Source: Stenotrophomonas lactitubi | GTDB lineage: Bacteria; Pseudomonadota; Gammaproteobacteria; Xanthomonadales; Xanthomonadaceae | Direction: 5' to 3' | DNA length: 64,000 nt | Assembly: GCF_002803515.1 (NCBI RefSeq) | Contig: NZ_PHQX01000001.1 | Span: 744,001 to 808,000 of the forward strand | Part shown: positions 1 to 64,000 of the stretch, in pieces | Layout: each line of letters begins with the position of its first letter | Numbering within the stretch: position 1 is the first letter of the stretch | Notes under the pieces: generated by a model | The model's database searches: none | Told to the model about the DNA's origin: nothing | Seen by the model: only the letters and a program-made list of their open reading frames with translations | Position numbers and translations under genes: made by a program

Positions 1-723
1 CCCACGGCGTTGGACATCGCACAGGAGGCCAGAGAGGCCAAGGCCAGCCTGGAATCGAACATGTCCTGCATGGCCCGCATCACTGTTCCCGCCAGCAGTG
101 AGCGCCACCGGGTGACCTTCCAGCTGTTGAGGGCATCGATGGACTACGGCCGTGCGTTGCTGTTCCTCCTGGAGACCCATCCCATCGATCTTCCAGCGGT
201 GGCCTTGGCGATGCATCGCTCCCAGATTGAGCAATTCCTGCGGGCGGTGTTTGTCCAGTTCCTTGCCGACGACGAACAGCTGGAGGACTTTCTCCAGGAA
301 GATCGCGGCCCCCGAAAGAAGAACGAGAAAGGAAAGTGGGTGACTATTGCCCTCAAAGACCTGGCCGCGGACGTGGAGCAGGCCATTGCACGCATCGGGC
401 AGGACGATGAGCCTCAGAAGCTGGCTCGGACGGTGACCAATTCGTGGGACCCTCTGTGCGGACTGGTCCATGGCGGGAAGGCCATTCGGGTGATGTATCA
501 AGATCCCAATGGGCAGATCGGGGCGCACGTGCCGGCAGCCATTCTTTTTCAGACCACCGTCAACGCGGTGGCCACCACCAACTTGTGCGTCATTGCAGCA
601 CTGACAGCGGTTGGGGTTGGGGCCTTTGAGGAAAACCCCGTTGTTGAGCAGTGCGCCAGCGGGATGCTGCATTACATGCAACGGAGGAGAGCTCGCATGG
701 AAGAGCTGGCCTGGCCGCCTTAA
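1..723 (+). CDS. DUF6988-like hypothetical protein, 5' end possibly outside window
   Basis: The frame is open from the first base, so the true start may lie left of the window; in-window candidates are TTG at 10 and ATG at 61. The product is about 220-240 residues, soluble, with no signal peptide or membrane segment. Its middle (SQIEQFLRAVFVQFLAD, then a Lys/Arg-rich KKNEKGKW stretch) recalls the DUF6988 family seen in Xanthomonadaceae accessory DNA. That match is from memory. Function is unknown. It ends tail-to-tail with a reverse gene, the two stops overlapping by four bases. Confidence 0.6.
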   Translation, partial: PTALDIAQEAREAKASLESNMSCMARITVPASSERHRVTFQLLRASMDYGRALLFLLETHPIDLPAVALAMHRSQIEQFLRAVFVQFLADDEQLEDFLQEDRGPRKKNEKGKWVTIALKDLAADVEQAIARIGQDDEPQKLARTVTNSWDPLCGLVHGGKAIRVMYQDPNGQIGAHVPAAILFQTTVNAVATTNLCVIAALTAVGVGAFEENPVVEQCASGMLHYMQRRRARMEELAWPP

Positions 724-1082
724 AGGATCGGACGCGCATTGTCGCGCGGCTCTCTATCCCCACCAACGATCGCTGGCGGGGAGAGTTGCAATCGGAGGTC
801 TGCGAATCCTCGGTTTAGGCGGCGTGCCTTCTGACCAAGGGATTCCCAGGTTGAGTCTGCTGCGTCGGACGGAGGCTTTTCGATAAGGACAAGCTGGGCC
901 GATGCCTTGAATCTCTCAAGGAGTGCTGCTTCATGCCCCGGTGGGGCCAGTGCAGCGCGGCTGCTGGCCTCCGCTGCGTTGAGCTCCAGCATGTTCAGTT
1001 CGATCAGCGTCGTCATGGCAACAGGGGACCGGGTGGGCTCCGTCCGCTTGCCGCGCCAAAGGTTGGTGATCCATGTCCACAT
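720..1082 (-). CDS. Hypothetical protein, 120 aa
   Basis: Reverse-strand frame starting MWTWITNLWRGKR and ending on the stop shared with the neighbouring forward gene. It lies 30 bp downstream of the XRE regulator on the same strand, so the two may be cotranscribed. The N-terminus is Trp- and Arg-rich and amphipathic; the rest is Ala/Leu/Glu-rich and probably helical. I recognise no domain. A gene is supported by the compact tail-to-tail packing and the absence of a better frame. Confidence 0.5.
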   Translation of the reverse strand: MWTWITNLWRGKRTEPTRSPVAMTTLIELNMLELNAAEASSRAALAPPGHEAALLERFKASAQLVLIEKPPSDAADSTWESLGQKARRLNRGFADLRLQLSPPAIVGGDREPRDNARPIL

Positions 1083-1112
1083 GGGGTCGATTCGTCCTTG
1101 TTCGCCGATGTC

Positions 1113-1601
1113 CTAGTCCTTGGTGGGCGACAACACTTTTTCGATGAGTGCGTTGCGCTTCTTCGCCGACAGCTCACCCAAAGCGCCTAGCAGTTCGGCA
1201 AAACGTTCCTGCTGAGCCGCGCTCTGCTCGCCCAAAGCCAAGATCGCATCGGCCATCGCTGGGCTGGTCGCCAAAAGATAGGCTGGGGGCACCTCCAAGG
1301 CTTGGGCCAGCTCGAAGAGGGCTTCCAAGCTGATCGACATGCCCTCGGATTCATACCGAGAGATTCGGGCCGACGCCGTGTCCTTGTCCATCCCCATCCG
1401 CACTCCGACTTCGCGCTGGCTCAAGCCCCGCAGGACGCGGGCTTGGCGCAGACGCGCGGCCACCACGGCTCGGGGAGCGGGCGGGGCGGCGGTCACGGGC
1501 TGAACGGATGCAATGCAGGCATGCGGACAGGATGACCCAGAGGCTACGCCCCGGGTAGACTCTACGTGTCGCGTAAGTTGGCTGCAAGATCCCAAATCCA
1601 T
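1113..1601 (-). CDS. XRE-family helix-turn-helix regulator
   Basis: Predicted DNA-binding regulator. A Cro/C1-type HTH runs from about residue 48 to 108 (RLRQARVLRGLSQREVGVRM, then DTASARISRYESEGMSIS and LEALFELAQALEVPPAYLL). The C-terminus is a short helical tail. The first 35-45 residues look non-domain, so translation may instead begin at GTG 1496, just before TAAPPAPRAVVAARL. It is divergent from the exported protein starting at 1622. As the only clear HTH regulator in the element part of the window, it is one candidate for binding the repeated operators described here; that link is inference. Confidence 0.8.
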   Translation of the reverse strand: MDLGSCSQLTRHVESTRGVASGSSCPHACIASVQPVTAAPPAPRAVVAARLRQARVLRGLSQREVGVRMGMDKDTASARISRYESEGMSISLEALFELAQALEVPPAYLLATSPAMADAILALGEQSAAQQERFAELLGALGELSAKKRNALIEKVLSPTKD

Positions 1602-1621
1602 TGGTGGGAACAGGGGGTTTC

Positions 1622-2494
1622 ATGAAGGGAGTTAGAAGGGCCGTGCTGACCGGGGCGTTTGCCCTGACTGCGGCGGCTGGAGCGCAGGCGCAATCGGGGG
1701 CTGGATCGGATCTGCTTCGCCAGATCGGCCGAGCCATCCAAGGCACGCCCAAGGTGGTCAGTGATAGGGCAAGGAGCCCTTACGTCGAGCCGACCGGGAC
1801 CTACTGGGACCTGGATCAGGACGTCTTGGAAGGGGCTCAGCACCTGCGGGCCGGGGTGACGGCTGTGGGTGGTGGCGGCGTGGACACTTGCGACATGCAG
1901 CTGCTCGCCATGGCCCATTCGTCCTATCGCATCGACGCCGACAAGCGCCAATGGTGCCTGAGGCAATGGTGGCTGATGGACACGAAGGCCCAGGGCGCCA
2001 ACGGCATCTCAGGCGATGATCCGGCTGCCATCGAGCGCCGTTATGGCCCGGCTTTCGACGCGCGCCTGCAGCGCTTCAAGGCCATCCGACGGTTTGCCGT
2101 TCGTCCCACGTTCCAAGCCCTGGGCGATGTCGCCTATCGGGCCGACCGTGGCGTGCTGGAAGGATTCATCCCGATGCCTCAGGTGTCCGCGGCGGGACAA
2201 AGCGTCACCGGCAAGGGCTTTGTGCCGTGGGTTCACCGCACCTCCACGGGGGTGTCCAGCCCACCCAACGCCGGCCGCTTCCACCTGCTCATCCGAATGG
2301 GCGCCCAAGAGGCCGCCAACTTGGCGCGACAAGGTCGCAGCTACCGAGACGATCTGGTGGTGTTCTCCGTCAACCGGGTCTGGGTGGAGGGCACGGTGCC
2401 GAAGATGGACGTGACGATAGAGAGGGTTCGGCTCGGATACCGCGACGAAACCATCGACGTTGATTTAACCCATACGCAAGGAGCACCGGCATGA
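1622..2494 (+). CDS. Exported hypothetical protein
   Basis: ATG at 1622 gives MKGVRRAVLTGAFALTAAAG followed by AQAQ, a Sec signal peptide probably cleaved after residue 23. The in-frame codon at 1601 would place seven residues before the signal, so 1622 is preferred. The mature region (about 270 aa) is basic with no recognised domain. Its stop overlaps the ATG of the following lipoprotein gene (ATGA), so the two are translationally coupled. Their position in a run of envelope genes suggests a role at the cell surface or in a transfer apparatus, but nothing in the sequence proves it. Confidence 0.7.
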   Translation: MKGVRRAVLTGAFALTAAAGAQAQSGAGSDLLRQIGRAIQGTPKVVSDRARSPYVEPTGTYWDLDQDVLEGAQHLRAGVTAVGGGGVDTCDMQLLAMAHSSYRIDADKRQWCLRQWWLMDTKAQGANGISGDDPAAIERRYGPAFDARLQRFKAIRRFAVRPTFQALGDVAYRADRGVLEGFIPMPQVSAAGQSVTGKGFVPWVHRTSTGVSSPPNAGRFHLLIRMGAQEAANLARQGRSYRDDLVVFSVNRVWVEGTVPKMDVTIERVRLGYRDETIDVDLTHTQGAPA

Positions 2495-2853
2495 AAGCAA
2501 CCCACGTTTCCCTCGCCCTGATCACCGCAGGCTTGGCCGCCTGCAGCAGCAAGGCGGATTTGCCCACCATCGAACAAGTCGCCCACGCTTACGAGGCGCA
2601 TGCCAACGCCAACCTTTCCAGCGAAATGGGCCAACGAATCGAGGTTTGGGGTTGGAAAGACCTCACCGCGGATTGCACCTCCAGTGGTCCCCAGCGGGCC
2701 ACGTGCGTGACCGGTGGAACGCTGGACGTGGTCGGGTTCCAGGGCGGGCAGCAGTTGAAGCCCGATCCCGTTCCCGTGCCGTCGGCTTACGACTTCATCT
2801 TTGAGAAGCAACCCACAGGCTGGGTGCCGGTCGGAGCCCAGAAGAAGGGCTGA
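2491..2853 (+). CDS. Predicted lipoprotein
   Basis: 120-residue protein with the N-terminus MKATHVSLALITAGLAACSS. The LAAC lipobox predicts lipid modification at Cys18 and membrane anchoring. The remainder is a small soluble domain with two further cysteines around CTSSGPQRATC that could form a disulphide in the periplasm. It overlaps the preceding exported-protein gene by four bases. No family recognised. Confidence 0.75.
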   Translation: MKATHVSLALITAGLAACSSKADLPTIEQVAHAYEAHANANLSSEMGQRIEVWGWKDLTADCTSSGPQRATCVTGGTLDVVGFQGGQQLKPDPVPVPSAYDFIFEKQPTGWVPVGAQKKG

Positions 2854-2912
2854 CCTTGCCAAGGCGCGGAATCGCGCTATGCATTGAGGGAACACCACTT
2901 CAAGGAGGTCCC

Positions 2913-3395
2913 ATGTCTTACAACGCTCACCACACCCCCGGCGGTCACATGCAGTGGGGCTTGCTGGCACCGGGCACCGTCATCCTCGGTGGTGCAGGCC
3001 TGCTGTTTCTTGCCGGAGCCCAAGAGATCGGCGAGAACATGGGCTACGGCTGGGAGGCCGGCCTGGCGGCCGCTGGTGGGGCAGCCGTGCTGCTCTTGCT
3101 GCTCCTGCTCTACGTGTTGAACTGGCGCGCGGCCCGCGTGCGCGCGGCAAGGGCCAGCGGGCTCCCGGTTTCGCCGCGCAAAGGTGGCTTTGGAAAGGGC
3201 GCCCTGGTGGGCTTGCTCTTCGTCGTTGCCCTGCAGCTGGTCAGCGTTGCCGTGGGCCTGCTCTACCCGGGCCTGGAAGAGGGCGAGCGAAACTTCTTCA
3301 CCTCCGTGCCCCCGATGGCTCTGACGGCGCTCATGCCCGTGGCGCTGATCGTGGGTGGCATCGCAGGCAAGCTCTGGCGCTCCACCAGCCTGTAA
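2913..3395 (+). CDS. Four-helix membrane protein
   Basis: ATG at 2913 is preceded by a strong ribosome site (AAGGAGG, five bases upstream), so it is preferred over an upstream TTG in frame. The 160-residue product has four predicted membrane helices, near residues 18-36, 47-68, 93-116 and 130-152, with a basic loop (NWRAARVRAARASG) between helices 2 and 3. Function unknown. It follows the exported and lipoprotein genes and is closed by the terminator at 3416-3440. Confidence 0.75.
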   Translation: MSYNAHHTPGGHMQWGLLAPGTVILGGAGLLFLAGAQEIGENMGYGWEAGLAAAGGAAVLLLLLLLYVLNWRAARVRAARASGLPVSPRKGGFGKGALVGLLFVVALQLVSVAVGLLYPGLEEGERNFFTSVPPMALTALMPVALIVGGIAGKLWRSTSL

Positions 3396-3415
3396 GATCA
3401 GTCCATGTCCTTTGG

Positions 3416-3440
3416 GGCCCCCGCGAGGGGGCCTTTTTTT
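3416..3440 (+). terminator. Intrinsic terminator
   Basis: Perfect seven-base-pair stem GGCCCCC / GGGGGCC with a GCGA loop followed by seven T. It closes the transcript of the membrane protein and is immediately upstream of the first 180-bp leader module. A near-identical terminator precedes the second module at 4133. Confidence 0.9.
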
Positions 3441-3460
3441 GTGCCAGGAAAAGCCCACTG

Positions 3461-3640
3461 CCACCGCCGTCGCTTCGCGCCGGCTTCTGTAAAAGCGGTG
3501 GTGGGAAAAGAGCGGATGACGCCTTCGGCGCGAGAAGTGATGTTAGGAATAACTGCGGCCTTAGTTCCGCAGTTTTTGCTTTTAGTCAAGATTTTGTCCA
3601 CCGAAACCGTGGACAAATTTTCATGGTGATCTACCTTGGA
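3461..3640 (+). promoter_or_regulatory. Structured leader module, copy A
   Basis: First of three copies of a 180-bp intergenic module. In order: an outer CCACCGC...GCGGTGG stem; a GACGCCTTCGGCG hairpin; AACTGCGG (8-nt loop) CCGCAGTT at 3551-3574, followed by T-rich sequence; a TTTTAGTCAA box at 3580-3589; TTGTCCAC (7-nt loop) GTGGACAA at 3594-3616; and TGGACA-14 nt-TCTACC ending near 3635. It lies between a terminator and the gene at 3686, so it is the leader or promoter of that gene. Confidence 0.75.
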
Positions 3641-3685
3641 TACATGGGAAGGCAATCGTGCCAACCGACAAACAAGGACCTCGCC

Positions 3686-4084
3686 ATGAACCACACGATG
3701 CTCATCACAAACGACACCATCACCGTCAAGGAAGCCCACGAAGCTGCGCATGCCGCTGCCAGCACTTTGTTTGACCAGTTGTCTGGGTATACCTATTCGA
3801 CCGGCGCGGCGGGCTATCCCGCGTTCCAGTCTTCCGCTGAGGACGCATTGCTGGCTTTCCTGCTGAACCGCAATTCGGCAGAGCTGGGATGCGAAGACGA
3901 CGAGCTGTTGGCTGACCAAACCGTCTCCGTCAACGTGGAGCGCCAAGAGGACGGGCAGCTCCTTTATGAGGTGGTGTTCGACATGGAAGGGTCGGATTAC
4001 GGCACCAATTGCAAGGTCAAGGACCTGGCGACGCTGGACGAATGGTTCGATGAAGAATGGATCGGCGTGGAGTGCGCGGAGTAA
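3686..4084 (+). CDS. Acidic hypothetical protein
   Basis: ATG at 3686 follows AAGGACCTCGCC and the structured leader. The 132-residue product is strongly acidic (runs such as GCEDDELLADQ and WFDEEWIGVECAE) with no membrane segment. Families of small acidic plasmid or phage proteins include antirestriction proteins and DNA mimics, but no diagnostic motif is present and this is only a thought. A terminator at 4133 follows, so it appears to be monocistronic. Confidence 0.7.
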   Translation: MNHTMLITNDTITVKEAHEAAHAAASTLFDQLSGYTYSTGAAGYPAFQSSAEDALLAFLLNRNSAELGCEDDELLADQTVSVNVERQEDGQLLYEVVFDMEGSDYGTNCKVKDLATLDEWFDEEWIGVECAE

Positions 4085-4132
4085 GGCGTGCTGACAAAAA
4101 CTGATCGCGTAAGAACAATTCATGTCCTTTGA

Positions 4133-4154
4133 GGCCCCGCGAGGGGCCTTTTTT
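4133..4154 (+). terminator. Intrinsic terminator
   Basis: GGCCCC-GCGA-GGGGCC stem-loop followed by six T. The stretch around it (from the ATGTCCTTTG-like sequence onward) is homologous to that at 3405-3440, so terminator and leader module appear to have been duplicated together. Confidence 0.9.
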
Positions 4155-4164
4155 GTGCAAAAAA

Positions 4165-4344
4165 CCAACCGCCGGTCGCTTCGCGCAGGTTTCTGGAAAG
4201 CGGCGATGGAAGAATGGTATGTGACGCCTTCGGCTCGAGAAGTGATGTTAGGAATAACTGCGGCTTTAGTCCCGCAGTTTTTACTTTTAGCCAAGATTTT
4301 GTCCGCTACAGCCGTGGACAAATTTACAGGGCGATCTACCTTGA
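4165..4344 (+). promoter_or_regulatory. Structured leader module, copy B
   Basis: Second copy of the module, same length and order of stems as copy A. Stem AACTGCGG...CCGCAGTT lies at 4256-4279; the box reads TTTTAGCCAA at 4285-4294; stem TTGTCCGC...GTGGACAA lies at 4299-4321, where an A-to-G change leaves a G-T pair that would be tolerated in RNA. TGGACA-14 nt-TCTACC ends at 4340. It precedes the gene at 4394. Confidence 0.75.
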
Positions 4345-4393
4345 ATTTGTGGATAGGCAATCGCGCCTTCCGAAGACCATCAAGGAAATCGAC

Positions 4394-4897
4394 ATGAAAA
4401 TTCATCACCTCGTCAGCGACGGAAACCAAGCGGTCGCCATCACGCAATCGGCATCGAGTGGCGGTGGCTACGCGCACCCGGTGAAGCTCTCCGCCATTCG
4501 CTTCAACGTGAAAGACGCCGAAGCGGTGCTCCAAGAACTCAACAAGTCTGGCCATCGCAGCGAGAAGTCGTTTGAAGTGATCGAGCGCTGGGACGCTGAC
4601 GCTCGCAACCAGGGACCAAAGTCGAAGTTCGGTCGAACCCTTGCCGCCCTTGTGGACGAAGCGAGGGATCACCTGGAGGGGCAGGTGATCTACGAAGCCA
4701 AAGGCATGGAAGAGGGCACCGTGCGTGCGATCAACGCCGCGGCGAAGCAAGCCAGGCTTTCGCAGGTCCTTCCTGCCGCAGGCGGTCCGAGCATGGTCAT
4801 CGGTGGGCAGGTCTGGAACCCACGGCAAGAGGCGCAGAGCCAAGCTCCAGCTCCGGCGGCTGACCTAGAGGCTCCCCGTCAGCGCGTGCGCCTGTAA
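4394..4897 (+). CDS. Hypothetical protein, 167 aa
   Basis: Starts MKIHHLVSDGNQAVAITQSA after leader copy B, with AAGGAAATCGAC as ribosome site. Contains a central alpha/beta-looking region (FNVKDAEAVLQELNKSGHRS) and a disordered Gln/Ala/Pro-rich tail after about residue 145. No recognised domain, no signal peptide. It is followed by a small gene at 4936 with no terminator between, so they may share a transcript. Confidence 0.7.
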   Translation: MKIHHLVSDGNQAVAITQSASSGGGYAHPVKLSAIRFNVKDAEAVLQELNKSGHRSEKSFEVIERWDADARNQGPKSKFGRTLAALVDEARDHLEGQVIYEAKGMEEGTVRAINAAAKQARLSQVLPAAGGPSMVIGGQVWNPRQEAQSQAPAPAADLEAPRQRVRL

Positions 4898-4935
4898 CCG
4901 CCGATCACCCACCAGTCAAAACCAGGAGATTCGAC

Positions 4936-5157
4936 ATGAACGTTCAAATTGCGGAAGCCATGAACAATGCCAAAGACGACGCGGACCGCTACGGAATCCT
5001 TGCAGGGTTCGCCTCCTGCAACCGGGCCCTGCTTGAGAAGGGGGCCGCGCAAGAACTGGTGGACGCCCTGTATTTCGCTGGCGCTGCGATCAACCGTTGG
5101 CGTGCCATCGCGGTGGTCCGAGAGGCGGCCGCCAAGCCGTTGGACGCGGCGTCCTAA
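4936..5157 (+). CDS. Small helical hypothetical protein
   Basis: 73 residues, starting MNVQIAEAMNNAKDDADRYG, with ribosome site AGGAG nine bases upstream. Predicted all-helical with a single Cys. First gene of a tight set: the RHH-like gene begins 13 bp after its stop. No family recognised. Confidence 0.7.
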   Translation: MNVQIAEAMNNAKDDADRYGILAGFASCNRALLEKGAAQELVDALYFAGAAINRWRAIAVVREAAAKPLDAAS

Positions 5158-5170
5158 GCCGGAGCGCGAC

Positions 5171-5530
5171 GTGCTTCAACCTGTCCCTTCCCCAAAACTT
5201 GTCACCCTTCCGTCCTCCCGGGGCTACTCCCGTGATTTGGAGCGCTTGCAGGCGGCCGCCGCGCGCGCGCAGGTCACCCGAAACGAAGCCGTGCGCCAAG
5301 TGCTCGCCATGTATGCCGCCCACCCTTACGCACTGAGCAAGCGTCGGCTGGGTGGGGAGAGGGACGTGCGCCTGGCCTACCTTCCGCTGCAGCGCAGCGT
5401 CTTGGAGGCGGTGGAGCAGGGCGCGGTGAACGCGGGGATTTCCACCGCAGAAGCGGTGCGCCAGATCATCCGGGACTACGTCCAAGGACATCTGCTTCGG
5501 AACCAGGTTCGGGGCAGCCGCCATGGGTGA
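5171..5530 (+). CDS. Tandem ribbon-helix-helix-like protein
   Basis: GTG at 5171 with GGAG six bases upstream, directly after the previous stop. The 119-residue protein holds two related segments, about residues 20-50 (RDLERLQAAAARAQVTRNEA) and 73-105 (RSVLEAVEQGAVNAGISTAE), each followed by VRQ(V/I)L or VRQII. The pattern resembles the two helices of ribbon-helix-helix regulators, here apparently duplicated in one chain. It overlaps the ankyrin gene by eight bases. A DNA-binding role, possibly at element operators or oriT, is inference. Confidence 0.6.
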   Translation: MLQPVPSPKLVTLPSSRGYSRDLERLQAAAARAQVTRNEAVRQVLAMYAAHPYALSKRRLGGERDVRLAYLPLQRSVLEAVEQGAVNAGISTAEAVRQIIRDYVQGHLLRNQVRGSRHG

Positions 5531-6011
5531 CCGCCGCCCACCACCGCCAGGAAGTCCGAGCGCTGAGCTGATTCACGCGTGCGTCGATGGAAGTCTTTTC
5601 CGCGCTCTACAGGCCCTGCGGCAGGGCGCCAACCCCAACGCGTGGCGCCTCAACGAAGGTCCTGCGCTCCATTCCGCACTTGCCTGGCCCCGCATCGTCG
5701 AAGCCCTCCTGCAAGCTGGTGCGCACCCTCAAGAGAGGAACCACTGGTGCGAGCGCCCGCTGGAAAAGCTGGCGGCGGACTACCAGTTGAGCGACGACGC
5801 CGACGAGCGCAGCCGACTTGAGCAGACGGCGTTGCTGCTGTTGCGGCTGGGCGGCAACCCTCACCGGGGCAGTCCGTTCTGGAACACGCCATCGCTGAAG
5901 ACGGCGATGCCGCACGTGGTGGCCACGGTGGAAGCCGAACAACGCGCGGTCCACCTGGAGCAGGCATGGGCAGCCCGGGGAAGTGTCAGTGCAAAGCGGG
6001 CAAGGCTGTAG
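5523..6011 (+). CDS. Ankyrin-repeat-like protein
   Basis: 162 residues with ankyrin-type helices: AELIHACVDGSLFRALQALR followed by QGANPNAWR, then ALAWPRIVEALLQAGAHPQE and LLLLRLGGNPHRGS. Repeats are degenerate and few. Such proteins mediate protein-protein contacts. No signal peptide. One of three ankyrin-like genes in the element (also 11,897 and 25,483). Confidence 0.7.
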   Translation: MGDRRPPPPGSPSAELIHACVDGSLFRALQALRQGANPNAWRLNEGPALHSALAWPRIVEALLQAGAHPQERNHWCERPLEKLAADYQLSDDADERSRLEQTALLLLRLGGNPHRGSPFWNTPSLKTAMPHVVATVEAEQRAVHLEQAWAARGSVSAKRARL

Positions 6012-6027
6012 AGCCAACCGCTCAACG

Positions 6028-6207
6028 CCGCCACCGGTCGCTTCGCGCCGGTTTCTGTAGAAGCGGCGGTGGAAAAGAGTAGGTGACGCCTTCGGCGCGA
6101 TAAGTGATGTTAGGAAAGACTGCGGCCTTGACACCGCAGTTTTTACTTTTAGTCAATATTTTGTCCACTACAACCGTGGACAAATTTCCATGGTGATCTA
6201 CCTTGGG
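6028..6207 (+). promoter_or_regulatory. Structured leader module, copy C
   Basis: Third copy of the 180-bp module, without the upstream GGCCCC terminator. Stem ACTGCGG...CCGCAGT lies at 6119-6140, TTTTAGTCAA at 6147-6156, stem TTGTCCAC...GTGGACAA at 6161-6183, and TGGACA-14 nt-TCTACC ends at 6202. The inner ACCGG...CCGGT stem near 6033 is perfect in this copy. It precedes the small gene at 6253. Confidence 0.75.
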
Positions 6208-6252
6208 ATCAGGAAGAACGCAACGCTCTTCCCACCGACTGGAACCGCCGAC

Positions 6253-6360
6253 ATGACCCTTTCTCTTCTCGCCATCGCTGCCCCCATCGCCCTTCCTTTC
6301 AGCCTTTGGTTGGCCCAGCGCCTTGAACGCTGCATCGATCGTGCCCTTTGGGCGCACTGA
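6253..6360 (+). CDS. Small single-pass membrane protein, 35 aa
   Basis: A 36-codon frame starting MTLSLLAIAAPIALPFSLWL and ending in a basic tail (RLERCIDRALWAH). It has one predicted membrane helix. It sits directly after leader copy C and 10 bp before the next ATG, so it may be a genuine small protein or a leader peptide coupled to the gene at 6371. Confidence 0.45.
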   Translation: MTLSLLAIAAPIALPFSLWLAQRLERCIDRALWAH

Positions 6361-6370
6361 GGGAAACGCC

Positions 6371-7156
6371 ATGACCACGCGTGCCGCCCGCCACCGCTAT
6401 TACGCATACGAGCGCCGCGATGGTTCTGTGTGTTACCTGCCAAAACTGTTGCACGAGGGGATTCAGCGCTACCCGCGAACGATCGCGCACTACCACCTGG
6501 TGCAGTGGTTGGGGGTGTCCAAGTTGCTCAGCAAAGACGAATACAAGCAAATGGCGTGGCTGGGTTCACAGCGGGGCACGCTCTGGCGTGGCTGGGTTCA
6601 CAGCGAAGTACGCTCCGAAACACCCATGATTCAACGCGTGCTGGTCTCACCGGCTGACACCCTGGCAGGGCAAAATGGTTTCATGACCCACGCTGCCGCT
6701 CCATCCACCCTTCAAGCCCCGGCCTACGGCCTGCTGCTCGGCCACACCGAGTGCCATTTCTGCCACGCGCCGACGCCCACCGCCGCGATCTGGGTGCCTT
6801 CGTTCGAGGAGCACGACGACGAAGGTATGGCAGATCAGGGGGAGGGCGCTGTGTTGCGCTACATCGAGCGCTTGAACGAGGAGGCCGCTGCGTTCGTTGC
6901 CGGCCACGCCCCTTGGCTTCGCTTCGACGCCACCCGGACGTCAGGGCAAACCTACTTGGCCCACCATTGCACCACCTGCGGGGCCCTTCAAGGGGACCAC
7001 TTCGTGTTTTCGCCGGATGGCCCGTATTGGCCCCAAGACGATGTCCAACTTGCGTCTCTTCGCTTCATCCGAGGTTTGGGCCCGCTCACCGCTCAAGCAT
7101 CGGCAGGACAGAGCGCGTGGATGGACCGGGTCCCTGTGACCTGCACCCAGGCGTGA
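6371..7156 (+). CDS. Hypothetical protein, apparent fusion of two frames
   Basis: 261 residues starting MTTRAARHRYYAYERRDGSV. The N-terminal third (to about residue 60) and the C-terminal part, from the internal methionine at 6626, look like separate domains. The latter has two CxxC pairs (ECHFCHAPTP and HHCTTCGALQ) that could bind zinc. Between them lies a 22-bp sequence present twice, 32 bp apart, so the two copies are read in different frames. Without the duplication the first frame would end near 6657 and a second gene could start at 6626. The present fused frame may therefore be recent. Function unknown. Confidence 0.6.
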   Translation: MTTRAARHRYYAYERRDGSVCYLPKLLHEGIQRYPRTIAHYHLVQWLGVSKLLSKDEYKQMAWLGSQRGTLWRGWVHSEVRSETPMIQRVLVSPADTLAGQNGFMTHAAAPSTLQAPAYGLLLGHTECHFCHAPTPTAAIWVPSFEEHDDEGMADQGEGAVLRYIERLNEEAAAFVAGHAPWLRFDATRTSGQTYLAHHCTTCGALQGDHFVFSPDGPYWPQDDVQLASLRFIRGLGPLTAQASAGQSAWMDRVPVTCTQA

Positions 7157-7416
7157 CGGCATTCCCAAGTTCAACCCTGAATCGGTGTGCCGAACGCGGC
7201 ACGCTCTCAAAGCTTTGTGCGCTGCGCGCCGCCCCATCGCCCAGCTTCTCCGGTCAAGGGACATTCCAGGGCCCGTGTCCTCGCTGCGCTGCGGGCCGCG
7301 CCAGCCCTTCCATTTCCTCCCTTGACCGCGCCTGTCGGTGGGGCAGTGGGTTCCCCATTCCAGGACATCCCGACCGGATGCCCTGGGCGGGCCATCACTG
7401 ACAAGAGGAACTGCGC
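7157..7416. other. 260-bp intergenic stretch, no gene seen
   Basis: GC-rich, with no convincing frame or ribosome site until the GAGGAAC sequence before the ATG at 7417. No leader module or palindromic operator is present here. Confidence 0.5.
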
Positions 7417-7857
7417 ATGTTCGAACCTTCTGATCTCATCCATTCCTACACCCGGGCCCAGGCGATCGACGACGGCGTCCTGGTGGACGTGTCCGACGTG
7501 GCCAAAGAAGCCGGTTTCAAGTTGCCCGTGGCCATCACCCGCGCTGCGTGGGCACGCTACGTCGAAGTGCCCAGAGGGTTGGAACTGCGCGGCCAGTCGG
7601 TGGACGGCCGGCTTTGGGACGTGCTTTTCATGCTCCATGTGGCCATCAAGCGGCAGCAAGGCAACGGCTCGGAGCTCCAGTTCCAACTCCACGTGGCCTT
7701 GCCGGATGCCGGCGACTGGTTGTCGAACGAAGCCCACCCGGAGGTCGGGTCTGGCCTGACGCGGTCGACCCATCGCCTTGTCACCTTGAAAGCACTGTGT
7801 GAGCCCGGGGACGCCCTAGAGCCGGTGGTCACCGTCATGCTGCCCAACGAGGATTGA
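7417..7857 (+). CDS. DUF6573-like protein
   Basis: 146 residues. The opening (LIHSYTRAQAIDDGVLVDVS, then DVAKEAGFKLPVAITRAAW) matches from memory the DUF6573 family, common on plasmids and conjugative elements and of unknown function. Two-domain alpha/beta appearance, no signal peptide. A GGGCCGG-GAAA-CCGGCCC hairpin just after the stop (about 7866-7883) may end the transcript, although its T tract is poor. Confidence 0.75.
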   Translation: MFEPSDLIHSYTRAQAIDDGVLVDVSDVAKEAGFKLPVAITRAAWARYVEVPRGLELRGQSVDGRLWDVLFMLHVAIKRQQGNGSELQFQLHVALPDAGDWLSNEAHPEVGSGLTRSTHRLVTLKALCEPGDALEPVVTVMLPNED

Positions 7858-7944
7858 GAAAGGGGGGCCGGGAAACCGGCCCTCATCGTTTTCCCGTGCT
7901 GGTCCCGCCGCTACCATGGCGGGACGACAAGGGAGGGGTAGGGG

Positions 7945-8859
7945 ATGGAGAAGTTCAGCTGGAAATTGATTCCGTTGGCGCAGAGCGAGAAGCTGGGGCC
8001 GCTTGTGCCTGACGCACTTCCTATCCTGCTGCGATGGGCCAAGGAAGGCGATGACCACACCTACACCGATCTGGCGCGTGAGCTCCACGACCGCAACGGC
8101 CATTCCATCAAGCACGTCCTGAACTACGGGCGGGTGGCAGGTGGGGTGGCGCAAGCCATCGAATGGTTGAGCAAGCAATGGGGGGAACCCATTCCTCCCT
8201 TGCATGCCATCGTGATCAACAAGAACAAGGGAGTTCCGGGCGATGGGGCGGTGACCATCGTTCCGGCGTATTTCGATGGCAAGCCCATGGCGACCGAAGA
8301 AGATCGCAAGGCGCAGTTTGAAGAAGCCAAGCAGGATGTCTTCACTTACCCACACTGGGACAGGGTTGCCCGCGCCTTGGGCGCCCCCGTTGTGGAGCCT
8401 GATGCTGGAGAGAAGCCTCAGAACGAGGCGCAGCGCGTCATTCCGCTCCCCAAGGTCCAGCAGGGAGGCGGCCCAGAGAGCGCCGAACATCAAGCCCTCA
8501 AGCGCTGGGTGGCCAACCATCCGGAAGAGTTCATGGACTACGGCGACTTCACCGCTGGCACGAACGAGAAGCTCTTGAGCTCCGGCGATCGGTTGGATGC
8601 CCACTTCGACAACGGCAAGCACCGTCTAGCCGTTGAGGTGAAGACCAGCCGGTGCAGCGAAGACGAGCTCCAGCGAGGCGTCTATCAAGCGGTGAAATAC
8701 CGCGCCGTTCTCCGGGCCGAGCAGAAGGCGATCCGCCACGTGCCCAACGGGGAGGCGGTGCTGGTGTGCACGCGCGCTCCGAACGCGGAAACCCGAGCGC
8801 TCATCAGGCGGCTGCAGGTGCGGTTCCAGCAGGTGCCGCTGGAGGCGGAGCAAAAATGA
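7945..8859 (+). CDS. PD-(D/E)XK nuclease-fold protein
   Basis: 304 residues. The N-terminal half (1-130) includes YTDLARELHDRNGHSIKHVL, which looks like a winged-helix or similar DNA-contacting segment. The C-terminal half carries the restriction-endonuclease fold: E181 in ESAEHQALKRWV, D218 in SGDRLDAHFDNG, E231-V-K233 in LAVEVKTSR, and a downstream QRGVYQAVKYR helix. These are the residues expected of an active PD-(D/E)XK nuclease. It overlaps the next gene by ATGA, so the two form a unit. A role in phage or plasmid defence is inferred from fold and neighbour. Confidence 0.75.
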   Translation: MEKFSWKLIPLAQSEKLGPLVPDALPILLRWAKEGDDHTYTDLARELHDRNGHSIKHVLNYGRVAGGVAQAIEWLSKQWGEPIPPLHAIVINKNKGVPGDGAVTIVPAYFDGKPMATEEDRKAQFEEAKQDVFTYPHWDRVARALGAPVVEPDAGEKPQNEAQRVIPLPKVQQGGGPESAEHQALKRWVANHPEEFMDYGDFTAGTNEKLLSSGDRLDAHFDNGKHRLAVEVKTSRCSEDELQRGVYQAVKYRAVLRAEQKAIRHVPNGEAVLVCTRAPNAETRALIRRLQVRFQQVPLEAEQK

Positions 8860-9617
8860 AGCCTGAGGAACTGGAACAACGTATTCGCCAAATCGATGGA
8901 TTCGTTCGGGTGCTCACGCAGGAGTGCCACATCCTCGACGAGCGCCGGCACATTCTGTCCCCACTCATTCAAGACCCCGAGATTCAGGCAGGGCTGAAAG
9001 CCAAGCTGGACAAGACGCCGGGGGCCAATGCCTGGAACCACCTGGCGCCGCTTCTTGGACAAGACCTGGTGCGCGATCAGTCACGGCTATTTCTGGACAA
9101 CGATTCGCGGTCCGGTAGCCTGACCAACCTCTGGCGAAAGCTTCAAGCAGATCCCGCGATCAAGGAGCACTACCGGGAGCGCTACGGTCGCATCTTCGAT
9201 CACTTCCACGACGAACCGATCAGTGACCTGCCGCCCGAAAGCTCGGCTGTTTTCCAGGAGAAGTTCAGACAGAGCGATCGGGACGAGAACTACTCGCGCT
9301 TCGATAGTGGCTGGGAAAAGGTCTCCAATGAAATGGCGATCCTTTCGGTTGATCCCGTGGCAGCGAAAATCAAGACCCTACGGGACAAGCACCATGCCCA
9401 CCTGGAAATGCGGAAGTTGGACGAGGAGCCCGGCGCCTTTGACATCAACACGCTTGGGTTGACCTTCAATGAGGTCTTGGCTTTTGGTGATCGTTGCCAA
9501 GCCACAGTGGCCGAGCTTGGGCTGCTCTTGACCGGAACCAGTTGGGATCCACAGCAATACGCGTCGGTTCACGAAGCCCAAGGCAAGGCGATGTGGAAAA
9601 CCTTGGCTGGGGTTTGA
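8856..9617 (+). CDS. HEPN/AbiU2-like protein
   Basis: 253 residues, ATG at 8856 overlapping the nuclease stop. Helix-rich throughout. The segment KIKTLRDKHHAHLEMRKLDE carries R176...H182 (Rx5H), typical of HEPN ribonucleases, and the arrangement DKH-AHLE followed by a C-terminal FNEVLAFGDRC helix is like the AbiU2 group of abortive-infection proteins. No transmembrane segment. Paired with the nuclease, it is a candidate toxin or effector RNase of a defence module. Family assignment is from motif memory and should be held loosely. Confidence 0.65.
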   Translation: MKPEELEQRIRQIDGFVRVLTQECHILDERRHILSPLIQDPEIQAGLKAKLDKTPGANAWNHLAPLLGQDLVRDQSRLFLDNDSRSGSLTNLWRKLQADPAIKEHYRERYGRIFDHFHDEPISDLPPESSAVFQEKFRQSDRDENYSRFDSGWEKVSNEMAILSVDPVAAKIKTLRDKHHAHLEMRKLDEEPGAFDINTLGLTFNEVLAFGDRCQATVAELGLLLTGTSWDPQQYASVHEAQGKAMWKTLAGV

Positions 9618-9779
9618 CTTCGAGGCACAGCAGCGAAGAGCCCAGAAGCCGCCGCAGGTGGCCAAGCCACCTGCCTTCTGAAAAGCACGCTTGGTGCGAG
9701 GGCATTGCCTCCGGTCGGTTTTGGAAATCCGAAGCTTTGCCACTTCGAACGTGAGGGATGCCCTCCGCCTTCTTTGCCG

Positions 9780-11567
9780 TCAGGGGCACTTGAATTCAAA
9801 GCCCACCCAGTCGCTCGCTCCCAGGTCTTGCCAGTAGAACCGCGCGCCTGGACCCACGACGCTGCACGAGCAAGCCGCAGGCCAAACCGCGGTGCCAGGG
9901 TGGTTGACGAAGCCGTAACCTGGCATCGGAGTTAAGTTGGCGCGCAGCGCGTAGACACAGGCTTCCAAAGCCGGTGTTGGGCGGGTCACGCCAGGTGGCT
10001 CTGGCGTAAACGTGGGGGTGTCGTTCGTTTCGTATTGCCAAGTGCATGCCAACGAGGTGGCTTGAAGCTCGGCCAGGGTCCGGGGAGCGTTGCAGAAGAT
10101 CGCCCAGCCGTAGTGCCCTCCGTCTCCCCACGAATGCCAAGATCGCCCGGTGTATTCGGGAAACGTCGGAGGTGGTGCGTTGGGGGTGCATGTATTGGCC
10201 TCGTTGCGACGAACCCCAGTCTCCGCCCAATTTGTCCAAGTGGTGAACGTCGGGCTGGGCAGCGACCACGTGGTGGCTGGGCAGCTGTATGTCCCAGTCC
10301 TCGTCCGCCGCTGCTCGGCCTGCCACGTGTGCGATCCACTCTGGCCCGCCGGGCAAGCGGCACTCGCGGCGACCCACTGGGTTTCGGCTTGTGGGAAAGG
10401 CGCTGGGCAAGCCGTGCAGGTGGTATTGGTCTGCGTCCAGGCGTTCCACGAACCGGTGCCCGTGCAGGTGAAGGTGCGCTGCTGCCCAATCGCGCCAAAC
10501 TGACCTGCAGGGCATCCCACGTTGCGGGTCTCGGGAGCAGGGCACGGCGTGCAGGTGCTGTTGGTCGTGGTCCAACTGCCGGCCGTCGTGGAGCCAGCCC
10601 ACGCCTCGTAAACGCTCGGATCGGTTCCGCAGTGGTGACGGCGGTTCTGGAACACCTGGCCCACTTGGCCCAATGGGCAGTTGATGGTTCGGTTCTCGCT
10701 CCACTCCTGACACGGCGGCACCGTGTTCGTCGGCGGTGGCGTGGCCGGGGATGAAGTGGGCGGGGCAGGGGGCGTCACGCTCACCGGGGGAGCGGGCGGA
10801 GTGACTGGTGGGGGCGTCATGGGAGGAACGCTTGGTGGCGGGGCGGTTGGGGGCGACACCGGCGTGGAAGGCGCGACCGGCCCCACGGGCCCTACTGGGG
10901 TTCCCACGGGTGGAGAAACGGGAGGCGTGACCGAGGGGGTGACGGGGGGCAACACCAGCGGCGATCCGGTCCATTCGCCCGCCAACAACCCGCTGTGGTA
11001 GACGAAGACCACGCGCGATTTGTCAGCGCAGGTGCGGCCCAGCAATCCGACGTCGAGCTGGCCGCCGGTGTTTCGAATCACCGACACGTCCGACACCTGC
11101 GCGTCCCACACCCCGCCCGCGTTGGCCGCGACCAGGTCCACGCACGCTTGGCGAGGAAGGCCGGCGTAGCTGACGGAGAACGAATCCCCGAAGCGTTCGA
11201 CGGTGTAGGACTGGACGTTCACTGCGCCGCCCCACGCGTTGGTCAAGACGCTTTCCCCGACGCCGAGTTGGGATTCGGGGGCCAGGCCATCGACCACCAC
11301 GGCGGTGGTGCTCACCCCGCGGAACGTTCCCACCACCCCAAAGCTGCTCTCGATACGACGGGACAGCTCGCGCAGGTTGCGCGTCTCGCTGGCCACCTTG
11401 GCCTTTGCATCGACCTGGCCAAAGAACAGGAACATCGCGCCCGTGGCGGCGGTCACGGTCCCTAGTGCAAGCAAGGCCTCGGTGAGGGTGAAGCCCAGCG
11501 CGCAGCGCACGCCTTTGGAAAGGCGGGTGAGGGTGGGCGAACAGCGGGGGCGGGTCGTGTGCGTCAT
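9780..11567 (-). CDS. PilS/PilV-like type IV pilin with adhesin tip
   Basis: 595 residues. A class III prepilin leader ends at G25, with cleavage before FTLTEALLAL (E30 is the +5 glutamate), followed by a hydrophobic helix. Residues 55-200 resemble the PilS globular domain (NLRELSRRIESSFG, STTAVVVDGLAPESQ). Residues about 203-285 are a proline-rich linker. Residues 286-595 form a Cys/Trp-rich tip with three related units (CPLGQVG..., CPAGQFG..., CPAGQSG...). Thin conjugative pili of IncI-type plasmids use PilS with a PilV adhesin for mating-pair contact; here both features are in one chain. No other pilus genes are in the window. Confidence 0.8.
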   Translation of the reverse strand: MTHTTRPRCSPTLTRLSKGVRCALGFTLTEALLALGTVTAATGAMFLFFGQVDAKAKVASETRNLRELSRRIESSFGVVGTFRGVSTTAVVVDGLAPESQLGVGESVLTNAWGGAVNVQSYTVERFGDSFSVSYAGLPRQACVDLVAANAGGVWDAQVSDVSVIRNTGGQLDVGLLGRTCADKSRVVFVYHSGLLAGEWTGSPLVLPPVTPSVTPPVSPPVGTPVGPVGPVAPSTPVSPPTAPPPSVPPMTPPPVTPPAPPVSVTPPAPPTSSPATPPPTNTVPPCQEWSENRTINCPLGQVGQVFQNRRHHCGTDPSVYEAWAGSTTAGSWTTTNSTCTPCPAPETRNVGCPAGQFGAIGQQRTFTCTGTGSWNAWTQTNTTCTACPAPFPQAETQWVAASAACPAGQSGSHTWQAEQRRTRTGTYSCPATTWSLPSPTFTTWTNWAETGVRRNEANTCTPNAPPPTFPEYTGRSWHSWGDGGHYGWAIFCNAPRTLAELQATSLACTWQYETNDTPTFTPEPPGVTRPTPALEACVYALRANLTPMPGYGFVNHPGTAVWPAACSCSVVGPGARFYWQDLGASDWVGFEFKCP

Positions 11568-11609
11568 GCATTCAGCATGCGATGCACCTTGGATTCCGCA
11601 AGCCCCTGT

Positions 11610-11619
11610 TTTTAGTCAA
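11610..11619 (+). promoter_or_regulatory. TTTTAGTCAA box
   Basis: Same ten bases as in the leader modules, here upstream of the gene at 11,733 and behind the divergent pilin gene. It is followed by a T-rich stretch and a TTGACA hexamer at about 11,640. Confidence 0.45.
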
Positions 11620-11677
11620 AAAAAGTTGGATTTTTCATCTTGACATTGCGTGGTGGTCTGGTTGCATGGGGTTAAGG

Positions 11678-11695
11678 GAGTGGGGCGACCTACTC
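11678..11695 (+). promoter_or_regulatory. Palindromic operator-like site
   Basis: GAGTGGGGCGACCTACTC, an imperfect inverted repeat of the element-wide family TGAGTA...TACTCA, followed by ACGAA. It lies about 40 bp before the start at 11,733. Confidence 0.55.
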
Positions 11696-11732
11696 ACGAA
11701 GACCGCTTTAAATAACCCAAGAGACCGTCGCC

Positions 11733-11906
11733 ATGATTGAAAGCCCCACCCGCTCGGCCCGCCCCATCGCTGGCCTTCCTTTCGCGCACATCCCTCCCAC
11801 GGTTCCCGCGTTCCTGCCCGAAGGCAAGCTTCGCCGGCAAGCCCGCCTGGCGCGCGAGCAACGCCACTTCGAGCGCCAGCTGCGCAAGGAGCTGAAATGG
11901 AAATGA
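11733..11906 (+). CDS. Small basic protein, 57 aa
   Basis: Starts MIESPTRSARPIAGLPFAHI and ends in a basic helix (RRQARLARE, RQLRKELKWK). It overlaps the following ankyrin-like gene by ten bases, and the operator-like site at 11,678 lies in its leader. Its end suggests nucleic-acid or membrane binding, but no family is recognised. Confidence 0.55.
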   Translation: MIESPTRSARPIAGLPFAHIPPTVPAFLPEGKLRRQARLAREQRHFERQLRKELKWK

Positions 11907-12361
11907 CCACCGACCGGCGCGCTCAACGGCTTCTGGAGGCCATCGAACACCGCAACCCACAGGCTTTGAAAAGAACCATTGCGGCCATCCACGAGGCACG
12001 TCTGAAGGCTTGGAGGGGCCTGACGGCTTTCCCGTCCTTGGACCACCCGGTGGGGCCCAACGGAATTACCGCTTTCCACGTCGCTTGCATGGCGTGGCAC
12101 GTGAACCAGCATGACCCGGCCAAGCGGCAGTGCTACGACAAGATGGCCGGAATGCTGGCCGAAGCAGGGGCGGACGTGTTTGCGGAGTTCGGCCCGGCAA
12201 AGCAACGCTGGACGATCATTGAAGCGCTGCATGGCGCTACGCCACCGTCTGTCAAAGCATGGATGGCCTCTCAGCCGTTCGATCTGCATTGCTCTGCGTC
12301 AAACACCGCCCACACGATTCGGTGGGACAGCCGTCGTCCAGTCGCCTCGCTGGAAGAATAG
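11897..12361 (+). CDS. Ankyrin-like protein, 154 aa
   Basis: Helical protein starting MEMTTDRRAQRLLEAIEHRN. The segment NGITAFHVACMAWHVNQHDP followed by MLAEAGADVFAEFG has the spacing of ankyrin repeats (TxxH...LL..GAD). Probable protein-interaction protein of unknown partner. Translationally coupled to the small basic protein before it. Confidence 0.6.
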   Translation: MEMTTDRRAQRLLEAIEHRNPQALKRTIAAIHEARLKAWRGLTAFPSLDHPVGPNGITAFHVACMAWHVNQHDPAKRQCYDKMAGMLAEAGADVFAEFGPAKQRWTIIEALHGATPPSVKAWMASQPFDLHCSASNTAHTIRWDSRRPVASLEE

Positions 12362-12454
12362 AAAAGAATCCAAGGGCTGAACGGCCCGAAAGGGTTGCAA
12401 AAACATGCACTTGCGCAATGGCGGCGTCGGGGTAAGTTCGGAGGGAACCCCTAT

Positions 12455-12465
12455 CTACTCACGAA
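12455..12465 (+). promoter_or_regulatory. CTACTCACGAA half-site
   Basis: Single arm of the element-wide operator, ten bases before the ATG of the ParA-like gene. The left arm is degenerate (GGAGGG). Confidence 0.45.
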
Positions 12466-12475
12466 AGGATGCCCT

Positions 12476-13072
12476 ATGCGACTGTGCAACTTCTCACTCA
12501 AGGGTGGCGTCGGCCGCACGACGCTGGCCCTGAATCTTGCCGGGTGCTATGCCCGTGACCCCAGCCTGCGTGTGTTGGTCAACGACCGGGACCCCCAAGG
12601 CGGAGCCTGTGCGTTTGCCTCACTGTCGGACGAAACACCGTTCAGTGTCGGGCGCTCGCGCTCCCCTGGCTTCGACGTGGAGATCACTGACACTCCACCA
12701 CGCCTGCCGGACAACGAAGTGATCCCCGAGGCTGATCTCTACCTGGTGCCCACGTTGCTCGATGGGGCCAGCTTTCTCATCTTTCTGCGAACCGTGGATG
12801 TGCTTGAAAAGAAGGGGAAGCGTTACCTGCCCATCGCCAACCGGGCCAACGAGAAGCGGGCAGCCCATCGACGCCGCCTGGAGCACCCCAAGATGTCGGG
12901 CGCTATCCTGGTGCGGGATCGTGCGTTGTTTGCGGACTGCTACGAGGAGGGAAAGACCGTGTTCGACGCCAACGGCCGCTGGGCCCGGGTGGCCCAGGAG
13001 GAGATCCACGCCCTGGCTGTCCGGGTGCGCGATACCTTGGCCGCTGGTGCAGGCCGGAGGGCTGCGGCATGA
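12476..13072 (+). CDS. ParA-like partition ATPase, Walker A variant
   Basis: 198 residues, start MRLCNFSLKGGVGRTTLALN. The deviant Walker A box reads KGGVGRTT: the signature lysine K9 is present, but the P-loop lysine is replaced by R14. The Walker A' segment ITDTPPRLPDN and a following hydrophobic strand (ADLYLVPTLL) fit the ParA/MinD family. It is shorter than typical chromosomal ParA, as for small plasmid ParA proteins lacking an N-terminal HTH. It overlaps the next gene by ATGA, the layout expected of a par operon. Role: probable maintenance of the element when extrachromosomal. Confidence 0.8.
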   Translation: MRLCNFSLKGGVGRTTLALNLAGCYARDPSLRVLVNDRDPQGGACAFASLSDETPFSVGRSRSPGFDVEITDTPPRLPDNEVIPEADLYLVPTLLDGASFLIFLRTVDVLEKKGKRYLPIANRANEKRAAHRRRLEHPKMSGAILVRDRALFADCYEEGKTVFDANGRWARVAQEEIHALAVRVRDTLAAGAGRRAAA

Positions 13073-13677
13073 TGGAGCTTCCCTTGGTTTCCCTCCCAGA
13101 CCTACCCATGGCCACTCGCAAAGCTCCTGCCAAGAAGGCTGCCACGAAGAAGGCCGTCAAGCGCACCTTGGATGACATCAAGGACGTGACCCATGCCAAG
13201 GCTCGCCGGACCAGCAAAGCGGCAGGCCTTCCGATCGCCCGCATCCCGGAGCATCTGTTGCTGGGGCCGGGCGACTACCCGGAGCGCAAGTCCTACTTCG
13301 ACTACGACGACAGCCAAAAGGCTGGCAACGTGGGAGGCAAGCGGGTTCACATGGTCATGCCCCGATCGGTCACGCTGCACGACTACCGCCGTCGGGAGGA
13401 CGGGCTGCGCCACCACCGGGCCATGGTGACGATCCCGCCAAAGCTCCGCGAGAACATCGCCAAGCTGTTTGGCTTTGACGATTCGGAAGACGCCGGCAGT
13501 GAAGTTGCGTTGACCACCGCTATGGTGGCGTTGGCCGACTACGCGGCGGCCTCGCTCATCAAGGACAAGACGCTGTTGATCGTGAGCTCGCCGGTGGACG
13601 AGCACGCGGAGGACCGCAAGGCCGCCAGGGTGGCGGTGCGGAATCTGGGGATGAGCAAGAACGGAAAGATCTACTGA
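13069..13677 (+). CDS. Putative partner of ParA, Lys/Ala-rich N-terminus
   Basis: 202 residues. After a short lead the sequence PMATRKAPAKKAATKKAVKR is histone-H1-like, suited to DNA contact. The central part (MVMPRSVTLHDYRRREDGLR) and the helical C-terminus have no recognised domain. Coupling to the ParA gene by a four-base overlap suggests it is the centromere-binding partner (ParB role), although there is no ParB motif. An in-frame ATG at 13,108 is an alternative start. It is closed by a hairpin at 13,698. Confidence 0.65.
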   Translation: MMELPLVSLPDLPMATRKAPAKKAATKKAVKRTLDDIKDVTHAKARRTSKAAGLPIARIPEHLLLGPGDYPERKSYFDYDDSQKAGNVGGKRVHMVMPRSVTLHDYRRREDGLRHHRAMVTIPPKLRENIAKLFGFDDSEDAGSEVALTTAMVALADYAAASLIKDKTLLIVSSPVDEHAEDRKAARVAVRNLGMSKNGKIY

Positions 13678-13697
13678 CCCTCACAAACAGGGGAACG

Positions 13698-13723
13698 AAG
13701 AAAGCGGCCATAGCCGCTTTCTT
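13698..13723 (+). terminator. Hairpin terminator of the par operon
   Basis: Perfect 11-bp stem AAGAAAGCGGC / GCCGCTTTCTT with a CATA loop. The T run is within the stem arm. It separates the par operon from the convergent HNH gene and could work in both directions. Confidence 0.7.
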
Positions 13724-13901
13724 GTAGCTGTGGATCATCCCGTGGGCAGAGCAAAAGCAGCTAAAAAAGCGTCCCCTGGCGGGAGCAGGCATACGCCTAC
13801 GGCGCGGAGAACCGTTGATTGCACTTCCGGATCCACGCGGAGGGCGTTTCTATCATGAGCAATGGTTCGATTTGTCCGATCAGCCGGAGCTTTGGGTCGG
13901 C

Positions 13902-14783
13902 TCATTGAGAAAGGCTGGCACCGTCCAGCTCGGACGATTCATTGCCCGCCAGTCGCCGCCGCAGGGCCTCTTTGGACATCTTGGGCGGAGCGTCCAGCGA
14001 GAGCTCCTTTCCGTCCAACGAACGGTAGAACGGATCGTCCACCCCCGCGCTGACGTAAACGACCAGGTCCGGTCCGATGGTTAACAGGCCTGTATCGAAC
14101 AACGCGTGGATGTCCTTCCGTAGCAGTAAGCCATTGCTCAAAGCATTGGTGGCTGCCCCGTTGTAGGGGACGATGTGAGCGGCGTCGATGACGCTTGCCA
14201 AGGCGGTCCCGGTGACCATGCACACGGCTCCGTAGTGAGCGACTAGGCGTTTACGAAACTCGGCTTGGCCCTCTCGGATCACCCGAAGGACTTGTTCCAC
14301 CCGCTTGCCCTCGGCCACGATGGCTTCCGCCGCCGGGGGCAGTGCCTGTTCCACTGCCAACCGCCCGCTCTCTTCCAGCACACCTTGGAGTGCTTGGATG
14401 GCGTCGTATCCAAGCAGCTCTGCCGCCGGGCGCAGCTGTGGGTCAATGCCGGATCGGTGTCGGATGTGGGCCAACAGGAGGGCGGCGTCTTCGAGGTAAG
14501 TGAGCTTCTCTCGGCGCATGCTCCAAAGCTGGTTCAGTTCGTCCAAGCCCCAGGTGTTCAGCGCCAACTGGACCTCACCGCTGCTCATCCGGCGGGCGAG
14601 GTTGCCCTTGGCTAGGTTCTGCCGGACCAAGTATTCCTTAAGCTCGGGCGGATCGGTCAGCTCATCGTCATCGATGGCAAACAGGCTTCTGTAGGTCCGC
14701 GTGGCGGCTTGGCTCTTCTCTTCGTGGCGTCGTCGTTGTTTCTCCGCCCGCCACTTGGCGATGCGTTCCTTTTCGCTTTCCAT
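13902..14783 (-). CDS. HNH endonuclease-domain protein
   Basis: 293 residues. The C-terminal third has the HNH_2 signature: FRKRLVAHYGAVCMVTG, then IDAAHIVPYNG, NGLLLRKDIHALFDTG. The D-A-H, N and H residues of the beta-beta-alpha metal site are all present. The first 45 residues are charged and coiled-coil-like. This family is frequent in restriction and defence islands and as stand-alone mobile nucleases. The next gene on the same strand is a second HNH-type protein 44 bp upstream, so they may be cotranscribed. Confidence 0.8.
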   Translation of the reverse strand: MESEKERIAKWRAEKQRRRHEEKSQAATRTYRSLFAIDDDELTDPPELKEYLVRQNLAKGNLARRMSSGEVQLALNTWGLDELNQLWSMRREKLTYLEDAALLLAHIRHRSGIDPQLRPAAELLGYDAIQALQGVLEESGRLAVEQALPPAAEAIVAEGKRVEQVLRVIREGQAEFRKRLVAHYGAVCMVTGTALASVIDAAHIVPYNGAATNALSNGLLLRKDIHALFDTGLLTIGPDLVVYVSAGVDDPFYRSLDGKELSLDAPPKMSKEALRRRLAGNESSELDGASLSQ

Positions 14784-14827
14784 GCCGGATGGTGTTCGAA
14801 GTTGGGTGCGAAGCTAATGGTAGTGGA

Positions 14828-15883
14828 TCACGGCCGCTGAGAGCGGCCTTGCACTTTCCGCTGGCGGGCCTCCAACCACGACGACGCTAGATCGTCCACA
14901 TCGGCCTGCATGGCTGCCCGCTCCCCGGGCAACCATGCCCTCAGCGTCCCACTTGCCACGCCCGCGTCTCGCTTCGCCAAACGCCGCCTTGCTTCCAACC
15001 ACTGGGCCTTCGTTTCCCCCTCACGTGTGGCTTGACGCTGGGTCCGCATGCGAACGGCGTTGGGCCTGTCGCTGTAAGCCGGGATGTGGTCTTTGGCCTG
15101 GCTAGGCCACGGTGCTTCGTGCGTGCCCTGTCGCCGCAGTCGGATCTGGCGCAGGCTTGGATACCGGGCCATCCACCGGTTCTCAAAGGAGCGGTCGGGA
15201 GGGAGAGCAGTCCCCAAAGGCAGGGGAATGACCAACGCGTGGAGGGCGATCAGCTGCCACACCGCCGCTTGAAAAACATCCTCGGTCAACCGGAAGGCCG
15301 CCACGTCGGGGTGTTCCAGCCATTGGCCTTGGTGCATATTGCGCAAGAGCGCGGCCAAGTCGTTTCGCGTCAGATGGGCACGGTGGGCCAGTGGCCACCC
15401 CACTATCCAGCCGTCCGAATGCCTCTGGGCGTGAACGACGAACCGGGGGTGTATCCAGCGCTCTTGGAGCTGGGCAAGGACGGTGGCTGGCTTGGCAAAG
15501 CGCCCCACCTCGACCAGGTGGTTGTCGGAGCGCTGGAGGACAAGCAGCCGGTCGGCCAGCAGGGCGTCCAAGGGTTCTGGTGGCAGCCGCTGGCTCAACT
15601 CGGGCCAGGCCAACAGGTCTCGGCTGCCGCGTTCAGCGATGCAGCGTTTGCAGGCCATGAGCAGATTTTCGGTGTCCGCCGGGCCGCCCTGGTTCAACGG
15701 AACGAGGGGTGAAAGCCCCCACGAATGGCGATGATCCACGTTCAAAGGGGCGGTGCAGAAAGCGCACGCGGGGTTCTCAGAGCGGCGGGCCACGTCCAGC
15801 GCCCAGCGTGGGGTGGCAGGCGCACGGACGGCATGGAAGGCCAGCACGCGACGGGCAAACGCGTCCAGGTCAGCGGTGTTCAT
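14828..15883 (-). CDS. Zinc-type HNH nuclease-like protein
   Basis: 351 residues. Near the N-terminus, CAFC, then VDHRHSWGLSPLVPLNQGG, TENLLMACKRC form a CxxC...DH...N...CxxC arrangement typical of zinc-supported HNH nucleases. The remaining 250 residues are helical, ending in an Arg-rich tail (LEARQRKVQGRSQRP). It is upstream of the HNH_2 gene on the same strand, with the double TTTGACTAAAAC sites in its 5' region. A nuclease or conjugation-linked nickase function is possible; the substrate is unknown. Confidence 0.65.
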   Translation of the reverse strand: MNTADLDAFARRVLAFHAVRAPATPRWALDVARRSENPACAFCTAPLNVDHRHSWGLSPLVPLNQGGPADTENLLMACKRCIAERGSRDLLAWPELSQRLPPEPLDALLADRLLVLQRSDNHLVEVGRFAKPATVLAQLQERWIHPRFVVHAQRHSDGWIVGWPLAHRAHLTRNDLAALLRNMHQGQWLEHPDVAAFRLTEDVFQAAVWQLIALHALVIPLPLGTALPPDRSFENRWMARYPSLRQIRLRRQGTHEAPWPSQAKDHIPAYSDRPNAVRMRTQRQATREGETKAQWLEARRRLAKRDAGVASGTLRAWLPGERAAMQADVDDLASSWLEARQRKVQGRSQRP

Positions 15884-16649
15884 GAGAGCACTCCTGAAAC
15901 GACAGCAGGTGGATCATTCATGGGCCAATGGCGGTGAATGGAGGCCATGGCGCGCACCCTCGTTTGACTAAAACGAATTGGTGCGAGGGATTTGCGGGTT
16001 CCTTCCAGTGGTTCTTTGGCTGCCCACGGAAGATTCGGAAAGCACGGTGTCGGTGCATCCAATGGCACTGCACACGTTTGACTAAAACCAACGTGGCTTG
16101 GGTGTCGTGGGGCGGTGCAGCGGGTGGGCGAGGGCAACCTGTCCTGGGGATCCGGGGCAATGCGAAACGGTGGGCTGAAAAACTTTGCACGGATTCCCGG
16201 GGTGGGGCATCGGTGGGCGTGAGGGGTGGAAGAGCGGGAGCGTTGCGTGGGCATGGCGTGGGCGGCGGTCCTGTGGGGCGAGGGGGCGTAGACCAGCAAT
16301 AGCGCAGCTGGGGCAACACGCAAGGGGCCGCCGAAAAGCAACTGCAAGAGCCCAACATGGGTGGAAGCATTGTCGGCAGTGGCAGAGAAGCAGGAGCCCG
16401 GAAGGTTCCCCAGAGTCGTCATACACATGACGCACTGAAGTGGGAGTGCGTTTTTCGCCCAAGAATCGCTGTAACGCCAGCCGAAACCTCAATGCAATCA
16501 AGGCCTGACCATGTCACCACCGAATGGAGACAGTGTCAGTGCTTGTTAGCTCGTTTGGCCCATGTTTTTCAGGCTCCTGACGTGGGGCCTTGCCAACTCC
16601 GAGATTCGCGGTATCGGTGGAGTAATCCCGAAACGGAGTTACTCGACCG
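15884..16649. other. Gene-poor 766-bp stretch with paired repeats
   Basis: No convincing frame. It holds two copies of CGTTTGACTAAAAC (15,961 and 16,075), each within a small inverted repeat (CCCTCG...CGAGGG; CACGTT...AACGTG), and the promoter-like TTGCCA-14 nt block at about 16,590, before an operator-like palindrome. Placed before an RHH gene on a conjugative element, it is a reasonable place to look for oriT, but no known nic sequence was recognised. Confidence 0.4.
16620..16644 (+). promoter_or_regulatory. Palindromic operator before RHH gene
   Basis: GAGTAA-N13-TTACTC inverted repeat ending six bases before the ATG at 16,650, so bound protein would also cover the ribosome site. Member of the element-wide TGAGTA...TACTCA family. 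Confidence 0.6.
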
Positions 16650-17051
16650 ATGGCGTTCGTTCGTCAAAACGTAAACCTCGACCCTCGGCAACTGAAACTT
16701 GCTCAGCGGCTCGCCCGTGAATCGGGCAGCGCGTTCAGCGCCTACGTGCGAGAGGCGCTGGAGCGACACAACACCGCCACGTCAGTGGTGAGCGTGTTGG
16801 AGAACGCCAACGCTCAGCTGGAGCGCCTCATCGACGATCTGCGGGAAGAGAACGCGCTGTTCCGGAGTGCGCTCCAGGAAGATCTGCGGCGGCTGCGAGA
16901 CGAAACGAAGGCGGAGCAGGACAGCGCCATCCAGCGCTACGAAGAAGCGCTTCGCAAGGTGGTGACGGCGGCCCTCTCGCAACCCTCTCCCAAAGGTTCT
17001 GGTGCGGCCAAGGTGCCCGCAGCCGGACCCATGACTGCTCCACGCACCTAA
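16650..17051 (+). CDS. RHH-type DNA-binding protein with coiled coil
   Basis: 133 residues. N-terminus MAFVRQNVNLDPRQLKLAQR then SAFSAYVREALERHN fits a ribbon-helix-helix fold. Residues about 50-110 form a heptad-like coiled coil rich in Glu/Leu. In MOBF systems such as R388 an RHH protein (TrwA) binds oriT and represses the transfer operon; this gene is a candidate for that role but lies 10 kb from the relaxase. Its own palindromic operator touches the start codon, consistent with autoregulation. Confidence 0.65.
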   Translation: MAFVRQNVNLDPRQLKLAQRLARESGSAFSAYVREALERHNTATSVVSVLENANAQLERLIDDLREENALFRSALQEDLRRLRDETKAEQDSAIQRYEEALRKVVTAALSQPSPKGSGAAKVPAAGPMTAPRT

Positions 17052-17079
17052 CTTTCCCCCACAGCAGGAGATCCATCCC

Positions 17080-17715
17080 ATGAAACGTTTTTCCCTTCCT
17101 CTCACTCTCTGCCTGGTGGCTTGCATGCCGCTTCAGGTTTCCGCCCAGGCCACCCCTGATGCGGTGCATGCCGCGGCGGACGATGGCAAGCCCAAGGCCG
17201 ATAAGAAGCGCCTGTTCAAAGCCGGTGGCATCGGTTGCGTGGCCGGCGGAGCCATCGCCTTGCTCACGGGCAAGAAAGACAAGGCCTGGGGCGCTTGCGC
17301 CGCGGGTGCTGCAGTGGGTGCTTCGGCGTCTTACGTGACGCAGCAGCGGGAGCACGCCGAGCAGGCCGCCGAGGCCGCCCGTGCGGCTGGCATGAGGGCC
17401 GAAGTGGTGACCAAGACCGAAACCGTGGAGGGCAGGCAGGAAGCCGTCCTGGATTCGTTGCGCTTGAACTACAGCCCCGCCGACATGAAGAGGTTGGACG
17501 GCGACACACGGGCCTTCCTCGACAAGTTCGCGGGTCTTTTGAACAAGTCCAGCAACGGTTTGACGGTGGTGTTCCAGGGAGCTGACAAGGCCGCCTGCCA
17601 AGTGCCCATCGTGGAGCTGGCCAAGCGTGGCGCGCTGTCCAAGGTCACGGTGGACGACCGCTGCGGCAGCGGTGAGCCCGTGATCGTCGTTACCCCGGTG
17701 CCTGACGTCCGCTGA
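17080..17715 (+). CDS. Exported glycine-zipper protein
   Basis: 211 residues. The N-terminal signal MKRFSLPLTLCLVACMPLQV could be cleaved after VSA or lipidated at LVAC. Residues about 45-80 are Gly/Ala-rich (GGIGCVAGGAIALLTG, ACAAGAAVGASASY), a glycine-zipper hairpin likely to insert in a membrane. The C-terminal domain (YSPADMKRLDGDTRAFLDKF) is soluble. It lies 28 bp after the RHH gene and before the proline-rich membrane protein, so the three probably form an operon. Confidence 0.7.
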   Translation: MKRFSLPLTLCLVACMPLQVSAQATPDAVHAAADDGKPKADKKRLFKAGGIGCVAGGAIALLTGKKDKAWGACAAGAAVGASASYVTQQREHAEQAAEAARAAGMRAEVVTKTETVEGRQEAVLDSLRLNYSPADMKRLDGDTRAFLDKFAGLLNKSSNGLTVVFQGADKAACQVPIVELAKRGALSKVTVDDRCGSGEPVIVVTPVPDVR

Positions 17716-17776
17716 CGCCAATTGCCCGGGTGTCTTGCGATGCCCGGGCTTCCTTCCCCCATTCCCAGGAGCCCAC

Positions 17777-18964
17777 ATGACCCCAGAAGAAAGAATCCAG
17801 CAACGCAAGCGCGAAGAATTGCTGAAGCGTGCCAACGCAACCCCGACCGCTTCGCCCACGCAGGAAGAGCGGTTGGTTTCCGACGGCATGAAAGAAAACC
17901 TGAAAGCGGCCAGTCACTGGGCCGGGGTGATCAGCAGGCGCACTGCCGAGTTGACCCAGAAGGGCGTTGCTGCCGCTGCAGAGAAGGCGAAGGAGGTCAA
18001 GGCGACCGTAGACGCCAAGCGGGCAAGAAGCGCAGAGGAAAGAGTTCAGGCAACAGAAGCCGAGTCTGGCCCCACCGTCCAGCCGACCGAAGCCGAGGTG
18101 GCGACAAAGTCTTTGAAGGGAGAGGACGCGGGTTCTCTCGTGGTTGACGGAATGGCTCAGGACCTTGTGCTTGTTGATGGGGAGGTGGGGGAGGGCAAAG
18201 CACCCTTCGCCGAAATGGCAGCCGAGGACCTGGTCGATGCGTTGTCCGCCCGGGAGCCAGCGGCAATTGCCGTCGAAGCCGAAGCGGTTGGCGTGAGCGA
18301 AACGAATCTTGAGCCAGGAGTGACGGAACAGCGGCCTGTCGTGGAAGCCGCCAGATTTGCACCGGAGGCGGACGCCCCTTCGTATCAGCCAGCAGATGCT
18401 GTCAAAGAGCCGCAGGTGACCGATGACGTTTCGACAGGGCAGGGAAAGTTGGCCGCCACTGCCGCAGAGGAGCTTGGCCCCTCACCCGACGCCCAGGCTC
18501 CAGAGGCAGCGCAAGCGTCACTGCATTCCACGCCCCGCTCTCGTTGGCCCTGGGTCTTGGCCGGCGTAGTGGCGGTGGCATTGGTCGTGGGGGCGATCTA
18601 CTTCTTACTTGGGAAGAGCGATCAGGTGCCGCCGAGCACACCGCAGCCCGTGGCACCGGTTGCCACTCCAGCCGCTCCCGAGCAGTTGCCCGAGGTAGTG
18701 GAAGCCCCCGTGGTTGTGCCTGCTCCAGCAGTGCTTCCAGAGCAGGCCGAGCCAGAACCTGCGATAGAGAAGCCAGAGCCGGTCGCCACTCCCGATGTGA
18801 CAGCGTCAGCTCCGATTGCGACCCAGCCCAAGCCTTCGCCGAAACGTGCAACCGCCCCATTGCCGAGGAAGGCCCCCGCACCAGCCGCCGAGCCAAGGAA
18901 CGACTGGCAGCAAAAAGCCAACGCAGACCTGGACGCCTGGGCGAAGAAGTCGGGGATCGATTGA
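17777..18964 (+). CDS. Single-pass membrane protein with disordered arms
   Basis: ATG at 17,777 with CAGGAG upstream is preferred over a frame start 42 bases earlier. 395 residues: a charged N-terminal helix (TPEERIQQRKREELLKRANA), a long acidic Ala/Glu-rich region, one membrane helix near residue 260-280 (WPWVLAGVVAVALVVGAIYF), and a Pro/Ala-rich C-terminus with a short helix (WQQKANADLDAWAKKSGID). The layout recalls TonB- or VirB10-like envelope-spanning proteins, but there is no recognised domain. Confidence 0.7.
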   Translation: MTPEERIQQRKREELLKRANATPTASPTQEERLVSDGMKENLKAASHWAGVISRRTAELTQKGVAAAAEKAKEVKATVDAKRARSAEERVQATEAESGPTVQPTEAEVATKSLKGEDAGSLVVDGMAQDLVLVDGEVGEGKAPFAEMAAEDLVDALSAREPAAIAVEAEAVGVSETNLEPGVTEQRPVVEAARFAPEADAPSYQPADAVKEPQVTDDVSTGQGKLAATAAEELGPSPDAQAPEAAQASLHSTPRSRWPWVLAGVVAVALVVGAIYFLLGKSDQVPPSTPQPVAPVATPAAPEQLPEVVEAPVVVPAPAVLPEQAEPEPAIEKPEPVATPDVTASAPIATQPKPSPKRATAPLPRKAPAPAAEPRNDWQQKANADLDAWAKKSGID

Positions 18965-19000
18965 TCCCCCTTGCGCATCCGCGGATTCGATCTAGAAAGA

Positions 19001-19016
19001 AGTGACCTACTCACGA
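19001..19016 (+). promoter_or_regulatory. Operator-like site and promoter block
   Basis: AGTGACCTACTCACGA contains GTGA-N5-TCAC and the CTACTCAC arm. Upstream, TTGCGC-14 nt-TCTAGA (about 18,971-18,996) has the same spacing as the blocks before the genes at 16,650, 31,503 (reverse) and 34,472 (reverse). The next ATG is at 19,030 with GGGGGAG before it. Confidence 0.55.
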
Positions 19017-19029
19017 ATAAGGGGGAGAC

Positions 19030-19362
19030 ATGTTCAAGTGGCTGTTCACGCAATACCGGGAACCCGGAAAACTTCACTTCGGCTCAAAGTGGCTGAACCT
19101 GCACGGGCGCTTGTTCCTGGGTAGCCCTGAATCGTTTGGCATGGGCCACCTGAGCGAAGGCGTCCGCCGCACTTTCTACTACTTGCGCGCCGATCGCAGG
19201 CCTCCGGTCAGAGACGACGCCGCGTATGAGGCATGGACCAAGGATCGGCTCTACGCGAGCAAGGTTGAGCAGGTCGCAGAGCGCTGGGTGGCCAAGGCGG
19301 GCTTTCTGGCGTGCGCGCCGCTTTGCTTGGTGCTTGCCGTCTTGGCGCATTGGCTTCGTTGA
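19030..19362 (+). CDS. Small membrane-anchored protein, 110 aa
   Basis: Starts MFKWLFTQYREPGKLHFGSK and ends with a single predicted membrane helix (AGFLACAPLCLVLAVLAHWL). The middle is basic and rich in aromatic residues. Directly upstream of the large ATPase gene (23-bp gap) and under an operator-like site, it may be an accessory subunit of that ATPase. No family recognised. Confidence 0.65.
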   Translation: MFKWLFTQYREPGKLHFGSKWLNLHGRLFLGSPESFGMGHLSEGVRRTFYYLRADRRPPVRDDAAYEAWTKDRLYASKVEQVAERWVAKAGFLACAPLCLVLAVLAHWLR

Positions 19363-19385
19363 TTTGACAGGGGAGGGAGGCAGAG

Positions 19386-22367
19386 ATGACTGCAATCAGT
19401 TTGTTCAACGTTCTGGACTGGACGAGCGGCTTGGGCCGCAAGTTCCGACGGAAGAGCGGCGAGCCTTCGGGCGTGAAAGAAGAAATCATCGTCAAATCCC
19501 ACGAGGAGTATGAAAACCTCGTGGGTCGCTTTGACGTGACCGATCGCGTTCGCAGCCGAGAGCTCGATGTGCCGGAGGCTGACCGGGATTTCGCGAAGGA
19601 ATGCGGCGCGGTCTGGGACGAGAACGCCCAGGTGTTCAAGGTCCCTGATGGACGCAGCGAGGACGAGTTCCAGGAGTGGTGGCCGAAGGTTCCAGAGGAT
19701 TTGCGCGACACCCAATCGCGGATCATCACGACGAAGCGTGGGCGGCGTGCCGAGGGCTTCTTGCAGGGCAACGACATGGGGCAGGGCGGCGACAGCCTGG
19801 CCACACCCTTGATGTATCTCGCCTTCCCCGTGATCGGCGTTCTGGCAACCTTCCTGGTGAGCCTCATCGGCTGGGCCGGCTGGGCCGCTCTGGTGTTGAC
19901 CATTCCCTATTTCATTGCCCTCAAGCAAGGCGAGGGCATGAAGGAGGCGCTGAAAGCCCTGGTGCTGTTGCAGTGGGTTCCGATGGCGCTTCAGTTCATG
20001 GTCGGCGACAGCAAGGGCGGCACCGAGGTGGCAATGCAAGCCGGTGGCATGGCTGTGTATGCCCAGATGGCCAAGACCTACCTGTGGTGGGCCTTTGGCT
20101 TGGTCGGCATCCTGTTTGTGGTTTGCTTTGTGGCGGCAGCCTCGCGCCCGCACCGGGGCGTCATTGGCGGGACGGCCGCGCGCTTCATTCAAGCGATGAA
20201 GTGGGTGGGGCTCATCTTTGCCACCTTGGTTGTCGCCAAGGTCCTGCCGTTTGGCTTGGGCGAGGCGGCACCTTACGTGTTGGCCTGCATGTATGCGATG
20301 CAATACGCCGAAGGCAACTTTGTCCAAAACGCCGCCCGGCTTTACCTGCAGAACAACGACAACAACCTGGCCACCCAGGGGGCGCTGATCAACGCGCACG
20401 TCAAGGCGCGTGAACAGCAAGCTGAGGCGGCACTGCGGGACAAGACCCCGCTGATCACCATTGGGCGCGCCACGGGACACCTTTCCGACAAGGGCTATGG
20501 CTACTCGCCCGACCTGGGCACCGTGATGATGTTCTCGTGGAGGGATTGTCAGCAGGGCCTGCTCGTGTTCGGAGCCATCGGATCTGGCAAATCCTTCGCC
20601 GCGCTCAGACCCATCGCTCGTCGGTTCCGTAGAGCCGCTTTGGCGATGGCATGTGCGGCGCCAGGCCACGCAGATGCAAGGGAGCGCTTGAAGCAGCAGA
20701 AGCTTGCCGGCGGTGGCGCGCTCATCGCCGACGGCAAAGACGGGGCGATCATCTCGGACTTGGAAGGATTGTTCGATATCGTCGTCAAACCCGGGATGCG
20801 GGTGGCGCCATACGAAGGGTTGGCGCCCGATCAGATCGTCCGGGCATTGCGCGGTGCAGCCGGTGGGCGAGTGGACGAGAAATCCAAGCTTTGGACGGAC
20901 GGCGGTGACGCGTTTCTCTACCACACCGGCATCATCCTTCGTGCGCTCGTGGATCACGAGATGGCTTACAGGTCTTGGTGCTCGGCCAAGCTGGAAGGGC
21001 TGGAGCGTGCACAGTTGGATGCGGAGCTTGAGCTGGTCAAACAGCGCAAGCTGGGCGAGGACGTGGCCGAGACTGAGGCGTTGATCGAGCGGATCGCCGA
21101 GCAGATCGCCATCCATCGAATCCCGGTGAGCGATGACAGGCAATGGCATTACACGCCATTCCACCACATCAAGTTGTTGTCCATTGTGGAACACGTGATT
21201 CCCGCCAGCCCAGCGCCTCGTGCCAATCCGAGGCTGATGGAGGTGGTGAAATATTTGGGCCTGGAAGAGGCGGACACGAGCCATGACGAAGAGGGGCGGC
21301 TGGCCTATGCGGCTTACCTGCAGCAGCACCGCCTTCGTCAGGACAACGCTCCCGAAACCATCCACCCAGACCTCTTCCGTCCCATGTCTCAGCTGCAGAG
21401 CTCGCTGAACTGGGCGCTGAAGGAGGTTCCCGATATGCATCCGGAACAGAGGCAGTCGTTCACGCTCAACTCACGAGGGCTGCTGGAGAAGCTCTTGCGA
21501 GGCGAAAAGCTGCGTGACAGCAAAACGGACATGCCTTGGCATTCGATCGAGAAGGGCGAGGTGGACGTGTCCGATGCGCTCTACGGAGCAATGGTAGGCC
21601 TCTTCTTGCCGCCGACGCAGTTCGGTGAGGCAGGTGAAATGATGATGCGCCTGCTCAAGCAGCGGGTCATGAACGGAATCAAGGCGCGTGGTGCATTCGG
21701 CGACAAGTGGCGCGAAGCGTTGCCTGGGCAAACTGAAGTGATGTTGATGATGGACGAGGCCCACCTGCTGTTGACGGCCGATGACATCAACCTGTTCTCC
21801 GTTTCGCGCTCGCTGGGGTTGATGCCCGTGCTTGCAACGCAAGGGTTTGAAAGCTTGGTCAACGCCTTTGGTTCGGTCAACGAGGCGGATCTCATGGCCA
21901 ATACGATGCAGTCGGTGATCGCGCTGAAGTGCTCGCACAACACCCACGAATACCTGGAAAAGCGGTTCGGACAGGCAACGTTGACCACGTTCAAACAGCG
22001 CACCCGGGGCATCGACTACCAAGGCGGCATGAACAATTGGCGCCACTCCGTGCTCAACGACCCGGATCATGCCTACGCGTCCGCCTACGACAAGATGCGA
22101 ATGGAAGGGGCCGGGCGGTTGACGGCCTCGCGCATCGACGCCGTGACGGGCCGCCGCTGGCGGATTGGGTCGGAGGACACGCTGGGCCAAGACGAGATCG
22201 CGCGCGACATTGACATGCCCACCGGGGGCAAGCGCGAGGTGCAGCCGCTCTTCCTGCAGGAAGAATACTCCGCCCTTCTTGAGCCCCGTGGTCACGCCAT
22301 CGTGGCGCTGAACCGTGCCGGCATCAAGCGAATCGACTTGGCGGAGCTGCTGCCCGATGCGGATTGA
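19386..22367 (+). CDS. VirD4/TraD-like P-loop ATPase with N-terminal DUF5710-like domain
   Basis: 993 residues. Residues 59-100 (LDVPEADRDFAKECGAVWDE, then FKVPDG...FQEWWP) match the DUF5710 pattern found in conjugation and DNA-processing proteins. Membrane helices lie near 143-180, 233-252 and 273-290. Walker A GAIGSGKS is at 396-403, and Walker B VMLMMDEAHLLL near residue 785-795, followed by a helicase-like ATQGFESLVNAFG segment. This is the architecture of a conjugative coupling-type ATPase, although it is unusually long. A second, shorter coupling protein lies at 26,282, so the two must have different jobs or substrates. An alternative is a pilus or secretion motor. Confidence 0.75.
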   Translation: MTAISLFNVLDWTSGLGRKFRRKSGEPSGVKEEIIVKSHEEYENLVGRFDVTDRVRSRELDVPEADRDFAKECGAVWDENAQVFKVPDGRSEDEFQEWWPKVPEDLRDTQSRIITTKRGRRAEGFLQGNDMGQGGDSLATPLMYLAFPVIGVLATFLVSLIGWAGWAALVLTIPYFIALKQGEGMKEALKALVLLQWVPMALQFMVGDSKGGTEVAMQAGGMAVYAQMAKTYLWWAFGLVGILFVVCFVAAASRPHRGVIGGTAARFIQAMKWVGLIFATLVVAKVLPFGLGEAAPYVLACMYAMQYAEGNFVQNAARLYLQNNDNNLATQGALINAHVKAREQQAEAALRDKTPLITIGRATGHLSDKGYGYSPDLGTVMMFSWRDCQQGLLVFGAIGSGKSFAALRPIARRFRRAALAMACAAPGHADARERLKQQKLAGGGALIADGKDGAIISDLEGLFDIVVKPGMRVAPYEGLAPDQIVRALRGAAGGRVDEKSKLWTDGGDAFLYHTGIILRALVDHEMAYRSWCSAKLEGLERAQLDAELELVKQRKLGEDVAETEALIERIAEQIAIHRIPVSDDRQWHYTPFHHIKLLSIVEHVIPASPAPRANPRLMEVVKYLGLEEADTSHDEEGRLAYAAYLQQHRLRQDNAPETIHPDLFRPMSQLQSSLNWALKEVPDMHPEQRQSFTLNSRGLLEKLLRGEKLRDSKTDMPWHSIEKGEVDVSDALYGAMVGLFLPPTQFGEAGEMMMRLLKQRVMNGIKARGAFGDKWREALPGQTEVMLMMDEAHLLLTADDINLFSVSRSLGLMPVLATQGFESLVNAFGSVNEADLMANTMQSVIALKCSHNTHEYLEKRFGQATLTTFKQRTRGIDYQGGMNNWRHSVLNDPDHAYASAYDKMRMEGAGRLTASRIDAVTGRRWRIGSEDTLGQDEIARDIDMPTGGKREVQPLFLQEEYSALLEPRGHAIVALNRAGIKRIDLAELLPDAD

Positions 22368-22375
22368 TGCGGATA

Positions 22376-22403
22376 GGCAAGGGGGCTCGCCCCTAGCTGC
22401 CCT
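22376..22403. repeat. Left inverted repeat of low-GC cassette
   Basis: 28 bp, starting GGCAAGGGGG and ending CCCTAGCTGCCCT. The reverse complement of 24,247-24,274 matches it except for the central five bases, which are themselves reverse-complemented (CTCGC versus GCGAG). It starts nine bases after the ATPase stop codon. Confidence 0.65.
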
Positions 22404-22443
22404 TGTTTAGTGCGCACACAGCTACCCAATCCGGAGACAAACG

Positions 22444-22839
22444 ATGCCCCAAATATTTCGAAAGATCTGGCATTGCCTAACAAGCAAATGCCGAAACTGT
22501 GGCCTCACGGCCTCAGATCCTGAATTGCGCGCGATTTCCCCACTTGACTCGACTGACCACGCAGGCAACCTGAAATCGTGGACCCCACACAGAAGCCAGA
22601 CCGACAGCTGGCATATCAGGGGAACTGAAATGAAAAATTTTGCCACTGCTAACGCGAATGAGCGTATCCATCGAGACATTTGCCAAGATTTTTCTTTGAA
22701 GATGTGGAAGCAAGACGTTCCAGACATGACTGAAAAGTCGGTGGTTGATGAGTTGCTGGATGCGGCTTTGAAGTCTGCCAAGAGGCTGGGCATCAAGCCC
22801 AAAATTGACCAGAACGGGCCCATCCATCACGGGGACTGA
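22444..22839 (+). CDS. Low-GC hypothetical protein, 131 aa
   Basis: Starts MPQIFRKIWHCLTSKCRNCG, with CGGAGAC seven bases upstream. It has a CxxxxC..C cluster at its N-terminus and a helical C-terminus (SVVDELLDAALKSAKRLGIK). Base composition is distinctly more AT-rich than the flanking conjugation genes. The next gene starts four bases after its stop. Function unknown; it belongs to the cassette bounded by inverted repeats. Confidence 0.6.
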   Translation: MPQIFRKIWHCLTSKCRNCGLTASDPELRAISPLDSTDHAGNLKSWTPHRSQTDSWHIRGTEMKNFATANANERIHRDICQDFSLKMWKQDVPDMTEKSVVDELLDAALKSAKRLGIKPKIDQNGPIHHGD

Positions 22840-22842
22840 TGG

Positions 22843-23355
22843 ATGGGTCGTATCAAGCAGGGACGAAGGACAAAGCTTTCCTCTGAAACAGAGGATCTTC
22901 TGCGCTGGGCAATTAAAGAACAGTATGCTGATAAGCTGATGTCTGATTTGCTTGATGCCGGATACACTGCGGATGACGCACTCAAAATTGCTGCCGACCT
23001 TTCGATTGACAAAAGAATCGAAAAACATATCGAAACGCGAATCGAAGACCTGTGTATTAAGGATTTTGCGAGCGCAGTTAGGGAGGTGATCGCTGAGGCG
23101 CAGGATGAGAACAATGGTCACTTCTCCGCATTGCGAAAAAGGCTCTCTTTTCGTGGGGCCTTCTGGGGGCAGGCTTTGAGCTCTTTCTTAATCGCATGCC
23201 TTGGATTTGTTCTCATATTTTTTTGCGCAATTATGTGGAAGGCAAACAAAGACACGAAGTTTGGGCGATGGGTAGAAAGAGTTGCCCTTATCAGCGAAGT
23301 TGATAATCATTCGTCCAAGCCACCCACAACCACAAGTGATTCTCCAGCCCCTTAA
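22843..23355 (+). CDS. Low-GC membrane-anchored protein, 170 aa
   Basis: Starts MGRIKQGRRTKLSSETEDLL. Helical and charged up to about residue 105, then one membrane helix (ALSSFLIACLGFVLIFFCAI) near residue 110-130 and a basic/polar tail. Codon use is AT-rich. The last 65 bp overlap the 3' end of the convergent transposase, so the present C-terminus may have been produced by insertion of that element. The partner gene is the one four bases upstream. Confidence 0.6.
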   Translation: MGRIKQGRRTKLSSETEDLLRWAIKEQYADKLMSDLLDAGYTADDALKIAADLSIDKRIEKHIETRIEDLCIKDFASAVREVIAEAQDENNGHFSALRKRLSFRGAFWGQALSSFLIACLGFVLIFFCAIMWKANKDTKFGRWVERVALISEVDNHSSKPPTTTSDSPAP

Positions 23356-24136
23356 GGGTCTTGGTGGTCGTCCAGGTCTTCCGCCCCAATCGGGCCAGGT
23401 CATTGCGCATTTTCGCGAACGCCAAGTTGATGGCGAACAAGGGGTCGTAGTCGGGCACGGTCGGAGACCGGAGCTTGGCGTGGGTGATCCCTGGCAGCGT
23501 TTGCGCTACCCACTTTCCATAATTGGCATCCCCATCGCTGGCCAGCGTCGCGCCAGCCTTCATTCCAATGGCCGCTTCGGAGAGCACTCGGGGAATCACC
23601 TGGGGGCGGTCATTGATGACCCAGCGATTGCCTTCAATGCCTTGCCGCATGCTGGAAGGCTTACGAGCCACCCCGAACGCCAGCACCTCTCCCGTCTTGA
23701 CGCGAACCACCACCGACACGGAAACCTGCTTCCAGCGGGCATGAATGAAGGTCTCCAGCTCATCGAACATGGCGTAACGAGTGCTTAGAGTGGTCAGGTG
23801 CTTTGTGTGATGGGCTTTGGCCTGGGCGGCCAAATGGGCCACCTTGCGTTCCACCGTGCTTTGGCTGCACCCCAGCACCTCAGCCATCCGACGCATGGTT
23901 ACGCCTGACACGGCCAGCTCCAGGACCTTTCGATTCAACTCCGGCCGGTGCTGGCCCCGCGTGGGCTTGGCCTGCGAAGAAGAAAACCACGCCCCACATC
24001 CTCGGCACTCGTAACGAGGCACGGGTTGGCGGTTGTGCCGCGGCCTGTAGTAACCACGCTTCCGGTAAAACCCCGCCGGCGGCACCTGGTGGTAGGCGCA
24101 CTCGGCATTTGGGCAGCAGGGTCGTGGGCTTCTCAT
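23291..24136 (-). CDS. Transposase-like protein with zinc ribbon
   Basis: 281 residues. N-terminal zinc ribbon: CCPNAECAYH and YECRGCGAWFSS. Next a helix-turn-helix (LAVSGVTMRRMAEVLGCSQS TVERKV in two parts), then an integrase-like core with strands VSVSVVVRVKTGEVLAFGVA and LASDGDANYGK carrying candidate acidic residues. This resembles IS1/IS1595-type transposases. GC content is high compared with the two genes it abuts. Terminal repeats of an IS could not be identified with certainty. Confidence 0.7.
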   Translation of the reverse strand: MRSPRPCCPNAECAYHQVPPAGFYRKRGYYRPRHNRQPVPRYECRGCGAWFSSSQAKPTRGQHRPELNRKVLELAVSGVTMRRMAEVLGCSQSTVERKVAHLAAQAKAHHTKHLTTLSTRYAMFDELETFIHARWKQVSVSVVVRVKTGEVLAFGVARKPSSMRQGIEGNRWVINDRPQVIPRVLSEAAIGMKAGATLASDGDANYGKWVAQTLPGITHAKLRSPTVPDYDPLFAINLAFAKMRNDLARLGRKTWTTTKTLKGLENHLWLWVAWTNDYQLR

Positions 24137-24246
24137 GATCCCAGAACGTAGCGCGGATCTAGGTAAAAGTTAACAAACGTTGGAATGCTATCCCAATCCA
24201 GCCCTTTAGATTGGGCATCCAGGACGGCCCCGGTGAGCATCCAACG

Positions 24247-24274
24247 AGGGCAGCTAGGGCTCGCCCCCCTTGCC
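24247..24274. repeat. Right inverted repeat of low-GC cassette
   Basis: Inverted partner of 22,376-22,403. Seven bases outside each repeat lies the same nonamer CGGATTGAT (22,360-22,368 and 24,282-24,290) in direct orientation, which could be a target duplication or coincidence. Confidence 0.6.
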
Positions 24275-24328
24275 AAACCCACGGATTGATCAACGATGAA
24301 CCCATTCACCCCAGCGGAGGAAACAAAC

Positions 24329-24853
24329 ATGAGCGACACCCCTTCCCAACCCATCGAAGAAATGACCGAGCTGCGAGCACTCCAGGCGCAGCGCAACGAG
24401 CGGCTTCTGGGCGATCGCCCACCGCCCCAGAAGGACAGCGCGGCACGGGCGGACTTCGAGCAGAACGTGGCCCAAGACCAAGACGCCATCGAGCAACGCC
24501 GACAGCGCGTTCTGGATTGGGCAGAGAAGGCCTCGCCCGATCAGATCGCCGCGCTCCAGGCAAAGATCCAGGAGGCCGACAAAGCCGTTCGTGATGCAAA
24601 GCCGGACGACAAGCACGAGCAGGTGGTTCATGCGACCGTTGCGCAGTGGCGGCAGCAACGCGGGGCCCAGCGGGAGGAGACCCCTCCCATGTTGACCCGT
24701 GAGCAGCGGATGGAGAACGGACCTGGGCGCCTGGGATACGCCGATTACGCCCGCAGTTCGTTGAAGGAGGCGGCTTTCATGAAGGACTACGCTGCCAATT
24801 ACGATTGGGAGAAGCACCAGAAGCAGGCCCAACCGAACGTCTTCCGACAGTAA
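24329..24853 (+). CDS. Coiled-coil hypothetical protein
   Basis: ATG at 24,329 with GGAGG eight bases upstream is preferred over 24,296. 174 residues starting MSDTPSQPIEEMTELRALQA. Highly charged and predicted helical, with Gln/Arg/Glu repeats through residue 100 and a C-terminal region (GYADYARSSLKEAAFMKDYA). No domain recognised. A strong terminator follows. Confidence 0.65.
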   Translation: MSDTPSQPIEEMTELRALQAQRNERLLGDRPPPQKDSAARADFEQNVAQDQDAIEQRRQRVLDWAEKASPDQIAALQAKIQEADKAVRDAKPDDKHEQVVHATVAQWRQQRGAQREETPPMLTREQRMENGPGRLGYADYARSSLKEAAFMKDYAANYDWEKHQKQAQPNVFRQ

Positions 24854-24874
24854 TTTTTCACCGATGTTCAAATC

Positions 24875-24905
24875 TGCCCGGTTCTTCGCAGAATCGGGCA
24901 TTTTT
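24875..24905 (+). terminator. Intrinsic terminator
   Basis: TGCCCGGTTCT-TCGC-AGAATCGGGCA, an 11-bp stem with one G-T pair, followed by five T. Confidence 0.9.
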
Positions 24906-24949
24906 GCGTCTTGACGTCCAGTTTGATGGTGCTTTACTGGTTGTGTAAC

Positions 24950-24967
24950 GAGTAGGTAGACCTACTC
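24950..24967. promoter_or_regulatory. Perfect palindromic operator
   Basis: GAGTAGGTAGACCTACTC: two 8-base arms around AG, a perfect inverted repeat and the best example of the element-wide operator. It lies 23 bp before the ATG at 24,991, downstream of TTGAC-type promoter sequence. Confidence 0.7.
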
Positions 24968-24990
24968 ATAAAACCAAAAGGAAAGCCACC

Positions 24991-25194
24991 ATGTCCACGT
25001 TGTTCAATGCCCTCAAAGACTTCGCTTTCGAAAACGCGGTTCCACTGCTGACCGGCTTGTTCCTGCTGATCGCGGCCTTCGCAGCGGCTGTTCTCGTCTA
25101 CCCCCCGGCCGTTCCGGTTCTGCTCAAAGTGGTGGCCATGGCGGTGGCGGGCTTTGTGACCATCGGGGTGGTGGTCCAGAGTTCCTTCCGGTGA
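24991..25194 (+). CDS. Small two-helix membrane protein, 67 aa
   Basis: Starts MSTLFNALKDFAFENAVPLL. Two hydrophobic helices (LLTGLFLLIAAFAAAVLVY and LLKVVAMAVAGFVTIGVVV). Ribosome site AAAGGAAAG upstream. Directly controlled by the perfect palindrome at 24,950. Overlaps the next small gene by GTGA. Size and topology recall small pilin-like or holin-like proteins, but no assignment is possible. Confidence 0.7.
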   Translation: MSTLFNALKDFAFENAVPLLTGLFLLIAAFAAAVLVYPPAVPVLLKVVAMAVAGFVTIGVVVQSSFR

Positions 25195-25340
25195 GCAGCC
25201 GGCGCTGGCTCAAGCTGCGTGCAAGGTGCAGGAAGCGTTGGCGCCGGTTTGACTGGGAGGGGTTTGATTTCTGGTTCTATCCCGCACTGATTTTCTACAT
25301 GTTGGGTTGGATCGTCTTTGGCCCACCCGACAGCGTTTAG
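25191..25340 (+). CDS. Small membrane protein, 49 aa
   Basis: GTG at 25,191 overlaps the preceding stop. Very basic N-terminus (SSRRWLKLRARCRKRWRRFD) followed by one hydrophobic, aromatic helix (FWFYPALIFYMLGWIVF). Coupling to the preceding membrane protein and a clean frame support a real small gene. It ends five bases before the tRNA-like gene. Confidence 0.55.
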   Translation: MSSRRWLKLRARCRKRWRRFDWEGFDFWFYPALIFYMLGWIVFGPPDSV

Positions 25341-25345
25341 CGTTC

Positions 25346-25432
25346 GGGTCAGTAGTCCGGTAACGAAGCCGGGGCAGTCTGTAAAACCGCTGGTTCACTC
25401 CCCTGCAGGTTCAAGTCCTGCCTGACCCACCA
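25346..25432 (+). tRNA. tRNA-Tyr-like gene (anticodon GTA)
   Basis: 87 bases with encoded CCA. The acceptor stem GGGTCAG/CTGACCC is perfect, the discriminator is A, and the T arm GCAGG-TTCAAGT-CCTGC is perfect. The anticodon loop CTGTAAA gives GTA, on a stem GCAGT/ACCGC with one A-C mismatch. A variable region of class II length fits bacterial tRNA-Tyr. The D arm is unusual: a CCGG/CCGG stem with loop TAACGAAG lacks the canonical GG. It is therefore either a divergent functional element-borne tRNA or a decaying copy. Confidence 0.7.
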
Positions 25433-25482
25433 TTTCTGCGTGTTGGCTTGACGGCCAGCGATTCAACGCTACAACCATGGGG

Positions 25483-26304
25483 ATGGACACTCAAGAATCC
25501 CTGTTGCGCCTTTTGCGTCCCCTGGACCTCCAACGAGCGGAGGCCTTGGCGGCCGCGCTCGCTCGCGAAGCCGGTGCATCCAAAGGCCTTCACGATTCGC
25601 AAGTGTTGGCGCGCGCCCACGCCCTGAGCGTTTCCCCTGTCGAGGGTCGGTTGGGCGATCTGGTTTGGCAGGTGCGCCAGCGGGAGCACGATGATGCGCC
25701 CCAAGTGGACCTGCGCTGGGGCTTGCATCGCCTGGGGTTCGACGCGCCCACGCGGGCCTCCACCCGGGACCTGGTGCGTGCTTACGAGAGGCGCTTGGCA
25801 GACCGTGACGAGCCGATGGTTTACAGCACCTTGGCAGAGAGGGTGGTTGGGTTGTCCATGGCAGAGCACGCCTCGCTCTTCCAAGGCATGGCGATGGCGG
25901 TGGAGGAAGCGCGGGCACGGAAGTCCGATGCAAACCGGTTGCGGGAGAACGCACCGTGGCAGGGCTGGCTCGTGGGGGCGTCCCGGGCGGGCCACGAAGC
26001 AGCACTGCTGGCCTGCATCAGCATGGGCGCGGACGCCCGGTTGCCCGATGTGAGCGGCAACACGCCCCTGCACCACGCGGCCCGGTTTGGTCACGCCTCG
26101 CTGGTCACGCCTCTGGTTGAAGCGGGCTCCGACGTGGCGGCCCTCAACGCCCACGGGTGGGCACCGCTCCACCTTGCCGCCCTTCACAAGCACGCCCGGG
26201 CCTGCCTCCACCTGATGGCCCACGGCGCCAATCCAGAGCAGCCAGGGTGGCGAGGGCGGACCCCGACGCGCATGCACCGACATGAGCAAACCCAAGCCCT
26301 TTGA
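25483..26304 (+). CDS. Ankyrin-repeat protein
   Basis: About 273 residues; ATG at 25,477 or 25,483. The N-terminal half is helical without known domain. The C-terminal half has clear ankyrin repeats: AALLACISMGADARLPDVSG, NTPLHHAARFGHASLVTPLV, GWAPLHLAALHKHARACLHL and MAHGANPEQPG. It overlaps the coupling protein gene by 23 bases and is probably cotranscribed with it and the relaxase. An adaptor role in transfer or modulation of host proteins is possible; neither is shown. Confidence 0.75.
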   Translation: MDTQESLLRLLRPLDLQRAEALAAALAREAGASKGLHDSQVLARAHALSVSPVEGRLGDLVWQVRQREHDDAPQVDLRWGLHRLGFDAPTRASTRDLVRAYERRLADRDEPMVYSTLAERVVGLSMAEHASLFQGMAMAVEEARARKSDANRLRENAPWQGWLVGASRAGHEAALLACISMGADARLPDVSGNTPLHHAARFGHASLVTPLVEAGSDVAALNAHGWAPLHLAALHKHARACLHLMAHGANPEQPGWRGRTPTRMHRHEQTQAL

Positions 26305-28159
26305 CGCGCTGGGTGACGTGCCCGGCAGCGTTGCGCCTTCCCAGCCGGTCCGATACTGGCACCGCGCCGTTCTTGCCGGTGCATTCGTTTTTGGCTTGGC
26401 CTACGTGGGGAGCATGGGCGTTGCCTGGCTCTTGCCGAATCCCGATGGCTCGCTCATCCGTTTTGCCGATGCCTTAAAAGGCGGACTGGTGACCGCCTAC
26501 CACTTCCTGACCGTCGGCATCTCGGCTCGGGCTCCGGCACGGGAGTTCATCGAACTGGTGTCCTACCACCACCCAGTGGCGACGTGGTCCCGGATCGGGG
26601 TGTCGCTTCTGCTGGCGGTGGGCCTTGGCCTTCGCATGTTCCTCAAGGCAGCTGAGCCGGTGAGCAACACTTGGCACCTGTCCGGACCGCGGCTATTGGA
26701 AGGAAAGGAGGCCGTGGACGAAGCCCGGCACCGCTCGATAGCCCCTAAAGACGCCGAGGCGGATCCCTTCGCCCTGTCCCTCCACCCCGATCTGTTGCTG
26801 TCAAAAAAGCACTGGGCGCGCCACGTCTTGATCACCGGTTCGGTGGGGTCGGGCAAGAGTGTCATCCTCAAGCACATCCTGGAACAGCTAACGCGACTGA
26901 AGAGCGCAAAGTTGTTCCTTTACGACATCAAAGGCGACTTCACGTCGATCTTTAAAAGGCCCATCATCGTGTCGCCCTTCGATGCGCGCTCCCACGTGTG
27001 GGACGTCGCCGCCGACGTGCGGACCCCGACCCAGGCGGCGGCGTTTGCTGCCTCGATCATCCCGGAGGGCGACGGGAACGCCAAGTTCTGGACGATGGCC
27101 GCGCAAGACCTGTTGATCGGGTGCGTGCGCGAACTCCAGAACACCCGGCCTGGCCAGTGGGGGTGGCCCGATCTGGCGGCCTTGGTGCGCCGCCCGGCTG
27201 CAGAGATGGCCGCAGGCATGCGCCCGCATTACCCCCGCGGCGCCGCACTGGTGCGTGACCCGGAAAGCCAGACCACGTCCAGCGTGCTGTCTTCCTTGGG
27301 GGGCTTCACCCGCCTCATCGACGATCTGGCCACCGCATGGCCCAAGGTTGGCAAGCGCCGTTTCTCGATGACCGAGTGGATACGGGACGACTACAACGGG
27401 CGCAAGCAGGTCATCGTGCAGTCCGGACCCGATCCGACCCTGACGAAGGCCTACATCGCCGCCATGATCAACGTGGCCGTGCCGGATCTCATTGGGCCGG
27501 GCTTGCCGGACAACGAGGGCGGGCGTGGGCTCTACTTCGTGTTCGACGAGCTGACCAGCGCTGGGCGCTTGAACGTCGATCCCTTGTTGGCGTTGGGGCG
27601 CAGCAAAGGCGTGGTGGCCATCATGGCGGTCCAGGATCACTCCCAGATTGAACTGGTCTACGGGGACAAGGCCGCCCAGGCCTTTTCATCGCTGGTGGGA
27701 ACCCACGTGGTGTGCCAAGTGCAGATGGGGGCGACCCGGGACAAGCTGGCCAGCCAGCTCGGCAAGCGAAAAATCGCCTGGCGTGGGCACGAGGACAAAG
27801 CCCAAGTCCACGAAGAAGGCCGCGCCTTGGTATCCAGCGGTGAGCTCACCGACCGGCTGGGCTTCCGAAAGGGCAAGCGCTACGGTCCCGAGAGGTGGGG
27901 CATCGAGGCGATCGTGCAGATGGGCGGGGACGTCCTGTTGCTGACATGGCCCGGGAAGAGCCATCCAGCGGTTCGCGAGGGGCAGGTGGCCGCTGCGTGG
28001 ACGACCAAGCCAGCCGGCCCGGTGGCCGAGGGTGAAGCTGAATTGCCCCCTTTGACCGGTGACGCGTTGGCCTTCCCAACCACCGCAGAAGGCATCGACA
28101 CGGTCCAGCGGGTGCTGACCATGACACCCGAGGAAATCGACGCGCTTTTCAAGCGGTGA
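26282..28159 (+). CDS. Type IV coupling protein, TraD/VirD4-like
   Basis: 625 residues. Two N-terminal membrane helices (about 28-50 and 104-121), Walker A GSVGSGKS at 186-193, LFLYDIKGDF at 211-220, Walker B LYFVFDELTSAGRL at 417-430, then VVAIMAVQDHSQIE as the arginine-finger/sensor region. This is the standard coupling ATPase architecture that delivers the relaxase-DNA complex to the secretion channel. It is followed by the MOBF relaxase 64 bp downstream, matching the TrwB-TrwC order. Confidence 0.9.
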   Translation: MSKPKPFDALGDVPGSVAPSQPVRYWHRAVLAGAFVFGLAYVGSMGVAWLLPNPDGSLIRFADALKGGLVTAYHFLTVGISARAPAREFIELVSYHHPVATWSRIGVSLLLAVGLGLRMFLKAAEPVSNTWHLSGPRLLEGKEAVDEARHRSIAPKDAEADPFALSLHPDLLLSKKHWARHVLITGSVGSGKSVILKHILEQLTRLKSAKLFLYDIKGDFTSIFKRPIIVSPFDARSHVWDVAADVRTPTQAAAFAASIIPEGDGNAKFWTMAAQDLLIGCVRELQNTRPGQWGWPDLAALVRRPAAEMAAGMRPHYPRGAALVRDPESQTTSSVLSSLGGFTRLIDDLATAWPKVGKRRFSMTEWIRDDYNGRKQVIVQSGPDPTLTKAYIAAMINVAVPDLIGPGLPDNEGGRGLYFVFDELTSAGRLNVDPLLALGRSKGVVAIMAVQDHSQIELVYGDKAAQAFSSLVGTHVVCQVQMGATRDKLASQLGKRKIAWRGHEDKAQVHEEGRALVSSGELTDRLGFRKGKRYGPERWGIEAIVQMGGDVLLLTWPGKSHPAVREGQVAAAWTTKPAGPVAEGEAELPPLTGDALAFPTTAEGIDTVQRVLTMTPEEIDALFKR

Positions 28160-28223
28160 TCGGCCTTGCCAACTCTCCGTTTTCTGGGACCTTGGAACAG
28201 TCAACGTTCTTTAAGGGAGCCCC

Positions 28224-31058
28224 ATGATCAATTGCACCCGCATCGATGCCCGCGGCCACAACAAGAACAACGGAAACATGTTTGACTACATGCTGGCCAC
28301 CGAGCGCCTGGCCATCGACAGCGCCGTGGCCTATTACGCCGGCAGCGGTCCCGATCCGCGGCAGACGCTCAATTGGGGCGGCAAGCTCGCCGCCGAACTC
28401 GACCTGGAAGATCAACCGGTCACCCGAAGGGTGATGGAGTTGCTGGGCAAGGGCTTTTCACCCACCGGAAGGCCGTTGTGCAAAAACGCGGGAGAGGAGC
28501 CCCAATTGGTCATCAAGACGGATCGCATGGGCAACGTGCGACTGGACGACGATGGCAAGCCAATGGAGAAGTGGGAGGGCGGCCATCGGGTCGGGTTTGA
28601 TCTGACCATCTCCGCCCCGGGGGACGTGAGCGTGGCGTTTGCGCTGGCGGATGATCGCGAGAAGCTGGCCATCCTGGAGGCCCACCGCCAGGCCTGCGCC
28701 GTGGCCATGCGCTACATCGAAAGCAAAGTGGAGACCCGGCGCGGACAAGGAGGCGTAGACGTTATAGGCACGGCGGGATTGGTATGGACAGCCGCCGATC
28801 ATGTCAGCAACCGGAACGTGGAACCCGACCTGCACACCCATCACCTGGTCTACGGGATCTCGATGGGCGAGGACGGTCAGTGGGGCACCTTCGACGCCAT
28901 CGAAATCTACCGTCACCGGCACGCCGCGGATCACCTTTACAAAGTCGAGCTCTACGCCGCGATGAAAGCGCTGGGCTATGGGATTCAGCGGGAACGCGAG
29001 GTGGACGTGATGGGGCACGAAACGGGCCAGACTCTCACCACGATTGCCGGCATCGACCGGGAGCTGGTGCTTCAGACGAAGACCCGCCGCCAAGAAATCC
29101 TGGACTACGTCAAGGAACACCCCAACGCCAGCCACGACGAGGCCTGCAAGGCCACCCGCAAAAAAAAGGAAGAACCGCCCTTCGAGCAGGTGGTCAAGGA
29201 CTGGCAGCAAACCTTCGCCAACATCGCTAAAGAGCACCCGGAGCTGGTTCCCACCACCCAGTCGCTCAAGCAGACGAAAGGCCAACACCTGGACCCGCAT
29301 ACGTTTGACGAGGTTTTGCAGCGCATGCACGAAAACGAGGCGATGTTCTGCGAGCATGACCTGGTCCGGGAGTTGGGGATGGAGTTCGCAGGACAAAAAA
29401 ATTCAGAAGAAATCCTCAGGATGGTGAATGAGTTCACCGAGCAGGACGATCTGGTGCGCGTGAAAGCCGAATACCTCCACGAAGACGACCGGGGCGTTCG
29501 GTTGGCGCGCAAGCACCGGGAGGATCGCTTCTGCGCCACCTGGATGGTCGAATGGGAGGCCGAGATCATCCGCCGCTCGAAAGAGCGGGAGAACGAGACG
29601 GACCTCAAGCTGTTCCGCTCCACCGTGGATCGGGAGATCGCCGCTTACGAGAAGCGCAAGGGCTTTACCCTCACAGAGGAGCAGAAAGCCGCCATCGGTC
29701 ACCTCACCTACGGCACGGCCGGTGTGGGGGTCATGTCGGGGTTGGCCGGCACCGGCAAGACCACCGTGGCCGAGGTCTACAAACAGTGCTTCGAAGCCGA
29801 AGGAAAGCAGTTGATGGGCTTGGCCGTGTCGGGTAAAGCCGCGGCCAAGCTAGAAGAAGAGTCCGGAATGCCCTGCATGTCGGTTGCAAAGTTCTTTTCC
29901 CAGCTCCGGCAGGGCAAGGTTGCTCTGACGAAGAACGTTGTGGTGGTGCTCGATGAAGCCGGCATGGTGGCCACCGATGACACCTTGAAGCTCATGACCT
30001 ACTGCCAGGGGGTGGGCGCCAAGCTTGTCATGCAGGGAGACAGTGACCAGCTTCAGCCCATCGCTGCGGGCAACGGCTTTGAGCTGGCGAAGATGGCCTT
30101 GGGGGACAAGAAACTGACCGAAATCCGCCGGCAGAGGAACGCTGATGACCTGGTCACCGCCAACAGCTTCTACGAGCGGGATGACGAGGGAGAGGTCAAG
30201 GACATGCGCCGCGGACACCGCAGCCGCAAAGGCACATTCGATATGGGCGAAGATATCCTGAACAACCTCAAGCAACGCAACTGCATCGACGACTTTGGCA
30301 CGGAAAGCCAGGCCATCAAAGCGTTGGTGGAGGATTACTTGAAAGACAGGACGCCCATGGACGAGAAGCTGGTCTTGGCCCACACGCGCTCTGAAGTCAA
30401 AGCGCTTACCACGGGCATCCGAACGGGGCTCCAGGAGCAAGGCGTGCTGGACAAAGAGGAGTTCACCTTCCGATCGATCGTGAAAGGCCAATGGGAAGAC
30501 CTGACGCTCTCCCGCCGCGACCGTGTGATGTTCACGGCGACCAACAACGACTTGGGTGTCATCAACGGCACCGAGGGCACGGTGGAGAGTATTCGGAAGG
30601 ACAAATCCGGTGGCTACGACCTGGTGGTGCGCATCGACTCTTCGAACCCGAATGAAGAAGGACGCATCCTGGAGTTCAACACCAGCGAGCACAACGCCTT
30701 GGCCCACCGGTATGCCATGACCGTTCACAAGGCGCAGGGGCAGGGGAAATCCGAGGTTTACCACTTGGCCACGAACATGGGAATGCTCGACCAGCAGTCG
30801 GCGTTGGTGGCGTTCACTCGCCTCACCAAAGGCAGCTACCGCATGTTTACGACCGACGAGATGATGGATCGCATGGCCGAGCGGCTGGGCACCGAACGGC
30901 ACAAGGAAATGGCGCTGAGCGTGGGACTGTCCAGCAAGCAGGCGGACCCGGTGCGCAACCTGGTCCAAGAAGTGGAAGCGCTGCTGGCCGGGTTGAAATC
31001 CGAAACCGAGGTGCCAATCTCGAACGCGGAACGGCGCGAGATGAGGCTTACCCGGTGA
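28224..31058 (+). CDS. MOBF relaxase-helicase, TraI/TrwC-like
   Basis: 944 residues, ATG at 28,224 with AAGGGAG upstream. The relaxase domain (1-300) has the candidate catalytic tyrosines in VAYYAG (37-38) followed by WGGKLAAELDL, the FDLTISAPGDVSVAFAL block (125-141), and the metal triad H193, H204 and H206/H207 in LHTHHLVYG. The helicase domain has Walker A GLAGTGKTT at 506-514, Walker B VVVVLDEAG (572-580) and the C-terminal TVHKAQGQGK motif. It nicks oriT, stays bound to the 5' end and unwinds the transferred strand. It overlaps the reverse GIY-YIG gene by 11 bases. Confidence 0.95.
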   Translation: MINCTRIDARGHNKNNGNMFDYMLATERLAIDSAVAYYAGSGPDPRQTLNWGGKLAAELDLEDQPVTRRVMELLGKGFSPTGRPLCKNAGEEPQLVIKTDRMGNVRLDDDGKPMEKWEGGHRVGFDLTISAPGDVSVAFALADDREKLAILEAHRQACAVAMRYIESKVETRRGQGGVDVIGTAGLVWTAADHVSNRNVEPDLHTHHLVYGISMGEDGQWGTFDAIEIYRHRHAADHLYKVELYAAMKALGYGIQREREVDVMGHETGQTLTTIAGIDRELVLQTKTRRQEILDYVKEHPNASHDEACKATRKKKEEPPFEQVVKDWQQTFANIAKEHPELVPTTQSLKQTKGQHLDPHTFDEVLQRMHENEAMFCEHDLVRELGMEFAGQKNSEEILRMVNEFTEQDDLVRVKAEYLHEDDRGVRLARKHREDRFCATWMVEWEAEIIRRSKERENETDLKLFRSTVDREIAAYEKRKGFTLTEEQKAAIGHLTYGTAGVGVMSGLAGTGKTTVAEVYKQCFEAEGKQLMGLAVSGKAAAKLEEESGMPCMSVAKFFSQLRQGKVALTKNVVVVLDEAGMVATDDTLKLMTYCQGVGAKLVMQGDSDQLQPIAAGNGFELAKMALGDKKLTEIRRQRNADDLVTANSFYERDDEGEVKDMRRGHRSRKGTFDMGEDILNNLKQRNCIDDFGTESQAIKALVEDYLKDRTPMDEKLVLAHTRSEVKALTTGIRTGLQEQGVLDKEEFTFRSIVKGQWEDLTLSRRDRVMFTATNNDLGVINGTEGTVESIRKDKSGGYDLVVRIDSSNPNEEGRILEFNTSEHNALAHRYAMTVHKAQGQGKSEVYHLATNMGMLDQQSALVAFTRLTKGSYRMFTTDEMMDRMAERLGTERHKEMALSVGLSSKQADPVRNLVQEVEALLAGLKSETEVPISNAERREMRLTR

Positions 31059-31503
31059 CGCATCGGGCCAGCGCCAACACGCTGATCACCACCACTACCC
31101 ATGGCCACCACCCCACGCGTTCGGAGGGGGCTTTCACCGGTGTTCCCAGCTGCCACCGCCGTTGGTGGGCCAACCCGCGCACGTGGGCCGTGGCCCGCCG
31201 GTGCGGGTTGACCACGATCCCCGGTGGCTTGGCGTAGATGCGCCATCCCTCCCGGGAGGCCTTCACCCGCCACGCCTGCTCATACGCCTCGGTTTCCGCC
31301 CGGGTGGCTGTCACCACCTCCAGCGCATGGAACCGGAAGGGACGGTGCCAGCCGCCTTTGGGGGAGCGGTGCTGCTTCTCCCGCTGCTGCGGGTTCGTGC
31401 TTTGGCCGACGTAGCATCCCCCGTCGTCGAACAATAGGGCGTAAAGGGTGCGGGGCAGGGCGTGATACTTCTCGCTGCGTCCCAGGTTGTGGCGATGGGT
31501 CAT
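31048..31503 (-). CDS. GIY-YIG nuclease-domain protein
   Basis: ATG at 31,503 with CGGAGAGACC upstream is preferred over a start further out. 151 residues. TLYALLFDDGGCYVGQSTNP is a GIY-YIG variant (LYAL...CYVGQS), followed by R and H residues of the family (QREKQHRSPKGG). It ends with one hydrophobic helix (WWPWVVVVISVLALARC), which would be unusual for a nuclease. The GTGAGT...ACTCAC operator covers its leader. Confidence 0.7.
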   Translation of the reverse strand: MTHRHNLGRSEKYHALPRTLYALLFDDGGCYVGQSTNPQQREKQHRSPKGGWHRPFRFHALEVVTATRAETEAYEQAWRVKASREGWRIYAKPPGIVVNPHRRATAHVRGLAHQRRWQLGTPVKAPSERVGWWPWVVVVISVLALARCVTG

Positions 31504-31512
31504 GGTCTCTCC

Positions 31513-31534
31513 GTGAGTAAAACGACCCACTCAC
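31513..31534. promoter_or_regulatory. Palindromic operator before GIY-YIG gene
   Basis: GTGAGT-N10-ACTCAC, nine bases from the ATG at 31,503. Upstream on the reverse strand is TTGCCA-14 nt-TCTATT, nearly identical to the block before the autotransporter gene. Confidence 0.65.
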
Positions 31535-31642
31535 GAATAGATCAGAATCTGGAGTTGGCAAGCCTGCTGCGAAGGACGTGAGAGGCCACACGTCGCTTGC
31601 GTGTAATCTCTTCGCAGTTCATGGCGAGCATGGGGCGGGCGA

Positions 31643-32425
31643 GTGACCTTTAAGTTCCCGGTTGGACCTTCCAAAGGGCGTTGCAACATATGCGGGCAGG
31701 AAACCGACCTGACCGAAAATCACGTGCCACCCAAGGCGTGGGCTCAAGGCATCGCTCTGAGGGTGTCCAGCGTCGCCGATGCAATCAGTGGAGAGAAGAA
31801 GCCGCGGTCGCACAAGATGCCCAATGGCGTTTGCTTCAGGAGCATCTGCCGGACCTGCAACGGCTCGGTGCTTTCTCGATACGACAAGGCGCTTGTATCG
31901 ATGAGCCGACAGGTGATGGAGATCTTGCGTGATCGAACCAAAGTCACCTACTACCAGAGCATTCGCATCCAGCCGCAGCTTGTGGCAAGGGGAGTTCTGG
32001 GCCACATGTCATCGGTGGGCTTGAATCGCTACGACGAACGCCACAGCCAGCACCTGTTCGATGACCGGTCAGATCTTCTACGCCAGGTTCGGCTTCACTA
32101 CTGGGTGTATCCCTACAGCGGTCGAACGGTTCTTCGCGACTTCGGGCTGGGCATCTTGGGCGGGAAAGCCAGTTCGGCGATCTATGTCCTGAAGGCCTAT
32201 CCGCTGGCCTTTGCAATGGTCTGGAACAGGGACTTTCAGTTCGAGGACTGGCAGCCGCAGAGCTTTGACCCGTTCGCTGGGTTCGAACCAGACCAAGAGG
32301 CGAACCTCCCGCTGGAGTTCGTGGGCCTGCCGGGACAGGTTTGGCCAGAGCACGTCCAGGGGAACACGTTCGCGGTCCTTCATTCCGATGGTGCGTTCGT
32401 GGCAACGGAGAAAAGACGGGGCTAG
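31643..32425 (+). CDS. HNH-like zinc protein
   Basis: GTG start at 31,643. 260 residues. The N-terminus RCNICGQETDLTENHVPPKA followed by ICRTCN forms CxxC...NH...CxxC, as in HNH/endonuclease-VII-like zinc proteins. The rest, including HYWVYPYSGRTVLRDFGLGI, is alpha/beta without known domain. It may be a nuclease or a defence effector with the HNH-like motif serving only as a zinc site. It is closed by the terminator at 32,487. Confidence 0.65.
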   Translation: MTFKFPVGPSKGRCNICGQETDLTENHVPPKAWAQGIALRVSSVADAISGEKKPRSHKMPNGVCFRSICRTCNGSVLSRYDKALVSMSRQVMEILRDRTKVTYYQSIRIQPQLVARGVLGHMSSVGLNRYDERHSQHLFDDRSDLLRQVRLHYWVYPYSGRTVLRDFGLGILGGKASSAIYVLKAYPLAFAMVWNRDFQFEDWQPQSFDPFAGFEPDQEANLPLEFVGLPGQVWPEHVQGNTFAVLHSDGAFVATEKRRG

Positions 32426-32796
32426 GTTTGGGCGGTTTCGGCTCTGCCGGATCGGAGGCGCTGCGGATAGCAGCAGCGTTCCAAAGAAAAAGCCCGGGCT
32501 GGGCCCGGGCTTTTCATATCGGTCAACGGGGAGCATGGCTCACCGCGCGTTGACCTGTGTAATGTAAGGAGCGCGCTTGCTCCTACAGCAATTGTCGTGT
32601 CGTAAAGCACCTTGAGGCCCACGCCAAGGGCTCTGCAAAGCGGGTGTTTCTTGGTGCGTGTTGCAATCGTGTTGCTGTTACTTGTTTCTTTATTCATTGA
32701 GGTATACCTGTAATTGTTAGTGCTGCATGTGTCATCTTCCTTTGCGTCGTGGTTGGTCAACCATTCCCTAACGGCTTCTAGGGCAATGGCAAGCAT
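32422..32796 (-). CDS. Possible small membrane protein
   Basis: Weakly supported reverse frame. From ATG 32,796 it reads MLAIALEAVREWLTNHDAKE, then an Asn/Thr-rich region and a second hydrophobic stretch (VLYDTTIAVGASALLTL). The ACTACTCACG half-site lies directly before the ATG, but no ribosome site is visible, and its last 30 codons run through the terminator at 32,487. AT content is higher than in its neighbours. It may be a degraded gene. Confidence 0.25.
   Translation of the reverse strand: MLAIALEAVREWLTNHDAKEDDTCSTNNYRYTSMNKETSNSNTIATRTKKHPLCRALGVGLKVLYDTTIAVGASALLTLHRSTRGEPCSPLTDMKSPGPARAFSLERCCYPQRLRSGRAETAQT
32487..32514. terminator. Bidirectional terminator
   Basis: AAAAAGCCCGGG-CTGGG-CCCGGGCTTTT: GC stem flanked by A and T runs, able to end transcription in both directions. 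Confidence 0.85.
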
Positions 32797-33014
32797 TGGC
32801 GTGAGTAGTGCTACGGCAACGGTCATTACTGCAGGCGGGATTGTCAGTCCGGCTCCTACACTGCTGAGCGGTGGAGATGTTACCAGCTTCCAACGCCTTG
32901 GTCAATCGTAAGTTATTGTATATAAATACAATTTTAATGAATTGACGCCACGAACAAGGGCCCCGAAGGGCCCTTGCCGAGATACGATCACCTCCTTTTC
33001 GCCGCTGAGATTCG
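32515..33014. other. 500-bp intergenic stretch between convergent genes
   Basis: Contains only the doubtful reverse frame above and, at 32,955-32,976, a perfect nine-base-pair hairpin CAAGGGCCC-CGAA-GGGCCCTTG, 39 bp beyond the autotransporter stop. That hairpin may end the autotransporter transcript, although it has no T run. Base composition around 32,600-32,940 is AT-rich. Confidence 0.5.
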
Positions 33015-34472
33015 TTACCAACCGATGGCCCAGGCTGCGCCCACGGCCGTGTCCTGTCCGCTGCGGGAAACCCCGATCGAGAAAGCCGATGGGGATCCGC
33101 GTGGGGTGGTCACGTCGCGGGTGTAGCCGATGGAAATGGCGGCTTGGCCGCTGCAGCCACCGACGCCCACGGCCAGGCGGTTGCGGTTCTCCCCATGGAT
33201 GGCCGACGTTGAGGTGGCCATCTGGGCGTTGGCTTGGGCCATGGCGCAGACACCGCTCACCCGCTTGTCGAGCTGGCGGAAACGGCGGTCCGTCAGGTTC
33301 CAGCGGTCGTCTTGCTGCCGCTGGTAGTCCCACAATTGGCCACCGTTGATCGCGTCCGTGGACCCAGGAGCGATCGCCCCTGCAGCCACCCCAGTTACCC
33401 GCTGGTTGCCGGCGTTGATCCCGGATCGGGTGACCGATGGGCCGCCTTGGACAGTGAAGCCGTCGCTGTTGTGGATGGCCTTGGCCACTTGGACCGAGCC
33501 CTGCTCGGAAAGCTCAATGGTGTCTTTCAAGGCAACGGTTTGGGTGCCGTCCCCGTTGTCCGTGACCTCGATGTTGGCCCCGGCCACCGCGGTGCTGCTT
33601 CCGCCATCCTTGCCGTCTTTACCGTCCTGGCCTGCGGGACCTTGCGGACCGGTCGGACCTTGCGGGCCCTGCGGGCCGGTGGCGCCACCACCGCCGCCAG
33701 GGTTCTGCTCCAGCTGGTGAACGCGCCCGTCGAGATCGTAGATAGCGCCGGCAACGGTGCTGTAATGTTTCCCGCTGATCAGCTGGTAGTTCGGTGCCAC
33801 GATCACACCGTTCACTACGGTGGCGCCTGCGCCCAAGTTTTCTGTCATGTGGCGCAATTGCCCCACAGTTGCTGCGTCGAATTCATCACGTCCGTCTCGG
33901 ACGTTGGTCAGGCGGCGACGTTGGATCGTGTTGCCGATAGAAAACTCGTCGGCCTCAACGCATTCCGCGCGGCCTCCGATAGCAACACAACCGTCAGCAG
34001 TTCCTCTCGCTGCTGTTCCGAAAAGCACCATGTTGCTGCCGGTTCCTTCGACGCTGGACCCTGCAACGATGTTGTTGGTGCCCCTGATTTGATTGTTAAG
34101 GCCGTGAACGTTGTTGTTAGCGCCCTCCACGTTGTTGAGCCGGCCAACAATATTGTTGCCGGCTCCCGAGGCGGGGTTCACGTCGTTGGAGCGGTTGCCA
34201 TGACCAACTATGACATCCGACGTGTCGAATTCGTTACCGTTTCCTACGATGACCGCGTCGGCGGCAGGAACAAGTCCAGGATCTCGCTCACCGACGCAGC
34301 GGTTTCCAACACCTACTGAAACATGATTCAAGAAGTCGATGGGTGACTCAGACGTGCAGTTAAGCGGGGTATCGCCAACGATGGTCGAGTCGACATGGGA
34401 TTGGGCATGTGCGGTTGCCATCCCAGTGATGACGCTAGCGAACAGCGCGATGTGTGCGAGGGATCGATTCAC
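33015..34472 (-). CDS. Trimeric autotransporter adhesin with collagen-like segment
   Basis: 485 residues, GTG start with AGGAGG upstream. Signal peptide 1-23 (ends AHA). Residues 80-180 are Asn/Gly-rich head-type repeats. YadA neck motifs lie at 187-206 (LTNVRDG...DAATVGQL) and 358-380 (RVTGVAAG...DAINGGQL). A collagen-like GPQGPQGPTGPQGPAGQDG stretch is at 266-284. The C-terminal anchor, about 395-485, ends in the aromatic W expected for outer-membrane insertion. Such proteins form trimeric surface stalks for adhesion or aggregation. The promoter region has an 11-G tract (reverse strand) and a perfect palindromic operator. Confidence 0.9.
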   Translation of the reverse strand: MNRSLAHIALFASVITGMATAHAQSHVDSTIVGDTPLNCTSESPIDFLNHVSVGVGNRCVGERDPGLVPAADAVIVGNGNEFDTSDVIVGHGNRSNDVNPASGAGNNIVGRLNNVEGANNNVHGLNNQIRGTNNIVAGSSVEGTGSNMVLFGTAARGTADGCVAIGGRAECVEADEFSIGNTIQRRRLTNVRDGRDEFDAATVGQLRHMTENLGAGATVVNGVIVAPNYQLISGKHYSTVAGAIYDLDGRVHQLEQNPGGGGGATGPQGPQGPTGPQGPAGQDGKDGKDGGSSTAVAGANIEVTDNGDGTQTVALKDTIELSEQGSVQVAKAIHNSDGFTVQGGPSVTRSGINAGNQRVTGVAAGAIAPGSTDAINGGQLWDYQRQQDDRWNLTDRRFRQLDKRVSGVCAMAQANAQMATSTSAIHGENRNRLAVGVGGCSGQAAISIGYTRDVTTPRGSPSAFSIGVSRSGQDTAVGAAWAIGW

Positions 34473-34498
34473 GGGATGGCCTCCTGGGTCTGAATTGA

Positions 34499-34516
34499 GT
34501 GAGTGTGTGCACTCAC
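34499..34516. promoter_or_regulatory. Perfect palindromic operator before adhesin
   Basis: GTGAGTGTGTGCACTCAC: seven-base arms around TGTG. On the reverse strand it follows TTGCGC-14 nt-TCTATT and sits 27 bp before the GTG start. Confidence 0.65.
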
Positions 34517-34544
34517 GAATAGATCAGATCCTGGAATGCGCAAG

Positions 34545-34555
34545 CCCCCCCCCCC
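34545..34555 (-). repeat. Homopolymer of 11 C (G on the gene strand)
   Basis: A run of eleven C immediately upstream (gene-wise) of the CTTGCGCATTCC promoter block of the adhesin. Such tracts vary in length by slippage. Confidence 0.8.
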
Positions 34556-34709
34556 AACGAAACCTCCCGGCGCAACGGCAGGAGGACCGTTGAGCCGGGA
34601 AGCGGTGGGGCCGACTTTTCCCCACCCCTGTTCTTCTACGTCAGGGAAAAGATTCCGCAAGCCCCCTTGCGCGTTTTCGATTCTCCGCTTGCATGGATGT
34701 ATCGCTCAT

Positions 34710-34730
34710 GTGAGTAAGGAGGCCTACTCA
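34710..34730 (+). promoter_or_regulatory. Operator overlapping ribosome site and start codon
   Basis: TGAGTA-N8-TACTCA, in which the spacer holds the AAGGAGG ribosome site and the right arm ends at the A of the ATG at 34,730. Bound repressor, or the RNA hairpin itself, would block initiation. Confidence 0.65.
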
Positions 34731-35512
34731 TGTTTCAACGCTTGTTGCTCGCGCTCGCATTGGTCAGCGCCCCCATCTTGGTCCACGCTCACGTGCCAGC
34801 CACCGATTCCGTTGAGGTCCACGGGAAGAAGCCAGGGTTTTTCAAACGCCTGTTCCACCGCCACAAGGACGCCCCGCAGTGGGACGGTGTCCAGCCCGAG
34901 CTTCGCTCAACACTGGAACGGATCGCTTTGCAAATGAAGGGCGAGGGCTACGACCTGCGCCTGATGGAGGGTTACCGCTCTGAACAGCGCCAGGCTGCGT
35001 TGCTCGCTAGCCAAAAGGGCGTGACCCAGGTGGGGCCTGGTAGCAGCTGCCACAACCACGGCTGGGCGGCGGATATGGTCATCTACAAGCGCGGGCGCCC
35101 TTCTTGGGACCTGAGGGACGAGCAGGTGCGGCAGGGCTACCAGCGCTTCGGTGAGCTGGCCCAGCAGGCGGGTTTGAGGTGGGGTGGCGCTTGGAAGAGA
35201 TTCCAGGACATGCCCCACGTCGAGATGCGCAGCGAGTGCCTGGTGGCGATCCGGTCCTACCGCGCCGGCCAGCCCATGTTGGTGGCCGAGGTGGTGCCCG
35301 AACCGGTGGTCCCCTTGGCGCCGATGTGGCCCGGGCTGATGCCGCTGGCGATCACGCCGGCCACGCCCTGCGAGGGCTGGATGTGCGCCCGGCGGTGGGA
35401 CTGGAGCCTGTCCGTGGCGAGCGCCCCGATGGGGGGATTGGTGGGCGTGCAAAGCACGCGGTCGGAAGCGTCGTTTCAGTGCCCGGCAAGCGACGTTTTT
35501 TGGCCGTCATAG
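34730..35512 (+). CDS. Exported M15-family peptidase
   Basis: 260 residues. Signal peptide MFQRLLLALALVSAPILVHA. The catalytic domain (50-175) has MEGYRSEQRQ, then SSCHNHGWAADMVIY supplying the zinc His and Asp, and MPHVEMR supplying the last His: the DD-/LD-carboxypeptidase (VanY, endolysin) pattern. It probably cleaves peptidoglycan peptides, plausibly to open the wall for transfer machinery. The last 60 residues are Pro-rich with no domain, and the frame ends near the inferred element boundary, so the natural C-terminus is uncertain. Confidence 0.85.
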   Translation: MFQRLLLALALVSAPILVHAHVPATDSVEVHGKKPGFFKRLFHRHKDAPQWDGVQPELRSTLERIALQMKGEGYDLRLMEGYRSEQRQAALLASQKGVTQVGPGSSCHNHGWAADMVIYKRGRPSWDLRDEQVRQGYQRFGELAQQAGLRWGGAWKRFQDMPHVEMRSECLVAIRSYRAGQPMLVAEVVPEPVVPLAPMWPGLMPLAITPATPCEGWMCARRWDWSLSVASAPMGGLVGVQSTRSEASFQCPASDVFWPS

Positions 35513-36071
35513 CGCATGAGTGGCTTCCTCCGCTCATGGCTCCGAGGCTGCCGCAGTCGGCATTAGGGGCTGCGCAAAAAGTCTTTCAATAGGGGGTTGC
35601 GTAGGTCGCCAAAGGGTAGCCAAATCCGCGAACGATCCGATGAGGCTCTGGCAATCTGTTGTAAATCAATAAATTGATTCTGCCGAAGAGTCGCACGCCG
35701 CTACTGCTTCATCAGCGGGGTGTGTTCGGCGGACTTGTCTTTGGACATGGGGCTCGTGGATCAGGGGCGTCCGCTCGCGCCGGAGGGCAGCGGGTGCGGA
35801 ACGGGTACAGGGCTGTCCATGGTAACTGGTCGGGGGGAAAAGGCGCTTTCGTTGGTGGCGTGTGAGATGTCGCAGACAAGCAGCGGCGGTGGCGGCCGTG
35901 GTGGTCAGTGGCTGCGTGGATGCCGCAGGATAGCGGCGATCACGTATGAAATGGTCGCTGTGGGCGCGCCGTCGGGGGAGCTTGATGAATGTGTTGTGTG
36001 GGTCACAACTTGCGTTTGGATCGCCGGTGGAGAGTTGACGGCCGCAATCGGGCGGTCAACGGAGTTCCTGC
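35513..36071. other. 559-bp stretch at inferred element/chromosome boundary
   Basis: No convincing gene. It begins with the inverted repeat CATGAG...CTCATG (35,514-35,536) and includes the palindrome AATCAATAAATTGATT (about 35,667-35,682). Gene families and regulatory motifs change from element type to chromosomal type across it. No tRNA or recognisable attachment duplication was found within the window. Confidence 0.4.
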
Positions 36072-36701
36072 ATGTTCCTTCGTACGTTGTTTGGTATGTT
36101 GCTTGCGATGTTCCTGGTCAGTATTGCGGCTCCGTCCCTGGCTGCAGAAGTATCCGGATCAAAGGACCTGCACCACCTCACTCTGCGGGTGCTGCACGAC
36201 GCGAACCCCGTATTCTCGCCCCGTGTAAGCGTGCAGGAAGGACGCACGGCGATCCTCACGCTGGGGGAGAAGCACGGGCGCCGCTACACGTTGGTGCTCG
36301 ATGTTGCCCAGGCATCGGCCTTTGTCGGTGAAGCGGCCGCAGACCTGCAGTGGAGTCTGTGGCAGGGAGAACAGTTCAGCGGTACGTTGTTGCAGGAGGG
36401 TGCACTGACGATTTCTCCGATAACGGTGCAGGCCGCAGCGCGAAGCGGGCGACCGCTGGGGCTTTACAAGCAGGGACTGGATGCGGGTCCGGCCGACGTT
36501 CAGGTACTTGACTATTCAAGAGAGACGCCGCTTCTGGAGGCGGATGACGCGTTGAAGGCGTGTGGGATCGCCACGACGGTGGCATCTGTGCGCAACAGCG
36601 GATGCTGTGGCGCGAAGTGTCAGGATGGCAGCGGACAGTCGCTCAAATGCTGTGGGGCAAGTTCCTGCTGTGCTTGTGGCACCTGTTGCCATGTTCCCTG
36701 A
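36072..36701 (+). CDS. Secreted protein with Cys-rich C-terminus
   Basis: 209 residues, ribosome site GGAG seven bases upstream. Signal peptide MFLRTLFGMLLAMFLVSIAAPSLAA given in part as FLRTLFGMLLAMFLV, cleaved near residue 25. The middle is a beta-rich domain (GRTAILTLGEKHGRRYTLVL). The last 35 residues hold eleven cysteines, including CCGAKC, CCGASSCCACGTCC. A metal-binding or heavily disulphide-bonded tail is likely. I know no family for it. Confidence 0.7.
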   Translation: MFLRTLFGMLLAMFLVSIAAPSLAAEVSGSKDLHHLTLRVLHDANPVFSPRVSVQEGRTAILTLGEKHGRRYTLVLDVAQASAFVGEAAADLQWSLWQGEQFSGTLLQEGALTISPITVQAAARSGRPLGLYKQGLDAGPADVQVLDYSRETPLLEADDALKACGIATTVASVRNSGCCGAKCQDGSGQSLKCCGASSCCACGTCCHVP

Positions 36702-36728
36702 TGTGGAGTGGCAACAGGCCTGACTGCC

Positions 36729-37121
36729 TCAGGCACGTTGCAGATTGATATTCGGGTGGCTGGCGAAGATATCCATCACGATGTCAAAGTAGGTCTGCCC
36801 ATCGCCGCGCTGCAGGGCGTCCAGCTGGCGGCCGATGGCTTCGGCATTGAACGTACCCGGTTGCCGCAGCTTGTCTTGCAGCCACGCACGCGTGGCCTCC
36901 ACTCCCAGTGCATCGCGGCTGCAGTCGATATCGCGCCAGACCACCGTGGCCGTTTTGTGCCCGGCCAGTGCGCCATAACCGCCGTACAGCAGATCGTCCA
37001 ATGCATCGAGGCTGGGCCCGAGCTGCCAGTCTTCGCCAGCCATGAATACACGGTTGATTTCTGCGTAGAAACTTGGGATATCAACGATGACGGTGCCGTT
37101 GATCTGCAGGAATACGTTCAT
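36729..37121 (-). CDS. Barstar-like protein
   Basis: 130 residues from ATG 37,121 (MNVFLQINGTVIVDIPSFYA). The segment GPSLDALDDLLYGGYGALAG corresponds to the NLDALWD region of barstar-family ribonuclease inhibitors, although the protein is longer than barstar. No barnase-like partner is adjacent. It is tail-to-tail with the Cys-rich protein. Confidence 0.75.
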   Translation of the reverse strand: MNVFLQINGTVIVDIPSFYAEINRVFMAGEDWQLGPSLDALDDLLYGGYGALAGHKTATVVWRDIDCSRDALGVEATRAWLQDKLRQPGTFNAEAIGRQLDALQRGDGQTYFDIVMDIFASHPNINLQRA

Positions 37122-37277
37122 CTGCCGACTATAGCGTTGCGCGGCCAAAGAGCGCGCGGCTTATTCATCTGCGTTATGCATTCCCGCCCTGCCTTCAGTG
37201 GAAAATGGGGAGGAATAAGGAAAGGGCTCTACTTGAATGCATTTATGTTAATGAGGCGTTGTTTCAGTAAATGTATT

Positions 37278-37304
37278 TAAAGTTTCCCCGGATCGTGCCG
37301 TCAC
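37278..37304 (+). promoter_or_regulatory. Sigma-28 (FliA)-type promoter
   Basis: TAAAGTTT - 11 bases - GCCGTCAC, against the consensus TAAAGTTT-N11-GCCGATAA: the -35 element is perfect and the -10 matches five of eight. It is 30 bp before the chemotaxis receptor, a usual flagellar-class-3 target. Confidence 0.55.
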
Positions 37305-37334
37305 CGATATAGGGCCACGATCAAGGGAATTGAG

Positions 37335-39557
37335 ATGCTCGCCTTACGCAACCTCCGTGTGGGATCCCGGCTTTCTGCCGGCTTCGGTCTGCTGTTGCTG
37401 TTCATCATGGCCATCGTCGGCCTGGTGTTGTACGGAAACCATCTGAAGTCCGCCCAGTTCGAGAAAGTGGTGGGCGTGAACATGGTCAAGATGCGGTTGT
37501 TGAACGACATGCTTGATACCAACAACGCGGTGCTGATGCATCGTCGCCTGATGGTGATCAAGCGCGGCGAGGAGTTCGACAGGGATTACCAGCGGGCGCA
37601 GGAACTGAGCCGCACCTACGACGGCATCTGGGACAAGTACATCACGATTCCCCGCGATGCCACCGGCGATACGCTGGTGGCGCAGATCGCGGCGGCACGC
37701 AAGGCCACCGACGCCTCCACCCGGCAGCTGCACGAACGGATGAAGGCGGGCGACTACGACGGTGCGGCCACCGAACTGCTGGCCGAACACGGTCTGGCCA
37801 CCGCCTGGAATGGAGCGATCTCCAGCCTGCTGCGGCACCAGGAAGCCCTGACCGAACGCAGCCGTGAGGAGTACCGCGCCACGGAAGCGTGGACGGGAAC
37901 ACTGTCCATCGCCTTCGGTGTGCTCAGCCTGATCCTCGGTGCACTGGCTGCGTGGGCGATCACCCGCAGTCTGACCCGGCCCTTGGCGGGCGCGGTGAAG
38001 CTGGCCGATGGCATTGCCAACGGTCGCTTGGACAACGTCATCGATGCCTCGGGCAACGACGAGGTGACCCAGTTGCTGAAATCCATGCAGCGCATGCAGG
38101 GGCAGCTGCAGGCGGTGATGACGGCGCAGGGCGAGATGGCGCGGCAGCATGATGACGGCAGCCTGAGCTACCGCATGGACGAGAGTACCTTCCCCGGCGA
38201 TTACGGGCGGATGGTGCATGACACCAACGCGCTGGTGGGTTCGCACGTGCAGGTGCAGAACCGCCTGATCGAAGTGATGAAGCACTACGCACGTGGCGAC
38301 CTGTCGGTGGACATGGATCGCCTGCCGGGCGAGAAGGCGGCGATCACCCAGGCCATGGATGAGACCAAGTCCAGCCTGTCGGCCATCAACGGCGAGATCC
38401 GCCGGCTGGCCACAGCCGCGGCCGCCGGCGACTTCAGCCTGCGTGGCGACGAAACTCGCTTCGAGCACGATTTCGGCGAGATGGTGACCGGGTTGAACCG
38501 GTTGATGCAGACCACCGATGAGAATCTGGTGCAGGTGTCGAGCCTGCTGCAGGCGATCTCGCGCGGCGATTTGACCGTACGCATGCAGGGCGATTTCCAC
38601 GGTGTCTTCGCGCGCATGCGCGACGACTGCAATGCCACCGTCGAACAGCTGATCCAGATCGTCGGCCGCATCCAGACCAGTGCATCCAGCATCAATCTGG
38701 CAGCGGGGGAAATCGCCTCGGGCAATACCGATCTGTCGCGGCGTACCGAGCAGCAGGCGGCCAACCTGGAAGAGACGGCAGCGTCGATGGAGGAACTGAC
38801 CTCCACGGTGAAGCAGAACGCCGAACACGCGCGCCAGGCCAATCAGCTGGCGATCGGTGCACATGGGGTGGCCTCGCAGGGCGGCGAGGTGGTCGGTCAG
38901 GTGGTGACCACCATGAGCGCCATCGAAGCGTCGTCGAAGAAGATCGCCGAGATCATCAGTGTGATTGATGGCATCGCCTTCCAGACCAACATCCTGGCGC
39001 TCAACGCCGCGGTGGAAGCGGCGCGCGCGGGCGAGCAGGGCAGGGGCTTCGCCGTGGTGGCCAGTGAGGTGCGCACGCTGGCGCAGCGCTCGGCTGGCGC
39101 CGCCAAGGAGATCAAGGGCCTGATCGAAGAGTCGGTGGGCAAGGTATCCGACGGCTCGGCGCTGGTGCGTCAGGCCGGCACCACGATGGGCGAGATCGTC
39201 GCCTCGGTGCAGCGGGTGACCGACATCATGGCCGAGATCTCGGCGGCTTCGCAGGAGCAGAGCTCGGGTATCGAGCAGGTCAACCAGACCGTGATGCAGA
39301 TGGACGAAACCACCCAGCAGAATGCTGCGCTGGTGGAAGAGGCCAGCGCTGCAGCACGTTCGATGGAGGAACAGGCCAACCTGCTGGCCGAAGCGGTATC
39401 GGTGTTCCGCACCGGGGCTTCGGTGGCGGCGGCGGCAGTCCGTCCGATGTTGGCAGCGGTCGCTGCAAGTGTGCCGCCGGTGCGTCGCGTGACCGGCGTG
39501 CCGCCGCGCATCGCGCCCTCGCTCGCCGCCAACACGGGTGGGTGGGAAGAGTTCTAA
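37335..39557 (+). CDS. Methyl-accepting chemotaxis protein
   Basis: 740 residues. Membrane helices near 14-34 and 190-212 enclose a four-helix-type periplasmic sensor. HAMP-like segments ([20 protein letters not shown] and two further related units) precede the signalling hairpin, with the conserved tip [20 protein letters not shown]. The C-terminus WEEF matches the xWxxF CheR/CheB tether. Ligand unknown. Single gene, followed by a strong terminator. Confidence 0.93.
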
Positions 39558-39572
39558 GCCGGGTGGGAGACG

Positions 39573-39610
39573 GCGCCCATCGCGATGCTGGTCGCGATGG
39601 GCGCATTTTT
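39573..39610 (+). terminator. Intrinsic terminator
   Basis: GCGCCCATCGCGA-TGCTGG-TCGCGATGGGCGC, a perfect 13-bp stem, followed by ATTTTTG. Confidence 0.9.
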
Positions 39611-39717
39611 GTTTCCTGAACCGATGATGGCCGCTCAGCCTACGGACACCTGGATTTCACCTGCAGTTGCCACCCGCAGGCAGACACTTGCGCCATACCG
39701 GAGCACAGGAGATGGCC

Positions 39718-40080
39718 ATGAAGACCTCGACCCGATTGATGGTGCTGGGCACCCTGCTGGCAGCCTCGTCCGTTGCTGGCGCACAGAATTACGGCCCGCG
39801 TGATGAAGGCCGCAAGTTCAACGATGGCAGCCGCGTGGTCTGCAAGAACGTGGAAGTGCAGCGCAATACCCGCGATCCCAACCGCATCACCGGTACCGCC
39901 ACCGGCGCCGTGGTTGGTGGTTTGCTGGGCAACCAGGTAGGCGGCGGCAACGGCAAGAAGCTGGCAACGGTTGCCGGCGCTGTAGCGGGCGGCGCAGCCG
40001 GCCGGCAGATTCAGGGCAACCATCAGCAGAAGACTGGTGATCGCGTGGTCGAGCGTCGTTGTGAGCGCGTCTACCGCTGA
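39718..40080 (+). CDS. Glycine-zipper 2TM outer-membrane-type protein
   Basis: ATG at 39,718, with AGGAG six bases upstream, is preferred over ATG 39,712. 120 residues. Signal peptide ending VAGAQ. The glycine-zipper hairpin GTATGAVVGGLLGNQVGGGN, then GKKLATVAGAVAGGAAG, is the Rickettsia 17-kDa antigen fold, common in small envelope proteins. It ends with a Cys-containing basic tail. Confidence 0.85.
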   Translation: MKTSTRLMVLGTLLAASSVAGAQNYGPRDEGRKFNDGSRVVCKNVEVQRNTRDPNRITGTATGAVVGGLLGNQVGGGNGKKLATVAGAVAGGAAGRQIQGNHQQKTGDRVVERRCERVYR

Positions 40081-40216
40081 TCCATCCCTGCGATAACCCC
40101 TTCCACACTGCTGTACCCCGAACGCCGGCCCTGTGCCGGCGTTCTTCGTTTCCGGTCCCGTTCCGCGGAGCAGGGCGCATGCCTATACTGCGCCGACCTC
40201 CAGGGATGAATCGCCA

Positions 40217-41587
40217 GTGAACGAGTCGAGTGCTGTAGACGGTCGGGAACCGTCGGTTGTTGCTGATGCAATGCCTCGCACGACAGCCAGCTACTCCCGC
40301 GTGCGCGACCGCACCGACGAGCTGGAGCTGTTCATTTCCGGCCTGCTCGCCTTCGCACTGCTGGCCGTGCCGGGCTACCTGTTCGACGCGTGGGCGCGCA
40401 GCAGCCTGCATACCGAAGGGGTCTATTTCCAGGCGTTGTGGTTCGCCTTCAGCATCGGCGTCGGCATGTGCTACGTGCTGGCGGTGGCCTTGATCATCCA
40501 CTTGGCGGTGCGTGGCTACTGGATCGGCCTGATCGGCCTGAAATCGCACTTCCCCAACGGCATCGACTGGGATCGGCTGACGATGCTGGGGCCGTTCTCA
40601 CGAGCATTCCTGCAGCAACGCGACGGTGGGCTCGACGGCACCATCGAACGTGCAGACCGGCTTGCCACGATGCTGTTCTCGACCACGCTGCTGTGCGTGC
40701 AGACCCTGGCCGGCACCCTGGTGGTGGCGATTGTCTCGCTCGGTGTGGCGATGGCCATCGGTGCCGCCTTCGGCGATGTTGATCGCATCACGCTGGGAAT
40801 CGTCGCGGTGCTGATGGTCGGCCTGCTCGGTCTGGCGATGGTGCCGATGCTGCTGGAGAAGTCGATCGCGCGGCGTCGCACGCGGGGGCTGGACACCGCA
40901 CGGCAGGAGAAGCGGCTGCAGTCGGTGCTGGCTGGCCTGCAGCGGGTGCCGATGCTGCGCCTGCTGCAGACCATGCAGTGGACCCTGCAGAGCAACCTGC
41001 GCGGTCGCTCGTTCACCGTGATCTACCTGTCGGCGGTGATGCTGGCGATGGTGCTCGCCGCCCTGCAGGTGTACGGCTCGATGAAGTTCTCGCCGTTCAA
41101 CCGCTACAGCGTGCTGACTGAGGAAGCCGTGGACCACGGCATGCTGGGCGCGCACTACGAATCGCTGCGCTCGGCGCATGACCAGCTGCTGCCCTATCCG
41201 ATGATTCCGGCCGATACCATCAGTGCATCGCGGTTGCGGCTGTTCATTCCGCACCGTCCGCAGCGTGACAATCCGGTGGCACGGCAGCGCTGTGCGGGCG
41301 GTGCCCGCAACGAAGCGCAGGGTGCACAGGCGGCGACGGCAGCGGTGAACTGCATGGCGCTGCTGTGGACGGTGCAGCTCGATGGCGGCAAGGTCGACCT
41401 GCATGATTTCGTGCCGATGGAGCGCCGCGACCTCGACATGCGCGGGCTGGTGGGCTACCTGCCGATGGCGGATCTGAAGCCGGGCCGGCATGACCTGCGA
41501 CTGGTCTGGAACGCCGACGGCGGCGAACGTGGCCCCAGCCGCCGTCGCGAGTACAGCATCCCGTTCTGGTACGCACCAGAGCCGTAA
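40217..41587 (+). CDS. Polytopic membrane protein, unknown function
   Basis: About 456 residues from GTG 40,217; ATG 40,271 is an alternative. Predicted helices include LELFISGLLAFALLAVPGYL, LWFAFSIGVGMCYVLAVALI, a pair around LVVAIVSLGVAMAIGAAFG and VAVLMVGLLGLAMVPMLL, and one near residue 300 (FTVIYLSAVMLAMVLAALQV). A soluble C-terminal domain of about 140 residues follows and is probably periplasmic. No family recognised. Confidence 0.75.
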   Translation: MNESSAVDGREPSVVADAMPRTTASYSRVRDRTDELELFISGLLAFALLAVPGYLFDAWARSSLHTEGVYFQALWFAFSIGVGMCYVLAVALIIHLAVRGYWIGLIGLKSHFPNGIDWDRLTMLGPFSRAFLQQRDGGLDGTIERADRLATMLFSTTLLCVQTLAGTLVVAIVSLGVAMAIGAAFGDVDRITLGIVAVLMVGLLGLAMVPMLLEKSIARRRTRGLDTARQEKRLQSVLAGLQRVPMLRLLQTMQWTLQSNLRGRSFTVIYLSAVMLAMVLAALQVYGSMKFSPFNRYSVLTEEAVDHGMLGAHYESLRSAHDQLLPYPMIPADTISASRLRLFIPHRPQRDNPVARQRCAGGARNEAQGAQAATAAVNCMALLWTVQLDGGKVDLHDFVPMERRDLDMRGLVGYLPMADLKPGRHDLRLVWNADGGERGPSRRREYSIPFWYAPEP

Positions 41588-41662
41588 AAGGGGACGCAGG
41601 GGATCAAGTCGCTTTCTTCCCCTTCGTGCCGATTACGACTTAATCCCCTCCGTCCCCTTTTT
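41586..41662. repeat. Long inverted repeat, bidirectional terminator
   Basis: AAAAGGGGACG...GGGGAT.AAGTCG and its near-perfect inverted partner separated by about 20 bases. It begins within the stop of the membrane protein gene and includes the last eight codons and stop of the reverse ABC permease. Confidence 0.75.
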
Positions 41663-42760
41663 GCTGTGGAGGCGCCAGAGGGCGAGGGCGCTGTACAGCA
41701 CCAGCAGGGCGGTCAGGGTGATCAGCTCGTGGCTGACCTCGGCCAGGCTGGCGTCCATCTGGTTCAGGCGCACCATCAGGTTGATGCCGGAGGTGGTCGG
41801 CAGCAGCTGCGCCAGCCACACCAGCGGGCGCGGGGTCATCACCGCCGGCCAGGAAAGGCTGGCCAGGAAGAACAGCGGGATGGAGGTGGCGATGATGTAC
41901 TGGAAGGCGCGTTCGCGGGTGCGGAAGAAGCTGCCGACGAACAGGCCGAACGCTACCGTGGCAGCGATGAACAGCGTACCGCCCAGCAGTTGCCCGAGCG
42001 GGTTGCCACCACGCGGATAGTCCTGCACCCAGGCGGTGAAGCCGGCGTACCAGAACAGCCCGAACAGCCCGATCAGGCCGAAGCCGAGCGCCATGCCGGT
42101 CAGGGTGGGCAGGTCGAACTGCAGGCGCCGGCCCAGCACCAGACGGCGACCGCCTAGCAGCACGCCGATGCCCATCAGCAGCGTCTGGTGCACGATCAGT
42201 TCGGCCACGCCGGGCACGATCGCGCTGCCGTAGCCTTCCTGCGTGTTGTACAGCGGCCGTTGCACGAGGGTGACCGGTGGTGCCTGTGGCGCGCCCATGA
42301 ACGCGGCCTGGGTGACTGCCGCTTCGCGGCCGAACGCGCCCAGTGCATCAGCCACGCTGCCCAGCACCCAGCTGGCGCGACCGAGATAGGCGCCGTTGCC
42401 GAGCAGCACTATCTTGGCCGGATGACCACGCAGGATGTCGCGCTCCAGGTTGGCCGGAATCAGCACGATGCCTTCGGCATGACCTGCCTCCAGCTGTGCA
42501 CGCGCGTCCTGCAGGTCGGCCGGTTGTCCGACCACATGGGCCACGCGCAGCGAATCGAGCTTGCGCAGCAGTTCGCGGCTGGTCGCGCTGTGGTCTTCAT
42601 CGACCACCAGCACGGGCAGGTTGCCGGCTACCTGGTGGCGATAGGCGGCGGGGTAGAAGAACGAGTACAGGATCACCGCGCCGACCATCACCACGATCGC
42701 ATAGCGGTCGCAGAGCACGGCCAGGAGGGTTTGCCGCAGGCTGTGCCAGATCCTGCTCAT
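41633..42760 (-). CDS. ABC-2 type permease (second)
   Basis: 375 residues from ATG 42,760. One N-terminal helix (YAIVVMVGAVILYSFFYPAA), a large periplasmic loop with the VDEDHSATSRELLRKLDS segment typical of the YhiI/YbhR-like permeases, then five C-terminal helices. It overlaps the preceding permease gene by four bases. The last eight codons (KGTEGIKS) are encoded by the inverted repeat. Confidence 0.85.
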   Translation of the reverse strand: MSRIWHSLRQTLLAVLCDRYAIVVMVGAVILYSFFYPAAYRHQVAGNLPVLVVDEDHSATSRELLRKLDSLRVAHVVGQPADLQDARAQLEAGHAEGIVLIPANLERDILRGHPAKIVLLGNGAYLGRASWVLGSVADALGAFGREAAVTQAAFMGAPQAPPVTLVQRPLYNTQEGYGSAIVPGVAELIVHQTLLMGIGVLLGGRRLVLGRRLQFDLPTLTGMALGFGLIGLFGLFWYAGFTAWVQDYPRGGNPLGQLLGGTLFIAATVAFGLFVGSFFRTRERAFQYIIATSIPLFFLASLSWPAVMTPRPLVWLAQLLPTTSGINLMVRLNQMDASLAEVSHELITLTALLVLYSALALWRLHSKKGTEGIKS

Positions 42761-43944
42761 GCGCCAGCCCCGGCGGGCTGCGCTGCCTGCGGGGTGCGCG
42801 CGAACGCCAGCAGGCGCCAGCCGCCGATGCCGCCGGCAACCGCGATCATCAGCAGCAGCGTGGCCAGCGGCCACAGCGACACCACCAGTGGCGAGCCGAT
42901 GAACTGCTGCTGGGTCTGCAGCTTGATGTAGGCGCTGAGCGGCAGCAGCAGATGCCAGACGCGGGTGAACAACGGCGCGTCGATCACCGGGAACGTAGCG
43001 CTGGAAAAGGCCAGCGCGGTGCCGATGCTCAGGCCCACGGCGGACAGGGCCGTGCCCATGTCGCGGGTAACGCCGACGAAGAACAGTGCATAGGCCGCGG
43101 TGGCCAGGTAGAACAGCGGCTGTGCGAGCAGTAGCAGAACCACACTGCCGGCGATGCCGTCGCCGCGCAGCCAGGCCAGGTAGGCCGCGCCCAGCGCGCC
43201 GTACAACGAGAACAGCAGGACGTAGGGCAGCACCTTGCCGGCAATGGTCGACCACGGCGCGTGGCCCAGCCAGGCGGGCAGGGTGCCGTCGCGGATTTCG
43301 CGGCCGAGGCTGCCGGCCACCGCCAGCGCCAGTACCAGCGACAGTACCGCCGGGAAGATCAGCGGCAGCAGGAACAGCTCGTAGCTGCGCGCCGGATTGA
43401 ACAGGATGTCCGACTGCACCGCGATGGGCGCGGCACGCAGCTTGCCCGGCCCGACCTGCAGGCCGATGCGTTCGCGCAGCAGGCGCGCGTTCCACGCCGA
43501 TACCGCGTCGCCGATATCCCGCGCGGCGGACTGGCCGGTGGTCATGTAGGTGGCGTTGTAATAGGAAAACACCGTGCCTTGCTGGCCGCGCAACGCCTGG
43601 CGGGTCACATCGCGCGGTACCAGCACCACCGCGAACACTTCCAGCCGGCGCAGCTGCCCACGTGCCTCCTCCATGCCTGCCGGTTGGCTGGCGACGCGCA
43701 CACCGGGGCTGGCATCCAGCATGCGCAGCAGCAGGCGGCTGTCGCTGCTGTGGTCCAGGTCGACCACGGCAATCGGCACATCGCGCATCACCGATGCGGA
43801 GAACATCCAGGCCATCACCACCAGCATCAACAGTGGCAGCACGGTGACCAGCGCCAGGTCTGCACGGCTGCTGCGCAACCGGCGCAGTTCGCGCTGCCAT
43901 GAGCCGCCGAAGCCACCGCGGTCGGTATTCAGTGCTGCGGCCAT
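42757..43944 (-). CDS. ABC-2 type permease (first)
   Basis: 395 residues with the same layout as its neighbour: helix ALVTVLPLLMLVVMAWMF, periplasmic VVDLDHSSDSRLLLRMLD domain, then a membrane bundle. Overlaps the HlyD gene by 16 bases. Both permeases lack a nucleotide-binding domain, and no ATPase gene is in the operon. Confidence 0.85.
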   Translation of the reverse strand: MAAALNTDRGGFGGSWQRELRRLRSSRADLALVTVLPLLMLVVMAWMFSASVMRDVPIAVVDLDHSSDSRLLLRMLDASPGVRVASQPAGMEEARGQLRRLEVFAVVLVPRDVTRQALRGQQGTVFSYYNATYMTTGQSAARDIGDAVSAWNARLLRERIGLQVGPGKLRAAPIAVQSDILFNPARSYELFLLPLIFPAVLSLVLALAVAGSLGREIRDGTLPAWLGHAPWSTIAGKVLPYVLLFSLYGALGAAYLAWLRGDGIAGSVVLLLLAQPLFYLATAAYALFFVGVTRDMGTALSAVGLSIGTALAFSSATFPVIDAPLFTRVWHLLLPLSAYIKLQTQQQFIGSPLVVSLWPLATLLLMIAVAGGIGGWRLLAFARTPQAAQPAGAGA

Positions 43945-44942
43945 GCGAACAGCACGCTCATGCCGGGGCGGAAGCCCTCGATGCGGCGTACCGGGCGCAC
44001 CCGCACTTCGAAGCTGCGCACGTCATAGCCCGATGACTGACGGGTCGTACGCCAGGTAGCGTAGTCGCCCGCGGGATTGATGAAATAGACCTCGAACTCG
44101 TCGTCCTTGCCGAGCGCCGGCACGCTGCCACGCAGCTTGCTGCCGACCTTCAGGCCCTGCATCTGCGATTCGCGCAGGTTCATCGACACCCACATGCGGT
44201 CGATATCGACCAGGGTGAACACCGGGTAGCCGGCCGGTACCAGTTCGCCCGGGTCGGCCATGCGCTTGTTGATTTCACCGGCCAGCGGTGCGCGACCTTC
44301 CACTTCAACGCGCGCGGCGTTGACTTCCGCCACCGCGCCCTGCGCCTGCTGCACCTGGCCCTGTGCGGCACGCTTGTCCTGCTCGCGCGCACCGGCCAAC
44401 GCCATGTCGTACTGGGCGCGGGCGGCACGGGCCAGTTCGCGTGAGCTGGTGGCCTGGGCAGCGGCTTCGTCGCGCTTCTGCCGGGTCATCACCCCTTCGT
44501 TGAACAGGTTCTGCACGCGCCGGTAGGTGGCTTCGGCGAGGGTGGCACCGGCTTCGGCGCGCTTCCAGTTGGCTTCGGCCGCGCGGATGTCTTCGCTGCG
44601 TGCGCCGTCGTTGGCTTTGTCGGCCACCGCCTGCGCCGCGGCCAGCGCGCCGTGCGCCTGCTGTTCCTTGGCCGCGACTTCGGGGCTGTCGAGCAGGAAC
44701 AGCACCTGTCCAGCCTGCACGCGATCGCCCTCGCGCACCTTCAGTTCGGCCACGCGCGCCGTGATCTTGGCCGACACGTTGAGGGTGTCGGCGTCGGCCA
44801 TGCCCTGGATCTGGTCGGCGGGGCTGCGCCAGGCCAGCCACAGGCCCAGCACCACCGCCACCAGCAGCACCACCAGCAGAATCGGCCCCAGCCGGCGCTT
44901 GCCCGGGGGCGTCGTTGCTTCGTCGTGCAACACATCACTCAT
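43929..44942 (-). CDS. HlyD-family membrane fusion protein
   Basis: 337 residues. N-terminal anchor helix (GPILLVVLLVAVVLGLWLAW), lipoyl/barrel segment (VSAKITARVAELKVREGDRV), a long helical hairpin (about 95-205) and a beta-barrel end. It links the inner-membrane permeases to the TolC-type channel. Overlaps the TolC gene by eight bases. Confidence 0.9.
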   Translation of the reverse strand: MSDVLHDEATTPPGKRRLGPILLVVLLVAVVLGLWLAWRSPADQIQGMADADTLNVSAKITARVAELKVREGDRVQAGQVLFLLDSPEVAAKEQQAHGALAAAQAVADKANDGARSEDIRAAEANWKRAEAGATLAEATYRRVQNLFNEGVMTRQKRDEAAAQATSSRELARAARAQYDMALAGAREQDKRAAQGQVQQAQGAVAEVNAARVEVEGRAPLAGEINKRMADPGELVPAGYPVFTLVDIDRMWVSMNLRESQMQGLKVGSKLRGSVPALGKDDEFEVYFINPAGDYATWRTTRQSSGYDVRSFEVRVRPVRRIEGFRPGMSVLFAWPQH

Positions 44943-46338
44943 GATCGATCACCTCGTCTGCACGCCGCCGATAGTCTTCGAAGCGGTCCATCTGTCCACT
45001 CACCTCGAGCAACTGCGCCAAGGCGATATCGTATTGGTAGGCCGCCTGCGCACGTTCGACGCGGGCGCCGCCGAGGCCGAGCCGCGCATCGATCACGTCC
45101 AGCGAGGTGGCCTGGCCTTCGCGGAACGCCAGCTCCTGCAGGCGCAGGTTCTCGTCGGCCTGGGCGATGCTGCTGTCCAGCAGCACGAACTGCTGTCGCG
45201 CGGTTTCCAGCTCGTTCCAGGCCTTGCGCACACCCAGTGCCACCTGGTTCTCGGCCTCGCGCAGGCCTGCCTCGGCCTGCTCCTGCTGCGCGCGTGCGGC
45301 GCTGATCTGTGCCGGTCGCGAGTTCGGCGACAGGAAGGTGTACTTCAGGCCGATGCCGAACGCCCAGTCCGGATCGGTCAGCATTTCGTCGCGGCGCCGG
45401 AAGTCGTACTGGCCGAACAGGAATATCGTTGGCTTGAGCTTGGCCTGCTGCACGCGCACGCCCTGTTCGGCCTGCGCGACGATCGCCCGCAGGCGCGCGA
45501 TCTGCGGCTGCCGTGCCTGCGCGGTGCGCTCGAAGCTGGTGACCGGTTCCAGCGCGGTGCGCTGCACGAACAGCGGAGACAATGGCTGCACATCGCCGCC
45601 GCTGCGCAGCAGGGTCGCCAGCGCAGCCTTCAGCGTGGCCAGATCATTGAGGGTCTTCTGGTATTCGCGCTCGGCCTTGTCGCGGGCGACGGTGGCCTGC
45701 AGGCGCTGCGCTCGGGTGGCGAAGCCTTCGCGTTCCAGCTTTTCGGCATCCGACAGGTGGCGATTGAGGCCATCGCGCACATCGCGCCGCACGACTACAG
45801 CCTGCTCGGCCAGGCGCTGGCCAAAGTAGGCCTGGGCCAGCTGCACGGTCAGTGACTGTCGCTGCGCTTCGCGCTCGGCGCTGGCCTGTTCGCTGGCCGC
45901 GCCGGCAGCACGCTGCGCGGCGGGAATCAGGCCGCCGGTGTACAGCGGCAGCACGGCGGTGACCACCGGCCGCGTGCGCCAGTCGCGTTCGGTGAACGAC
46001 AGCGGCGAGTCGATGCCATAGGCCTCGGCCACCGGTGCCAGTGAGCCCAGCGGCAGGGTCAGGGTCTTCTGGAACTGCAGCCGGCGCACTTCGCCGGTGA
46101 TCTCCGGCAGGCGCAGCAGGCGGGTGGCTTCCTGCAGTTCTTCCTTGTTGCGCACGCCGGCATCAGCAGCGGCCAGTGCGTCGGAGACCTGTTCCAGCCG
46201 CTGCCGCGCCTGTTCCCATTCCAGCGCTGGAGGCGCGCTGGTCTGTGCCGCTGCGGCCAGCGGCAGGCTTGCCAGCAAGGCCAGGCCGGCAGCGCCGAGC
46301 GCGCGGTGCATCCTTGTCCGTGGGCAGCTCAGGCGCAT
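44935..46338 (-). CDS. TolC-family outer membrane channel
   Basis: 467 residues, ATG 46,338 with AGGAACGGC before it. Signal peptide ending AAAAQ. Two homologous halves of long helices and strands (LTVQLAQAYFGQRLAEQAVV and VALGVRKAWNELETARQQFV) define the OEP family. First gene of a four-gene export operon tolC-hlyD-permease-permease; substrates might be drugs or lipids. Confidence 0.9.
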   Translation of the reverse strand: MRLSCPRTRMHRALGAAGLALLASLPLAAAAQTSAPPALEWEQARQRLEQVSDALAAADAGVRNKEELQEATRLLRLPEITGEVRRLQFQKTLTLPLGSLAPVAEAYGIDSPLSFTERDWRTRPVVTAVLPLYTGGLIPAAQRAAGAASEQASAEREAQRQSLTVQLAQAYFGQRLAEQAVVVRRDVRDGLNRHLSDAEKLEREGFATRAQRLQATVARDKAEREYQKTLNDLATLKAALATLLRSGGDVQPLSPLFVQRTALEPVTSFERTAQARQPQIARLRAIVAQAEQGVRVQQAKLKPTIFLFGQYDFRRRDEMLTDPDWAFGIGLKYTFLSPNSRPAQISAARAQQEQAEAGLREAENQVALGVRKAWNELETARQQFVLLDSSIAQADENLRLQELAFREGQATSLDVIDARLGLGGARVERAQAAYQYDIALAQLLEVSGQMDRFEDYRRRADEVIDHE

Positions 46339-46422
46339 GCCGTTCCTGTAGTGAAGAAGTGGGCAAACGGTAGTGGTCCGCGCGTGAAGCCGGGGTCTGC
46401 GGTGGTCTGGATCATGCTCTTT

Positions 46423-47316
46423 TCAACGTAAGGTGTTGCCAGCGGCGGTGCGCAGCGCCTGGGTGATGTGCTGCAGCGTGCTCGAACGCACGGCGGCATG
46501 CTGCCAGAACAAGGGTACGTCGAGCCAGCGACGAGCTTCCAGCACCACCACCTGCCCGGCCTGTACCGCTGGCGTAACCAGGGCCTCCGGAGCAAGGCAC
46601 CAGCCGAGTCCACGCGCGGCAGCATCGACGAAGCCGGTGGAGGAGGGCAGGTAGTGGACGGGCGGTTGCAGGCGTGCACGGGTCAGCCTGCGCAGGAAGC
46701 GCCATTGCAGTTCATCCTTGCGGTTGAACACGATCATCGGCGCCGACGCCAACGCGTCGGCCTGCATGCCCTTGCTGAAGTGGCGCCGCGCAAAGACCGG
46801 TGAGGCGATGGCGTGGTAACGCATCGCGCCCAGCGGATGCACGTTGCAGCCCTTCAGGGGGTTGCGTTCGGCGGTGACCGCGCCCAGCACGCTGCCGTTG
46901 CGCAGCAGTTCCAGGGTGTGGTCCTGGTCGTCCATGTGCAGGTCGAACAGGTAGCCGTGGCGCTGGTGCAGCTCTGCGATGGCGGCGACGAACCAGGTAT
47001 CCAGCGAATCGTCGTTGACCGCCAGCGGGATCGGCGTGCGGGTGGCATCGCTGCCGCGTTCCGGCAGCAGTTCGGCCAGCGCTTCGGCCTGCAGGGCCTG
47101 CATCGGCCGCACCCGCCGCAGCAGCACTTCACCGGCAGCGGTAGGCCGGCACGGCGCCTGCCGCACCACCAGCACCTGGCCCAGCCGGTCCTCAAGCGCC
47201 TTGATCCGTTGCGACAACGCCGACGGGCTGATCGACAGGCGGCGTGCGGCGGCCTCGAAGCTGCCTTCTTCGAGCACCGCGGTGAAGGCGCTCAACTGCG
47301 GATGTACCAGGTCCAC
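46423..47316 (-). CDS. LysR-family regulator, ArgP-like
   Basis: 297 residues from GTG 47,316 (VDLVHPQLSAFTAVLEEGSF), which is the normal LysR start. HTH AARRLSISPSALSQRIKALE, then a PBP2 effector domain. Divergent from a LysE/ArgO exporter, the standard partner of ArgP/LysG, so it probably activates export when Lys or Arg is in excess. Confidence 0.88.
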   Translation of the reverse strand: MDLVHPQLSAFTAVLEEGSFEAAARRLSISPSALSQRIKALEDRLGQVLVVRQAPCRPTAAGEVLLRRVRPMQALQAEALAELLPERGSDATRTPIPLAVNDDSLDTWFVAAIAELHQRHGYLFDLHMDDQDHTLELLRNGSVLGAVTAERNPLKGCNVHPLGAMRYHAIASPVFARRHFSKGMQADALASAPMIVFNRKDELQWRFLRRLTRARLQPPVHYLPSSTGFVDAAARGLGWCLAPEALVTPAVQAGQVVVLEARRWLDVPLFWQHAAVRSSTLQHITQALRTAAGNTLR

Positions 47317-47420
47317 GCGATGCCTCTTCAGTTTTTCTGCACAGGATAAAGAAAAACCAGCTGGCCTTAACGGGTCCGTTGGTCGCACCCTGCGCCTCCT
47401 TTCACGGTGGAGAGCGTCGG

Positions 47421-48035
47421 ATGTGGATTGCTGCGGCCTTGGCTGGCCTGTTTGCGGGTGCTGGCCTGATCATCGCCATCGGTGCGCAGAACGCCTTCGT
47501 GCTGCGGCAGGGGCTGCAGCGTCGCTACGTGGGCATGGTGGTGCTGGCCTGCATGGGCGCGGACATCGCGCTGATCCTGGCTGGCGTGGGCGGCATGGGT
47601 GCACTGGTGCTGCAATGGCCGCTGCTGTTGCAGGTGCTGCGCTTCGGCGGGGCCGCCTTCCTGCTGTGCTATGGCCTGCAGGCCGGGCTGCGCGCATGGC
47701 GAGGTGGCAGCGCGCTGGCCGCGGCCGATGCCAGTGGTGGCAGCCGGCGGCAGGTGCTGCTGGCCTGCCTGGCCTTCACCCTGCTCAACCCGCACGTCTA
47801 CCTGGATACGATGGTGTTGCTGGGCAGCCTGTCCACGCGCTATCCGGGTGAGCTGCGCTGGGCGTTCGCGGCGGGCGCCTGCGTGGCCAGCGTGCTCTGG
47901 TTCTGCGGGCTGGGATTCGGCGCCCGGTTGCTGCAGCCGGTGTTCCGCAACGCGGCAGCGTGGCGGGTGCTGGATGCAGGCGTGTCGGCCTTCATGCTGT
48001 GCCTTGCGCTGCTGTTGCTGCTGCGTCCGCTCTAG
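47421..48035 (+). CDS. LysE/ArgO amino-acid exporter
   Basis: 204 residues from ATG 47,421. Six hydrophobic segments. The N-terminal motif IIAIGAQNAFVLRQGLQR and the central FTLLNPHVYLDTMVLLG are diagnostic of the LysE family. Exports basic amino acids. Divergent regulator 104 bp away. Confidence 0.92.
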   Translation: MWIAAALAGLFAGAGLIIAIGAQNAFVLRQGLQRRYVGMVVLACMGADIALILAGVGGMGALVLQWPLLLQVLRFGGAAFLLCYGLQAGLRAWRGGSALAAADASGGSRRQVLLACLAFTLLNPHVYLDTMVLLGSLSTRYPGELRWAFAAGACVASVLWFCGLGFGARLLQPVFRNAAAWRVLDAGVSAFMLCLALLLLLRPL

Positions 48036-48820
48036 GCCGCGTCCACTGCGCACAACGGGGTTTCATCGGGGCGCAGGGTCAGCACGCGCACACCGGTACG
48101 GGTCACGGCTACGGTGTGCTCGAACTGCGCTGACAGCTTGCCGTCGCGGGTGTACACCGGCCATTCGTCGGGCTGCTGGCGGATCGCAGGCTTGCCCTGG
48201 TTGAGCATCGGCTCGATGGTGAACACCATGCCTTCCTGCAGTTCCATGCCGGTGCCGGCATGGCCGTAGTGCAGGATCTGTGGCTCCTCGTGCATTTCCT
48301 GGCCGATACCGTGGCCGCAGTATTCCTTGACCACGCTGTAGCCGTGGCTGCGGGCATGGCGGGCGATGGCGTGGCCGATGTCGCCCAGGCGCGCGCCTGG
48401 CCGCACAGCGGCGATGCCCTTCCACATGGCCTGGTAGGTCACCTGCACCAGCTTGCGCGCGGCGTAGTCGACTTCACCCACCAGATACGTGGTGCTGGAA
48501 TCGGCGATGTAGCCGTGCTTCTCCAGCGTGATGTCGAGGTTGACGATCTGGCCATTGCGCAGCACATCGTCGGCCGACGGCATGCCGTGGCAGATGACGT
48601 TGTCGATCGAGGCATTGAGCACGTACGGGAACCCGTACTGCCCTTTGCTGGCGGGCCGTGCCTGCAGGTCGTCGACGATCATGCGTTCGACGATGTCGTT
48701 GATCTCCAGCGTGCTGCGGCCCTGCAGCGGCAGCGCGTCAAGCATCGCGAAGACCTGCGCCAGCAGTCGTCCGGACTCGGCCAGGCGGTCGATCTCGTCG
48801 GGGCGCTTGATCATGGCCAT
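48032..48820 (-). CDS. map: Type I methionine aminopeptidase
   Basis: 262 residues from ATG 48,820. The metal ligands of the pita-bread fold are present: D in NLDITLEKHGYIADSS, H in CGHGIGQEMHEEP, E in VFTIEPML, and E in QFEHTVAVT. Removes the initiator Met. It begins four bases after the stop of the ParD-like gene, a pairing seen in other proteobacteria. A second chromosomal map is likely, making this one accessory. Confidence 0.93.
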   Translation of the reverse strand: MAMIKRPDEIDRLAESGRLLAQVFAMLDALPLQGRSTLEINDIVERMIVDDLQARPASKGQYGFPYVLNASIDNVICHGMPSADDVLRNGQIVNLDITLEKHGYIADSSTTYLVGEVDYAARKLVQVTYQAMWKGIAAVRPGARLGDIGHAIARHARSHGYSVVKEYCGHGIGQEMHEEPQILHYGHAGTGMELQEGMVFTIEPMLNQGKPAIRQQPDEWPVYTRDGKLSAQFEHTVAVTRTGVRVLTLRPDETPLCAVDAA

Positions 48821-48824
48821 CGGC

Positions 48825-49037
48825 TCAGGCCCGCCCGGGCGCAAGCAGCTGCGGCTGCACGCCGGCGGCGCGCAGTTCGCTGGCGACGACGTCCTGGAAG
48901 CTCAGGGTCGGGTTCATCTCGCACAGCATGCCGACCCGGATCCAGAACGTGGCCTGGGCATTGATCGAGCGGTTGGAGACGGTGCAGGCACGGCGCAGCT
49001 GGTCGTGCAGGGTGTCATCGATGTTGACGATGCCCAT
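48825..49037 (-). CDS. ParD-like antitoxin-family protein
   Basis: 70 residues, MGIVNIDDTLHDQLRRACTV then SNRSINAQATFWIRVGMLCE: a ribbon-helix-helix protein of the ParD_like family. There is no ParE toxin nearby; the downstream gene is map. The three-fold TATACGAA repeat in its promoter is a plausible self-operator. Confidence 0.8.
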   Translation of the reverse strand: MGIVNIDDTLHDQLRRACTVSNRSINAQATFWIRVGMLCEMNPTLSFQDVVASELRAAGVQPQLLAPGRA

Positions 49038-49056
49038 GGGAGTTCTCGACAGGGAA

Positions 49057-49083
49057 TATACGAAGCGTATACGAAACGTATAT
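49057..49083. promoter_or_regulatory. Tandem TATACGAA operator
   Basis: TATACGAAGCG, TATACGAAACG, TATAT in 11-base steps, so repeats fall on one helix face. It lies 20 bp before the ParD-like start. Confidence 0.6.
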
Positions 49084-49104
49084 CACCTCTCAAGCCCGTG
49101 GCAT

Positions 49105-49464
49105 TCAGCCAGCATCCGTGGCGAAGCGCAGGCGGTTGCCGTCCGGATCGACGATCAGCATTTCGCGGCTTCCCCAGTCCGTATCGTGTGGCGGCTGCTC
49201 GATGGGTACCCCCGCAGCGCTGAAAGCACGATGCAGGGCATCGACGTCGTTGACGATGAAATACACCGCGCCGCCCACTTCGCAGTCGCCGGTGTGTTCG
49301 GTCAGGAAGATCGTCTGGCCCTCGCGGGTGAGCTGGGCGAACAGCGGGAAGCCGGGTTCGAAGCGGTGCTCCCAGTCGATGAGGAAGCCCAGGCCCTGTA
49401 CGTAGAACGGCAGGCTGGTATCGGCATGGCGCATGCGCAGCTGCGGGATGACGGTCTGGGGCAT
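49105..49464 (-). CDS. VOC/glyoxalase-bleomycin-resistance superfamily protein
   Basis: 119 residues: two beta-alpha-beta-beta-beta modules, with DTSLPFYVQGLGFLIDWEHR in the first and GGAVYFIVNDVDALHRAFSA then MLIVDPDGNRLRF in the second. The latter block is typical of bleomycin-resistance-like proteins. Substrate unknown. Confidence 0.85.
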   Translation of the reverse strand: MPQTVIPQLRMRHADTSLPFYVQGLGFLIDWEHRFEPGFPLFAQLTREGQTIFLTEHTGDCEVGGAVYFIVNDVDALHRAFSAAGVPIEQPPHDTDWGSREMLIVDPDGNRLRFATDAG

Positions 49465-49492
49465 GACGGCGGCTCCGGGGCGGGAGTCCAGT

Positions 49493-49589
49493 GTAGTGCC
49501 GAGCCATGCTCGGCTATCGCCATTTGTACAGTCGAGCCATGCTCGACTCAGGGGACCGCGAACAGCAGCCGAGCATGGCTCGGCTCTAC
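49493..49589. repeat. Cluster of three SMAG-type REP palindromes
   Basis: GTAG-headed palindrome GTAGTGCCGAGCCATGCTCGG at 49,493, a related GTAC... copy at 49,526-49,548 and an inverted copy ending GGCTCTAC at 49,567-49,589. This is the repetitive extragenic palindrome family described from S. maltophilia; inverted pairs may act as mRNA stabilisers or terminators. Confidence 0.85.
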
Positions 49590-49599
49590 AAAAAAGCGC

Positions 49600-50484
49600 T
49601 CAGCAGGCAGTCGGTACTGCGGCCATCGCCGCCAGCAGTTCGCGGTTCACCTGCTGGTGCTGCTGCTGCCATGCCGGCAGATCATCGGCGCTGATGTCTG
49701 GCTGGGCATCCAGCGACGACAACCAGCGCTTGAAACGGCTCTGGTAGCTGGGCAGCGACACCTCGCCGGTGATGTCGCTGCCCACCAGTCCACCGGTGCG
49801 CAGCGCCTCGATCACCATCAGCGCATGTTCAAGCTGGAAGCGGCCCTGGTCCCAGTTGCTGCGCGCTACCTCTTCAGCGAACACGTCCTTGTCGATCGAC
49901 AGATAGGTGGGCCGCGGCGCCTGCGCCTGTTCGGCGGCGAACGCGGCAACCAGCGCCTCGGGATGTTCGAAGCGACGGAAGGCGCCTGCCATGCCCATGC
50001 GGCTGGCCCAGCCCACATCCACGTCCATGCACCAATAGGTCAGCCGTCGCCCCAGCAAGGGCCGCCAGTGGTTCTCCCACGCGTGGCCCACGCCGATATC
50101 GGTCGAGGTGATGCCCAGTACATGCACATGCGATACCTGCGGCAGCGCAGCGGCGGCATTCACCCAGGAACCGCAGTGCATGCCGAAGGGAAAGCGCATG
50201 TTGTCCGGATGGTTGTCCAGCACCACCAGCTGGAACGGGGCGCGCGTGTGCAGGCGCTGCAGCAGTGGCAGGCTGAGATGGTGGAAGTCGCCGCTGCCGA
50301 GCATCACCGTGCCGAGTTGTGCCGGCAACGGCAACAGAACGTCATTGGCGAAGCGCGACAGCGTGGTGTTGCGGCAGGCAAAACGCAGCGGGTCATGCCA
50401 GTGCTGCAGCGCGAGCGTGCGTGCCTGCGGCAACGGCAGTACGCCACCATCGAGGTCGAGGATCAGCGGGGGACGCAGCTGCAT
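49600..50484 (-). CDS. Arginase-fold (ureohydrolase-like) protein
   Basis: 294 residues. Metal-site motifs are present in altered form: GSGDFHH (for GGDHS), DNHPDN (for DAHxD) and YLSIDKDVF (for SxDxDxxDP). The last carries the bridging Asp residues. It is shorter than true arginases, and the DNHPDN change means substrate cannot be assumed. Last gene of the co-directional cluster, four bases after the acyltransferase. Confidence 0.75.
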   Translation of the reverse strand: MQLRPPLILDLDGGVLPLPQARTLALQHWHDPLRFACRNTTLSRFANDVLLPLPAQLGTVMLGSGDFHHLSLPLLQRLHTRAPFQLVVLDNHPDNMRFPFGMHCGSWVNAAAALPQVSHVHVLGITSTDIGVGHAWENHWRPLLGRRLTYWCMDVDVGWASRMGMAGAFRRFEHPEALVAAFAAEQAQAPRPTYLSIDKDVFAEEVARSNWDQGRFQLEHALMVIEALRTGGLVGSDITGEVSLPSYQSRFKRWLSSLDAQPDISADDLPAWQQQHQQVNRELLAAMAAVPTAC

Positions 50485-50487
50485 CGG

Positions 50488-51561
50488 TCAACCCCCTCCA
50501 TCCGGCTCAGCCTGCAGGTGCGGGGCCAGCCTGCGCAGGGCGGCGCGCAGCAGCGGCGAACGCGCATGCACCGCATGCACAGTGGAAGTGAAGCGGGCAC
50601 CCAGTTCGGCCTTGATGCGTGAATCGGTCCAGCCGGCGACGTAGTGGCTGAGGCCGTGTTGCATCGCGTACTCCAGGTTGTGCATCCAGCTGACCGAGTA
50701 CAGGTTGTGGTCGCGCGACTGCGGATAGGACAGGCCGATGTACTTGTCCACCAGCTTGCCGGCGTGCACGTAGCACAGGTTCCAGCCGATCAGCTCGCCA
50801 TTGTGGCGGTAGAGGAACAAGCGCCCCTGGCCCTGCGTGTCTGCCAGCAGGTGCTGGAAGAAGGGCAGGTCGAGCTGGTCGAAGTGCACGGCGCTTTGTG
50901 CATACACCTGCAGGTACAGCGCGTGCAGTTCGGCCTGCAGCCGTGGCTCGGCAAGGGCGGGGTCGCCGGTAGCGATGCAGTCGATCTGCAGGTGGGCACG
51001 CGAGCGCAGCTTGCGCCGGATGTTCTTGCGCCGCGCCGTGGACAGACGTGCCAGGTAGGTATCGATGCAGTCGAAATCGATCGCCACCCATGCCAGTGGC
51101 ATGCCTTCCAGCTGGATGAAGCCGCGTTCCAGCAGCGCCTGCAGGAAAGCGTGGCTGTGCGCGTTGGCGGCATCGTCCAGCAAGGGGGAATCGATCGCCA
51201 GATCCTTGACCACCAGCAGCCGACTGTCACCGACGCCGTGACGCAGCACGTCGTCGGCCAGTGCCGCCGCCGACACATGTGCCGGCAACGGTGTGTACTC
51301 GGTGCTGGTGGCGCCGATGAACCGCGTCTGCCAGGTCAGCCACGGCTGCCACAGGCGCGACAGCGGCAGCCCCAGCAGGCGCGAGCGCAGTGCATCGTCC
51401 AGGGTCGTGGTCAGATCCAGCGGCGCACGGAAGCTGGGCAGGCCGCTGGGCAGGCGGCTGGCATCGAACCCCAGGGGCGGGTGGGCCAGGAAGCCCTCCA
51501 GCAGCGCGGCCGGCTCCAGCGCGGTGCTGGATACACGCGGAATCATGTCCATGCGGGGCAC
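50488..51561 (-). CDS. GNAT/FemAB-type acyltransferase-like protein
   Basis: 357 residues. The C-terminal half (LSTARRKNIRRKLRSRAHLQ, GRLFLYRHNGELIGWNLCYV, KYIGLSYPQSRDHNLYSVSW) matches the COG3146-like predicted N-acyltransferases with GNAT fold. Likely transfers an acyl or aminoacyl group to the pathway product. 24 bp after the aminotransferase gene. Confidence 0.7.
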   Translation of the reverse strand: MPRMDMIPRVSSTALEPAALLEGFLAHPPLGFDASRLPSGLPSFRAPLDLTTTLDDALRSRLLGLPLSRLWQPWLTWQTRFIGATSTEYTPLPAHVSAAALADDVLRHGVGDSRLLVVKDLAIDSPLLDDAANAHSHAFLQALLERGFIQLEGMPLAWVAIDFDCIDTYLARLSTARRKNIRRKLRSRAHLQIDCIATGDPALAEPRLQAELHALYLQVYAQSAVHFDQLDLPFFQHLLADTQGQGRLFLYRHNGELIGWNLCYVHAGKLVDKYIGLSYPQSRDHNLYSVSWMHNLEYAMQHGLSHYVAGWTDSRIKAELGARFTSTVHAVHARSPLLRAALRRLAPHLQAEPDGGG

Positions 51562-51584
51562 GGGAACCGGCAGCGCATTGCAGC

Positions 51585-52985
51585 TCAGCCCTTGGCCTTG
51601 GTCAGCAGCTGGTCCAGCAGGGTGATCGCCAGATCGATCTCTTCGTAGGTGATGTTCAACGAAGGCGCGAAGGTGATCACGTTCTTGTACCAGCCACCGA
51701 CATCGAGCACGAGGCCCATGCGCTTGCCGTCGTGCAGCAGGTCACCGGCCAGGCCGATGTCGACCATGCGGTCCAGCAGCTCACGGTTCGGAGTGAAGCC
51801 ATCGGCGGCGCAGATTTCCGCACGCAGGGCCAGGCCGAGGCCGTCGACATCACCGATTTCCGGATGGCGCTTCTGCAGGCCGCGCAGGCCGTCGAGGAAG
51901 TAGGCGCCCTTTTCCGGCACGGTACGCTCGTAGTCCATCTCCTTGCCCAGCTTCAGCACTTCCAGGCCCAGGCGCGTACCCAGCGGATTGGAGTTGAAGG
52001 TGGAGTGGGTGGAGCCCGGCGGGAACACGGTCGGGTTGATCAGCTCTTCGCGCGCCCACAGGCCCGACAACGGGTTGAGGCCGTTGGTCAGCGCCTTGCC
52101 GAACACCAGCACGTCCGGAGTGACATCGAAGTGCTCGATGGCCCACAGCTTGCCAGTGCGCCAGAAGCCCATCTGGATTTCATCGACGACCATCAGGATG
52201 CCGTACTTGTCCAGCACGCGCTTGAGGCCCTTGAAGAAGTTGCGCGGCGGAATGACATAGCCGCCGGTGCCCTGGATCGGCTCGACATAGAACGCGGCGT
52301 ACTCGGCCTGGCCGACCTTGGGATCCCACACGCCGTTGTACTCGCTTTCGAACAGGCGCTCGAACTGGTGCACGCAGTGGTCGGAGTATTCGTCCGGGGT
52401 CATGCCCTTCGGGCGACGGAACGGATACGGGAACGGGATGAACATCGCGCGTTCGCCGAAGTGGCCGTAACGACGGCGGTAGCGGTAGCTGGATGTGATC
52501 GACGAGGCGCCGAGGGTTCGGCCGTGGTAACCGCCTTCAAACGCAAACATCAGGCTCTTGCCGTTGCGCGCGTTGCGGACGATCTTCAGCGAATCCTCCA
52601 CCGCCTGCGCACCACCGACGTTGAAGTGCACGCGGCCATCGAGGCCGAACTTTTCGTGCATGTCTACCGCGATGGTCTTGGCCAGTTGCACACGCGTCGG
52701 GTGCAGATACTGGCTGGCGACCTGCGGCAGGGTGTCGATCTGGTCCTTCAGCGCATTGTTCAGCCGCTGGTTGGCGTAACCGAAGTTGCAGGCCGAGTAC
52801 CACATCTGCAGATCGAGGTACGGGGTGCCGGCGGCGTCGAACATGTAGCTGCCTTCGCAGCGCTGGAAGATCTTCGGCGGATCGACGTAGTGCACGGTGT
52901 CGCCGAAGGAACTGTAGCGGGCTTCGTCTGCCAGCAACTGCGCATCGGTGATGGCGGCATCGGCGTTCTTGTCAAAAATATTCAT
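51585..52985 (-). CDS. Class III PLP aminotransferase
   Basis: 466 residues from ATG 52,985 (MNIFDKNADAAITDAQLLAD). Residues typical of the 4-aminobutyrate/ornithine aminotransferase group: GGAQAVEDSLKIVRNA, GGYHGRTLGASSIT, the DE pair in ILMVVDEIQMGFWRTG and the PLP lysine in VLVFGKALTNG. Transfers the omega-amino group of a diamine or amino acid. Substrate unknown. Confidence 0.9.
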   Translation of the reverse strand: MNIFDKNADAAITDAQLLADEARYSSFGDTVHYVDPPKIFQRCEGSYMFDAAGTPYLDLQMWYSACNFGYANQRLNNALKDQIDTLPQVASQYLHPTRVQLAKTIAVDMHEKFGLDGRVHFNVGGAQAVEDSLKIVRNARNGKSLMFAFEGGYHGRTLGASSITSSYRYRRRYGHFGERAMFIPFPYPFRRPKGMTPDEYSDHCVHQFERLFESEYNGVWDPKVGQAEYAAFYVEPIQGTGGYVIPPRNFFKGLKRVLDKYGILMVVDEIQMGFWRTGKLWAIEHFDVTPDVLVFGKALTNGLNPLSGLWAREELINPTVFPPGSTHSTFNSNPLGTRLGLEVLKLGKEMDYERTVPEKGAYFLDGLRGLQKRHPEIGDVDGLGLALRAEICAADGFTPNRELLDRMVDIGLAGDLLHDGKRMGLVLDVGGWYKNVITFAPSLNITYEEIDLAITLLDQLLTKAKG

Positions 52986-53033
52986 CGGTTCGGTTCCGGA
53001 GAGGGCATTCGAAGGAAGCAACGGGCGGAGCGA

Positions 53034-53720
53034 TCAGGCGGTGGCGAGCAGCCGCGGAAGCGAGGGCTGCAGCAGGCTGCCGTCGAGCAGGCGCGGCAGC
53101 AGCGCAGTAGCGTCGTGGAAGGTGTCGATGGCGGCGTGGGGAATGCCGGCGTCGGTGCAATGGGCAATGAGGCGACGCTTGGCGAATACGAAGTCGGCGT
53201 GTTCGGATACGCAGAAATCCGAGGCACCATCACCGATCATCAGCACGCGGGGTGCTTCGTCGGCACGTGCCTGCGCCGCGCAGGTGCACTTGCAGGTGCC
53301 GCTGCGGCAGCCTTCGGCCTGGTAGGGGGATTCCAGTTGCCAATGACCGTCACACCAGCGCAGGTGGTTGGCCACTACAGGCAGCGGTGGCAGGCCATGG
53401 TTGGCGAGGATGCGATGGATCGCGTAGTCCAGACCGTCGCTGACGATGCGCAGAGGCAGGCCCAACGCGTGTGCGCGATTGACGAAGGCGGCGAAGCCCG
53501 GATCGATGCGTACCTGGTCCAGGTGTGCATCGAGGGTGGCCGGATCCAGCTTCAGCAGGCGGACCTGGCCCTGCATGCATTCACGCGAGCCGATCTCACC
53601 CGAACGCCACTGATCTTCCAGCTGCTGCCAACCGGGCTGGCCGAATTTTTCCAACAGTGAATCGATGACGTCCTCGAGGCTGATGGTGCCATCGAAGTCA
53701 CACAGGATGCTCCATTGCAT
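53034..53720 (-). CDS. HAD phosphatase, MtnX/SerB-like
   Basis: 228 residues from ATG 53,720 with GGAG upstream. HAD motif I DFDGTIS, motif II IVSDGLD, a late Asp in MIGDGASDFCVSEHAD. A CxCTC-type Cys cluster (GTCKCTCAAQ) lies in the middle. Family members dephosphorylate small phospho-metabolites. Confidence 0.85.
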   Translation of the reverse strand: MQWSILCDFDGTISLEDVIDSLLEKFGQPGWQQLEDQWRSGEIGSRECMQGQVRLLKLDPATLDAHLDQVRIDPGFAAFVNRAHALGLPLRIVSDGLDYAIHRILANHGLPPLPVVANHLRWCDGHWQLESPYQAEGCRSGTCKCTCAAQARADEAPRVLMIGDGASDFCVSEHADFVFAKRRLIAHCTDAGIPHAAIDTFHDATALLPRLLDGSLLQPSLPRLLATA

Positions 53721-53881
53721 GGGCAGCTCCGTCGATGAAGAGAGGCCTTGGCACGATGCCGGCGACGGGGCCAATGTAGGCAGGCCGTCTTTCTCGTTCC
53801 TTTCCGCCTGAAAGCTCGAATGGAGGCGCTCGGGAAGCGTTCAGCCAGTGACGCGGAGCAGGCCTCGCCTGGCTTCAGCGA

Positions 53882-55084
53882 CTACTGGCGCGCCAGTACC
53901 TTCACGATCTCGCGGGTGTCTTCATGGCTCAGCCAGGGGCTGTTGCCCACGGTCAGGCAGCGGGCGGCGAAGTCGCGGGCATTGGGTACGGGCGCGTCTG
54001 CAACGATGCCTCGCAGATAGGCGTAGTCCGGCAGGGCATGGATGAACATGCGGCTGACACCCAGGCCGCGCTGCCACAGCGCGGACAGTGCTTTGTCACG
54101 TGCACGTTCGCTGGGCAGCATCAGCATCAGCATCGGCCAGGTGCCCTGGGTGCCTGGCATTCCGTCCACCACCTCAACGGCAGGCAGCGACTCCAGCTGC
54201 ACGCGCAGCTGCAGCGCACGCAGGCGGGCTGCCTGCAGGAAGGCGGGCAGACGCTGCGCTGCGCGTGCACCGACGTTCTGCCGCCAGCGGCTGACGCGAT
54301 GCTGCGGAATATCCAACGGAAACACATCACCCACCGCAGCTTCCAGGTCGCCGCTGCGCAGGGCACGCCGCAGCGGGTTTCCATACACCAGCGACAGCAG
54401 GGAAGGGCGGTAGCAGGCTGCCAGGCCCAACAGCTGCAGGCTGCGGGTCAGCTCCCAGCGCAGGCTGAAGGGCGTGTGTCCTGCGGCCTGCTCGATCATT
54501 GCCGTACGCAGTGCTTCGTCATGCGTCAGCAGCAGTCCGCCCTCATGCAGGCTCAGGCCTTTGCCGGCGGCCAGGCTGAAGAAACCGATGTCGCCGCGCA
54601 GGCCGACGCTGTTGCCGGCCACGCGTGCCCCCAGCGCCTGCGCAGCGTCCTCGATCACCCATGCACCGACGCGGTGCGCGATCGCACATGCGCGATCGAC
54701 ATCGGCGATGCGCCCGCCCAGATGTGTGGGAATGATCGCCAACGTGCGTGCATCGGCTGCGGCGTGCAGTGCTACCGGGTCGAAATCGAAGTGGTCGCGG
54801 CGGGTATCGCACAGCTGTATGCGCAGGCCGAGGCTGTGCACGGCAATCGGCACCAGTGGGCAGGTATAGGCCGGCAGGATCACCGTATCGCGGTACGGCG
54901 CGCGCCTGCGCAGGGTGCGCAGGGCGATCAGCAGGGCGTGGGTGCCCGAGCAGGTCAGCTGCAGTGGCGGCGTGCCCAACTGCTCGGCGAGAATCGCGCA
55001 CAGGTCGCCGCCGCCGGGAAGGAAATCGCCGGCCTGCAGTGGCAGACCGGCGGTGGGCGGCAACTCGCGCGACAGCAGGCTCAC
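53882..55084 (-). CDS. DegT/DnrJ/EryC1/StrS-type aminotransferase
   Basis: 400 residues. TCSGTHALLIALRTL (cofactor phosphate), ILPAYTCPLVPIAV, VIEDAAQALGA, and PLP lysine in FFSLAAGKGLSLHEGG. This fold makes amino-sugars or amino-polyols in natural-product pathways. Overlaps the small transporter gene by four bases. Confidence 0.85.
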   Translation of the reverse strand: MSLLSRELPPTAGLPLQAGDFLPGGGDLCAILAEQLGTPPLQLTCSGTHALLIALRTLRRRAPYRDTVILPAYTCPLVPIAVHSLGLRIQLCDTRRDHFDFDPVALHAAADARTLAIIPTHLGGRIADVDRACAIAHRVGAWVIEDAAQALGARVAGNSVGLRGDIGFFSLAAGKGLSLHEGGLLLTHDEALRTAMIEQAAGHTPFSLRWELTRSLQLLGLAACYRPSLLSLVYGNPLRRALRSGDLEAAVGDVFPLDIPQHRVSRWRQNVGARAAQRLPAFLQAARLRALQLRVQLESLPAVEVVDGMPGTQGTWPMLMLMLPSERARDKALSALWQRGLGVSRMFIHALPDYAYLRGIVADAPVPNARDFAARCLTVGNSPWLSHEDTREIVKVLARQ

Positions 55085-55479
55085 GGGGATGGTTCAGTTG
55101 CAGCGTGCGGATCATCCGCTTCGGCACGACCCAGGCAGATGATGCCGGCCACGATCAGCACCGCACCGATCAGGTGATGCAGCGTCAACGGTTCGTGCAG
55201 CAGCCACGCTGACAGCAGCAGCACGCTGATCACTTCCAGGTGCGAGGCCGCGAACGCAGGGCCGATCGGCGCGTGCCGCAGCAGGCTCATCCAGGTGAAG
55301 AACGCGCCGACGTAACCGAGCATCGCGCCGTACACCCAGGGCTGCGACAGCACGCGCAGCAGCCACGCGGTGTTGGCCTCGACCGGCAGCGCGGCGTCGC
55401 CGGCATACTTGAAGCACAGCTGGGCCAAGGTGTCGAAGGCCATCAGCAGCGGAAAGCCGATCAGGTACAGCCGCCTCAT
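55081..55479 (-). CDS. EamA/SMR-like transporter half, second
   Basis: 132 residues, four predicted helices, ending with the LLHEPLTLHHLIGAVLIVAG motif of the EamA/SMR fold. Overlaps its partner gene by four bases, so the two halves probably assemble as a heterodimer, like ArnE/ArnF. Confidence 0.8.
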   Translation of the reverse strand: MRRLYLIGFPLLMAFDTLAQLCFKYAGDAALPVEANTAWLLRVLSQPWVYGAMLGYVGAFFTWMSLLRHAPIGPAFAASHLEVISVLLLSAWLLHEPLTLHHLIGAVLIVAGIICLGRAEADDPHAATEPSP

Positions 55480-55835
55480 GTTCCGGCTCCAACCACGGCA
55501 ACGCCGGCGCTGACCAGCAGCATGCCGGTCACCCGCAACGGCGTCAGCCGCTCGCGGAACAGGAGGCGGCCGGCAACCATCAGCGCGACGATGTTGATCG
55601 AGCCGAGCAGCACGCCCTGCGACAACGGTACCAGCGACAGGAAGGCGATCCAGGCGACGAATTCAAGCACGTAGCAGGCGATGCCCAGCCACAGCCAGGG
55701 ACGGCCGAACATGTGTTTCCAGCGCTGCAGGCCTTCGCCGTCCTGCGGGTCGCTGGCGGCGGCCTTGAAGGCCAGCTGGCCGCCGGTGTCGAGCACCACG
55801 TTGACCAGCCACAGCAGGGTGGCAAGCGATCCCAT
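55476..55835 (-). CDS. EamA/SMR-like transporter half, first
   Basis: 119 residues from ATG 55,835. Four helices with the RLLFRERLTPLRVTGMLLVS motif of the EamA/SMR fold. Starts two bases before the end of the upstream esterase gene. With its partner it may export or flip the pathway product. Confidence 0.8.
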   Translation of the reverse strand: MGSLATLLWLVNVVLDTGGQLAFKAAASDPQDGEGLQRWKHMFGRPWLWLGIACYVLEFVAWIAFLSLVPLSQGVLLGSINIVALMVAGRLLFRERLTPLRVTGMLLVSAGVAVVGAGT

Positions 55836-55836
55836 C

Positions 55837-56673
55837 TCAGGCGACCGCCTGCAGCACGCCCGCACGTTCGCCGATGTCGCTGAAGAAGCGCGCGCTGCGG
55901 CGGATCACCTCGCGCCGTTCGCGATCGATGGTGATCATGTGGTAGCTGTCTTCCAGCACCACCAGTTCGGTCGGTCCGCTGACGCGCGAGATCACCAGCT
56001 CGGCATTGCCCATGCTGGCCACGTCGTCCTCGCGGGCGTGCATCACCAGGCACGGTGCCGTGACCTGGTGCAGGTGACGGCGGGTCCAGGTGCTCAGTGC
56101 ACGCATTTCGGCCAACGCATGCCACGGATTGCCCGGCAGGCCGGCAGCGGCACTGTCACCGGACAGCATGGCGGCGCTGACCTGCGCGCGCAGGCGCTCG
56201 TCGCGCAGGCCATACGGCGGCTCTTCCATGAACATGCGGTCGCGGCCGATGCCCAGGCGTTTGAACCACGGCAGCAGGAACGAGAAGCGCGCAACCGCCG
56301 GAATATTCCAGCCGTCGTAGCGGAAGGTGGCGCCGTACACGCCCACGCCGGAGACCCAGTCCGGCCGGCGCGCGGCCAGTGCCAGCGCCAGCACCGCACC
56401 CATCGACAGCCCGCCGACGAACAACTGGTCAACCTTGCCGCGCAGGTTCGCGGCCGCATCTTCCACGCCTTGGTACCACTCTTCCCAGCGGGTCTGCAGC
56501 AGGTCCTCGACGCTGCCGCAGTGGCCTGGCAGCTGCACACCGTGCACGCTGAAGCCGGCGTTGTTCAGCCCTTTGCCCAGCATGCGCATCTCGGCCGGCG
56601 TGCCGGTCAGGCCATGGATCAGCAGGACACCCTGCGGGCCACCGGGAAGAAAGAACTCATGGGATGCGGACAC
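55837..56673 (-). CDS. Alpha/beta hydrolase, carboxylesterase-like
   Basis: 278 residues from GTG 56,673 (GGAG eight bases upstream); a TTG further out is less likely. Oxyanion region VLLIHGLTGTPAEM, nucleophile elbow GLSMG, acid in MHAREDDVA, His in DSYHMITID: Est30-type carboxylesterase fold. First gene of the cluster. Confidence 0.88.
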   Translation of the reverse strand: MSASHEFFLPGGPQGVLLIHGLTGTPAEMRMLGKGLNNAGFSVHGVQLPGHCGSVEDLLQTRWEEWYQGVEDAAANLRGKVDQLFVGGLSMGAVLALALAARRPDWVSGVGVYGATFRYDGWNIPAVARFSFLLPWFKRLGIGRDRMFMEEPPYGLRDERLRAQVSAAMLSGDSAAAGLPGNPWHALAEMRALSTWTRRHLHQVTAPCLVMHAREDDVASMGNAELVISRVSGPTELVVLEDSYHMITIDRERREVIRRSARFFSDIGERAGVLQAVA

Positions 56674-56752
56674 CAGTCGGCTCCAGCGCGGCAGTCGGGA
56701 TGGCCAGCATCGCAAGCGCGATTTTCGGCAACCTTTCAGCGGACCGGCTGGA

Positions 56753-58132
56753 TCAAGGGCCCTTCAGCAACGGTATGGTGATGGATACCTTCAGGCCGCC
56801 ACCGGGACGGTTGAGGTAACCCAGGCGCCCGCCCAGATGCTCGACGGCCTCATGGGCGATGGCCAGGCCGAGGCCGGTGCCGCTGGCGGCAGTGCCGGGC
56901 GCGCGGAAGAAACGTTCCCCCAACCGCGACATCACGTCCTCGGGTACGCCCGGGCCGTTGTCTTCGACGTACAGCTCGACATCATTGTCGTCGAGGGTCT
57001 GCACGCCCACCGTGACGGTCGCATCCACGCCGGCGTAGCGCAGGGCGTTGTCGATCAGATTGTCCAGCGCCTCGTGCAGCAGGGCGCCGTTGCCCAGTAT
57101 CCGCACCGGCTGCTGCGGACCCAGATAGCCCAGGTCGATGCCATCGCGGATCGCTTCGGGCACGCGCATGCCCACCCATTGCGGCACCAGCTCGGACAGG
57201 TCCAGCGCCTCCACCGTCTCCGGCACGGTCTGGGCACGGCTCAACGCCAGCAGCTGGGTGCTGACGCGGGCGGTTCGCTGGTTGAGCCGGCGGATGTTCT
57301 GCAGCGCTTCGCGCACGGTCTCAGGATCGCCGTGGGCCAGTGCCTGGTCCACGTGCAGTGCCATGCCCGCCAGTGGCGAGCGCAACTGGTGCGCGGCATC
57401 GGCAATGAAGCGGTTCTGCAGCGTGATCATTTCCGCCTGCCGCGCGAACAGGCCATCGATGGTGCTGATCAGGGGCTGGATTTCCTCGGGCACGTCGGCG
57501 TCGGAAATCGGTGCCAGCTCGCCGCGGCGCTGGGCCAGGCGGGAGGTCAGCGGCGTCAGAATACGCAGGCCGTGGGTGACGCCGAACCAGACCAGTGCCG
57601 CCATTCCCAGGGCCAGCATGGCCATCAGTGGAATGACGATCATCAGGATCTCGCGTGCACGCTGGCGGCGGTCGGCCATGCTTTCGGCCACGGTCACCGC
57701 CAGCTGGTCCTGTGGATCGTTCATCGCCTGGGTGCAGACCGTCGACATGCGCACCTGCTGGCCATTCAATTCACCTTCGTACAGTGCCGGGTGCATGCCG
57801 CTGCAGTCCTGCGACGGTGCATAGGCGCTGAAATCGGCGTTGCCGGCGATGGTGCCCAGGCGGCTGCTGTCGACGTTGAAGTAGCGATGACCATCGGGGT
57901 CGTACTCGATGAGAAAGCGTGCCTGCGGGGACAGGTCGCTGCTGACCGGCATGGTGCTGAGCATCTGTGCGAACGATACGGTGTCGTCGGTCAGGTTGCG
58001 GTCGTGGATGCGGTTGGAGTAGTCCAGCGCCACGTAGTACGCCAGCAGCGTGTTGAAGGTCAGCAGGCCCAGCATCGGCAGCGCCAGGAAGGCGAGCAGA
58101 CGCCGTCGCAGGCTGGGCGGTCCGCTGATCAC
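56753..58132 (-). CDS. Sensor histidine kinase, TctE/QseC-like
   Basis: 459 residues from GTG 58,132, overlapping the regulator stop (GTGA). Two membrane helices (about 12-32 and 160-182) flank a periplasmic sensor, then HAMP, H-box AAHQLRSPL, N-box NLIDNALRYA, and G-boxes DNGPGVP and GTGLGLAI. All catalytic boxes intact. Confidence 0.92.
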   Translation of the reverse strand: MISGPPSLRRRLLAFLALPMLGLLTFNTLLAYYVALDYSNRIHDRNLTDDTVSFAQMLSTMPVSSDLSPQARFLIEYDPDGHRYFNVDSSRLGTIAGNADFSAYAPSQDCSGMHPALYEGELNGQQVRMSTVCTQAMNDPQDQLAVTVAESMADRRQRAREILMIVIPLMAMLALGMAALVWFGVTHGLRILTPLTSRLAQRRGELAPISDADVPEEIQPLISTIDGLFARQAEMITLQNRFIADAAHQLRSPLAGMALHVDQALAHGDPETVREALQNIRRLNQRTARVSTQLLALSRAQTVPETVEALDLSELVPQWVGMRVPEAIRDGIDLGYLGPQQPVRILGNGALLHEALDNLIDNALRYAGVDATVTVGVQTLDDNDVELYVEDNGPGVPEDVMSRLGERFFRAPGTAASGTGLGLAIAHEAVEHLGGRLGYLNRPGGGLKVSITIPLLKGP

Positions 58133-58800
58133 GCGCCGGCGTCTTCCAGCATGTAGCCCAGCCCGCGCACCGTGCGGATGCCCATGCCGCCCGGCTGCAG
58201 CTTGCGGCGCAGGCGATGCAGGGCGATGTCCAGGCCATTGTCGGTCAGGTCCTGGCCCCAGTCGCACAGGGCCTCCACCAGCTGCGCACGGGAGACGATG
58301 CGCTCGGCACGCACCGCCAGGGCGGACAGCAGGCCGAATTCGCGCGCGGTCAGCTCCAGCGTCTGCTCGTCTATCCACACCCGGTGCCCGGTCAGGTCCA
58401 GGCGCAGCCGGCCGATGCGCAGGTCGGGGTTGCCGTTGCTGGTGACCCGGCGCAGCTGCGCGCGCACGCGCGCTTCGAATTCGTCCAGCGCAAAGGGTTT
58501 GACCAGGTAGTCGTCGGCCCCCAGGTCGAGCACGCGCACGCGCTCGGCCAGGCCATCGCGTGCGGTGACCACCAGCACGGCCAGGCCATCGCCGCGCTGG
58601 CGCAGCCGTTGCAGCACGTCACGGCCATCCAGCTGGGGCAGGCCAAGATCCAGCACCAGCAGTGCGTACTGGGTGGAATTCAGTGCGGCATCGGCATGCG
58701 CGCCGTTGTCCACGTGGTCGACCACGTGGCCCTGCCGGCGCATCGAGGCGCACAGGCCGGAGGCGATGTCGGGGTCGTCTTCTGCGATGAGAACGCGCAT
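58129..58800 (-). CDS. OmpR-family response regulator, TctD-like
   Basis: 223 residues from ATG 58,800. Receiver: acidic pocket AEDDPD, phospho-Asp in LLVLDLGLP, K in YLVKPF. C-terminal winged helix with LELTAREFGLLSALAV and NGLDIALHRLRRKL. Cotranscribed with the kinase. Confidence 0.93.
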   Translation of the reverse strand: MRVLIAEDDPDIASGLCASMRRQGHVVDHVDNGAHADAALNSTQYALLVLDLGLPQLDGRDVLQRLRQRGDGLAVLVVTARDGLAERVRVLDLGADDYLVKPFALDEFEARVRAQLRRVTSNGNPDLRIGRLRLDLTGHRVWIDEQTLELTAREFGLLSALAVRAERIVSRAQLVEALCDWGQDLTDNGLDIALHRLRRKLQPGGMGIRTVRGLGYMLEDAGA

Positions 58801-58931
58801 GCGCGGGGCTCCTGGGGGCGGATGGGCCGCCCGCTGGACAGGGCGGGCCTCTCGGCTGCCGAGGGTAGCGGCAAACCGGGTGCAGGTGGCGGGCGTGGGG
58901 GACCTGGGCCGGCCCGGCGCTGGCCCTTCGT

Positions 58932-60065
58932 TCAGTCCTGCAGGCCGGGCTCGCCCTTGGCCAGTGGCACCCGCGAACCGTCCAACAGGCCGCGGCTGAG
59001 CTTGCCGCCCTCGATGAACAGCAGCTCGCCGTTCTCGCCATTCTTGATGCTGCTGTCGATGGCGATCACGCGGCCGTCGTGGAAGCTGCTGACATGTGGC
59101 ATGGAGGTGTGGCCGACCACGATGCGCTTGAGCTGGAGGCGGTCGAGCACCGCCTGCACGCCCGGGGTGTCCAGGCGTCCGTCGAAGTAGCCGCGGTACC
59201 AGATCGGGCTGGTCTTGCCGTCGTACAGCGGTGCAGTGGCGGGGTCTGCCTTCACCTCGGCCTTGGGGATGCCCAGCGAGGCCTGGTAGGCGGCGTTGGT
59301 GCGGGCCGGGTCCAATGCCATCTGCACGGCATCGGGCGAGATGCCGCCGTGCAGGAACAGGGTATCGCCGATCTGCAGCAGCACCGGGCGCGTGCGCAGC
59401 CACTGGCCGATCACCGAGTCGGCACCATACAGCTGCGGATAGCTGCGGCCGAGCAGCTGCGCGCTGCGCAGGTACTTCGGGTTGACGTAGCGCAGGTCGT
59501 CGTAGAGCACCATGGTCTCGTGGTTGCCGAGCACGAAATGCACCGCGCCACCGGCCGCCGCCGCCTGCTGCTGCAGGCCGTACAGCAGCCAGAACGCTTC
59601 GGTCACCTGTGGGCCGCGATCGAACACGTCGCCCGCGATCACCAGCGTGTCCGTGCCCAGTGCCCAGCGGTCCTGCGCGTCGATCACCCGGTTGGCGCGC
59701 AGCAGGCGGACCAGCAGCTTGTACTGGCCGTGGATGTCGGACACGGCGACGATGCGCGGCACGGCGGGCAGCACGGATACCGACGGCGCATTCGGCGGCA
59801 GCACATGCACCGCATGCGGGTAGCCGCAGTGCGCGGCAACATCCGCGCCTGCGGTGCCGGCGCGCACGGTATGGGTTTCCACCTGGTCCTGGCAGATCCA
59901 CTGCGCTTTCAGTTGCGCGCCTTCACGGAACACATAAGGACCATCGGTGTCCACGTGTTCTGCAGGTGCTGCCACGTCGCGGGCCGAGGCCAGTGGTGCG
60001 GCCAGCAGCAGGGCCAGCGGCAGCAGGATCGAAACGGTTCTGGCGTAGTTCGGCATCGGCGGCAT
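58932..60065 (-). CDS. Exported metallophosphoesterase, Shewanella-like phosphatase
   Basis: 377 residues. Signal peptide ending LASARD. Calcineurin-type motifs in order: VSDIHGQ, GDVFDRG, LGNHE, FLHGG, VVGHTSMPH. The order and length fit the Shewanella-like PPP phosphatases, here periplasmic. Confidence 0.9.
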   Translation of the reverse strand: MPPMPNYARTVSILLPLALLLAAPLASARDVAAPAEHVDTDGPYVFREGAQLKAQWICQDQVETHTVRAGTAGADVAAHCGYPHAVHVLPPNAPSVSVLPAVPRIVAVSDIHGQYKLLVRLLRANRVIDAQDRWALGTDTLVIAGDVFDRGPQVTEAFWLLYGLQQQAAAAGGAVHFVLGNHETMVLYDDLRYVNPKYLRSAQLLGRSYPQLYGADSVIGQWLRTRPVLLQIGDTLFLHGGISPDAVQMALDPARTNAAYQASLGIPKAEVKADPATAPLYDGKTSPIWYRGYFDGRLDTPGVQAVLDRLQLKRIVVGHTSMPHVSSFHDGRVIAIDSSIKNGENGELLFIEGGKLSRGLLDGSRVPLAKGEPGLQD

Positions 60066-60130
60066 TCAGCGGCAGGAGACCAGCGATGCTAACTGCCCGG
60101 GGACGTCGCCGGTGTGCGTGAACGGGCGGA

Positions 60131-60580
60131 TCAGGCCCGGCTGTCTCCTTCCTTGAGCTTGCGTACGCGGGTATCGGCGGCGTGCAGGGGCTGGCCATCG
60201 CGTCCGTGCGGTTGCATGTAGGGCAGCGGCCGGCGGCTGCTGGATTCGATCAGCTGCGAGTGTGCCTCGCCAGCAGCGAAGCGATGCCGTTCTCCCCATT
60301 GCCGCAGGGCGACCAGCAGCGGGAACAGGTCCTGGCCGGCCGCGGTCAGTACATAGTCCTGGTACGCGCTGCCATCGGCGGCAGGCTGCTGCACCAGCAG
60401 CCCCGCCTCGACCAGTCGCCGCAGGCGGTCGCTGAGGATGTTGCGCGCCGCGCCCAGGCTGCGCTGGAAATCGCCGAAGCGGCTGATGCCATCGAAGGCA
60501 TCGCGGATGATCAGCAACGCCCAGCGGTCGCCAAGCAGATCGGCGCTGCGGGCCACGGGGCAGGGGCTGTTGGCGTGCAT
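60131..60580 (-). CDS. HxlR-family regulator
   Basis: 149 residues from ATG 60,580. CPVARSADLLGDRWALLIIR is the HxlR opening with its conserved sensor Cys, then a winged helix (ILSDRLRRLVEAGLLVQQ). Divergent from an MFS gene with a two-arm operator between. Confidence 0.92.
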   Translation of the reverse strand: MHANSPCPVARSADLLGDRWALLIIRDAFDGISRFGDFQRSLGAARNILSDRLRRLVEAGLLVQQPAADGSAYQDYVLTAAGQDLFPLLVALRQWGERHRFAAGEAHSQLIESSSRRPLPYMQPHGRDGQPLHAADTRVRKLKEGDSRA

Positions 60581-60598
60581 GGGGAATGTCCTCGATTG

Positions 60599-60654
60599 TG
60601 GTTGCAGTTTAAAACCAGTGGCGCTATCGTGCACGTAGTTTCAAATTGCAACCA
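60599..60654. promoter_or_regulatory. Inverted operator between hxlR-type and MFS genes
   Basis: GTTGCAGTTTAAAAC at 60,601-60,615 and its near-inverse GTTTCAAATTGCAAC at 60,638-60,652; arms also extend as TGG...CCA. The right arm ends three bases before the MFS ATG. Confidence 0.65.
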
Positions 60655-60656
60655 CC

Positions 60657-61841
60657 ATGATGATGCCTTCGCTGTCCCGCCCGTTGTTGGGCCTGCTCGC
60701 CATTGCTGCCGGTGCCAGCGTGGCCAACGTCTACTTCGCGCAGCCGCTGCTGGAGCGCCTGGCCCACGATTTCGCCCTTGATGCCGCGGTGGCCGGTGCA
60801 CTGCTGGCTGCCACCCAGGCTGGCAGCGTGCTGGCCCTGCTCGGATTGCTGCCGCTGGCCGACCGTGGCGACCGTCGCCGACTGCTGCGGGTGCAATTGC
60901 TGGCGCTGGTGGTGGCGCTGCTGTGGCTGGCCGCCGCCCGCAGCACCGTGTGGTTGTTGTCGGGCATGCTGCTGGCGGGGTTGTTGGGTACGGCGCTGAC
61001 CCAAGGGTTGATCGCCTACGCCGCCAACCTCGCTGCACCGGAGCAACGCGGGCGGGTGGTGGGCATGGTCCAGGGCGGCGTGTTCATCGGCCTGCTGTCG
61101 GCACGCGTGGTGTCCGGCGCGGTCGCCGCCGTGGCGGGATGGCGCGCGGTATACCTGCTGTCGGCACTGTTGATGGCAGCGCTGGCGCTGCTGCTGTGGC
61201 GGCGGCTGCCGCACGTGCCGGTGCCTGCAAGGCCGCCGGCGTGGCGCGAGCTGCTGCGTTCCATGGTCCAGATGCTGCTGCAGGATCGGGCACTGCGCGA
61301 ACGTGGGCCTTTGGCACTGCTGTTGTTTGCCGGTCTCAATGTGTTCTGGGCGGCGGTGCCACTGCCGTTGTCGGCGCCGCCCCTGAGCTGGTCGACCGCT
61401 GGCATCGGCGCGCTGGGCCTGGCTGGCATCATCGGCGCGCTGCTGGCGGCGCGGGTCGGGCACTGGATGGATCGTGGCTTTGCCCATCGGGTGAGCCTGG
61501 GCGCGCTGCTGTTGATGCTGGTCGCCTGGGCGCCGCTGCTGGGCCTGCCGCAGTCGCTGGCGCTGTTGCTGCTGGGCGTGGTGGTGCTGGACCTGGGCGG
61601 GCAGGCATTGCATGTGTCCAACCAGGCACTGCTGCTGCGCGCACCGGCCGAACAGCATGGGCGCCTGGTGGCGCTGTACATGCTGTTCTATGCGGTGGGC
61701 AGCGGTGTGGGCGCTGCCGCAGGCACCTGGATGCAGGCGCGCTACGGGTGGCCGGCGGTGTGCGCGCTGGGAACGGGAATCGCCCTGCTGGGCTTGGCGT
61801 GGTGGGCGGCGTGGCGTATTCCGCGCAAGGCCGCCCGGTAG
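60657..61841 (+). CDS. MFS transporter
   Basis: 394 residues with about 12 hydrophobic segments. Opening [20 protein letters not shown] is typical of the YnfM/DHA1-like MFS exporters; the inter-helix 2-3 region is [13 protein letters not shown]. Probably regulated by the divergent HxlR protein. Substrate unknown. Confidence 0.92.
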
Positions 61842-61881
61842 CGCCGACGCTGTTCGACGCCCTACCGCGCGCGCTGCAGGC

Positions 61882-63327
61882 TCAACGTTGCAGCGCGCGT
61901 CGCCCGGGTGCCTCGGGCAGTGCTTCGTCGGCCACCACCACACGGTTGCGGCCTTGTCGCTTGGCGGCATACATCGCCGCATCGGCGCGCGCCATCAGCC
62001 GCTCGTAATCGGGATGCCCATCGTGTCCGGCCACGCCGATGCTGGCGGTCAGGCCCAACGTCTGTCCATTCGGGAGAGAGATCGGCAATTGTGCGATCTG
62101 CCGACGCAGGCTTTCCGCGATCACCTCCGCCTGCGACTCGCTCGCCGCCACCAGCACCACCACGAACTCCTCGCCGCCATAGCGGAACAGGTAGTCGCTG
62201 CCTCGGGTCTGCTGGCCGAGCAGGGCGGCAACGTGCTGCAGGGCGCGGTCGCCAGCGTCGTGGCCGTGGCCATCGTTGATCGCCTTGAAATGATCCAGGT
62301 CCAGCAACAGCAGCGAGAATGGCGTGTGGTTGCGCGTGGACAATTCGATCTCACGGCGCAGCACGGTCGGCAGGAAGCGCCGGTTGAGCAGGTTGGTCAA
62401 CGCATCGCTGCCCGCATCCAGTTCGCCGATGCGTTCGAACAGCAGGGTCATCAGGTTGCGGATGGTGGCGAGGTCTTCGCGGATCGCCGGCAGGGCCGCC
62501 AGTCGCCGTGCCGGATCTTCATCCGTGGCGCGCTGCAGGTTGCTGTCGATGCGTGCCATCAGCTGGGCGACCTGCTGTGTCTCGCTGCTTTCGCCGAAGC
62601 TGGGAATACCCTTGTGGGTGAACCACAGGCCGAATTCCGAGGTCGCCAGACTGGCGTTGTCGGCGCCTGTCGCATGGCCAGCGAGCGTGTACAGCAGGCT
62701 GTTTTCCCAATCCAGCAGCAGGGCGCGCTGGCGCTCGCGCTCGGTGCTGACGTTCTGCACCAGCGAGAACAGCCGGTACGCTGCATCGGTGCGCGACGAG
62801 CGCTCACGTGCATGCGTATAGGCCAGGGTCATGCCCTCCATGGCGATGTCCATGATCGCGCTGAGGCAATCGATGGCGGCGAAAGCGGTGTCGCTGTCAT
62901 CGGCGTCGGCGCGCAGGCGCACGAACAGTTCGTGCTTGAGTACGCGTGCACCGCGTGCCACCAGGTCAACCGGAATACCGACCCGTGCATGCACATCGCC
63001 GATCACCCGCTGTGCGGCGACCGTAGCGGCAATTCCATCCGCATCGGTGGTCAGCAGCTGGGCCAGCCAACGCTGCATCGCCGGTTGCAGGCGTTGCTTG
63101 ACCTGTTCATGGGACAGGAAGCGGCGCGCACGCGTGTCCTGCAGCAGCACCTCGTAGAAGCGCTGCGCCAGCATTGGCGGTGCGTCGGCGGCCACGGCAT
63201 GCAGCAGTGCGGCGGCGGCGGGGCCGGCCTGCAGCAGGCACTGCTGCCAGGCCTGAGCCAGCGGTTGGCTGGCTTCGTCCAGTTGGGGTGTATCCACGTC
63301 GATCTCTAGCGGCGCACAACAGACCAC
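61882..63327 (-). CDS. Globin-coupled diguanylate cyclase, DosC-like
   Basis: 481 residues, GTG start. An N-terminal globin sensor (about 25-170) has RFLSHEQVKQRLQPAMQRWL and the heme-side helix RVIGDVHARVGIPVDLVARG. A middle helical domain follows. The C-terminal GGDEF domain has GGEEF with an LTNLLNRR start. This order matches the oxygen sensor DosC. Makes c-di-GMP in response to O2. Confidence 0.88.
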   Translation of the reverse strand: MVCCAPLEIDVDTPQLDEASQPLAQAWQQCLLQAGPAAAALLHAVAADAPPMLAQRFYEVLLQDTRARRFLSHEQVKQRLQPAMQRWLAQLLTTDADGIAATVAAQRVIGDVHARVGIPVDLVARGARVLKHELFVRLRADADDSDTAFAAIDCLSAIMDIAMEGMTLAYTHARERSSRTDAAYRLFSLVQNVSTERERQRALLLDWENSLLYTLAGHATGADNASLATSEFGLWFTHKGIPSFGESSETQQVAQLMARIDSNLQRATDEDPARRLAALPAIREDLATIRNLMTLLFERIGELDAGSDALTNLLNRRFLPTVLRREIELSTRNHTPFSLLLLDLDHFKAINDGHGHDAGDRALQHVAALLGQQTRGSDYLFRYGGEEFVVVLVAASESQAEVIAESLRRQIAQLPISLPNGQTLGLTASIGVAGHDGHPDYERLMARADAAMYAAKRQGRNRVVVADEALPEAPGRRALQR

Positions 63328-63445
63328 GGTATCGGCCGCAGCTGTCGACGGTTGATGGCAGGTAAGCCGTCCAGTTTAAGCGCCATGCAGGCCGAAAAAC
63401 CCGGGCAGAGCACATGCCGGCCGATGCCGCAATGCGTTGACGCAT

Positions 63446-63464
63446 TTGAGAATCACTCGCATTT
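63446..63464 (+). promoter_or_regulatory. Candidate Fur box
   Basis: TTGAGAATCACTCGCATTT, with partial match to the 7-1-7 Fur consensus TGATAATnATTATCA (left half TGAGAAT good, right half weak), 121 bp before the TonB-receptor start. Confidence 0.4.
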
Positions 63465-63584
63465 ATGAAAAAATGACGTCAGGAACCGACCTGCGGGCAT
63501 CCCGCAGCGATCGTTCCGCCTCCCCCGTCGCCGCCTCGTGCCCTATGCCAGAGGCTTCCGCTGCCCTGCCAGAAGGTCCAGAAC

Positions 63585-64000
63585 ATGCCTGCAAACACTC
63601 TTTCACCGCGCCCGCTGGCGCTCGCCGTCGCCGCGCTGCTGGCCGGCGCTGCGGTTACCGCGCATGCGGAAACCGATGCCACCGATATCGATACCGTGCA
63701 TGTCACCGCCTCGCAGATCGCGCGGCAGGCGCTGGGCACTTCCACCATCACCGCTGAAGACATCGCCAAGCGACCGCCGGTCAACGACATCGCCGAACTG
63801 CTGCGTACGATGCCCGGCGTCAATCTGACCGGCAACAGTGCGTCGGGCCAGTACGGCAACAACCGGCAGATCGATCTGCGCGGCATGGGCCCGGAAAATA
63901 CCCTGATCCTGATCGACGGCAAGCGCGTGGGTGCACGCGACGCGGTGCGCATGGGTCGCAGTGGCGAGCGCAACACGCGCGGCGATACCAACTGGGTGCC
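63585..64000 (+). CDS. TonB-dependent siderophore receptor, FepA-like (partial)
   Basis: First 138 residues, cut by the window edge. ATG 63,585 with AGAAGG upstream. Signal peptide ending VTAHAET. Plug domain: VHVTASQIARQ, ELLRTMPGVNLTGNS, QIDLRGMGPENTLILIDGKR, and RNTRGDTNWV, the last being characteristic of FepA/PfeA/IroN catecholate receptors. Probably iron-repressed. Confidence 0.9.
   Translation, partial: MPANTLSPRPLALAVAALLAGAAVTAHAETDATDIDTVHVTASQIARQALGTSTITAEDIAKRPPVNDIAELLRTMPGVNLTGNSASGQYGNNRQIDLRGMGPENTLILIDGKRVGARDAVRMGRSGERNTRGDTNWV

Follow-up and report, generated by a model that had tools for sequence, protein, structure and literature searches.

A dispersed dyad specific to an integrated mobile element of Xanthomonadaceae, and a partition-linked protein as its candidate repressor

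Introduction

Why should the same inverted repeat stand before genes as unlike one another as those for a nuclease, an adhesin and a peptidase? The question is raised by a mobile element in the chromosome of a Stenotrophomonas-like host (genome G000, 4,868,064 bp). The element spans about 86 kb, from about 693.5 to 779.6 kb on the host contig, and the stretch of 64,000 nucleotides analysed here, "the window", holds part of it, from position 1 to about 35.5 kb. The original prediction was that palindromes built on TGAGTA and TACTCA serve a single regulator of unrelated products, with an XRE and two RHH proteins put forward as candidates. No description of the element or its operator was found in the literature searched, outside which most subscription papers lie.

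The element carries a TrwC relaxase together with a coupling protein and an integrase (Table 1), the combination that marks an integrative conjugative or mobilisable element with a MOBF relaxase. As to a type IV secretion apparatus for self-transfer, no VirB4-type Pfam match was obtained among the ORFs scanned, a subset of those in the element. The ParA-family ATPase scores 60.9 bits against the NCBIfam model ParA_partition, below the cut-off of 180. Several conserved proteins of the element are without a Pfam match. A tRNA-Tyr called by ARAGORN at 25,346 was dropped, being without Rfam support. ORF lists were thinned by overlap, blast rows of less than 150 nt were removed, and G005 and G364 were omitted from the later comparisons with elements of other genomes (designated by G numbers).

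Table 1. Sites and genes of the element, in window coordinates unless stated otherwise.
Feature	Position	Strand	PWM score	Cross-trained score	Remarks
XRE regulator (original candidate)	1113..1601	-			Pfam HTH_3
Full operator before small ORF 11,733 (57 aa)	11673..11700	+	30.8	26.6	GAGTGGGGCGACCTACTC
Half-site in promoter of ParA/13,069 operon	12454..12465	+		only 5.1	TCTACTCACGAA
ParA-family ATPase	12476..13072	+			Pfam AAA_31 and CbiA above cut-off, scanned as longer ORF 12,395-13,072
Candidate operator-binding repressor, 202 aa	13069..13677	+			unannotated; lysine-rich N-terminus, strand-helix-helix C-terminal part
Promoter-like box before 16,650	16588..16613	+			CCTTGCCA-N16-TA
Wide-spaced repeat before 16,650	16619..16644	+			GGAGTAATCCCGAAACGGAGTTACTC; separate motif, outside the operator family
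Promoter-like box before 19,030	18969..18994	+			CCTTGCGC-N16-TA
Degenerate site before 19,030	18990..19017	+	9.4	11.1	CCTACTCACGAA; right half only
Full operator before 24,991 (67-aa ORF)	24945..24972	+	34.9	32.7	perfect 8-2-8 core, 24,950-24,967
TrwB-type coupling protein	26,282-28,159
TrwC relaxase	28,224-31,058
Full operator before GIY-YIG nuclease gene (start 31,503, reverse)	31510..31537	-	30.5		overlaps -10-like TATTCG
Operator before YadA-type adhesin gene (start 34,472, reverse)	34492..34519	-	22.1	13.5	cross-trained score alone within reach of chance
Box before 34,730	34667..34694	+			TTGCGC-N16-TTGCAT
Full operator before M15 peptidase gene 34,730	34707..34734	+	31.4		right arm runs into the ATG
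Weak dyad at right end of element	35513..35540	.	6.5	11.8
Phage_integrase	G000 693,691-695,427				assigned to the element from its place

Results

The putative operator is an 18-bp dyad, GAGTR-N8-YACTC, set within a wider consensus, TTCRTGAGTAGG-N4-CCTACTCAYGAA. In the host genome GAGTR-N8-YACTCA is found at 5 distinct places, all of them within the element, and the backwards control is not found at all. When the spacing is left free (0-20) the dyad occurs at 16 distinct places and shows no overall excess (23 strand hits against 20 for the backwards control). Six of these places lie in the element, five at N8 and one at N4 that overlaps an N8 site, and none of the 10 elsewhere has the N8 spacing. 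TGAGTA as a bare hexamer shows no significant enrichment in the window (9 against 5.9 +/- 2.5) and was rejected as the signal.

Among six relatives, 28 of 30 distinct places fall inside the element or at its end. In nine other genomes, which have diverged elements, the same pattern has 10 distinct occurrences, between 0 and 3 in each genome, of which one (G100:C86) is within 10 kb of the relaxase, and the backwards control gives 0-3 hits per genome; G160, being the same genome as G201, was left out of this count. In a further genome scan, which included G283, hits of the backwards control ranged from 0 to 6 per genome and exceeded those of the pattern in several (6 against 4 in G283), so that there it is location, not number, that carries the argument.

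The matrix was built after merging identical sites (48 sequences, both orientations counted), and the scan of the element and its relatives that had been proposed with the original prediction extends the family beyond the window, to a sixth, less regular site at 704,166. This is one of five sites that score at least 22.7 with a matrix trained only on three relatives, the best cross-trained score in 60 simulated elements being 19.0, although the training sites are largely orthologous to those tested and the test is therefore not fully independent.

The dyads predicted before 11,733, 24,991, 31,503, 34,472 and 34,730 were confirmed (Table 1); the perfect 8-2-8 palindrome is present as described, and the half-sites before 12,476 and 19,030 proved to be right half-sites. 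By contrast, the palindrome before 16,650, originally counted with the family, is more widely spaced and represents a different conserved motif. A perfect 7-4-7 palindrome does exist at 34,499-34,516, but it is not the conserved register and was rejected as such, since G198, G199 and G202 break it and yet keep GAGTG-N8-CACTC. The operator before 11,733 is kept in G199, G200, G201, G203 and G283, and that before the GIY-YIG gene in all 7 further GAGTA-class elements examined at this position (G198, G199, G200, G201, G202, G203, G283). The degenerate site before 19,030 is conserved in G198 and G283 and reads CCTACTCAT in G200 and G203, and the end of the G201 element that corresponds to the weak right-end dyad has a strong site (27.3). 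The sites lie on top of a -10-like box or downstream of it: with TTG-N3-N16-T boxes just upstream, the operator core starts inside the -10-like hexamer at one extreme and 17 nt beyond it at the other.

Alternative operator classes exist in more distant relatives, and two classes are co-resident in one relative. G115, G189, G152 and the second element of G283 (G283b) have GGGTA-N8-TACCC in place of the GAGTA dyad at orthologous genes or promoters, a difference of a single symmetric base, and in G125 the spacing is N10 instead of N8. A site at 25,481 in G152 was discarded as an adhesin operator, the gene directly after it encoding 119 aa of another kind. The G283 chromosome has two elements, one per class: the GAGTA element has 5 sites within it, with 1 elsewhere in the genome, and the GGGTA element has 2 strict sites, with 0 elsewhere. 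Replacement of the class at orthologous promoters and the presence of both classes in one chromosome point to a trans-acting, element-borne regulator. Read from sequence, the dyads are a family of putative operators that is specific to the element, positioned at promoters and changed in class between relatives. Because the motif is element-specific, its spacing fixed and its class replaced as a set, the original proposal that one regulator would serve several unrelated products is well supported.

The protein most likely to be that regulator is the product of 13,069-13,677, whose gene lies downstream of the ParA ATPase gene in an operon with a motif half-site ahead of it. Thirteen element stretches carry this gene or a homologue (E <= 5.1e-30), and G100 has a weak one; the 40-kb stretch of G141 has neither a homologue nor a convincing operator. 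The ParA gene and its neighbour are adjacent in G199, G200, G201, G203, G283 (both elements), G115, G189, G152, G071 and G125, and no ParA gene was seen before the weak G100 homologue. The promoter of the operon bears a full dyad in G115, G189 and G125, a degenerate one in G152 and a half-site in the GAGTA set, and we propose that the operon may be autoregulated.

In all six aligned GAGTA-class proteins a predicted strand reads LRHHRAMVTIPP, and in the five others it reads KRTQRSMITIPP (two proteins), ERAHRAVITIPP, VRTERTMVTVPP or ARVERTMVTVPP; the six are at least 85% identical to the reference, so that this covariation of strand and operator spans essentially one clade split. Other element genes follow the same phylogeny as the 13,069 gene. 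Simple co-occurrence of gene and operators fails in two cases. G202 keeps three operators and the gene is absent from the 40 kb read, its element having lost the whole interval equivalent to 718.4-773.0 kb and with it the other candidate regulators. G350 keeps the gene (94%) at a locus without most element genes and has no GAGTA-class site.

An RHH-like order of strand, helix and helix is predicted for residues 31-70 of the trimmed domain (block-mean pLDDT about 69-81), the mean pLDDT of the AF2 models being 41.0 and 58.6. Pfam gave no match for the protein or for four of five homologues scanned, the fifth having two weak, unrelated matches far below cut-off, and no recognisable ParB or KorB domain was found by Pfam in the protein or the five. 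A PDB-sequence search gave no match and Foldseek no credible one, and hhalign aligned the protein with a Pfam-recognised RHH protein in register, but at only 6.5% probability.

Discussion

We suggest, with a probability of roughly 0.55, that the element encodes a partition-linked dimeric repressor, most likely the 202-aa protein of 13,069-13,677 as the partner of the ParA ATPase at 12,476, and that it silences element genes through the dyad. The dimer would bind 18-28 bp across the -10 and start region at six promoters at least, five in the window and one at 704,166, with half-sites in two more. Once bound, it would block RNA polymerase and keep the genes low while the element is resident. The repressed set would comprise the GIY-YIG nuclease, the YadA-type adhesin, the M15 peptidase, a glycine-zipper protein and small proteins, probably also the 19,030/TraG-like operon, together with the repressor's own operon. 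Derepression might follow entry into a repressor-free cell, or its titration by additional element copies. That the sites repress, which protein binds them and what triggers derepression are what we infer.

The operators might be real and yet be bound by another protein of the element, which we regard as unlikely. The candidates would be a small RHH protein encoded to the left of the window (G000 741,443-741,568), the RHH protein of 16,650 or an unrecognised DNA-binding protein, perhaps among the several conserved proteins without a Pfam match. The small RHH protein is recognised by Pfam, and its strand YVQMAV is invariant in six elements, five of them of the GAGTA class; however, it has no convincing counterpart in G115, G189, G152 or G283b, and only a weak one (E 0.025) in G125. 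For the 16,650 protein, one of the original candidates, no counterpart was detected in G115, G189 or G152, and its gene has its own wide-spaced repeat. Neither RHH gene has a matrix hit directly ahead of it in the GAGTA-class elements scanned. The other RHH candidate (5171; 4967-5530) was rejected, being only 33-37% alike in G200, G201 and G203 despite the same operator class, and a WYL protein was set aside, G000 and G201 being the only ones of the elements compared with a good match.

Operators on or downstream of a -10 box normally give repression, and the dyads here lie on or downstream of a -10-like box, one of them abutting a start codon. It is accordingly quite improbable that they are activator sites at which a partition-linked protein turns genes on, as is reported for ParB of plasmid NAH7 or as TprA does on PAPI-1, even if activation of conjugation genes by partition or RHH proteins is possible (PMC12421886, PMC8565334).

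There is a slight chance that the chief role of the sites is that of a dispersed centromere (parS), with secondary effects on transcription. The ParA gene does adjoin that of the candidate binder, and the par promoter bears the motif; nevertheless, the sites are single, spread across about 75 kb and each near a promoter-like box, and scanning with the dyad matrix gave no array at par. It is very improbable that the dyads are RNA hairpins in 5' leaders. Several are self-complementary and downstream of the presumed start, and the symmetric A-to-G difference between classes would preserve pairing in RNA, whereas GAGT/ACTC identity, beyond mere pairing, is kept across the sites of one element, some sites overlap a -10-like box, and single half-sites occur. 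Finally, the XRE protein, although a typical HTH_3 protein of the element and of a kind that regulates many ICEs, can hardly be the operator binder and was rejected, since its type does not track operator class: its counterpart in G201 (a Lysobacter) is 38% identical and stands behind a different palindrome, ATTTGCCATATTGGCAAAT, with the GAGTA operators unchanged, and GCCA..TGGC palindromes precede an XRE gene in G115, G189 and G283b.

Partition-linked repression as suggested here has likenesses among known systems. The IncP operators are unrelated to the present dyad, the target repeats of StbA from R388 (MOBF, with a TrwC relaxase) also differ from it, and the ParG box is ACTC. In IncP-1 (RK2), the partition-linked KorB co-represses with KorA the operons of one element through repeated operators (PMC11790492, PMC4889941). 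KorB is a CTPase sliding clamp, whereas the 13,069 protein is without a Pfam match and the present element is chromosomal. The segregation protein StbA is a strong repressor at its own promoter and also represses several promoters concerned with establishment and conjugation (PMC3937220). Its replicon, R388, is a plasmid, and the likeness drawn here is one of function. ParG of TP228, an RHH partner of ParA, binds short boxes and represses its own operon (PMC7308502), and ParB/omega of pSM19035 also controls copy-number genes (PMC9499535). ParG and omega, however, bind arrays of boxes and are RHH proteins, whereas here single dyads are dispersed over about 86 kb, mostly before non-partition genes, and the 13,069 protein is only RHH-like by prediction. 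TprA of ICE PAPI-1 is an RHH protein with a wide ICE regulon, but it activates, acting with NdpA2 to oppose MvaT, and the text examined describes no partnership with ParA (PMC8565334).

More tentatively, this element family of the Xanthomonadaceae may use the DNA-binding partner of ParA as an element-wide repressor, and the drift of operator class (GAGTA versus GGGTA, N8 versus N10) would leave two co-resident elements independently controlled. If this is true, one dispersed dyad would serve as operator, and perhaps also as centromere, and the classes would provide regulatory insulation between integrated elements, comparable in effect to immunity or incompatibility groups. Partition and transfer control would be linked in integrated elements, the published examples found being mostly plasmids (PMC9499535, PMC7308502, PMC11790492, PMC3937220, PMC12421886). 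The natural series of operators, which differ by one symmetric base and once by spacing, together with sequenced candidate regulators, would suit the long-standing question of how the specificity of regulator and site co-evolves. What would emerge is a compact model, open to test, of the way in which an ICE-like family silences its genes and distinguishes itself from a related element sharing its cell.

Extent and content of the element

The window covers bases 744,001-808,000 of a contig of 4.2 Mb; the genome totals 4.87 Mb. The element begins to the left of this stretch, close to a tyrosine integrase gene; both ends are approximate, the right one being placed at about 779.6 kb because homology ceases near window 35.2 kb and the last element gene lies at 35.5 kb. 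The element encodes a TrwC relaxase, a TrwB-type coupling protein, a TraG-like protein, ArdC, a UmuC-type polymerase with S24 peptidase and an R-M pair, together with usher, chaperone and nuclease genes. The named hosts of its relatives are Stenotrophomonas sepilia, S. maltophilia, Lysobacter chinensis and Luteimonas aestuarii, plus one MAG.

A stretch with 47-nt inverted arms close to its ends is missing in three relatives (G198, G200, G203), whose alignments join directly over the gap. One reverse ORF within it matches Sigma70_r4 weakly, and the stretch resembles a cargo insertion. Three direct repeats of 177 nt are probably duplicated small genes; the second and third copies share 82% and 76% identity with the first.

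Location of features mentioned in the text
Feature	Genome or contig	Position
Tyrosine integrase gene	window's contig	693,691-695,427
XRE gene	window	1113-1601
Candidate repressor gene (202 aa)	window	13,069-13,677 (+)
CCTTGC[GC][CA]-N16-TA repeats	window	2,854-2,879; 16,588-16,613; 18,969-18,994
CCTTGC[GC][CA]-N16-TA repeats	G000 (host)	704,144; 708,639; 722,316
177-nt direct repeats	window	3,492-3,668; 4,197-4,373; 6,059-6,235
Inverted repeat before RHH gene 16,650	window	16,619-16,644
Putative cargo insertion	window	22,394-24,257
47-nt inverted arms	window	22,371-22,417; 24,233-24,279
GGTGTAG-N12-CTACACC	G115 stretch	from 64,093
Inverted CTACTCACG repeats	G005:C23	58,400-58,520; 78,800
Two diverged elements (A and B)	G283:C1	1.35-1.43 Mb; 1.47-1.55 Mb
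Decayed element remnant	G350:C2	~70-84 kb
Deletion derivative (L058, L059)	G202:C1	

An operator family confined to the element

Thirty-three site copies from 7 elements give the symmetric consensus TTCATGAGTAGGTCGACCTACTCATGAA, with the shared core GAGTR-N8-YACTC. The dyad with its trailing A occurs at 5 places in the whole host genome, all 5 in the element, and at none in the backwards control. When spacings of 0-20 were scanned, 16 distinct places were found, 10 of them beyond the element and none of those 10 at N8; strand hits totalled 23 versus 20 in the backwards control, and N8 spacing alone therefore stands out.

A first matrix scan gave no match of at least 2 bits across the 48 kb adjoining the element. 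Because this matrix had been trained partly on the tested sites themselves, those of the host included, a fairer one was trained exclusively on the elements of Lysobacter, Luteimonas and the MAG. With it, five host sites score 22.7-32.7, the best of 60 simulated elements scores 19.0 and two of the 60 reach 15; lower scores were obtained at 34,492 (13.5), 35,513 (11.8), 18,990 (11.1) and 12,438 (5.1).

Among six relatives, 28 of 30 distinct places with the GAGTR-N8-YACTCA dyad lie inside the element stretch or at its end. The stricter GAGTRGG-N4-CCYACTCA matches 6 of 395 Xanthomonadaceae genomes, four of which host the element family while two have it at unrelated places. We consider the operator family to be real and element-specific, with a probability of about 0.95.

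In genome G005, inverted repeats resembling the operator half-site directly follow a tRNA-like 3' end and precede an integrase-like gene, at a locus without genes of the window's element.

Operator position and promoters

At the sites read, a box TTGC[GC][CA] (TTGACA, TTGACT or TTGACG at 11,733 and 24,991) is followed after 16 nt by a -10-like hexamer with initial T. The operator core begins inside this hexamer before the GIY-YIG gene of G283 element B, immediately 3' of it at 31,503 (GIY-YIG) and 34,472 (YadA-type adhesin), and 10-17 nt past it at 11,733, 24,991 and 34,730 (M15 peptidase), where the right operator arm extends into the start codon of the last. As read from the sequence, such placement would suit a repressor.

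The CYTTGCSM-N16-TA box is also concentrated in the element, which holds 6 of its 20 places in the genome, although the backwards control matches at 65 places genome-wide. The TTGCGC or TTGCCA box also lies upstream of operator-less genes, that of the relaxase included, with a poor -10-like part. Between some orthologues TTGCGC and TTGCCA are swapped within CCTTGC[GC][CA]-N16-TA, which is possibly an element-wide promoter type.

A candidate repressor next to ParA

Confinement of the motif to the element within the host genome led us to expect its regulator on the element. Control of the family by an element-borne repressor is likely. The best candidate for that repressor is the product of the 13,069 gene, downstream of the ParA ATPase gene 12,476, an assignment to which we give slightly better than even odds.

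This protein or a homologue was found strongly in 13 element stretches and weakly in G100; among 395 family genomes, 10 have strong matches (11 in all) and eight more match at E 0.01-0.09. Three operator-bearing stretches (G198, G202, G071) gave no match. Those of G198 and G071 do not extend to the 13,069 region; in G071 the gene lies on a different contig. G202 (S. maltophilia SJTL3) is a deletion derivative with a truncated relaxase, in which the equivalent of 718.4 kb is joined straight to that of 773.0 kb; the 13,069 gene was lost with everything between them and three operators were kept, leaving a remnant that has operators but neither this gene nor the other candidates. G350 has lost most element genes and keeps the 13,069 gene (94%); its stretch contains a single loose GGGTG match, and a search of its whole genome found no site of the GAGTA class. 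Neither a homologue nor a convincing operator was found in the 40-kb stretch of G141, and the search of the 395 genomes gave no 13,069 match in three relaxase relatives (G010, G057, G167), whose only GGGTA-class place is one in G057, on a different contig. In three elements the par promoter has a complete dyad; in the window's class it has a half-site.

By its sequence (RAMVTIPPKLRENIAKLFG...TTAMVALADYAA) the product looks like a strand-helix-helix protein. For the trimmed domain AlphaFold predicts a short strand (25-27) and helices (35-45 and 53-76) at moderate local confidence; no database match confirmed an RHH fold. The 13,069/ParA pair is a probable but still putative member of the ParA-RHH class. 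Position 115 is occupied by H in each of the six aligned GAGTA-class proteins, and by T, T, A, T and V in the other five that were aligned, representing few independent events; the G125 homologue, read separately from the alignment, has T at this position.

Other regulators and palindromes

The XRE protein, put forward earlier as a possible regulator, is unlikely in that role: its type and its own upstream palindrome vary independently of the operator and do not follow operator class.

A second palindrome family, ATTTGCCATATTGGCAAAT-like, precedes an XRE gene in the G201, G115, G189 and G283 B elements, and a different sequence is found there in G000, G283, G200 and G203. The wide-spaced inverted repeat before RHH gene 16,650 is perhaps that protein's own operator; in G115, GGTGTAG-N12-CTACACC lies 3' of a promoter box similar to that of 16,650.

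Operator classes and proposed control

In elements with relaxases 44-53% identical, no GAGTA dyad was found near the relaxase. They carry GGGTA-N8-TACCC (five sites in G152, two in G115, one with R for A, and two in G189), N8 being the commonest spacing; G115 has two further looser mixed matches. These sites stand before ParA (G115, G189) and 51 nt upstream of the peptidase ORF (G115, and G189 with identical sequence). In G152 they precede the 19,030 orthologue, where G115 and G189 have degenerate copies, as well as a 119-aa ORF of a different kind; one more strict place in G152 is on another contig. G125 has GGGTAGG-N6-CCTACCC, 2 bases wider, at the 11,733 and 24,991 positions, and variants of it upstream of ParA and in a fourth location; G100 has GAGTG-N8-CACTC upstream of a gene adjoining an adhesin match.

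Both classes occur in the single-contig G283 chromosome. Element A carries five GAGTA sites, with one more match elsewhere in the genome. Element B carries GGGTA sites at the 11,733 position and before GIY-YIG, as well as a mixed site, GAGTGGATCGATCTACCC (common to G071), and two looser matches; class separation is thus not absolute.

We propose that a partition-linked repressor may act on the operator family. Published accounts offer parallels in KorB/KorA of IncP (PMC11790492), in RHH ParB proteins controlling their own operons (PMC9499535, PMC7308502) and in StbA of plasmid R388, whose repression network leads to a transcription burst on entry to a new cell (PMC3937220). In contrast, NAH7 ParB is reported to activate conjugation genes (PMC12421886) and TprA to activate PAPI-1 (PMC8565334), and activation was considered here by analogy with both; repression is the sign of control that we propose. 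Had a trans-acting regulator changed its specificity, such a swap of class at unlinked promoters would be the expected trace.
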